Shown: positions 1-38,912, counted from the first letter of the stretch. The stretch: DNA of 38,912 nucleotides from Geobacter sp. (GCA_018262735.1 JADFDR010000003.1:1-38912); one strand, 5' to 3'. The notes: generated from the sequence alone by a model not told the origin. Numbers and translations: made by a program.

Positions 1-300
1 CTTCACTTCGAGAAAATGTGCGGAGTCGGTCGAGTTTGAATTCATCGGGACGCAGTGTAGCCGCCTTGCTTGACAGAGATCGACCTGCAGATAATCTCGA
101 ATCCATGGTTTTTCTGAATCCCCTCCACTTCGCCTGTCCTTGGATGCCAACACGGGCACAACGGAAGCAATGCGCGAATGCACTGCGATCGGGCATCCCT
201 CCTGCGCGTGCGTCGACGCCGTGTGCGATCCACTCGATTTTGATTCCGGGGCAAATGATTGAGCGGTGACGACCGCGACCCAAGAGGATCTTTTTTCTTT

Positions 301-323
301 GGCCGTGGTAAGTCACCACGGCC
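301..323. terminator. Strong GC-rich hairpin (GGCCGTGGT-aagtc-ACCACGGCC) followed by TTCGTATTTTT; terminator-like
   Basis: Perfect 9 bp inverted repeat read in the sequence, with T-rich tracts on both sides. Confidence 0.5.
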
Positions 324-407
324 TTCGTATTTTTGGGCAAACGCTATACGATGCACTGCGCCACCCGGACCGGGCGCCCTCCAACGGTTCCGAAACGAGA
401 TGAGACT

Positions 408-2015
408 ATGGCCAAAAATTCTGAACAATTCGTTTCCATCATGGACACCACGCTGCGCGACGGCGAGCAAACGCCGGACATCTCGTACACGCCCGCAGAA
501 AAACTCCAGATCGCGCGAATGCTGCTCGCCGAAGTCGCCGTCGACCGCATCGAAGTCGCCTCCACGCGCGTTTCGCAAGGTGAAGCAGATGCCGCCAAGT
601 TAATCACCGACTGGGCGCGCAAGGCAGATCGCCTGGAACAAATCGAAATTCTCGGATTTTGCGACGGCAAAAAATCGGTGGACTGGATTACACAAGTCGG
701 TGGAACGGTCCTGAACTTGTTGACCAAGGGCTCCGAGCATCATTGTCGCACGCAACTGCGCGCAACACCGGAGGCGCATCTTCAAAAAATCGAAGAAGTC
801 ATACGTTATGCGCGACACAAAAAAGTGAAGGTCAACGTTTATCTCGAAGACTGGTCGAACGGTGTACGCCAAAACTTCGATTATGTGGCCCTGCTCGTAC
901 GCGCACTGCTACGGCTCGAAGTCGAACGAATCTATCTCCCGGACACGCTCGGCGTTTTCGCACCCAACGACATCGCAAAATATTTCGGAGCCATGGTCAC
1001 CGCTTGGCCACTCGCGCACTTCGAATATCACGGGCACAACGATTATGGCCTGGCGACGGCGAATTGCCTGAGCGCAGTGCAAGCCGGTGCGAAAGGCGTC
1101 CACACGAGCGTCAACGGACTTGGCGAACGCGCAGGAAACAGCCGCCTTGCGGAAGTCGTTGCTGCACTGCACGACCACTCGAAATTTCGAACGCGCGTCG
1201 ACGAAAGCCGCTTGACGGCACTTTCGCGAGTCGTGGAAACATTCACCGGAAAAAGTGTAGCCCTCAATGCACCGATCGTCGGACGCGACGTCTTCACCCA
1301 AACCGCAGGCGTCCACGCCGACGGAGACGCCAAGGGCGATCTCTACGCAAGCCGCTTGGCACCCGACCGTTTCGGACGCAAGCGTCGCTATGCACTCGGC
1401 AAACTTTCGGGCAAAGCCTCTCTGGATCACAATCTCGAGAATCTCGGCATCACACTTGCCGCCGAAGATCACGAAAAAGTGTTACGCCGCATCATCGAAC
1501 TCGGAGACCGAAAACATACTGTCGTCCTCGAAGATTTGCCGATGATCCTTGCCGACGTACTCGATGCGCCGGGCCGCAGCGTTGTGCGCGTCGAATCGTA
1601 TCGAGTTTGCGTCGGCTCGGACGAAACTCCGATGGCCGAAGTCACCGTGCGCTATGCAGACCAATTGCAAACGGCCTCTTCCGTGGGTGACGGCGGATAT
1701 GACGCATTCATGCGAGCATTGCGCAAAGCCGTGCAACCCATGGGCATCGAGATGCCACAGCTTACCGACTTTCGTGTACGCATTCCGCCGGGCGGACGCA
1801 CCGAATCGCTCGTCGAAACACGAATCAGTTGGGGCTCCGAAGAAGAAGGTGGTTTTTCGACGCTCGGGGTCGATTCCGATCAGCTCGCCGCCGCCGTGAC
1901 CGCAACCGAGAAAATGCTCAACATCGTTGCGCCGTCGCGTATCACGCAGAACACGAAAAGCGCAAAAACTTCCAAAACCACGTCTCCCAAAAAAACAAGG
2001 CGGCGTAGCGCGTGA
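408..2015 (+). CDS. 2-isopropylmalate synthase / (R)-citramalate synthase family protein (HMGL-like, with C-terminal regulatory domain)
   Basis: MDTTLRDGEQTP motif, YHGHNDYGLATAN and NGLGERAGNSRLAEV motifs; likely start is ATG at 408 rather than 333. Confidence 0.88.
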   Translation: MAKNSEQFVSIMDTTLRDGEQTPDISYTPAEKLQIARMLLAEVAVDRIEVASTRVSQGEADAAKLITDWARKADRLEQIEILGFCDGKKSVDWITQVGGTVLNLLTKGSEHHCRTQLRATPEAHLQKIEEVIRYARHKKVKVNVYLEDWSNGVRQNFDYVALLVRALLRLEVERIYLPDTLGVFAPNDIAKYFGAMVTAWPLAHFEYHGHNDYGLATANCLSAVQAGAKGVHTSVNGLGERAGNSRLAEVVAALHDHSKFRTRVDESRLTALSRVVETFTGKSVALNAPIVGRDVFTQTAGVHADGDAKGDLYASRLAPDRFGRKRRYALGKLSGKASLDHNLENLGITLAAEDHEKVLRRIIELGDRKHTVVLEDLPMILADVLDAPGRSVVRVESYRVCVGSDETPMAEVTVRYADQLQTASSVGDGGYDAFMRALRKAVQPMGIEMPQLTDFRVRIPPGGRTESLVETRISWGSEEEGGFSTLGVDSDQLAAAVTATEKMLNIVAPSRITQNTKSAKTSKTTSPKKTRRRSA

Positions 2016-3001
2016 TGCTTTTCGCAAAGAAAACACTTTTTTGGGTCACCTGCCTTGGGCTCCTTGCAAGCTGCACGTCACTCACGACATCCGGATCCGC
2101 AACGAAGTCGGATTCCCAATATCGCGCACCGGAAAACATTCTCGAAATCGTCGCAGTCTTACGACGACATATTCCGGATGACACCTATCGCTTTGATCCG
2201 GCACGCGATTTTACGGGTCGTAACGTATATCGCGCGTCGCTCTTGCGTCTCGAAAACATCGAACGAATCCATGCCGACGCTTTGCGTGCAGGACACATGG
2301 ATCCGGTGATCGCATTCTCGAAAGCACGCGCCCTCGAACGCTTACGCGCATTCGACCTCGCTGCCGAAAACTACCGGGTTGTCGCAAACTACGAAAATTC
2401 ACCCTTGCGCCAAGAAGCCTTGCAGAGCGCCGCCGTATGCGACGCACTCGACGAAGCTTTGCGCTTCGAATTCTTCCGGAGCGAAACTTTCTCCGATGCA
2501 ACGTCCACTCCATTTCCAGAATCGATCGAAAAGGCCGAAGCCATCTTCGCGAAGCGCAACGCCTTGCTCGAAGCACTGCTCGCCGCAAACGGATCGACAC
2601 ATTACCGGTTCATCCTTCAAGAAGAGATTGAACACGCAGACGTATCGCGTGCGCGCTATTTCGAAACCTTGCGTCATGCCAGCAAGGGCGGCAACGAACG
2701 CGCACTTGCCGAATTTCAGCAACTGGTCATGAAACACCGCGACAGCAAACGTTTTCGTCAGCATTTGATTGCACTCGCAGATCTCTATGCTGTGATGGCG
2801 CGAGAATACGTGGATCGCGATCCGCCCGAATCGTTGCTATTCGATCCCGTTGCCTTCCGTGAACTCATCGACGCTGCATCGCAAATTTATCAAAACGTGT
2901 CCAATCAAGATGGTTCGCCCGAGAAAATCGAAGCCGCACGCAAGCTCGAAGAAATGCTTGCCTTTACTCTGAGGGTCGATCGTGATCGATTCACGCCGTA
3001 A
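2015..3001 (+). CDS. Putative lipoprotein of unknown function
   Basis: N-terminus MLFAKKTLFWVTCLGLLASC with lipobox; ATG overlaps the upstream stop (TGATG). Confidence 0.75.
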   Translation: MLFAKKTLFWVTCLGLLASCTSLTTSGSATKSDSQYRAPENILEIVAVLRRHIPDDTYRFDPARDFTGRNVYRASLLRLENIERIHADALRAGHMDPVIAFSKARALERLRAFDLAAENYRVVANYENSPLRQEALQSAAVCDALDEALRFEFFRSETFSDATSTPFPESIEKAEAIFAKRNALLEALLAANGSTHYRFILQEEIEHADVSRARYFETLRHASKGGNERALAEFQQLVMKHRDSKRFRQHLIALADLYAVMAREYVDRDPPESLLFDPVAFRELIDAASQIYQNVSNQDGSPEKIEAARKLEEMLAFTLRVDRDRFTP

Positions 3002-3111
3002 AGAGCCTCTGGTCAATCCCGCTTTATCAATGCGAGTTTCTTTTCCACCGACGGAAAACAGCAGCACCGGTTTGCAACAATGCTTGAAGAATAAAATGGA
3101 TCCGAGGTTCC
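3002..3111 (+). repeat. Dispersed ~111 bp intergenic element, copy A
   Basis: AGAGCCTCTGGTCAATCCCGC...TTTTCCACCGACGGAAAAC...AAAATGGATCCGAGGTTCC; aligns with copies B-F. Confidence 0.85.
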
Positions 3112-3233
3112 TTCCATTGCTCGCATGCATTCTTGCGCGAACGCAGCTTCTTCAAGATGCGTGTCGCCTGCCGGAGCAACAACGCGACGATCTCCGACAA
3201 TCCTGCGCTCGAAGAAACATCGGAAAAACAAAG

Positions 3234-5516
3234 GTGCGAGCATTACTCTTTTTTGTGTTGGCTTCTTTGAGCGCACTGGGTTGCGCTTCCAAAACGACCA
3301 TCCCTCTCTATGCACCGCTCGCTCCCGCGCCCTTGCGTTCCGCGCGCATGCCCGACGAAGCCGACTTTGCCGCGCGCGATCTGCTCTCCGTCGCACTGCT
3401 GGAAGATCGTACGCGTGCCGCAGAGGCACTGGCAAAATTGCGCGAAACGACCCTCCAAAGCACAAACCCGGAAGACAACACAAAATTCGGTATACCCCTC
3501 GTAGCGTATGCACAAAATCTCGTCGATTCGATGCAAGAAAATCCGCGCGCCTATCGAAATGCATCGCGCACTCTGTTGAAACAAAAAAAATTACCCAAGT
3601 CTCTTCGCACGCGTCTCGAGTATGAAGTCGAAGATGATCCCATGCTGCTTAGCAAGGCGCGATTGCGCGACGATCATCAAGCTTCTTTCGGGCAAGTTTT
3701 CAACATGATCGCCGTACCGGCGGGACGCAGCATGATGTCGGCCAGCACACCCATCGTGGGTTTTGTGCGCTCCTTCATCGAGTGGAGCGCAAGCCGGCAT
3801 CTCACCGACGACTTCTCGATCTACGAACGTCAGGCTCTGCACTACTGGGAAGAAGAATTGCGTCGCGAGCCTGATTCGGAAGACGCTCCCGAGCTTACGC
3901 GAAAAGTCGAAATTGCAAACACAAAATTGCGTAATACGCGACGCGACCAAGAACTTCGCAAAGCACGACGCGCGCTCCGCCAAGGCGATCCACGGCTCGC
4001 CTTGGCATTTTCGGAATCGGCATTGCGCAACACTCCGGAAGATTCCAAAGCGCGACGGCTCGGCGAAAAAGCATTGCAGCAAATCGAAACGCAAGACGCT
4101 GCACGCGCGCGAAGTCTGGAAGCACCCCAAAATCTGACCTTGTCGGATCCCACCGAACTGCAACTCGCAGTCGCGCTGCTGGGTTCGGCCTCGGACACCG
4201 ATGTTCGCATCGCGCAAGTGCTCACCGACGATCCCAAAGGCCCATGGGCGGACGAAGCGCGATTTGCTCTCGCGATGCGCAAAATGGAACAACACGAGGA
4301 TGTTTCGAGCTGGAAAATTTTGCAGGAAGCGAAGAAACGCCGACACCGGCATGAAAACATGACTCTCCACGCCAAGACGCTGCTTCACGATCCCGCGCAA
4401 AACCCTCTTGCCATGTTTCAATCAACACGAAAAAGTGACGGATGGTTTCGAACGCGCTGGATTCTCTTTGGTCCGCTCGCGCGCGGCGCACGTGATCGCG
4501 ATTTGCCGCGCACTCTCGAATGGATACTCGACGCGCCTTATTTCATCGATGTCCTCGTCGGCATGCCCGAACGCATCGTGCGTTATCCCTGGCTTTCGCC
4601 CTGGCCGTTTGGACGCGCGCCTTCCTATTTCGCAAATCAGTATCTCGCCCGTTACTCCGACGGAAAAGCAATCGAGGACGTCGAAGAATGGCTTGAGGAC
4701 TATGAAAAACAACGCGGCAACTGGATCGGCGCACATGAAATGGCAAGTCGCCATACACCTGAAGGTGTAGAACCGTCCAAGCAACTGCTGCGGCTTGAGA
4801 AAAAAGCCGCCGAACAAGCCCTTGCCTCCGCAACCCAACAAACGCGCCTCGAAGTACGCATTCCGATGCTGCAAGAAATCGTACGTCGCTATCCAAAAAC
4901 CGAAGCAAGCCGCAAAGCAGGATTGCAGGTCCGCGCCGAAGTTCTCGAGCTCGCACCGCAAGCCATCCGCGTTTCGCGCGGCTTCCTCGAAGAAAACCCC
5001 GAACTCGCAGGCCCCAACGGTCTTGGTCTTCGCCCCGAACTTCTCGACGGGAATCCCGACAATGGCGAGTTGCATCCCCGCGGCGTCACCTTCGAAGGGG
5101 GTAACACTCTTGCGGTTCACTATTTGAACGAACGAGGCAAAAAGAAAGAAGCGCCTGTAACCGTTCGTCAGCAAATTTCTGCCGAACGACTTGCAGAGAT
5201 CGTGGCGCGTCTCGAAGAACGATCCCTCGCACTGACTCTGCTCGATCGCGATTACGAGCATCTTCCCGATGCACAGCGCGATCTCTTCTTTGAGCGTGCA
5301 CGCCTTGGTGTTGCGGAAGAAAAAGCTCCCCGGCATGCGGCGCGCTCGACTTTTGCCTTTCTCGGAATGCGCGAAAAATATGGCCTCGTGCGCGGGCGCG
5401 AATCGATCCTGCCGATTGAACTCGTCTTGCAAAGCTCGGCGAGCGACTTGAGCCTCGGCGCATTCCCTCGCATCAAAGAGCCAAAGAAGACTCCCGACTC
5501 CATTTTCTTTGAATAA
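3234..5516 (+). CDS. Large putative lipoprotein (~760 aa), helical-repeat-like, unknown function
   Basis: GTG start gives VRALLFFVLASLSALGCASK signal and lipobox; the longer ORF start at 2982 reads through repeat copy A. Confidence 0.7.
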   Translation: MRALLFFVLASLSALGCASKTTIPLYAPLAPAPLRSARMPDEADFAARDLLSVALLEDRTRAAEALAKLRETTLQSTNPEDNTKFGIPLVAYAQNLVDSMQENPRAYRNASRTLLKQKKLPKSLRTRLEYEVEDDPMLLSKARLRDDHQASFGQVFNMIAVPAGRSMMSASTPIVGFVRSFIEWSASRHLTDDFSIYERQALHYWEEELRREPDSEDAPELTRKVEIANTKLRNTRRDQELRKARRALRQGDPRLALAFSESALRNTPEDSKARRLGEKALQQIETQDAARARSLEAPQNLTLSDPTELQLAVALLGSASDTDVRIAQVLTDDPKGPWADEARFALAMRKMEQHEDVSSWKILQEAKKRRHRHENMTLHAKTLLHDPAQNPLAMFQSTRKSDGWFRTRWILFGPLARGARDRDLPRTLEWILDAPYFIDVLVGMPERIVRYPWLSPWPFGRAPSYFANQYLARYSDGKAIEDVEEWLEDYEKQRGNWIGAHEMASRHTPEGVEPSKQLLRLEKKAAEQALASATQQTRLEVRIPMLQEIVRRYPKTEASRKAGLQVRAEVLELAPQAIRVSRGFLEENPELAGPNGLGLRPELLDGNPDNGELHPRGVTFEGGNTLAVHYLNERGKKKEAPVTVRQQISAERLAEIVARLEERSLALTLLDRDYEHLPDAQRDLFFERARLGVAEEKAPRHAARSTFAFLGMREKYGLVRGRESILPIELVLQSSASDLSLGAFPRIKEPKKTPDSIFFE

Positions 5517-5731
5517 CAAATATTTGAGTCAATCCATTGCGTCGCGGTGCGTCATGCAACGCGCAGCGAAATGCAAGCCGATTCCGAAAAAGGAAGATCC
5601 TGGCCCACAAAAAAGTCAACACCGGGATGGCTTCACCCGATATGCTGCCCAAACCCAAAAATCGTGTTTCAGGTGCGCAGACAGTTGGGCAGGATTTTTC
5701 TGTCCCGTCGAGCTGTGTACTTCACAACTGA

Positions 5732-5777
5732 ACCCATCCCGTTTTTCCTCGGATCGCGCAGCTTCGCTCGGATGGGT
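5732..5777 (+). promoter_or_regulatory. 5' UTR hairpin upstream of the outer-membrane protein gene
   Basis: ACCCATCC ... GGATGGGT inverted repeat about 40 nt upstream of ATG 5820. Confidence 0.3.
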
Positions 5778-5819
5778 CCTAAAGAAAGAAACCTTTTTCA
5801 TTCCTTTGGAGGGCAATCC

Positions 5820-6878
5820 ATGTTCAATTCACTTTCTTTTCGATTCGTGTTTTTCGGAATTGCGGTAGCCGCAATGTTGCTTCACGCAACGCCGGCGAAC
5901 GCCGTAGCAACGACGCAAATAAGTGTTACTGGCACTGCCGTAAAAGAAACCACTCTGCAACTTCTCGATGCGAACAACCAAACCGTCCAGGAGGACGAGG
6001 ACAGCAATCACGCCGTCGGTCTTTGGTGGTGGCGGAACATTCCTTCGGGAAGCTACACGCTGCTGATTCAACAACCCGGCAAGGCCGATATCCGCGAGAC
6101 GGTCAAAATCGCCGATGGAAAAACAACGACGATCAGCGTCGACAGCGCAGCGCGCACGGTATCCATCACCGGCGAGCGCGAGCCGGATGCCATCAACACC
6201 CTCGACGACTCGCGATTTGCGGTAGCCCTCCTCGGCGGAGTAAAGCGAACGCCATACGATGCACAGGTGCAATCCAAAATGTGGGGCATCGATGAAGAGG
6301 AGAGCTTAAACGATACGATTGGAATGCTCGGCATCGAAGGACGTTACTACCTGCCAAACTTCGAAGTGTTGCAAGCGTGTCGCGCGCGACTTTTCCTTGC
6401 AGCGATGTACCTGGAATATCTCGGCGGAGGACAAACCAACCGCTTCATCAATGCTCATCCCGGACCCAGCAAGGATACCGGCATGAGCCTCGACGAACAG
6501 CGATCTTTGCGTCTGGCGCTTGGCTCGCAGTTCCTACTCACGCAGCAAGTCATGCTTGCAACACTCGTCGGTGTCCATGCCACCCGCGTCAAGGCACGCA
6601 TGCTCAGCGACGAGAGCGGTGGCGGTGGCCCGCGAAACAGCTTCAGCAAATCCGAAACGGTCTGGGGGCCTTACTTCGCGGTGGATCTCATCTTTCCGCT
6701 CTTGCTGCAACAGCTTTTCCATGTGCCAAATCTCGATCTCTTCGTACGTGCAGAAGCGATGCACATGCGCGACGTCACGGCGAGCGGGAAATCTCCATTC
6801 ACCGGCGCAATTTATCATGGCGAGGCCGAGGGTGGGACCCAGTATGGCGGCGCGATTGGAATCATGAAGCGTTTCTAG
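5820..6878 (+). CDS. Putative outer-membrane beta-barrel protein with N-terminal PEGA/carboxypeptidase-regulatory-like segment
   Basis: Signal peptide MFNSLSFRFVFFGIAVAAMLLHATPANA; aromatic, alternating C-terminal segment ending in F; GGAGGG Shine-Dalgarno before ATG 5820. Confidence 0.65.
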   Translation: MFNSLSFRFVFFGIAVAAMLLHATPANAVATTQISVTGTAVKETTLQLLDANNQTVQEDEDSNHAVGLWWWRNIPSGSYTLLIQQPGKADIRETVKIADGKTTTISVDSAARTVSITGEREPDAINTLDDSRFAVALLGGVKRTPYDAQVQSKMWGIDEEESLNDTIGMLGIEGRYYLPNFEVLQACRARLFLAAMYLEYLGGGQTNRFINAHPGPSKDTGMSLDEQRSLRLALGSQFLLTQQVMLATLVGVHATRVKARMLSDESGGGGPRNSFSKSETVWGPYFAVDLIFPLLLQQLFHVPNLDLFVRAEAMHMRDVTASGKSPFTGAIYHGEAEGGTQYGGAIGIMKRF

Positions 6879-6892
6879 ATGCAACTTCCAGG

Positions 6893-6938
6893 GAGGCATT
6901 TGCACGAGATCCCGCTGCAAATGCCTCCCTTTTTTTAT
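6893..6938 (+). terminator. Rho-independent terminator
   Basis: GGGAGGCATTTGCA-cgagatcccgc-TGCAAATGCCTCCC followed by TTTTTTT. Confidence 0.92.
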
Positions 6939-6958
6939 GCAACACAAAAAAGAGATTC

Positions 6959-9900
6959 ATGATGAAGTCGCTTCCGCGTGTCGCGAAACGATTTCGAAGA
7001 AATTCCGGAGAGAGAAAAATGCGCAACTACATCCTGCCGCTTCTTTGGCTTCTGGCTTTCACCTTTCTTCCGAACGGAATTTTCGTCGGAAATGTCTTCG
7101 CCGACGACGATGTGACCGTCGACATGAAGCAATCCGAGATTCCGAAAGACAACAGCGATCTCGAAGCCATCCAAAATTTTGCGCAACAGTTACAGTCACA
7201 AAAATGTGTCTGCCCAAAAATGGACTGCGATGCAGCGCATCGCACTCTGCAAAAACTGGCCGATCTCCAGGGCTACCTCGAAGGAATGCTTGCTTCGCTT
7301 CGCGATGCGAACGACGATCATATGGCGCATTTCAAGGCACTCGCGGAACAAGGCAAGCTCACCAACGAACAACTCGGTCGAACCATCCTCGCGCTCGGCG
7401 TGCAGGAATTTCTGCACAACATGGGTAGTGCGTTGCTCGACATTGCGAGTATCACGAGTTTCTTCAACGAAATTGCGGAAGACCCCAGCAAACTCGCAAG
7501 CAAGAAACCTCTCGAAATCATCGAAAACCTCGACAAATTCTATGAAGCCGTAAAAGACTACGAGAGCGCCGTCACCAATTTGAGTAGCAGTCTCACGGGT
7601 CAAAAGATCGAGGGACCTGTCGGCAACTTGACTCCAGACGTGCTCGGCATCGGCAAAGATGCTCTCAACGATCACAAGAGCACGATCTCCGACGCTATTT
7701 CCGTTTTGAAGGATGTCCACGAGAAAGGCGGCGACGTGCGCGAGGCCTTCAAAAAACCGGGCGGCCCCGCATCCGCCATCGGGCAAATTGCGGGTCGATA
7801 TTTGAAAGCTTACTCCGCCAAACAAATGGAAGAGCGCATGCAATATCTCAAAGATCTCGAAGGCGATCTCGCGGCGTCGGATCTTTCTCAGGCGCAGGCT
7901 TTTCGAGAAATGCAGAAGGTGCAAACGCGCCGCTTCATGGCGGAAGACACGCTCGAGGCTGTACGCGCCGCACTGAGTTCATTTGCGGCCTGTGCAGCGA
8001 AAGCCGGTTGCGGACCATACACTTTGGTGCGTCCACAACTTCCGAATTTCAACACGGAAGTTCCAGGAGCCAACGGCAAAGTCAAAAAGAACTGGGGCAC
8101 CGCATTGCGCTACTACAATGAAGCCTTGGCTGCGTTGCGCTCGGATTTGTCCTTGCCTGCGATCGAAGAGCGCGTGCCCTGCAATCCGACACCAATCGGC
8201 GACAAAATCAAAATCGGATTTGATACTCCGGTGTGGTGCAATTTCGGGGGCGGCTCGACGCCCGTGCCTCCCTTCGGAGGCGACGACGGCAGCACGCCGC
8301 CTCCGACGAGTGGCCCAGGTGATGGCATCGGCATTCCGACCGGAGGCGGAGGAACACCCACCACGCCCGGCGGCACACCTCAAATTCCAGGCGGCCCGCC
8401 GACACATCCTGGTGGCACGGGCACAACGACGCGTCCACCCGGAACAACCTCCAAGCCAAACGACGACGATCCGCGCGACGGCGATCCCACGACCCCGCCG
8501 CCGGTGATCGTGAAAGCAACCAAAACTGCACTCGCAACCGGCGCGCAGGCCGTCGCCGTGCAAGGCGCATTACTCAAAATTGAGACACCCGCACCAGCGC
8601 TACCTCTTGCCGGCAATACAGCGCCCGATACGGGATTCAACGAGTCTCCGCAACAAGGCGTAACCGGACCGGACGGTCAAGCAAAACTCGGGTCTGGTAC
8701 ACCGAACGGAGTCACTCCGGTTGTGGTTGGCGTCGATCTCACTCCACAATCGAGCATGATGGTGACGCTTGGAGGAAACAACCCGCGCGCTGCACTGCAT
8801 CCAGATTTGCATCAATATTGGAAGCGTTCGTTCTTGCTCAATAGCCAAACCGTGGCGGTTTTGTTCTATCCGCAAGAGATGGGCCAAACCGTGGCGCGTC
8901 TTATTCGCGAGTCGGCAAACGTCACTCACTCGGAAATCAATTACTGTCGCGAGAAAGAAGGCACACCGAACGATCCATACTTGCTATCGAAAGGAAGCTG
9001 GAAACAAAACTATGACGATCAATGGGGAATCAAGCGTGTCGGCTTTACTACCGATGCGGATTCCGCATGGAATTCCGTCGGAGAAAAACCTGCGTCGGTT
9101 GTGGTGGCCGTGATTGATTCGGGCCTCGACTGGAATCACAAAGACTTCGCCTGGGAAAATATCTGGCAAAACCCCGGCGAAATTCCCGACAACGGCATCG
9201 ACGACGATGGCAACGGTTATGTCGACGATGCCATCGGCTGGGACTTCTTCCATGGATCCAACAAACCCTGGGATTACGACGGACACGGTACTTTCGTGAC
9301 AGGCATCATTGCAGCAACACAAAATAATGTTACCGGTATCGCAGGCATCAATCCGCACGCAAAGATCATGGTGCTCAAAGCTCTGAACAGCTTTGGCCAC
9401 ACACGCGCCTCGTTCATCGCCGAGGCCGTGCTCTATGCAGCGAATCATGGAGCACAAGTAATCAACTTGTCCGTCGGTGGAAAAAATAGAACTCGCGCCG
9501 AAGAACAGGCAATCTCCTATGCACTCTCGAAAGGCATCGTCGTCGTGGTTGCGGCCGGCAACGAAGGCACGGACGTCGCCGATTTCGGTCCTGCGTCACT
9601 CGAAGGCGTTATTACCGTGACCGCCACGGATCCCAACGACAAGCGCGCAATGTTTGCGAATTGGGGTTCCGGCATCGACATCGCTGCACCGGGCGTGGAC
9701 ATTCTTTCGCTGCGTGGCCGTCGCACGGACTTGATGCGCGACCTACCCGGCACCGACTACCAACCCGACTCGGCTTTCGTCGGTAGCGACAAACGTTACT
9801 TCCGGGCTTCCGGCACTTCGTTTGCCGCGCCGATCGTTGCGGGTACGGCATCGCTTCTGATCTCGAAAAATCCCAATCTCCGTGCGGAGCAAGTGAAACG

Positions 9901-10309
9901 AATCTTACTCCATTCCGCGAAAGACATTGAGACACCAGGCATCGATCAACTCACGGGGTATGGCCTGCTCGACGCCAAAGCGGCGCTCGCTGCGGATCCA
10001 GCCTTCTTCTTAACTGCGACAATTCATAGTGTCATAGCGGCACAACGCGACGGAGCGACGGTCGTCGAGGTAAGTGGTTCGCTGCTTGGCAGCTCACTCG
10101 CGCGTGGCTGGCTCGAACTCGGTGCAGGCGAAACGCCGACCACATGGAAGAAAATCGGCGGAGAAATTCGCGGCAACATCGAGAACGGCGTACTCGGCGC
10201 CATCCCTGCCAGCGAGCTCTCGGGATCGAAAGTCTGGACGATTCGCGCGATCGGGGAGGACAAGAACGGGAAGCGCCGCGAAGCTTGGTTCCGACTCAAC
10301 TTGAGCTAA
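6959..10309 (+). CDS. Exported S8 (subtilisin-like) serine protease with long helical N-terminal region and Pro/Gly-rich linker
   Basis: Asp (VVAVIDSGLDWNH), His (DYDGHGTFVTGIIA) and Ser (ASGTSFAAPIVAGTA) motifs; signal peptide; start at 6959 or 7019, not 6377. Confidence 0.9.
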   Translation: MMKSLPRVAKRFRRNSGERKMRNYILPLLWLLAFTFLPNGIFVGNVFADDDVTVDMKQSEIPKDNSDLEAIQNFAQQLQSQKCVCPKMDCDAAHRTLQKLADLQGYLEGMLASLRDANDDHMAHFKALAEQGKLTNEQLGRTILALGVQEFLHNMGSALLDIASITSFFNEIAEDPSKLASKKPLEIIENLDKFYEAVKDYESAVTNLSSSLTGQKIEGPVGNLTPDVLGIGKDALNDHKSTISDAISVLKDVHEKGGDVREAFKKPGGPASAIGQIAGRYLKAYSAKQMEERMQYLKDLEGDLAASDLSQAQAFREMQKVQTRRFMAEDTLEAVRAALSSFAACAAKAGCGPYTLVRPQLPNFNTEVPGANGKVKKNWGTALRYYNEALAALRSDLSLPAIEERVPCNPTPIGDKIKIGFDTPVWCNFGGGSTPVPPFGGDDGSTPPPTSGPGDGIGIPTGGGGTPTTPGGTPQIPGGPPTHPGGTGTTTRPPGTTSKPNDDDPRDGDPTTPPPVIVKATKTALATGAQAVAVQGALLKIETPAPALPLAGNTAPDTGFNESPQQGVTGPDGQAKLGSGTPNGVTPVVVGVDLTPQSSMMVTLGGNNPRAALHPDLHQYWKRSFLLNSQTVAVLFYPQEMGQTVARLIRESANVTHSEINYCREKEGTPNDPYLLSKGSWKQNYDDQWGIKRVGFTTDADSAWNSVGEKPASVVVAVIDSGLDWNHKDFAWENIWQNPGEIPDNGIDDDGNGYVDDAIGWDFFHGSNKPWDYDGHGTFVTGIIAATQNNVTGIAGINPHAKIMVLKALNSFGHTRASFIAEAVLYAANHGAQVINLSVGGKNRTRAEEQAISYALSKGIVVVVAAGNEGTDVADFGPASLEGVITVTATDPNDKRAMFANWGSGIDIAAPGVDILSLRGRRTDLMRDLPGTDYQPDSAFVGSDKRYFRASGTSFAAPIVAGTASLLISKNPNLRAEQVKRILLHSAKDIETPGIDQLTGYGLLDAKAALAADPAFFLTATIHSVIAAQRDGATVVEVSGSLLGSSLARGWLELGAGETPTTWKKIGGEIRGNIENGVLGAIPASELSGSKVWTIRAIGEDKNGKRREAWFRLNLS

Positions 10310-10410
10310 GAAGTCTCCGACTCATGAATGCGCATTGATTTGTCACCGACGGAAAACATCCGTATAACTTGCAAAAAAGTCCGTTCATGGAATGGCTCGG
10401 AAGCTTCTTG
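10310..10410 (+). repeat. Dispersed intergenic element, copy B (partial; left-arm deletion)
   Basis: GAAGTCTCCGACTCATGAATGCGCATTGATTTGTCACCGACGGAAAACATC...CATGGAATGG; begins immediately after the S8 protease stop codon. Confidence 0.75.
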
Positions 10411-10462
10411 ACGGCCCGATCTTCGATACGCGACATAAAAAAGTGTCGAACGATTTTGCATA

Positions 10463-10573
10463 GGAAGACTCTGATTCATTCCACTTTATGAATGTTGACT
10501 GATTTCCCACCGATGGAAAGCCTCAACCCTGGTTTGTGAGAGTGCTCAAAAAATGGAATTGATCAGAGGTTCC
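10463..10573 (+). repeat. Dispersed intergenic element, copy C
   Basis: GGAAGACTCTGATTCATTCCACTTTATGAATG...CCCACCGATGGAAAG...CTCAAAAAATGGAATTGATCAGAGGTTCC. Confidence 0.85.
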
Positions 10574-10625
10574 ATCGAGCCAAAGTGGGTTCACAAAACG
10601 CAACTTCCGTCTTGGCAAGGAAGGA

Positions 10626-11903
10626 TTATTCCTGGCGTGAGTACGCTTCGGCAAGAATTTCGATGGGGTGCAAAGTGCGTATCGAAAGCCCACGTTGCGC
10701 AAAACCGGCACGAAACTGCAAGAGGCAGCCCGGATTCCCCGTTACGACGACATCGGGATTTGCCCTTTCGATCGACGCAAGTTTGCGTCGCCAAACGGCA
10801 TCGGCCATTTCGGGATGTGTAAGATTATAAATTCCCGCAGCACCACAACAGGCTGCAGCGTCTTCTTGCTCGACGAGTTGCAAACCGGGAATTTGCCGAA
10901 GGAGCGCACGTGGCGCATCGACAACGCGTTGGCCGTGAAACAAGTGACATGAATCGTCGTAGCAAACGCGAAGCCTCATTTCGCGGCTTGGTTTTTCGAT
11001 ACCCTGTGCGTACAAAAACTCCGAAATATCGCGTATCGAATGCGCAAGCCAACTCCAGGACTCTCGCTGCCTCGGCGATGCCGTCGAACCCTCTCCGTCG
11101 TCGCAAAGCCAATTTTCACAATCGCGCAGCGCCGCCCCGCACCCCGCCGAATCGACGATGACATACTCCACTTGGGCATCGCGAAACGCGCGCACGTTTT
11201 GCTCCAAAAGCTCGCGCGCAGTTTCAAGATCTCCCGAATGCGCGTGCAACGCTCCACAACACACTTGGGTGTCTGGCACAATCACTTCGAAACCGTTCTG
11301 CGCCAACACATGAAGACTCGCACGCTGCACCGAACCAAAAAATTCAGGCAAAACGCAGCCCACGAAATAACCCACCCGCGCTCGCCGCTTTCCGCGAGCA
11401 ACAAACGAAGTGGCAAGAGGAGCACGCAAACGGGGCGGTGCGATCGGCGGTAGAAAATCGATCCGTCGTTGCCAACGCGACGGAAGCAACAGACGCAACG
11501 CAGCAAGAACGCGAAAGCGTTGCAGTCCGTGCAAAACATTCACGACAAAACGCAAGCGACGACGATTCGGAACGATCTTCTGCAACACAAAAATTTCGAT
11601 TCTCTTTGCAATGCCCTGATGAAGGCCACGCCCTCTTGCTTCCGCGCGCATCGTCTCAAGCAGATCTTCAAAGCGCACTCCCGACGGACATGCCGTTTCG
11701 CAAGCACGACAGCCCAAACAAAGATCCATCGCCTCCAAAACAAGCTCGGAAAATTCAATGCGATTCTCCACGACGCCGCGCATCAAGTAAATGCGTCCGC
11801 GTGGCGATGCGATTTCATTTCCCGTTTCTCGATAAGTTGGACACGTTGGCAGGCAAAGGCCGCAGTGAACACAATCAAGTGTTAACTGCGAAATTTTTTT
11901 CAT
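10626..11903 (-). CDS. glcF: Glycolate oxidase iron-sulfur subunit
   Basis: Two 4Fe-4S motifs (CVHCGLCLPTCPTY, CLGCRACETACPSG) and CCG motifs (CCGALHAHSG, CCGAAGIYNL); ATG at 11903. Confidence 0.9.
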   Translation of the reverse strand: MKKISQLTLDCVHCGLCLPTCPTYRETGNEIASPRGRIYLMRGVVENRIEFSELVLEAMDLCLGCRACETACPSGVRFEDLLETMRAEARGRGLHQGIAKRIEIFVLQKIVPNRRRLRFVVNVLHGLQRFRVLAALRLLLPSRWQRRIDFLPPIAPPRLRAPLATSFVARGKRRARVGYFVGCVLPEFFGSVQRASLHVLAQNGFEVIVPDTQVCCGALHAHSGDLETARELLEQNVRAFRDAQVEYVIVDSAGCGAALRDCENWLCDDGEGSTASPRQRESWSWLAHSIRDISEFLYAQGIEKPSREMRLRVCYDDSCHLFHGQRVVDAPRALLRQIPGLQLVEQEDAAACCGAAGIYNLTHPEMADAVWRRKLASIERANPDVVVTGNPGCLLQFRAGFAQRGLSIRTLHPIEILAEAYSRQE

Positions 11904-11962
11904 TCGCGCAGGATCGCTTCCATGACACGCAAAACCGTCGCAAGAGTTTCCGCCCGCTCGCA

Positions 11963-13279
11963 TCACAGCTTCCCCATACCGCGTCCCGGATTGAGCAAAA
12001 GATGGGGATCCAATTTGCGCTTCAATTCGTGCATGAGATCAAGATTTGGGATTTTATCTCCGTAAACATCGATCTCGCGTTTGCAAACCACAGCGTTCGC
12101 TGCCGGAACTTCTTCCAAAAAAACCGCAGCCGAAGTTTGTTGCGCAAGATCGCAACATTTTTGCCATAGCATGCGCATCGTCTGTGCAGCACTCGCTGCA
12201 TGCATCGGAATCGGGATCCAGGCCCAGAGCAGGGTCGCACCCACGCCGGGACAAATCAAAACTTCCGCATCAAGTGCATGCAACGCCTTTCGCAAAGAAC
12301 ACAATTTTGAGTTGGAAGCTGCGAAACGAACTCGTACCCGATCCGCTGCGCAGCCCGTCGAGCGAGCGCTACGCATTCTTCCCGCCGCCGTCGCATCCAT
12401 TTCCTGGATCGAAGCCATTCCTCGCAGCCAACTTGTATCCGCCTCGATATTTTCAACGTCTCCCGCAAACCCAACACCGAGTACGGCATCGGCAGTTGCG
12501 AGTTCGGGAGAAAATCGCGCGACCAGTGCGCGATCCATTCCCATGACCGAAGCCACCGTCGGTCGACGTGCCAGCGCCAGAGCGAGCGACTCCAGCCCGT
12601 CTTCCGCCGCAACGAGAAAAGAAATCGCGGCTTCGGCTTTCGGTCGCAATCGCAACCAGCTACGTGTCATCACGCCAAGAGAACCGCAAGATCCAACGTA
12701 GAGTTTGTTGAGATCGTAACCCGTGACATTTTTTACAACGCGCCCACCGCAACGCACTGCGCCACCATCGGCCAAAACCAAATCGAGACCGAGAACGCAA
12801 TGCTTCGGAAATCCCGATCGTAACCAGCTTGCTCCACTCCATGCTAACGCCAGAGTTCCTCCGACACTACTTTGCGTCGATGCAGCTTCAAGCGGAAGCT
12901 CCCATCCTTCGCGCTGCACAATTTCTTGCAGTTCCGCCACGCGCATTCCCGCACCAGCTTGCACAACACCCTCTTCGGGTTCAAAAACGTGCAACTGCGC
13001 AAGGCGTGTCGTCGAAAGCAGCACCGCATCGCCCCGCAACAAATTTCCTTGCGTAAGACGCGTTGCATTCCCTGCAACGAGCGACGGAATTCGATTTGCG
13101 TGAAGCACAGACATCGCCTCGCAAAGCGCACTCTCGTCTTCGGGATACAAAACCCATTTCGGCGCCATACCCTCGACAAAAGGTGAAGCAGACATCATCT
13201 CGATCGACGGTGACAAACTCGCAAGACAGTTCTCGAGCCGACTCAAAAAGGAAATCTCGAATTGCGCTTCGTGTTGCAT
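11963..13279 (-). CDS. glcE: Glycolate oxidase FAD-binding subunit
   Basis: FAD_binding_4-like (VGGTLALAWSGASWLRSG, GGRVVKNVTGYDLNKLYVGSCGSLGVMTR); sits between glcD and glcF; start uncertain (13357 or 13279). Confidence 0.88.
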   Translation of the reverse strand: MQHEAQFEISFLSRLENCLASLSPSIEMMSASPFVEGMAPKWVLYPEDESALCEAMSVLHANRIPSLVAGNATRLTQGNLLRGDAVLLSTTRLAQLHVFEPEEGVVQAGAGMRVAELQEIVQREGWELPLEAASTQSSVGGTLALAWSGASWLRSGFPKHCVLGLDLVLADGGAVRCGGRVVKNVTGYDLNKLYVGSCGSLGVMTRSWLRLRPKAEAAISFLVAAEDGLESLALALARRPTVASVMGMDRALVARFSPELATADAVLGVGFAGDVENIEADTSWLRGMASIQEMDATAAGRMRSARSTGCAADRVRVRFAASNSKLCSLRKALHALDAEVLICPGVGATLLWAWIPIPMHAASAAQTMRMLWQKCCDLAQQTSAAVFLEEVPAANAVVCKREIDVYGDKIPNLDLMHELKRKLDPHLLLNPGRGMGKL

Positions 13280-13378
13280 TGCTTCCCCGCTTTGTACTAC
13301 GTACTTTCGCGAACACTCTCCGCCAAGGAACGGTGCGCATCCTCTTGTCGCGCGCATCTTCCTGCCTAACGCATCTGC

Positions 13379-14809
13379 CTATCGCAAATGCGGATTCGAC
13401 TCGACACAAGATCGTGTTGACGGCAGAACCTTCGATGGATTGCAAAGCTTTGCAGGATCGAACACTGCACGCACAGCTTCCATCGTCGCAAGATCTCGAT
13501 CCGAAAAAAGAAGCCGCAAAAACTCGCGCTTCTCATGCCCAATGCCATGCTCGCCACTGATACTTCCCCCGACCGCTACGCAGTAACGTAAAATTTCCTC
13601 TCCTGCGGCGAGCACACGCTGCAATTCGTCGGCATTACGCCGATCGAAAGAAATGTTCGGATGCAAATTCCCGTCACCTGCATGAAATACATTGGAAAGT
13701 GTCAGACGATAGCGGTCGCCAATCTCGCAAACTTTCTTCAATACCTCTGGCAATTTCGTACGCGGCACCACGGCATCGTGCACATAAACATCCGGCGCAA
13801 TGCGGCCCATGGCGCCAAACGCGCTTTTTCGGGCGCGCCAAAATCCCAGTCGCTCTTGAGCATCACGCGCCACGGAAACATTTCGGGCACCGCTTGCCTG
13901 CATCAACACTTGAATGCGTTGAACATGACGTGCCAGACTCGGCGCCGGGCCATCGAGTTCGACCAAGAGCACGGCGCCGGCGTCCGTCGGAAGTCCGCCC
14001 GAATAAACGCTTGCTTCAATTGCGCAAATCGTGCGTTGATCCATGATTTCCAGGGCAGAGGGCACAATGCCGGATCGAAGGATCCGCGTCACGGCATCGC
14101 ACGCCGTGACCAACTCCTCAAAGACCACAAGCAAAGTTTCGACTTGTTCCGGCCGCTCGGTGAAACGCACGACCGCCTGCGTGATGACGCCAAGCGTTCC
14201 CTCGCTCCCCGTCAGCAAACCCGCAAGATCAAATCCACTCGCAAACCCCGACGGAGAACCGAACCGACGCAGTGTGCCATCGGGCAAAACTACTTCGAGT
14301 GCGAGTACGTGCTCGGTCGTCGCGCCATACTTAAAAGTGTGTGGACCTCCCGAATTTTCAGCGATGTTGCCTCCGATGCTGCATGCGAGCTGACTCGACG
14401 GATCAGGCGCAAAGAACAATCCATGCGAAGCGACGGCCTTCGACAAATCAGCATTGATGACGCCGGGTTCGATCACGGCGTATCGATCCTCCACATTTAC
14501 ATCCAGGATTCGATTCATCCTCGAGCACTCGAGGATCACTGCACCGTCGGCGGGAAGCGCACCGCCAGAAAGTCCTGTGCCAGCTCCTCGCGGAACGAAG
14601 GGAACGCCCCAGGCGCCACATAGTTTCACGATGGAAACCACTTGTTCGCAATTTTCGGGAAGCACCACAGCACTCGGCATGCCTGCGTGAACAGCAAGCG
14701 CATCGCACTCATAGGGCAAAAGCTGTTCGGGCTCGAGCAACAGACAATCTCTCGCCACGATTTGACGCAAAGCCTCGACAAACGCAAATTTGTGTCGACT
14801 CACGTGCAT
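13379..14809 (-). CDS. glcD: Glycolate oxidase subunit GlcD (FAD-linked oxidase)
   Basis: VPRGAGTGLSGGALP, GGNIAENSGGPHTFKYG, GSEGTLGVITQAV, GDGNLHPNI and GEHGIGHEK motifs. Confidence 0.92.
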   Translation of the reverse strand: MHVSRHKFAFVEALRQIVARDCLLLEPEQLLPYECDALAVHAGMPSAVVLPENCEQVVSIVKLCGAWGVPFVPRGAGTGLSGGALPADGAVILECSRMNRILDVNVEDRYAVIEPGVINADLSKAVASHGLFFAPDPSSQLACSIGGNIAENSGGPHTFKYGATTEHVLALEVVLPDGTLRRFGSPSGFASGFDLAGLLTGSEGTLGVITQAVVRFTERPEQVETLLVVFEELVTACDAVTRILRSGIVPSALEIMDQRTICAIEASVYSGGLPTDAGAVLLVELDGPAPSLARHVQRIQVLMQASGARNVSVARDAQERLGFWRARKSAFGAMGRIAPDVYVHDAVVPRTKLPEVLKKVCEIGDRYRLTLSNVFHAGDGNLHPNISFDRRNADELQRVLAAGEEILRYCVAVGGSISGEHGIGHEKREFLRLLFSDRDLATMEAVRAVFDPAKLCNPSKVLPSTRSCVESNPHLR

Positions 14810-14831
14810 CGGTTCACCCAAATCCAAAACT

Positions 14832-14945
14832 GAAGGAGCTTCTGATCAATTCCATTTTTCGAGTTTTTCACAAACCATGACTGATGTTTCCCGTCGGTGA
14901 AAAACCAACTCGCATGGACAAAGCGAGATGGATCAGAAGCTCCTC
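14832..14945 (-). repeat. Dispersed intergenic element, copy D
   Basis: Reverse complement GAGGAGCTTCTGATCCATCTCGCTTTGTCCATGCGAG...TTTTTCACCGACGGGAAACATCA...CTCGAAAAATGGAATTGATCAGAAGCTCCTTC; 14 bp perfect terminal inverted repeat AGGAGCTTCTGATC. Confidence 0.88.
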
Positions 14946-15128
14946 AAATCAAAACGCAAAATCGGTTCTACTCAAAAGCCAAGAGGCCAAACGCATTGAA
15001 AGGGATTCTCTCTCAAAACGATCGGCCAATTTGTAGGAAAAACCTCGAAGAAGTGTCACGATACGCGCGCAAAGCGTGCTTCTCTCCTGCGCCGCACGCG
15101 ACTTCACGCTCGGAGGGAACCTTGCGAA

Positions 15129-16193
15129 TCAAACGAGTCCGAGACGTTCCAGATCCTCGGCGTCGAGACCAAGAAAATGCCCGACTTCGTGTTTGATCGT
15201 GAGCTGAATCTGCGCTGCAAGCTCCGTCTCGTTTCGACAGACTTTTTCGAGATTCTTCTTGAACAGCGTCAGACGTCCACTGCCACGCGAGATCTTTCGT
15301 CCAAAAAGAAATCCGGGCTTCGAACGCGGCTCTTCAGCTTCGGGAGGCGGCCCTTCGTAAATCCCAAGCAACTGCGGCGACACTTTTTCGCGATCGATCA
15401 ATTCTTGCGCTGGGAAATCCTGCACGTCGACTTCGACCTCTCCCAAAAATTCGCGAATCGAACGTGGCAAGTTGCCAAGCGAGCTACTCACGATTTCGCG
15501 AAAACGCGGCAAGTCGAGCGTCAGAGGACGAGGATAATGATCCGGGTCGAGTGCATCTGCGCGAACAAACGCATCTTCTGCGGCTTGCTCAAGATTCATC
15601 CGTTCAAGCACCAACCCAAGGTGATACAAGGCATGACCTGAATCGGGTTCAAGTGCAATCGCTCGTTCCAGACACTGCTTCGCGGCTTCGAGCTGACTCG
15701 TTTCGAAAAGAATCTGACCCTCGAACGCACGATAAATTCCGACGTCGCCCGCCGCACGCAATGCGCGACGCACCAAAAAAAGCGCACCGGGCAAGTTATC
15801 AAGATAGAAGAAGGCTTTCGACTTGAGGTAGTAAACTTCGGCTTCGAGCATCCGATCGAGCTGCGGCAAATCGGGCGAGCCCTCGAGCAGTGCATCGCAG
15901 CGAAGCAGCGCTTGCTCATGCTCTCCAAACTCTTCGACCAAAAGCTCTGCACGATTCAAATGTGCAGTGATGAACTTCGGATCGGCAGAGGCCGCCAAAT
16001 CAAATTCGTGTAGAGCTTCCTCCACATGACCCGCGTCCCAAAGGATTTCGCCACGCCCGTTATGCGCCTCTGCACCGTCGGGCTGCGCTTTCAACGCTTC
16101 ATTGAGCCAAGCCAGTGCTTCGTCGGTACGACCGCCGTGCGATGCCTCCATCGCCTGGTCAAGGCAATCCCAGTATCGATCCTTGTCTTTCAT
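15129..16193 (-). CDS. TPR-repeat protein with C-terminal zincin-like metallopeptidase domain
   Basis: Tandem TPR-like repeats (AEAHNGRGEILWDAGHVEEALHEFDLAASADP) then IQLTIKHEVGHFLGLDAEDLERLGL with HExxHxxGxD motif. Confidence 0.82.
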   Translation of the reverse strand: MKDKDRYWDCLDQAMEASHGGRTDEALAWLNEALKAQPDGAEAHNGRGEILWDAGHVEEALHEFDLAASADPKFITAHLNRAELLVEEFGEHEQALLRCDALLEGSPDLPQLDRMLEAEVYYLKSKAFFYLDNLPGALFLVRRALRAAGDVGIYRAFEGQILFETSQLEAAKQCLERAIALEPDSGHALYHLGLVLERMNLEQAAEDAFVRADALDPDHYPRPLTLDLPRFREIVSSSLGNLPRSIREFLGEVEVDVQDFPAQELIDREKVSPQLLGIYEGPPPEAEEPRSKPGFLFGRKISRGSGRLTLFKKNLEKVCRNETELAAQIQLTIKHEVGHFLGLDAEDLERLGLV

Positions 16194-16226
16194 TTGCTTG
16201 CGTTGATCCTTGTGCCGAAAATAAAA

Positions 16227-16241
16227 ACGCCGGGCCGGCGT
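16227..16241 (-). terminator. Rho-independent terminator downstream of the tetR-family gene (minus strand)
   Basis: Minus strand ACGCCGGCCCGGCGT followed by TTTTATTTT; lies between genes 16352-16993 and 15129-16193. Confidence 0.65.
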
Positions 16242-16351
16242 CGCGTGGGCTCAGCATAGCAGAAGCCTGCGTCCGCCAAGGGCTAAGCGACTTCGAGGGA
16301 AGATCAACGTAAAGCATTGAATTCATTGAACTCTTGCGAGAACAACCACGC

Positions 16352-16993
16352 CTACTTTTCTTGTCGTGAAAGCGAAAAAGGTGCGGAAAGAAGTTCGGGA
16401 CGGACGGAGCGGACGCGATCGTCGAGAATGGCCTCCGCAATTTCGGCGACCCACGCCACGCGATCCATGGAAAGCCGCTCCCCCGTCACGAGTTGCACAT
16501 AACCATGCACGGCGGCCCAACTGAGCGCTGTCTCACGATCCGGATCGCTTGGCCGAAACACGCCCGACTCAATCCCCCGTACATAAAGCGAGCGCACAAG
16601 CATCCAAACCCGAAACGCACTTTGCAATGCTTCAACACTGTATCGTGTCGAGAGTGTCGACAATGTATTTTCCTGAAACATCAGGCGATACAACTCGGGA
16701 TGATCCAAACCAAAACGGATATAGCGCCGACCGGCCTCTTTCAACGCAACATCAAGATCTGCGATTCCGACGATACTTTCCATTTCCTTCGAAAGACGAT
16801 CAAAGCCATGCAAAGCAATTTCTTTGATCAACTCTTCCTTGTTCTCGAAGTGCAGATAAATTGTCGCCGAGGAATAACCAAGATTCTCGGCAAGCGAACG
16901 CATCGTCACGCGTCCCGGCCCCTCTCGGTATACGATTCCAATCGCCTCTTCCAAAATTTTATTGCGTAACTCGGAATTCCCTGTACGGCGCAT
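16352..16993 (-). CDS. TetR/AcrR family transcriptional regulator
   Basis: N-terminal HTH RNKILEEAIGIVYREGPGRVTMRSLAENLGYSSATIYLHFENKEELIKEI. Confidence 0.92.
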   Translation of the reverse strand: MRRTGNSELRNKILEEAIGIVYREGPGRVTMRSLAENLGYSSATIYLHFENKEELIKEIALHGFDRLSKEMESIVGIADLDVALKEAGRRYIRFGLDHPELYRLMFQENTLSTLSTRYSVEALQSAFRVWMLVRSLYVRGIESGVFRPSDPDRETALSWAAVHGYVQLVTGERLSMDRVAWVAEIAEAILDDRVRSVRPELLSAPFSLSRQEK

Positions 16994-17547
16994 GCCCCTC
17001 CCGCCTCCTGTCTTCGATCGACTCCGAAAAGTCCGTGCGACTTTTCATTCCTTGCCGCGCAGCTCAAAGGCGACCGTTTTGCGGTAGCGACCTTGGGTTT
17101 GATTTGCCCTTCGAACCCAATGCAAAACGTCCTTGCAAGAGCTGTCCGCCGGTACGGCTTCAAGCCCTTTTCCTTTTCACTCATCTTGTTGAGATTGCGC
17201 GGCTCCCCAGACTCAAAACTCGGGTTTCGAAAGTATCATTGCAGCACTTTCGGTCAACGGCGGGTCTGCATTTTTATGACGAGAACGTCTTTATTTTCAA
17301 TCGCTTACAGATGTGGTGTTCAACCTACAACTTGAAAAAAACCAAAGGAAAACAATCGTCTTCGGGGCAAGATGGGAGCGAAATTTCCGATGAGACCTAC
17401 ACGCCTTCTGCAAAATTCCACTGCAAAAAATGTGTACAAGCCAGGAAAGAAATGCCGGCAACGACAGGAAGAGAGATGCGCCGGAAAAGAACAAGAAGCG
17501 CGAAACGCTCCCTCATCAAAAATTCATGAAACACAAAAGATGCAAGT

Positions 17548-17624
17548 TGGTGGGCCCTCCAGGGATTGAACCTGGGACTGTCCGGTTATGAGCCGGATGC
17601 TCTGACCGACTGAGCTAAGGGCCC
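17548..17624 (-). tRNA. tRNA with CAT anticodon, most likely tRNA-Ile2 (CAU, lysidine-modified), alternatively elongator tRNA-Met; CCA encoded
   Basis: Reverse complement GGGCCCTTAGCTCAGTCGGTCAGAGCATCCGGCTCATAACCGGACAGTCCCAGGTTCAATCCCTGGAGGGCCCACCA folds as a full cloverleaf. Confidence 0.95.
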
Positions 17625-17864
17625 AACCGCCGCTAGCTTACCACGTCACACGCATGAAGCAGGAGTGCGCAAAATTTTTTGGAGACCGTACGCTCGAACG
17701 CTGCAAAAAAGAGTTACTTGCAATGCGATGAAACGCGCATGGCGCGATCACGATCGAAGCCATTTCCGCTTTGCAGTTTGTGAAATTTCGAACACCGCAC
17801 TTTGCCTTTCTGCGTCTTCGCGAGTCAAAACGCGCAATTGCCCCGAGTTACGAAACTTGTCAAT

Positions 17865-19217
17865 ATGCTCGACATGTCCGACGAAAATCGAAAACACATC
17901 GTAGCCATCATCGGCGGTGCGACAGCCGGTGCTGAGGTTGCCAAGCAACTCGCCGATCGCGGCGTACACGTCGTCATCTTCGAAAAGAATCCTCGACCGT
18001 ACGGAAAAATCGAAGATGGACTGCCGCGTTGGCACGACAATCAGCGACGGAAAGAGTACGAAACGATTCGTGAAAAACTGGCTCGCGATCGTGTGCATTT
18101 CGTACCCAACACAAAAGTCGGAACGGATCTCGATTTCATCGATCTCGTCCGTGGCTGGGGGTTTAGCGCGGTCGTGCTCGCGTGTGGCGCTTGGGCCGAT
18201 CGCAAGCTTGAGCTGCCGGGCATCGAAAAATACGAAAACAAAACCCTCCTCTATCAAAACCCCTTCGTCTATTGGTTCAATCACTACAACGAAAAATCCT
18301 ACACAGGAACGCGTTACGAATTGCAAGACGGTGCCATCGTCATCGGAGGCGGTCTCGCATCGATCGACGTCGCAAAAATCCACACGCTTGAATTCGCACG
18401 CCGCGCGCTCGCGGGAAAAGGAATCGAAATTTCGATTCCGGAACTTGAACATCAGGGCATTCCAAAAGCACTCGCAGCAGCAGGTCTCTCCTGGAAAGGT
18501 CTGGGGTTGCGAGGATGCACACTTTTTTACCGACGACGTATCGAAGACATGCCGGTGATGGGTGCGCCGGACAATGCAACCCCCGAGCAAATCGTGAAAG
18601 TCGAAACCGGTCGCAAGCGGATGGTCGAAAAGGCCGTCGAAAAATTTTGCTTTCGCATTGAACCACTTGCGGCGCCCGAAGCGGTGCTCGAAGAAAACGG
18701 CCAAATGGTCGGACTCGTATTCCGCCGCAACAAGTTTGAGAACGGCAAACTCTCCGCCACGGCTGAAACCTTCGCCGTACGCACACCGTACGTCGTGAGT
18801 TCGATCGGTAGCGTACCGGATCCGATCCCGGGCATTCCGATGCGCGGCGATCTCTTCGATTTTTCGGATTTCGAATTGGGAAGACTCAAGGAATTTCCGA
18901 CGGTGTTTGGCGCGGGCAATGTCGTGACGGGCAAAGGCAATATCGTGGCCTCGCGCAAGCACAGCGTCGAAGTCAGTCAATTCCTCATCGAAAAATATCT
19001 CGGGATCGACGACGGAAAATCTCTGCCGGCGGAAGCCAAAGCGGCCGTGACGGCACCCGCGCGCGAACTCGCCGAACATATTGCCAAGAGCCCGGGGATC
19101 GCACAGACCACAATCGACACAATTTTGGATCGCGTCAAAAAACGCCAAACCGAAGTAGGCTACACCAGCGACTATGCAGCGTGGCTCAAAAAAGTAACAC
19201 CAACAGATCTCGAGTAA
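17865..19217 (+). CDS. FAD-dependent pyridine nucleotide-disulfide-type oxidoreductase (ferredoxin-NADP reductase/GltD-like)
   Basis: Rossmann motif VAIIGGATAGAEVAKQLADRGVHVVIFEKN, second GAIVIGGGLASIDVAK, and FGAGNVVTGKGNIVASRKH. Confidence 0.8.
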   Translation: MLDMSDENRKHIVAIIGGATAGAEVAKQLADRGVHVVIFEKNPRPYGKIEDGLPRWHDNQRRKEYETIREKLARDRVHFVPNTKVGTDLDFIDLVRGWGFSAVVLACGAWADRKLELPGIEKYENKTLLYQNPFVYWFNHYNEKSYTGTRYELQDGAIVIGGGLASIDVAKIHTLEFARRALAGKGIEISIPELEHQGIPKALAAAGLSWKGLGLRGCTLFYRRRIEDMPVMGAPDNATPEQIVKVETGRKRMVEKAVEKFCFRIEPLAAPEAVLEENGQMVGLVFRRNKFENGKLSATAETFAVRTPYVVSSIGSVPDPIPGIPMRGDLFDFSDFELGRLKEFPTVFGAGNVVTGKGNIVASRKHSVEVSQFLIEKYLGIDDGKSLPAEAKAAVTAPARELAEHIAKSPGIAQTTIDTILDRVKKRQTEVGYTSDYAAWLKKVTPTDLE

Positions 19218-19311
19218 TCACGCGACGCTCGGCATTCCATTTTGACACAGCGATGTGACTCTTCGGTACGCTGCGCTTTCACAATTCGAAATTTGGAATG
19301 TGTTGCATCTC

Positions 19312-19422
19312 AGAAATTTCGAATCCATTCCGTTTTTCGAGCCTTTTCGCAAACCAAATCTGATGTTTTCCGTCGGTGAAAAATCAACCCGCATTCATCA
19401 AGCGAAAGCAATCAGAACCTCC
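19312..19422 (-). repeat. Dispersed intergenic element, copy E
   Basis: Reverse complement GGGAGGTTCTGATTGCTTTCGCTTGATGAATGCGGGTTGATTTTTCACCGACGGAAAACATCAGATTTGGTTTGCGAAAAGGCTCGAAAAACGGAATGGATTC. Confidence 0.85.
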
Positions 19423-19449
19423 CTCATCCATGCGAGCGGAGTCAACGCA

Positions 19450-19492
19450 AAGCGGCTCGCCTCGAAAGACCTCCGAAGCGAGCCGCTTTGTT
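19450..19492. terminator. Terminator-like hairpin between convergent oxidoreductase and rpoD genes
   Basis: AAAGCGGCTCGC ... GCGAGCCGCTTTG inverted repeat (about 12 bp stem) in the convergent intergenic region. Confidence 0.6.
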
Positions 19493-19507
19493 TCCAACGA
19501 CCGTACT

Positions 19508-21364
19508 TTAATTCTCGATAAACGCCTTGAGCAAGCGACTGCGGCTCGGGTGGCGAAGCTTGCGCAGCGCCTTGGCCTCGATCTGTCGAATCCGCTCGCG
19601 TGTCACATCGAAATCCTGCCCGACCTCTTCGAGTGTATGGTTCGAGCGCTCGCCAATTCCAAAGCGCATCTTGAGCACGCGCTCTTCGCGTGGACCGAGC
19701 GTCGCAAGCACTCTGCGCGTTTGGTCGGCCAGATTTTCTTCAAGAACACTATCCTGCGGATTCGTCACATTCTTGTCTTCGATGAAATCCCCGAGATTGC
19801 TGTCCTCGTCTTCGCCCACCGGCGATTCGAGACTAATCGGCTCTTTTGCGATCTTGAGCACCATCTGCACTTTCTCGAGCGGTAGCTCAAGCTTCTCCGT
19901 CAACTCCTCGGGCGTCGGTTCGCGGCCAAACACTTGCACGAGTTGACGACTGGCTCGCGCAAGTTTGTTGATCGTTTCAATCATGTGTACCGGAATCCGG
20001 ATCGTACGCGCTTGATCCGCAATCGCGCGCGTAATCGCCTGACGAATCCACCACGTCGCATACGTCGAAAATTTGTAACCACGCCGCCACTCAAATTTTT
20101 CGACTGCCTTCATCAAGCCGATATTGCCTTCCTGAATCAAATCGAGGAATTGCAAACCGCGGCTGGTGTATTTCTTCGCAATCGACACCACGAGTCGCAA
20201 ATTTGCTTCGATCAATTCGCACTTCGCTTGATGCGTAATGCGCGACGCCTCTTTGTATTCCGAAAGTGTCGTGCGAATTTCATCGACATTCATTCGTGTA
20301 TCGGACTCGATCTTATCGAGCGCTCGTTCGAATCCTTTTAGCTCCTCCACGGTGCGTGCAATTCGCGCCGCATCGCCACCCAGCTTCAACAAAGCATCTT
20401 TGCCGGGCTTGCTGCGCCGTGTCGCCAAAAGCGCCATTTTTTGAAATGCACGCCTTTCCGCCACTACGTAATTCTCGAGCACTTTGCGGATGCTACGTTC
20501 GATACGTCGAATTTCCTTGTCGATCGTCTCGAGTCGATCCGTCATGCGCTGGATCTGAACATTCTTGAAGCGAACTTCCCTCAACAACGACAGCGTTTCC
20601 GTGTACCGCTCCTCGATCTCTTGCTGCAGTCGCGCCCGCGTTTGTGCACTGGTACGCGAATTGGCCGCTGCACTCAATCGCCGCGCCACGTCTCCTTCGA
20701 TCGCCTTGATCTGCTCAATCACGGCTTCAAACTGCGCACGCCGCTCCTCGAGATCAAGCACGGGCTCTTCCTCGTCAAGCCCCGTCACCAATTCACGCAA
20801 TTCGATCTGCCCATTTCGATACGACTCAAAAGTGCGTAACAAATCGCGTATGCCGAAGGGCGTTCCCAGGATCAGACGATTCTGCCGCTCTTGCCCGACT
20901 TCGATGCGCTGCGCAATCTCGACTTCGCCGTTGCGCGTAAGCAGAGCCACTTGGCCCATTTCGCGGAGATACACACGAACAGGATCGTTCGTATAATGGT
21001 CGCCTCCTTCGCGAGACTCTGCCGACGGACGACGCTTGCGCGACGGCAGCTTACGCGGGACACGACGTTCATCGACGACATTCACGCCCTTTGCCGCCAA
21101 GAATTCAAAAACGGCTTCAATCGTGCCCGCTTGCACGATCTGCTTGGGAAGCCCTTCATTGATTTCGTCGTAAGTGAGCCCACCTTTGCGCAGTCCGAGA
21201 ACGACGAGTTCTTGCACTTCGGCCAAACTCGCAATGACCGCACCCTCGAACAACGCATTCGAGCCTTTCGGTGTTTTGCCCTTCTCGATTTTCGTATTTT
21301 TTCTCGCTCCAGCGGTCTGCCGTGTGAGCCCCTTCGAACTTGCCGACGGATTGACAGTTGCCAT
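19508..21364 (-). CDS. rpoD: RNA polymerase primary sigma factor (sigma-70)
   Basis: YNVVAERR-type regions, [75 protein letters not shown]; region 4.2 [31 protein letters not shown]. Confidence 0.98.
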
Positions 21365-21466
21365 GCGCTTCCCCCTTCATGACACAATCGTGATTCAATC
21401 GTTCTCCGCCTCACCACCCCAATGGCGAGAGCGTCCTGCCAAATCTCGGAACGCACGTTTCTCGAA

Positions 21467-23239
21467 CTATTTCTGCTCTTTCTTTTGATTCAACGTGCGC
21501 TTTTTCTCTTCGAGCTGTTTCTGCTTGTTTTCCAGGAGCAACACCGCATTGTGACTTGGATCTTCGAGAAACTTTCGGGTTTCTGCGCGCTGTTCTTGTT
21601 TCACCCGGCGTTCCTGAAGGCGTTCGATGACATCGCGCACTGCGACGGAAATTTTTTGAGGTGTAAGCGGCGGCGAGGGATGAGCAACGATTTCGAGGTA
21701 AAACATTTTGGCAGGATCTTCGAGTCGCTCGGCAATATCGAGCAAACTCCCCTCACCTTCCATTTGCCAACATTCGATTGCGCGCACAATCGACTTCCAA
21801 GGCCCTTCCTCGAGCAGAGCATCAAGATCGACAGACTCGAGCTGCCGCGCTTCGGCAGGAGCTGCCACGAGATAAGTCGCAAGTTCCTTGGCGTAGCGCT
21901 CTACGCCAGACACCGTTTTGCGCAAAGGTTTCGGTGCTGCCGACGGTGCATCGTCCGCCGCACCGCGAAGTTCCAGCACTTCACCGCGAAGAAGTTCTTG
22001 TTTCAAATCGAGCTGCAGCGCCAAGCGACGCGTAAATTCATCACATTCGATCGAGTTTGGAATCAACGCGATGAGTGCGGTGATTTGCTTGGCGACGTCC
22101 GCCTTTTGCCACGGCGTAGCGCAACCCTTGGCAAGCGCGCGACGTGTCACGAGATCAAGCGCCATCGGCGCTTCCTCAATCAATTGACGCAATTTTGCGT
22201 CACCGTGGGTTTTCCGAAAATCATCGGGATCAAGAGCATCCGGAAGAAACACTGCGCGAACACGCAAACCCTGTGGAAGCAACACTTCGAGCCCCTTGTG
22301 CATCGCACGTTGCCCGGCCTCGTCTCCGTCGAAAACCAAGACGATCTCCTTCGCCCGCCGGCGTAGATCTTGCGCATGCTCCGCTGTCAAAGCCGTTCCA
22401 CACGTCGCCAAAGTTTCTGCGATTCCCGCGCAATGCATCGCAATCAAATCGAAGTAACCTTCAACGAGAACGACTCTTTCCCCCCGGCGAATCGCTTCAA
22501 GCGCATGGGGAAAACCGTAGAACGCTTCTCGCTTTCGGTAAATAGGTGTTTCGGGAGAATTTACATATTTTGCACCGTCGGACTTACCGAGGGTGCGACC
22601 CCCAAAGCCAATCACACGACCGCGCACATCCCGAATCGGAAACGTGATCCGCTCACGCAGTCGATCATACACTCGACCCTTCTCGCTTCGCGCAAGGAGC
22701 CCTGCTCTCTCTCCGTCGGCAGACGAGTATTTTGCGCGCTCGATAACCTTCGCGAGCGTATCCCAACTATCCGGCGCAAAACCAAGTCCAAAGGTGTCGA
22801 TCATCTCGTTCGGGATTCCGCGTTGGGCAAGATAATCGCGGGCTACACTCCCCTGAGGCGATCGCAAAATTTTGAAGTAGGTGTCTTGTGCTAGCTGATT
22901 GAGCTTGAGCACGGGCTCCGTGACACCAACGTCGGTGTTCGCGGTGTCGGCAATCGAGATTCCTTGCTCCTCGGCGAGTTGGCGTACTGCTTCGGGAAAA
23001 CTCAAGTTGTCGTGGCGCATCAAAAATGTGATGGCATTGCCGCCCTCGCCGCAGCCAAAGCAATGAAAAATTTGGCGATCGACGTTGACGTTGAACGACG
23101 GAGTTTTTTCGTTATGGAACGGGCAGAGCCCTTTGAAATTGCGCCCGGCTTGGCGAAGAGTGATGTATCGCCCAATGAACTCGACAATATCCACGCGATC
23201 CCGAACTAGCTGAATCGTCTCGTCGGAAATTCGGCTCAC
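21467..23239 (-). CDS. dnaG: DNA primase
   Basis: Zinc motif CPFHNEKTPSFNVNVDRQIFHCFGCGEGG, Toprim VVLVEGYFDLIAMHCAGI and VLVFDGDEAGQRA. Confidence 0.98.
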   Translation of the reverse strand: MSRISDETIQLVRDRVDIVEFIGRYITLRQAGRNFKGLCPFHNEKTPSFNVNVDRQIFHCFGCGEGGNAITFLMRHDNLSFPEAVRQLAEEQGISIADTANTDVGVTEPVLKLNQLAQDTYFKILRSPQGSVARDYLAQRGIPNEMIDTFGLGFAPDSWDTLAKVIERAKYSSADGERAGLLARSEKGRVYDRLRERITFPIRDVRGRVIGFGGRTLGKSDGAKYVNSPETPIYRKREAFYGFPHALEAIRRGERVVLVEGYFDLIAMHCAGIAETLATCGTALTAEHAQDLRRRAKEIVLVFDGDEAGQRAMHKGLEVLLPQGLRVRAVFLPDALDPDDFRKTHGDAKLRQLIEEAPMALDLVTRRALAKGCATPWQKADVAKQITALIALIPNSIECDEFTRRLALQLDLKQELLRGEVLELRGAADDAPSAAPKPLRKTVSGVERYAKELATYLVAAPAEARQLESVDLDALLEEGPWKSIVRAIECWQMEGEGSLLDIAERLEDPAKMFYLEIVAHPSPPLTPQKISVAVRDVIERLQERRVKQEQRAETRKFLEDPSHNAVLLLENKQKQLEEKKRTLNQKKEQK

Positions 23240-23259
23240 ATCCGGCCAAGCCTCCGTGC

Positions 23260-23457
23260 TTATTGCACTTGTCGCTTAATCTTCTTGAGCGCGCGCTTGC
23301 GAGCCGCAATCTCTTTCTTCTTGCGACGCACACTCGGCTTGTCGTAGAACTCACGCCGACGGAGATCGGAAAGAACACCCGTCTTTTCGACTTGCTTCTT
23401 AAAACGGCGCATCGCCGATTCAAAAGACTCATTGTCTTTCAGTTTGATGACGGACAT
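23260..23457 (-). CDS. rpsU: 30S ribosomal protein S21
   Basis: [59 protein letters not shown]; upstream of dnaG as in the classic macromolecular synthesis operon. Confidence 0.96.
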
Positions 23458-23689
23458 CCTCGAACACTCCTTGCTTGAACGGCACAAAAAGCAAACCGAA
23501 GTTCAACCAACTCTTGCAAATCGACTCGGCTTGGAAAGCGATTTTTCCGGCGGCCCTGCACCGCGGGAGCCGCATGCTAGCGAAGCGATCTTCGACGATC
23601 AACTCGCATTGACCTCCGAACCAGGAACGTCTTGGAAGCCCAAATCCAAAATCAAAACGGGATGCGATCACCAATTTGGTCCGCTCGCT

Positions 23690-24502
23690 TCACGAGCAGG
23701 ACGACTTGCACTCCGGCGGACGGACTGGAATGCCCAGCTCGAGGAGGCGACGTTTGACCTTCGGCACCGTTGTCTCTTTGAAGTGAAAAATCGACGCGGC
23801 AAGTGCAGCCTGCGCATGGCCACCGTGAGGTCCGTCGTCGAGAGCAGCGGCCATGTCTTCCGCGCTGCCCGCACCGCCCGATGCAATCACCGGAATCGTC
23901 ACAGCGTCGGAGATCGTGCGCACGAGTTCGAGATCGTAGCCCGCCTTTGTCCCGTCCCCGTCCATGCTTGTGAGCAAAATTTCACCTGCACCAGCTTGCG
24001 CCATACGACGCGCCCACTCGACGGCATCAATCCCCGTCGCACGACGTCCGCCGTGCGTGCAAACTTCCCAGCGCGGCGTGCCCGACGCGGCAGTGCCCGC
24101 GACACGACGTGCATCGATCGCGAGCACGAGATTCGCACTGCCAATCTTCGCTGCAGCTTCACCGACGAGATCCGGATTGTTCACCGCAGCGGTCATGATC
24201 GAAACTTTGTCCGCACCGGCATTCAAGAGATCACGAATGTCTTGCAGGGTGCGCACACCTCCACCGACGGTGAGCGGCATAAACACCGTCTCCGCCGTAC
24301 GCGTGACGACATCGAAAATCGTGCGGCGCTCTTCATGACTCGCCGTAATGTCGAGAAAAGTAACTTCGTCCGCGCCTTGCTCGTCGTACATTCGAGCCAC
24401 TTCGACGGGATCTCCCGCGTCAACGTGATCGATATACTGCACGCCTTTGACGACCCGACCGCGATCGACATCAAGACAAGGAATGATTCGCTTTAACAAC
24501 AT
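23690..24502 (-). CDS. hisF: Imidazole glycerol phosphate synthase subunit HisF
   Basis: [55 protein letters not shown]. Confidence 0.98.
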
Positions 24503-25233
24503 GAAATGCCTTCGAGTGCACGCTCGAGATCGACGGCGCCTGTGTAGAGCGCGCGACCGACGATCACGCCTGCAATGCCTTTCGCATGCAACGCCGCCGC
24601 GTTTTGAATGTCGGCTTCCGAGCCGACACCGCCCGACGCAATCACGGGGATTTGCACCGCTTGCGCGATCTTCACGGTTGCATCCAAGTTCGGTCCGCTC
24701 AGCATTCCGTCACGTGAAATATCGGTATAAATCAGAGCCGCAACTCCGACATCTTCGAAACGCTTGGCAAGATCGACTGCGAGTACATCGCTCGTTTCAA
24801 GCCAACCTTCGACGGCAACGCGTCCATCCCGAGCGTCGAGTCCCACTGCGATCCTGCCTGCAAACCGCTTGGCGGCTTGGCAAACGAGTTCGGGATCTGT
24901 CAGCGCAATCGTCCCAAGAATCACGCGTTGCACGCCAAGCTCGAGCATTTCTTCGACGACGGCCAGCGTGCGAATGCCGCCACCGAATTGCACCGGTACT
25001 GCACCTGCTACCGCGACGATGGCACGAATCGCACTTTGATTTTTCGGGGCACCGCTCTTCGCCCCGTCGAGATCGACGACGTGCAGACGGCGGATCGCAT
25101 GCTTCAAAAAATTTTGGGCTGCTTGCGCGGGATCTGCGGCATACACCGTCGCAGCGTCATAGCGTCCTTGCGAAAGCCGCACGCACTTGCCTTCAAGAAG
25201 ATCAATCGCCGGGATCAGCTCGAACGCACTCAC
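24493..25233 (-). CDS. hisA: Phosphoribosylformimino-5-aminoimidazole carboxamide ribotide isomerase HisA
   Basis: [33 protein letters not shown] start at 25233 overlaps the upstream stop. Confidence 0.96.
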
Positions 25234-25862
25234 TTTGCCCGTCCTTTGCGAAGTTTCACGAGAGCTTTGGCCACTTCTTTGCTTCCCCAGCGCGCAAGCT
25301 CTTCCGCCGAAAGCCAACGACTACCCATACTCGGATAACGCGTCGAAACCAGAAGATTCTCCGACACTGCGACTTGGCGCTCATCGAAAACAGCGTCGAG
25401 CAGCTTTGCACCGTCCTGCACACGATAAAGTGTCACTCGAAAACCGACTCGTGCCGCTTTCTGAGCACCCACCGCACTTCCTTGCAACGCTTCGTAGTGT
25501 TGCACTTCACCGAGCAGGATGCTGTCGACACCCCAGCGCTGTGCCAAACGATTCCCGAGCACGGCGGGCGACTCTGCGACAACATCCTCACCCAAGGCCA
25601 GCTCTACGTCGCTTCCCGCAATGATCGAAATGCCCCGTGCTGCAAGTGCTTCCGCCATGTAACGCGTGACCCGCGCCCCCGTGTCCTGGTCGTGTGCAAC
25701 CGCACGACCTTCCGAAAAGGGCAGCACAGCAACACGATTCAATGTCGACGAAGTCGAGTGCCAGGCGGGAGTCGTTTGCAAATGCGCAAAAGGATGCAAG
25801 CAAGCCGTTGCGAAAAACGCCATTCCCAGAACACCGAGTCCACGCACGATACGTTTCAACAT
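25230..25862 (-). CDS. Uncharacterised lipoprotein embedded in the his operon (possibly CsgG/LpoB/TolB-N-like fold)
   Basis: MLKRIVRGLGVLGMAFFATAC lipobox, then NRVAVLPFSEGRAVAHDQDTGARVTRYMAEALAARGISIIAGSDVE; overlaps both hisH stop and hisA start. Confidence 0.8.
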   Translation of the reverse strand: MLKRIVRGLGVLGMAFFATACLHPFAHLQTTPAWHSTSSTLNRVAVLPFSEGRAVAHDQDTGARVTRYMAEALAARGISIIAGSDVELALGEDVVAESPAVLGNRLAQRWGVDSILLGEVQHYEALQGSAVGAQKAARVGFRVTLYRVQDGAKLLDAVFDERQVAVSENLLVSTRYPSMGSRWLSAEELARWGSKEVAKALVKLRKGRAK

Positions 25863-26500
25863 TTTTGAATCCACCCTGCAAACGCATCAAGCACGCGCTT
25901 GCCTGCAAGTTGACTTTTCTCAGGATGAAACTGCACGGCAAACACATTTTCGTGTGCCACGGCCGACGTAAATTCGCCGTCGTAATCCGTGCGACCGACG
26001 ACAAGACGCGCATCCATAGGCATCGCGCGATACGAATGCACGAAATAAAAAAAATCGCGCTGCGGCATTTTCGCAAGTAGCGGGTGCGCACCATCGAAAC
26101 AGACTTCGTTCCAACCAATATGCGGCACACGCAAAGGCGCACCCGACGCGCCAAAAGACGGAAAGCGTTCGACGCGGCCCTTAAAAATTCCAAGCCCACG
26201 ACTTCGCCCGTGCTCATCGCTCTCTTCGAAAAGCATTTGCAAACCGAGACAAAAACCAAGATACGGTTTGCCAATCCGGATCGCTTCGCACAACGCCTCG
26301 TCGAAGTGACGTGCACGCAAACTCTTCACCGCATCGGCAAAGGCACCGACGCCAGGCAATACGATCGCATCCGCCGCACGCAGCGTCTCCGGATCGCTCG
26401 TAACTTCGGTTTCCATCCCCGAGCGCAACAACGCCTTCGCAACGCTGCGAAGGTTCCCTGCGCCATAATCGACCAAGGCGATGTGAAGCTTACGATTCAT
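25856..26500 (-). CDS. hisH: Imidazole glycerol phosphate synthase subunit HisH (glutamine amidotransferase)
   Basis: ALVDYGAGNLRSVAKAL, PYLGFCLGLQMLFEESDE, AVQFHPEKSQ. Confidence 0.97.
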   Translation of the reverse strand: MNRKLHIALVDYGAGNLRSVAKALLRSGMETEVTSDPETLRAADAIVLPGVGAFADAVKSLRARHFDEALCEAIRIGKPYLGFCLGLQMLFEESDEHGRSRGLGIFKGRVERFPSFGASGAPLRVPHIGWNEVCFDGAHPLLAKMPQRDFFYFVHSYRAMPMDARLVVGRTDYDGEFTSAVAHENVFAVQFHPEKSQLAGKRVLDAFAGWIQKC

Positions 26501-26524
26501 GGAATCTCGCCCGAACTTTCTTGC

Positions 26525-27121
26525 TCAAAGAGTGCCTTTTACCGACGGAACACCGTGCACACGCGGATCTTTCTCGAGCGCCATCTTGAGTGCGCGCGCT
26601 GTCGCTTTGAAGATCGCTTCCGCTACATGGTGTGGATTTTTTCCGTAGCGAAGTTCGATGTGCAGATCGAGACCTGCGCTTTGCGCAAGCGCACCAAAGA
26701 ATTCTTCCACGAGTGAAATATCGAAGTCTCCCGCACGCAAATTTGTGACTTCGACGTTATACACAAAAAAGGGTCGATTCGAAACATCGACGACAGACTC
26801 GGCTTTCGCTTCACCCATCGGAACGACAAAAAAACCGAAACGGCGTATGCCTTCGGCGGTGCCAAGCGCTTGGCGAATGGCTTGACCAAGACAAATTCCG
26901 ACATCCTCCACGGCATGGTGATCGTCCACTTTCAAATCACCTTTTGCACGCAACGTCAAATCGAGGAGTGCGTGTTTGGCGAACGACTCCAACATGTGAT
27001 TGAAAAAACCAATTCCGGTTTCGACATCGTACTTTCCGGAGCCATCAAGATCGAGTTCGAGTCGAATTTCGGTTTCACGCGTCTTGCGCTCGATTACACT
27101 TTTCCGTGTTTGTTGTTGCAT
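26525..27121 (-). CDS. hisB: Imidazoleglycerol-phosphate dehydratase
   Basis: ETGIGFFNHMLESFAKHALLDL, DDHHAVEDVGICLGQA, NPHHVAEAIFKATARAL. Confidence 0.97.
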   Translation of the reverse strand: MQQQTRKSVIERKTRETEIRLELDLDGSGKYDVETGIGFFNHMLESFAKHALLDLTLRAKGDLKVDDHHAVEDVGICLGQAIRQALGTAEGIRRFGFFVVPMGEAKAESVVDVSNRPFFVYNVEVTNLRAGDFDISLVEEFFGALAQSAGLDLHIELRYGKNPHHVAEAIFKATARALKMALEKDPRVHGVPSVKGTL

Positions 27122-27126
27122 CCTAT

Positions 27127-28503
27127 TTACATCTCCTCTTCCGAGTCGGCATCGCGCGCGGCATCTCGTTCGCGTCGCGCACGCCGAATTTTTTGCAAAC
27201 GCAACTCGACGGCCACGCCATGCCCAGCCAGTCCTTCCAGCTCGGCAAGACGAATCACATCCGTACCCAGCTCACGCAACTTCGACGGTTCAAAACGTAT
27301 GATACTCATCCGTTTCAAGAAATCTTCGACGCCCAGCGGCGAAAAGAAACGCGCCGTCCCGCCCGTCGGTAGCACATGACTTGGTCCCGCCAAATAATCA
27401 CCGACCGCTTCGGGTGTATAGTGCCCTAGGAAGAGTGCTCCCGCGTTGGTGATTTTCTTCGAAATCAAATCTGCATCCTCGATCGCAAGCACCAAATGCT
27501 CGGGCGCATAACGATTCGATATTGCAATCGACTCTTCGAGATTCTTGGTCAAGATCACTGCACCATGCTGGGTCAGCGACTCGCGTGCAATTTTCGCACG
27601 CTTGAGGCAAGCGAGCTGCTTTTCGAGCTGCTCTTGCACGCGCGCTGCAAGTGCTTTGACATGCGTCACCAAAATCGAGCTTGCCATTTCATCGTGTTCG
27701 GCTTGTGAAAGCAAATCCGCAGCAACCCAAGCGGGCGTTGCCGACTTGTCGGCAAGAATCAAAATTTCACTCGGCCCCGCTTCAAGGTCGATGCCCACCT
27801 CACCGAAAACCAAACGCTTCGCCGTTGCAACATACACATTTCCGGGACCAACGATCTTATCGACGCGCGGTACGGTCTGTGTGCCGTGGGCAAGCGCCGC
27901 AATAGCTTGTGCGCCACCCACCTTGAACACGCGATGCACGCCGGCCACGCGAGCTGCCATCAAAACTTCCGGTCGAATGCGTCCGTCGCGATCGGGTGGC
28001 GTCACCATGACGATTTCGGGGACTTCGACCACCGAGGCAGGCACTGCATTCATGATCACGCTCGACGGATAGGAAGCCTTTCCGCCAGGCACATAGATGC
28101 CGACGCGCTCAAGTGGGCGCAATCGCTGCCCCATGAACGCACCGCCTTCTTCCCGCATCTCCCAGCTCGACGGAATGCGTTTTCGGTGAAAGTCACGCAC
28201 ACGCATGGCCGCCTTGCCGATGGCTGCGCGATTGGCCGGATCGACGGAAGCCACCGCCTCATCCCACTCATTTTTGGTTACTTCGAAACTTTTAAGTGTT
28301 ACACCATCATACTTTTCGGTGAGTGCGATCAACTCCGAATCTCCGTGCTCGCGCACGCGTTCGATGATCTTGCGTACCGTTTTCTCGACGGTGTCGTCGT
28401 CCGTGAAGCGACGTGCCACGAGTTTCTTGAACGCGCTTTCAAACTTCGGATCGTCGGTTTTTAAGACGGACAACAGCTCTTTCGATCCCGCTCGACTCGC
28501 CAT
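27127..28503 (-). CDS. hisD: Histidinol dehydrogenase
   Basis: PLERVGIYVPGGKASYPSSVIMNAVPA, DKIVGPGNVYVATAKRLVFGEVGIDLEAGPSEI, GPSHVLPTGGTARFFSPLGVEDFLKR. Confidence 0.98.
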   Translation of the reverse strand: MASRAGSKELLSVLKTDDPKFESAFKKLVARRFTDDDTVEKTVRKIIERVREHGDSELIALTEKYDGVTLKSFEVTKNEWDEAVASVDPANRAAIGKAAMRVRDFHRKRIPSSWEMREEGGAFMGQRLRPLERVGIYVPGGKASYPSSVIMNAVPASVVEVPEIVMVTPPDRDGRIRPEVLMAARVAGVHRVFKVGGAQAIAALAHGTQTVPRVDKIVGPGNVYVATAKRLVFGEVGIDLEAGPSEILILADKSATPAWVAADLLSQAEHDEMASSILVTHVKALAARVQEQLEKQLACLKRAKIARESLTQHGAVILTKNLEESIAISNRYAPEHLVLAIEDADLISKKITNAGALFLGHYTPEAVGDYLAGPSHVLPTGGTARFFSPLGVEDFLKRMSIIRFEPSKLRELGTDVIRLAELEGLAGHGVAVELRLQKIRRARRERDAARDADSEEEM

Positions 28504-28505
28504 CG

Positions 28506-29765
28506 TTATCCCTCCCGGCGGATGTCCGCCCCCAAACTCTTCAACTTTTCTTCGATGCGTTCATAGCCGCGATCGATGTGATACACGCGATGCACCGTCG
28601 TCTCACCCTCAGCAGCAAGGGCTGCCACCAAAAGTCCCGCCGATGCACGTAAATCGGTCGCCATCACCGGCGCACCCATCAACTTCGCACCACCGCGCAA
28701 ATGCGCCGAACGACCGTCGAGCGTGATGTCGGCTCCGAGCCGCTGCAACTCGGGCACATGCATGAAACGATTCTCAAAAACTTTTTCTGTCACCACGCTC
28801 GAACCTTCGGCGACAAGCAAAAGCGCCATGATTTGCGCCTGCATGTCCGTTGCAAATCCCGGATACGGCGCTGTCGTCACATGCGTTCCGTGCAAACCAT
28901 TCGGCACACGCGCGCGAATCGAATCGCCTTGCACGGTGATCTCAACTCCGATCTCGCGCAATTTTTCGAGCGTTGCCCCCATGGTTTCGGCGGAAGCACC
29001 GTGGATCCAAACATCTCCGTGAGTCACTGCAGCAGCACAAAGAAGTGTTCCCGCTTCGATACGATCACCTGCAACACAATGCTCGACGCCGTGCAGACGT
29101 TCGACTCCACGAATCACGATCCGCGCCGTACCTTCCCCTTCAATGTCCGCGCCCATCTTGCGCAAGACCTCGACCAACTCGACCACTTCGGGTTCACGCG
29201 CCGCGTTTTCGAGCACGGTCTCGCCCTTTGCAAGCGTCGCCGCCATCATCACGTTCTGCGTCCCATTCACCGTCGTAATATCGAACGAAAAATTGACACC
29301 GACGAGCGGAGCACCGCTCACTTCCACGTAGCCGTGATCGAGATGCGTTTTTCCTCCAAGTGCTTCAATCCCTTTCAGATGCTGATCGATAGGGCGCACG
29401 CCGATGGCACAACCGCCGGGCTCCGACACGCGCGCTTGGCCAAAGCGTGTTACGAGCGGACCAAGCACCATGAACGAGGCACGCATTTTGCGCACGAGAT
29501 CATACGGCGCTTCATAACGGCAAACCGTCGAAGCGTTAATTCGAACCGCGTGCGAATCTTGAGGATCCCAACCGGCCTTCGCACCGAGTGCCTCGAAAAT
29601 CGCAAGCAAACCATCGACGTCGCGCACGCGCGGAACATTGCGCAGCACGACTTCATCGTCGGTGAGAAGCGCCGCCGCCATCAACGCAAGCGTCGAGTTT
29701 TTCGACCCGGAAAGAGTCACTTCGCCGGTCAAGCGGCGACCTCCGCGGACAACGATACGATCCAT
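28506..29765 (-). CDS. murA: UDP-N-acetylglucosamine 1-carboxyvinyltransferase
   Basis: GGRRLTGEVTLSGSKNSTLALMAAALLTDDEVVLRNVPRVRDV; typical MurA C-terminus. Confidence 0.98.
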   Translation of the reverse strand: MDRIVVRGGRRLTGEVTLSGSKNSTLALMAAALLTDDEVVLRNVPRVRDVDGLLAIFEALGAKAGWDPQDSHAVRINASTVCRYEAPYDLVRKMRASFMVLGPLVTRFGQARVSEPGGCAIGVRPIDQHLKGIEALGGKTHLDHGYVEVSGAPLVGVNFSFDITTVNGTQNVMMAATLAKGETVLENAAREPEVVELVEVLRKMGADIEGEGTARIVIRGVERLHGVEHCVAGDRIEAGTLLCAAAVTHGDVWIHGASAETMGATLEKLREIGVEITVQGDSIRARVPNGLHGTHVTTAPYPGFATDMQAQIMALLLVAEGSSVVTEKVFENRFMHVPELQRLGADITLDGRSAHLRGGAKLMGAPVMATDLRASAGLLVAALAAEGETTVHRVYHIDRGYERIEEKLKSLGADIRREG

Positions 29766-29853
29766 GTTTCACTACTTTCCGAATGAGGTGATTTTCGTTT
29801 TCGAGGTAATCGCAGCGCTTCTCGTCAAATCCCCTTCGGGAAGCGCATCTAGC

Positions 29854-30891
29854 CTACACCGACTCCGGATTCCGTGCTGCCACAACTCGAGCGCGCCCCG
29901 CTAAGTCTTTCAAAATTCTTACATTCACAAAACCAGTTTCCTGCAAAAACTCTTGCATGCTTCGAGCCTGTTCGGGCGCAAACTCGAGCGCAATTTCACC
30001 TCCCGCCACCAAGTATTTCGGAGCCTCGACTGCAATTTTTTGCAACGCCTCGAATCCCGTCGTACCCGCAAAGAGAGCTTTGCGCGGCTCATGTGCAAGC
30101 TCCGGTGCGAGAGTCGCCGCTTCGCTTTCCGCCAAATACGGTGGATTGGAAACAATCAAATCAAAAACCTCGCCCGAGAGCGCCGAGAACCAATCGCTTT
30201 CGAGGAAACGCATGCGCTCGCTCAAGCCAAGTGTTTGCGCATTGGTACGTGCAACTTCGAGTGCGGCAAGCGAGATATCCGTCGCTGTAATCTGGACACG
30301 GGGTCGCTCGCTTGCAATCGCGAGTGCAACCGCGCCGCTCCCCGTGCCAAGATCGAGCACGCGATACGGTCGATCGCGATCGCGCAAAAAATCGAGCGCC
30401 TCCATCACGAGTGTTTCCGTATCGGGCCGTGGCGTGAGCACCGCCGGCGTGACGCGCAACGAAAGCGACCAAAATTCTTTTTGCCCCATGAGCAAGGAAA
30501 CCGGCACGCGTTCGCGCGCGCGCCGCTGCACGAGTTCGCGAAATCGTGCGCGCTCGGCTTCCATCACCGGTTTTTCGAAATCAAGATACACACGAAGACG
30601 ATCACACTGAAGTGCGTATGCCAAAAGACACTCTGCGTCGAGACGCGGACTTTCGATTCCACAGTCTTGAAAATACTGCGTCGTCCAGCGCAAAAGCTCG
30701 AGCACCGTCCAGTTTTTCGAACTAGGCTGCGAACCGGAATCCGATCGAGAAGATTGACTTGACACTTTATTGAGTCGGGAGGTCGGCTCGTGTCGTGTGG
30801 AAGAATGGTCCCACGTTCTCGTTGGAGTAGATCGCAGCGTTTTGGGTTGCTCGTCCGACGGAGGATCCGATGGTTTCTCGGAATCGCTCAC
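29854..30891 (-). CDS. prmC: Release factor glutamine methyltransferase with Ser/Pro-rich N-terminal extension
   Basis: [34 protein letters not shown] start overlaps the prfA stop (GTGA). Confidence 0.95.
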
Positions 30892-31964
30892 AGATTTGCC
30901 TTCTTGCGTGCCTCGGCTGCGAAATGGCTCGCAACTCCGCCCAAAAGTTCGTCGAGATCTCCGGCCATGCAATTTTCAAGTGAATGCAACGTAACGCCAG
31001 CGCGGTGATCCGTGACACGAGATTGTGGAAAGTTGTAGGTGCGAATTCGCTCGCTGCGATCGCCGGTCCCCACTTGTGAGCGCCGCTCACTCGCACGCTC
31101 TGCATCGGCGCGTGCCTGTTCGGCTTCGAGAAGGCGTGAGCGCAAGACGCGCAGCGCCTTGGCCTTGTTCTTGTGCTGTGATTTTTCGTCTTGGCACTGC
31201 ACTTCGACGCCCGTCGGTAGATGTTTGATCCGCACGGCCGAATCTGTGGTATTGACGCTCTGCCCGCCTGGCCCCGAGGCGCGAAACACATCAATGCGTA
31301 GGTCTTCGGGCTTGATTTCAATATCCACTTCTTCGGCTTCCGGCAAAACCGCCACCGTCACCGTCGAAGTATGGATGCGCCCCTGCGCCTCGGTCGCGGG
31401 AACGCGCTGTACGCGGTGCACACCACGCTCGTACTTCATCTGACCAAACACGCCGCTGCCTTTGATCGAAAGAATCGCTTCTTTGGTCCCGCCGGCGTCG
31501 GCGTCGCTCAAAGAGAGAAGCTCTGTGCGCCAACCTTTGCGTTCGGCGTAGCGCGTGTACATGCGCAAAAGTTCGCCCGCGAAAAGCGCTGCTTCTTCAC
31601 CGCCCGCACCGGCGCGAATTTCAAGAATGACATCGCGCGCGTCCGTCGGATCTTTGGGAATCAGGAGCAGTTCGATTTGCACTTCGAGCGCTTCGCACTC
31701 GGTCGTAAGACGCTGCATCTCGGCCTTGGCGAGCTCACGAAGCTCGGCATCCGATTCGCCAAGCATGGCTTTCGCGCCCTCGAGTTCGTGAATCAAAACC
31801 CGATACCGCTGCGTCGCATCGAGAATTGGGCGCAATTCGGCGAGATTTCTCCCAATTTTCGCAAAGTCTGCCGAACCACCGGCAAGCGAAGGATCGGCAA
31901 GTTGCTCTTCGAGCGCGCGCGCACGCGCTTCAATTTCGGCAAGGCGTTCGAGCAGAATCGACAT
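30888..31964 (-). CDS. prfA: Peptide chain release factor 1
   Basis: [51 protein letters not shown] (GGQ motif). Confidence 0.98.
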
Positions 31965-32044
31965 CGGTCATCTCACTCCGGCGCAGGTCCAGAGTCGGAA
32001 AATCTCGAGGCAGGAAGAGAACGTCGAGGCAGAGGTCGCCGCGC

Positions 32045-32245
32045 TTACTTCTTCGTGTAGCGGCGCTTGAACTTCTCCACCTTACCGGCCGTATCAATCA
32101 GCTTTTGTTTGCCGGTGAAAAACGGATGGCAAGAGGAACAAATTTCGACGCGAATTTCCGGCAGTGTGGAACGAGTCTCCCACTGCTGACCGCATGCACA
32201 GTGAACCTGCACGGTTTGATATTGAGGATGAATTTCAGGCTTCAT
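32045..32245 (-). CDS. rpmE: 50S ribosomal protein L31
   Basis: [63 protein letters not shown]; CxC...CxxC zinc-binding type. Confidence 0.97.
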
Positions 32246-32315
32246 AATTGGGGCCTTCTAATAGCCTACTCGCTCCGGTTCGACAAGCTCGAAATCCGGA
32301 CGGCGGAGCAAACGG

Positions 32316-33764
32316 TTAAGAGTTCATCGACTTCAAAAAGTCTTCGTTGTTTTCTGTAGCCTTGATCTTCTCGAGCAAAAATTCCATGGAGTCGACCGGG
32401 TTGAGCGGCGCAAGCACCTTGCGCAGGATGTACATGCGGCTGAGCGTATTTTCACCAAGAAGCAGATCTTCTCGGCGCGTCGCCGATTTGCTGATGTCGA
32501 TCGCCGGATAAGTACGGCGCTCGGCAAGCTTGCGGTCGAGCACGATTTCCGAATTGCCCGTACCTTTGAACTCTTCGAAGATCACTTCGTCCATTCGCGA
32601 TCCGGTATCAATCAGCGCCGTACCCACGATCGTAAGGCTGCCGCCCTCTTCCACGTTTCGCGCGGCACCAAAGAAGCGCTTCGGTTTGTGGAGTGCGTTC
32701 GAATCGACGCCGCCCGAAAGAATTTTTCCTGAGTGCGGCACCACCGTGTTGTAGGCGCGCGCAAGTCGCGTGATCGAGTCGAGCAAGATCACGACATCGC
32801 GCTTGTGCTCGACGAGCCGCTTCGCTTTTTCGATCACCATCTCCGCCACTTGAACGTGTCGGGCGGCCGGCTCATCGAACGTCGACGAAATCACTTCCGC
32901 CTTCACGGTGCGCAGCATATCCGTCACTTCTTCGGGTCGCTCGTCGATCAACAACACGATCAAGAACACTTCCGGATGCGCAGTGCTGATCGCATTCGCA
33001 ATGTCTTTCAAGAGCATGGTCTTGCCGGCCTTCGGCGGCGACGGAATCAGCGCACGCTGGCCTTTGCCGATCGGCGCCACCAAGTCGATGATCCGCGTCG
33101 TGAGTCCCGCACCCTTGTAAGCCAGGTTAAACTTTTCCTGCGGATAGAGCGGCGTGAGATTGTCGAAGAAAATTTTACGTCGGCTTGCAAGCGGTGACTC
33201 AAAATTGATTGAACCGACTTTCAACAACGCAAAATAACGCTCGCCTTCTTTCGGAGAACGAATCTGTCCCTGAACGGTGTCACCCGTACGTAAACCAAAA
33301 CGTCGAATCTGCGACGGAGAAACATAAACATCATCGGGGCCGGGCAAATAATTTTGATCCGGCGCGCGCAAGAATCCAAATCCATCCGGCAAACATTCGA
33401 GCACGCCGTCGGCATAAACACGTTCGTCACCTTCGCTCTTGGCTTTGAGCACATTGAAAATCAAATCTTGCTTGCGCATCCCCGTTGCGCCTTCAATGTT
33501 GAAGCGCTCGGCGAGTTCCGTCAGTTCTTCCATCGACTTGTTTTTGAGATCGCGGACATACACGCGCTTGCTCGGATCGGATTCCTCTTCGGTATCGATT
33601 TCTTCGTCGGAAATGTCATACATCTCCGGCCCACGATCCTGGCGGCCCATATTGCCACCGCGTCCACCACCACTACGGCGACGCCCGCCATTGCGACGAT
33701 TGCCTCGATTCATCGAGTTGTCGTTCGAGTCGCTTCCTCTTCTGGGGCTCAAATTTTTCCTCAC
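32316..33764 (-). CDS. rho: Transcription termination factor Rho
   Basis: [23 protein letters not shown] (Walker A), [34 protein letters not shown]; Arg/Gly/Asn-rich N-terminus. Confidence 0.98.
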
Positions 33765-34131
33765 TTCCTACATTTGGACTTTGTGTCATTACACATGAAA
33801 AAGATTTTTCAAAAATTGAATCGGCAGAGATTGGCCGTGCCGCGCGTTCGATTCGCTACAGAACGAAATACGGGGATGAGTAAGTCGGGAATACCCTTTT
33901 TGCTCGGACCAACGGTCCTTTTCATTGACCTTAAAAATGCTGCGCGAAATAAAATCTCGAATACGCCGGGACCGGCTACGAACAAATTCCTCGGAAAAAC
34001 TTTTTCTCCTGCAGCGCGCTCAATGCCTTACGGATCACGATGACCGACGAAGGAGCAAATTCGCGATGGGAGTCGTGCCCGAGAAAATCAAACCGGCACG
34101 AGTCCTAACCTATGCGGAGTCGAGCATCGTG

Positions 34132-34803
34132 TCAAGTCTCGTTCGCAGCTGCGATGAAATGCACAAGACGTCCTGTGCCTGCACCATCGCGACGATAGGA
34201 ATAAAATCGTGTCGGATTGCACGCCGTGCATGCGTCGGAAATTCGACCGATGCATTGCCGATCAAGTCCAAAACGCGAGAGTTCTTGCACTGCAAGAAGT
34301 CCCAAATCAAGCTGCACATGCTCGGAACGAGATGCATCACGCATATGCACAGCAGCTTGCCAATCCGGAAACCGCTTCCGCATCGCATCGAGCACCGGTG
34401 TATCGACCTCGTAGCAACACGGACCAATGTGTGGACCGATCACCGCACGCAACTTGTTTGCGTCCACTCCAAGATCCGAAAATGCATGCAGGGTTTGCTC
34501 CATCACACCGGCGGCAAGTCCACGCCATCCCGCATGCGCCGCAGCCACCACTTTCCCCGACACATCTGCAAACAACACAGGAACACAATCTGCTGTCACA
34601 ATACCAATACAAACACCAGGAAGTGTTGAAAGGATCGCGTCCGCTTCTCCCGCATTTTGTGCAGCTCGGTCGATGATGGCGACGCGCGTTCCGTGCACTT
34701 GCCGAGGGCGTAACAACCCGGACACTTCCTTCGCGGCAATCGTCCCAAAGCCATGCAAAACATGGACTTCCGTCAAAAGATCATGTGTCAAAAAACCTTT
34801 CAC
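34132..34803 (-). CDS. pgeF: Laccase-domain polyphenol oxidase / purine nucleoside phosphorylase family (YfiH/PgeF)
   Basis: ADAILSTLPGVCIGIVTADCVPVLFAD, AAHAGWRGLAAGV, IGPHIGPCCYEV. Confidence 0.93.
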   Translation of the reverse strand: MKGFLTHDLLTEVHVLHGFGTIAAKEVSGLLRPRQVHGTRVAIIDRAAQNAGEADAILSTLPGVCIGIVTADCVPVLFADVSGKVVAAAHAGWRGLAAGVMEQTLHAFSDLGVDANKLRAVIGPHIGPCCYEVDTPVLDAMRKRFPDWQAAVHMRDASRSEHVQLDLGLLAVQELSRFGLDRQCIGRISDACTACNPTRFYSYRRDGAGTGRLVHFIAAANET

Positions 34804-35723
34804 GGCTGCTCTGCTCCATTCAACGTATCGAGCAACGTTTGAAAATCTTGGGGAACAGAAGCTTCAAACCTTTTTCGCTCGCCTGTACGTGGATGCACGA
34901 AACCCAGCACTTTGGCGTGCAATGCGGGCCGTGCGAGCAGTGCTCGTTTCGCATTGGTACGGCCATACACCGTATCTCCGACGAGCGGCAAGCCTGCCGA
35001 TGCAAGATGCACGCGAATTTGATGCGTACGACCCGTTTGCGGATACACCTCGAGCAACGTAATTCCACTTTGCGGAAAACGTCGCTTCACCTTCCAGCGC
35101 GTGTGCGCTGCACGGCCTGCACGCGTGCGCACCGACATTTTTTTGCGATCACGGAGATGTCGTCCGATCGGTCGATCGACTTCGCCCGTATCTTCTTTGG
35201 GTACACCACGCACGAGTGCCCAGTACATGCGATCGATCGAATGCAAGCGAAATTGCTCTGACAAAAATTGGTGTACATCGTCGCTTTTTGCCACGACAAG
35301 TACGCCGGATGTACCTCGATCAAGGCGATGCACGATCCCGGGCCGTTGCCCGCCACCGACAGCGGATAGGCTTTCTCCACAATGATGCAAAAGCGCGTTC
35401 ACGAGCGTACCCTGCGCATGACCCGGTGCAGGATGCACCACGATTCCCGCCGGCTTGTCGAGAACGATTAAATCCTCATCTTCATATAAGACTTGCAACG
35501 GAGTCGCTTCGGCTTTCACAGTCGAAGGTTCTTCTGCGACACGCTCCACTTGTACAATATCTCCGGAACACACGCGCTTGCTCACGCGCGCACGCTCACC
35601 GTTCAACAAAACTTGCCCGCTTTCGATCCAACGCTGCACCTGTGCACGCGGCGCCTGCAAAAACGATGCACATACGGCATCCAGACGCTGACCTTCTTCG
35701 TTTTGCGTAATCAAATGTTGCAT
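34800..35723 (-). CDS. rluD: RluA/RluD-family 23S rRNA pseudouridine synthase
   Basis: S4-like N-terminus, then RPGIVHRLDRGTSGVLVVAKSD and TGRTHQIRVHLASAGLPLVGDTVYG; ATG 35723 preferred over 35771, which reads into repeat copy F. Confidence 0.93.
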   Translation of the reverse strand: MQHLITQNEEGQRLDAVCASFLQAPRAQVQRWIESGQVLLNGERARVSKRVCSGDIVQVERVAEEPSTVKAEATPLQVLYEDEDLIVLDKPAGIVVHPAPGHAQGTLVNALLHHCGESLSAVGGGQRPGIVHRLDRGTSGVLVVAKSDDVHQFLSEQFRLHSIDRMYWALVRGVPKEDTGEVDRPIGRHLRDRKKMSVRTRAGRAAHTRWKVKRRFPQSGITLLEVYPQTGRTHQIRVHLASAGLPLVGDTVYGRTNAKRALLARPALHAKVLGFVHPRTGERKRFEASVPQDFQTLLDTLNGAEQP

Positions 35724-35834
35724 GAGGTTCCTCGGATTCATTCGCTTTCGAAATGCAACTTGATTTTTCACCGACGGAAAACATCAAACCTGGTTCGCGA
35801 AAATACTCGAAAAATGGAATGGACTAGAGGTTCC
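35724..35834 (+). repeat. Dispersed intergenic element, copy F
   Basis: GAGGTTCCTCGGATTCATTCGC...TTGATTTTTCACCGACGGAAAACATCAAACCTGGTTCGCGAAAATACTCGAAAAATGGAATGGACTAGAGGTTCC. Confidence 0.88.
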
Positions 35835-35878
35835 ATAAACAAAGGTGAGCCTGCGGGAGGAGGCAACACCGAAGTGCG

Positions 35879-36517
35879 TCATCCAATTTTACGTGGAATG
35901 GCGCTCTGACGCGCCCTCTCGCAACGCTGCATATAACTCGGTACGACCTGCTTCGGATCGAGTCCAATACAACGTGCGTAAGCGTCGACGAAACCGCGTA
36001 GGTACACTGTTGCAGGTAAGGCATCGAAACGATCGGCTTCGAGAAATTGCAACATCGTAGAACTCACCTTGGTAAGCACCGCCACGTCTTCAATCTCGAT
36101 GCCGCGACCAATACGATTGCGACGCAAACGCGGTCCATCCCAAACCGATTCTTCCGCATCGTCAAAATGCACCAACTCGTCGAGCTGAGAACTGGCCTCC
36201 GCGGTCGAGAGCGAAGAAACGAGCGCCGACGGACGAAGCCCGAAAGTTCGCGGTGGCAAAGTCGCGAGTTCCGCGTCTGCCGGCAGAGTCTGATCGTATT
36301 CCGCACGCACTGCTGCATCCGACAAAACGTTGTAGGCGCGCTCGATCTGCGTACGCTGCTCTTTCAACTCCTTTTCGTCGAAGAGCGAATACATCGCAAC
36401 CGATCCTTCGGCGTAGGCGACCTTGGCAAGGCGATACGCACGTTCAACCTCGGCCGGAGTCGCTTGCCGTGAAATTTCGAGGACTTCGTAATGCGTTTGT
36501 TCAGTCAGCGCTTTCAT
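35879..36517 (-). CDS. Degenerate J-domain plus RodZ-like helix-turn-helix (HTH_25) protein
   Basis: HYEVLEISRQATPAEVERAYRLA...RTQIERAYNVLSDAAVRAEYDQ (J-domain-like, no HPD) then IGRGIEIEDVAVLTKVSSTMLQFLEADRFDALPATVYLRGFVDAYARCIGLDP. Confidence 0.8.
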   Translation of the reverse strand: MKALTEQTHYEVLEISRQATPAEVERAYRLAKVAYAEGSVAMYSLFDEKELKEQRTQIERAYNVLSDAAVRAEYDQTLPADAELATLPPRTFGLRPSALVSSLSTAEASSQLDELVHFDDAEESVWDGPRLRRNRIGRGIEIEDVAVLTKVSSTMLQFLEADRFDALPATVYLRGFVDAYARCIGLDPKQVVPSYMQRCERARQSAIPRKIG

Positions 36518-37511
36518 AATTCTCCGCAACCTGCACTTTGGGCAAAGACGGCGCGAGTGCGGCGTGCTCGACGAGAACGGCAGCGATCTTGCGTGCCATA
36601 CGACCGATGCAAACCGCTGCATCCGAGCGAGGAAAGGCTTCCACGAAAGGACGTCCTGCCGTCACAGCTTTGCGTACGGCAGTATCTTCGTTGACATAGC
36701 CAAGATACTCGGCGTCGATCCCAAAATATTTTTGACATGCGCTGCGCACCGCGAAACCAAGGCGAACTTCCTCCGCCGAAAGCACATGATTCACAACGAG
36801 CCTCGGTCGAAACGCGCGCTGTGCTTCTTCGATTTTTTCGGCCTCTTGCGGTTCTTTTGCGACGATTTCGCGCAACAAATCATAGGGGCTGCGAATGCCA
36901 AGATCGTTGCGTTGATCCATGGCATCCGTCACCAAAGTGCGTATGGTTTCACTGCTCACAGCCGAACGAATGCAACGATAAAAGGCCGCACGCAAAAATC
37001 CGTAGGCATTCTCGATGGAAGTTGGCTCGGGCGTCATCACGATCACGCCGTCGTCGGCAGCCAAAAAATAATCCATCAGCGCCGGCTGCATACCCGCTCC
37101 GAGATCGAGCAAAATCACATCCGCGCGAAGCTTGCGCAGATCTTTCAAAAAACGCACACGTTGAAAATGACCGGGCTGCGCCGAAGCCAAGTTCGCATGC
37201 GTCGCGGCAATGAGATGCAAACGCGGAATCGCCGTATCCAAAACCAATTTCGCAAGATCTTTCTCACGATACGCAATGAAATCCGCAAGACTCGTCGAGG
37301 GATTCCCTACACCAAGAACTGTATGTAAATTCGCGCCATCGAGATCCGCATCGACCACAATCACTTCGTGCCCAAGTCGCGCGAGCGCCACGGCGAGATT
37401 CACGACGAAGAACGTTTTCCCGACACCGCCTTTTCCTCCGCCCACGGCGATGATTCGCGGAGTCTTCTCCGTCGAGCAAAACGGCAAACTTCCTTGCTCG
37501 TCGTGATCCAA
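36501..37511 (-). CDS. MinD/ParA-family ATPase (FlhG-like)
   Basis: Deviant Walker A IIAVGGGKGGVGKTFFVVNLAVALARLGHEVIVVDADLDGANLH; DVILLDLGAGMQPALMDYFLAADDGVIVMTPEPTS. Confidence 0.92.
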   Translation of the reverse strand: MDHDEQGSLPFCSTEKTPRIIAVGGGKGGVGKTFFVVNLAVALARLGHEVIVVDADLDGANLHTVLGVGNPSTSLADFIAYREKDLAKLVLDTAIPRLHLIAATHANLASAQPGHFQRVRFLKDLRKLRADVILLDLGAGMQPALMDYFLAADDGVIVMTPEPTSIENAYGFLRAAFYRCIRSAVSSETIRTLVTDAMDQRNDLGIRSPYDLLREIVAKEPQEAEKIEEAQRAFRPRLVVNHVLSAEEVRLGFAVRSACQKYFGIDAEYLGYVNEDTAVRKAVTAGRPFVEAFPRSDAAVCIGRMARKIAAVLVEHAALAPSLPKVQVAENYESAD

Positions 37512-37583
37512 CGTACTTTCCTCTCTGCTTCTTTTCTGCTTTGGTTTCGGGCTTGATTCGTGGCTGCGCTTGCGCGCGCGGCA

Positions 37584-38201
37584 TTATGCACGAGACGATT
37601 CAAAATTTACGTCGCTCATTTTGCGCTGTTCAACGACATGAAGGAAGGGTTGCCATTCCTTGTAGCGCACTTTTCCCGGAAAAGAATGCGCCCAGTGTGT
37701 CCAGCGCGGGCGAACTGGTCTTCGCAAAAGAGAGATGCGTGCTTGAGCAAGCGTGCGGCTGCCCTTGTTGCGATTGCACTCGAAACAACTCGCAACGATG
37801 TTCTCCCACGTCGTTTTTCCACCCAATGCACGCGGCACGACGTGATCGAGATTAAGTTCCGATTTGGGAAGCCTCACCCCACAGTACTGGCAGGTAAATC
37901 CATCTCGCACCAACACGTTCTGTCGGCTGAAACGGACATAGCGCTTCGGAACATGATCGTAGTGATCCAGTACGATGACCCGCGGCACACGGATCATCCC
38001 CTGCATCGTGCCGATGACTTCCCCTTCCAGACTTTGGATCTCGTCTGGCGACACACGCAACTCATAAAAATTGAAGGTTTGGAAATCTTCTCCGAGTGCC
38101 TTGGCAACTCCGCGATACAACAAGACAAAAGCTCTCTTGACCGATGTCAGGTGCACCGGCAGATAGGACCGATTCAGAACGAGTACATTCGAGTGAACCA
38201 T
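37584..38201 (-). CDS. HNH endonuclease family protein
   Basis: VRDGFTCQYCGVRLPKSELNLDHVVPRALGGKTTWENIVASCFECNRNKGSRT (HNH plus CxxC pairs). Confidence 0.93.
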   Translation of the reverse strand: MVHSNVLVLNRSYLPVHLTSVKRAFVLLYRGVAKALGEDFQTFNFYELRVSPDEIQSLEGEVIGTMQGMIRVPRVIVLDHYDHVPKRYVRFSRQNVLVRDGFTCQYCGVRLPKSELNLDHVVPRALGGKTTWENIVASCFECNRNKGSRTLAQARISLLRRPVRPRWTHWAHSFPGKVRYKEWQPFLHVVEQRKMSDVNFESSRA

Positions 38202-38912
38202 CGCGACCGTGACACGATCCTATTCGAATTCAGGCGTGCGGATCAAGTTTCTCGCGCAAGCAACGGGTGGTGCTCCATCTTTTTTCCGAATTCTTCTGAA
38301 TTTTTATCTGCAAGAAGTCAACCAATTCCACAACAAATCCGATAGGCTTGCAGCCAAACTCTGCGATTAAGGAAAGGATCAAAAATTTCGCAGGGTGTTT
38401 AAAACTTTTGCGGTTCTGCCTTTCCGCTCCCAAAAGGCCTTATTGCAAGACGCAAGAATTTAGAAAACAAGAACCATTGGCAGGACTCGCGGGCATCGAA
38501 TTCCAATCTCAATCATGGGGTGCTCGGCGCAAAAAGCGCATGAGGGAATTCGAAAAACTGAAAAGTAAGTAAGGGAAAACAAGGGGCGTTCGAAACGAAC
38601 GAAATTTTAATGGAGACCCTCACTCCGCTTTTCAGCACGATGCAGGCGATTCCGCGTAAGTAAAAAACAATTTTGTGCGAGCTCAATTTTACGAATCATG
38701 AGTCGGAACAATCCAATGAGAAATTTTCCTCCGTCCGTCGAGAAGAAGATGCTTCTTCGCGGATTCCCCTGGAGCGTACGTATGCCTGACATTGGGGCAC
38801 GCTGACGCTCGTCTCTCCGCAATTTCTCATGACACGATGATTGGCTCGCGCTAACGCCGCAGCAAACGGTTCACACGCCTCGAAGGAGGATCGTGTTTCG
38901 AATGCCGTGAGC

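Follow-up and report, generated by a model that had tools for sequence, protein, structure and literature searches.

A ~110-bp repeat dispersed through a Geobacter sp. assembly is very probably an IS5-type MITE

Results

A repeat family with the features of an IS5-type MITE

The 38,912-nucleotide stretch of Geobacter sp. DNA analysed here (the window) carries six copies of a repeat that is very probably an IS5-type MITE, a non-autonomous DNA transposon moved at YTAR targets by a transposase acting in trans. The repeat has terminal inverted repeats (TIRs) and a target-site duplication (TSD) of fixed length, is short and free of transposase sequence inside, and occurs in high copy number dispersed over many contigs, as is characteristic of MITEs. 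Its 4-bp YTAR duplication, together with ends that start with GG and resemble IS5-group TIRs, places it with the IS5 group. A first-pass annotation of the window had called the repeat MITE-like by its TIRs, which was right and is now backed by the 4-bp TSD, by tandem insertions that share a TSD and by the IS5-type ends. The same annotation could assign it to no nameable repeat family; this stands at the level of the family but not of the class, and the repeat is therefore a new family of an already known kind.

All six previously listed copies are present where they had been placed, with ends that shifted by 0-3 bp after refinement; the refined ends are the positions immediately inside the TSD. 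Copy A (3002..3111, + strand; TIR scores 16/20 and 16/20) is preceded by a left target-site copy, GTAA (2998..3001), within which the gene upstream ends in the stop codon TAA (2999-3001). Similarly, copy B (10310..10407, +; 11/20 and 15/20), whose left half is degenerate, follows CTAA (10306..10309), which holds the stop codon of a subtilase gene ending at 10309. Copy C occupies 10464..10573 (+; 16/20 and 17/20), copy D (14835..14943, -; 17/20 and 17/20) is flanked by TGAA and TCAA, and copy F (35726..35834, +; 15/20 and 16/20) by ATGA and ATAA. Copy E (19313..19422, -) lies between convergent genes and features a perfect TSD, CTCA, on both sides (19309..19312 and 19423..19426). When the core TTTTTCACCGACGGAAAAC was searched with up to three mismatches, the window gave seven matches compared with 0.03 expected from shuffles, and five of the seven were element copies with 0-1 mismatch.

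Copy F lies just upstream of a minus-strand gene for an RluA/RluD-family pseudouridine synthase, with two bases between the element and the ATG (35721-35723). In this region (35711-35736), the element end reads GAGGAACC toward the start codon, and could provide a candidate ribosome-binding site for the gene.

Copy number, ends and divergence across the assembly

The assembly that was searched comprises 1.97 Mb in 233 contigs and is 74.6% complete. It holds at least 222 matches to the core TTTYCACCGACGGAAAACATC (up to three mismatches), well beyond the six or more copies in 39 kb reported earlier, as well as 154 matches to the TIR pattern, with zero matches for the reversed-pattern core control and zero for the TIR control across the whole assembly. 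By simple arithmetic, this corresponds to approximately one copy per 9 kb and, at ~110 bp each, to about 1.2% of the assembly. An HMM made from the copies gave 200 matches, 163 of them nearly full length, in ~427 kb of fetched sequence consisting of the regions around copies and the search loci. The copies have diverged, with a mean pairwise identity of 0.69 and an identity to the consensus of 0.80. Several copies are located very near contig ends (for example C50:4597 of 4652, C198:8825 of 8954 and C133:19598 of 19814); the repeats look like assembly breakers, and young, near-identical copies may be under-represented.

Both ends share an inverted-repeat consensus, YTAR|GGAGCCTCKGATCCATTCCG, of about 20-24 bp, so the inverted repeat noted in the first-pass annotation is real but longer than the ~19 bp proposed. 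Where the ends are well defined, copy lengths fall into two groups, 108-111 bp and 99-101 bp. Members of the ~100-bp class (such as L092:3071-3170 and L036:1475-1574) are missing about 10 bases from the stretch that leads from the core to the right TIR.

A 4-bp target-site duplication and tandem insertions

Perfect 4-bp matches between the two flanks were found for 23 of 116 copies, compared with 4.1 expected (z = 11.1) and a maximum of 12 in 300 shuffles; no other duplication length from 2 to 10 exceeded z = 2.5. The preferred target is YTAR, which forms the flank consensus on both sides. Perfect duplications also include the non-consensus sequences TTTC, TCAA, CGAA and CTCA, the last being that of window copy E, which speaks against an outer part of the TIR simply being conserved. 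These exact 4-bp TSDs show that insertion took place. In addition, 10 of 25 neighbouring pairs lying less than 200 bp apart have exactly 4 bp between them; both orientations occur, and most of the spacers resemble the target (CTAG, CTAA, TTAA, TTCG and CGAA). This spacing is the one expected when a copy inserts into the target copy of another.

The probable transposase and competing origins of the repeat

A plasmid search with an IS5-like end located an element on pA81 (Achromobacter), CTAG|GGAACCTCTGAACAAG ... CTTGTTCAGACCTTCC|CTAG, around a gene annotated as an IS5 family transposase, whose product features the Pfam domains DDE_Tnp_1 and DUF772. The first 11 bases of the MITE, GGARCCTCKGA, agree with the end of this element, GGAACCTCTGA. 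The likeness to the IS5 group of the IS5 family (the pA81 element and IS5 of E. coli) therefore lies in this end tip, the YTAR 4-bp duplication and the inverted ends. Unlike the pA81 element, however, the MITE has an interior of its own without a transposase, and TIR identity between the two is limited to the first ~11-12 bases. The TSD motif of IS5 is YTAR (PMC10359306), and IS5-group elements are mostly tabulated with 4-bp direct repeats (PMC3281130). Neither an IS5-type transposase (PF01609, PF05598 or PF13586) nor an autonomous partner with the same TIRs was found in the 74.6%-complete, 233-contig assembly, from which PF13546 (DDE_5, IS701-type) and PF01797 (Y1_Tnp, RAYT) are also absent. 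No IS5-type, IS701-type or RAYT gene was thus detected, and the IS5-type identity of the driver is inferred. The element would now be inactive, but MAGs lose repeated IS copies, and perhaps young, identical MITEs at contig breaks, so neither the absence of the driver nor present inactivity is firm.

Mobilisation by a different DDE family that makes 4-bp duplications, such as IS701, is improbable. IS701 also generates duplications of exactly 4 bp (PMC2266710) and, with no transposase found in the assembly, the driver is unproven, but the IS701 end motif ---YACT-Y--YR (PMC2266710) does not fit GGAGCCTCKGA, DDE_5 is missing, and a genuine IS5 element shares the first 11 bases and the YTAR target. 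The first-pass annotation had also compared the repeat, by its hairpins, to REP/ERIC elements, and had implied a structured RNA that a covariation analysis should reveal; neither idea was supported. A REP/BIME-type palindrome mobilised by a RAYT would likewise be abundant, extragenic, palindromic and sometimes clustered, yet this origin is scarcely credible given the absence of Y1_Tnp, the long TIRs and 4-bp TSD, and a length of 110 bp compared with the 20-40 bp given for REPs in PMC3733652. Only slightly less far-fetched is a family of structured RNAs or intrinsic terminators spread by selection for function. The consensus does fold into a long hairpin, with copies folded one by one also exceeding their shuffles in stability (mean z -2.4), but such a fold follows from the TIR palindrome. 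Across 42 copies, the covariation score was 0.169 compared with 0.173 in shuffles and 83.2% of cells were paired compared with 83.5%, while RNAalifold kept three pairs, none with a compensatory change. The most strongly coupled columns by mutual information were mostly non-complementary, which is consistent with subfamilies. The element has no match in Rfam and no U-tract follows the stem; a terminator scan gave one match inside a copy (3063-3084) and 26 in total, fewer than the 33.3 in shuffles. Mutual information, RNAalifold, pair counts and Rfam give no support to a structured RNA, and the exact 4-bp TSDs show insertion as the origin. A repeat can be palindromic and fold stably without being a structured RNA. 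The sole described RNA of the window is a tRNA gene (17551-17624, - strand) found with Rfam, whose only matches in the window lie at 17.55-17.62 kb and consist of this tRNA and, on the opposite strand, a match below the threshold.

Gene context and insertion into stop codons

Genes were predicted with a codon-usage caller trained on long ORFs and are therefore approximate rather than a standard annotation. Of the 116 well-defined copies, only 2 share more than 50 bp with a predicted gene, in agreement with the earlier statement that all copies lie between genes. Among 101 classified gaps, 50 were convergent and 13 divergent. The stop codon of the neighbouring gene was located exactly in the TSD (the three bases adjoining the element) on 39 of 147 3'-facing sides, compared with 0 of 70 5'-facing sides. 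Because TAA or TAG is part of YTAR, the duplication preserves the stop codon. Where an in-frame TAR adjoins the element, the gene already ended at that codon, which means that the element inserted into a native stop codon. As a matter of logic rather than experiment, such an insertion leaves the gene intact through the duplication. Special targeting of stop codons is not needed to account for this pattern: 19 stop-codon insertions were observed and 18.7 were expected from random use of the YTAR sites in each gap, although this is a low-power test, conditioned on the used site, and most gaps hold few YTAR sites.

Taken as an IS5-type MITE, the element would be cut out or copied by an IS5-group transposase acting in trans on the ~20-bp TIRs and would be inserted at YTAR-like 4-bp targets with duplication of the 4 bp. 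Hundreds of insertions would then pile up where they do little harm, namely convergent gaps, gene 3' ends and the inside of stop codons, where the duplication would restore the codon owing to the TAA or TAG held by YTAR. Purifying selection presumably lies behind the location bias. The repeat adds a dense, apparently lineage-specific family of IS5-type MITEs, and would represent a clean case in which the target choice of a transposon shapes its tolerated landing sites, with insertion into a stop codon made harmless by YTAR.

An over-conserved internal 12-mer

The nearly invariant loop described in the first-pass annotation is genuine and corresponds to a conserved 12-mer, CACCGACGGAAA. Within 28 copies collected by their TIRs, this 12-mer reached a conservation of 0.94, whereas the best window elsewhere reached 0.85 (the difference has a bootstrap lower bound of +0.018), and it was more conserved than the TIRs. 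Since these copies were collected by TIRs, the conservation is not solely an artefact of the core search, although recognition by the full-length model was still required and some bias may remain. The over-conservation of CACCGACGGAAA is not explained by mobility alone and is the remaining oddity of the family.

This raises the question of whether a MITE-derived repeat was co-opted by its host, for example in 3'-end processing or for protein binding, with selection acting on the core. The conservation of the 12-mer and the concentration of copies at gene 3' ends both favour this, but tolerated insertion explains the location (given the low-power comparison of observed and expected stop-codon insertions above) and transposition itself may instead require the core as a cis site. 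Overall, we consider co-option unlikely. There is a slim chance, specifically, that CACCGACGGAAA is a functional host-factor site which the MITE has carried to the 3' ends of hundreds of genes; if so, the lineage would possess a 3'-end or nucleoid-associated element of genome-wide reach.

Distribution and comparison with known small repeats

A DNA search of 60 relatives did not detect the element in any of them, nor was it found in a genome of the same family but a different genus, and the core at up to one mismatch was absent from all 378 other genomes of the phylum that were searched. Genomes of the same order gave scattered single or double core matches at exactly three mismatches and single TIR matches at three mismatches, while scanning of sampled same-order loci identified no full-length match, only short pieces of core or TIR length. 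An exact 20-mer occurred once each in an Elusimicrobium contig and a Burkholderiales contig, where 23-29 bp were similar to the model; these matches were taken as chance. No exact 20-mer was found in viral contigs, and plasmid and phage records gave no match to the consensus. The family therefore appears to be lineage-specific within the genomes searched.

Several known bacterial repeats are comparable. RUP and BOX of Streptococcus pneumoniae (PMC3049150) are also small, bounded by TIRs and enriched between convergent genes, and they insert into one another like the copies described here; in 36 cases, a BOX copy provides the codon at which a neighbouring gene stops at its 3' end, without clear truncation (PMC3049150). 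However, RUP uses TA targets and has IS630-type ends, and the sequences of both are unrelated to the MITE. The Correia/NEMIS elements of Neisseria are similar in size (about 107-155 bp), with a 24-bp TIR, more than 100 copies and hairpin transcripts, but feature TA at their termini instead of a 4-bp YTAR-like duplication and are unrelated in sequence. QMITE2 (Coxiella) and Chunjie (Geobacter uraniireducens) are likewise lineage-specific bacterial MITEs found in intergenic or 3' regions, but are larger (~190 bp and ~235 bp, respectively) and have different sequences.

Two further small units with IS5-type ends were observed in other replicons. An unrelated viral contig (IMGVR_UViG_3300014095_000003; L141:1243-1399) carries CTAG followed by GGAGCCTCTGAACAACTC, with an inverted arm at 1381-1399, and judging from its sequence this is a different small MITE-like unit. 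A Xanthomonas perforans plasmid (CP077786.1), which gave six matches to the IS5-like end query, carries a 159-bp unit (L144:2001-2159), CTAG|GGAACCTCTGAACAACTC ... GAGTTGTTCAGAGCTGCC|CTAG, that looks like another IS5-type MITE.
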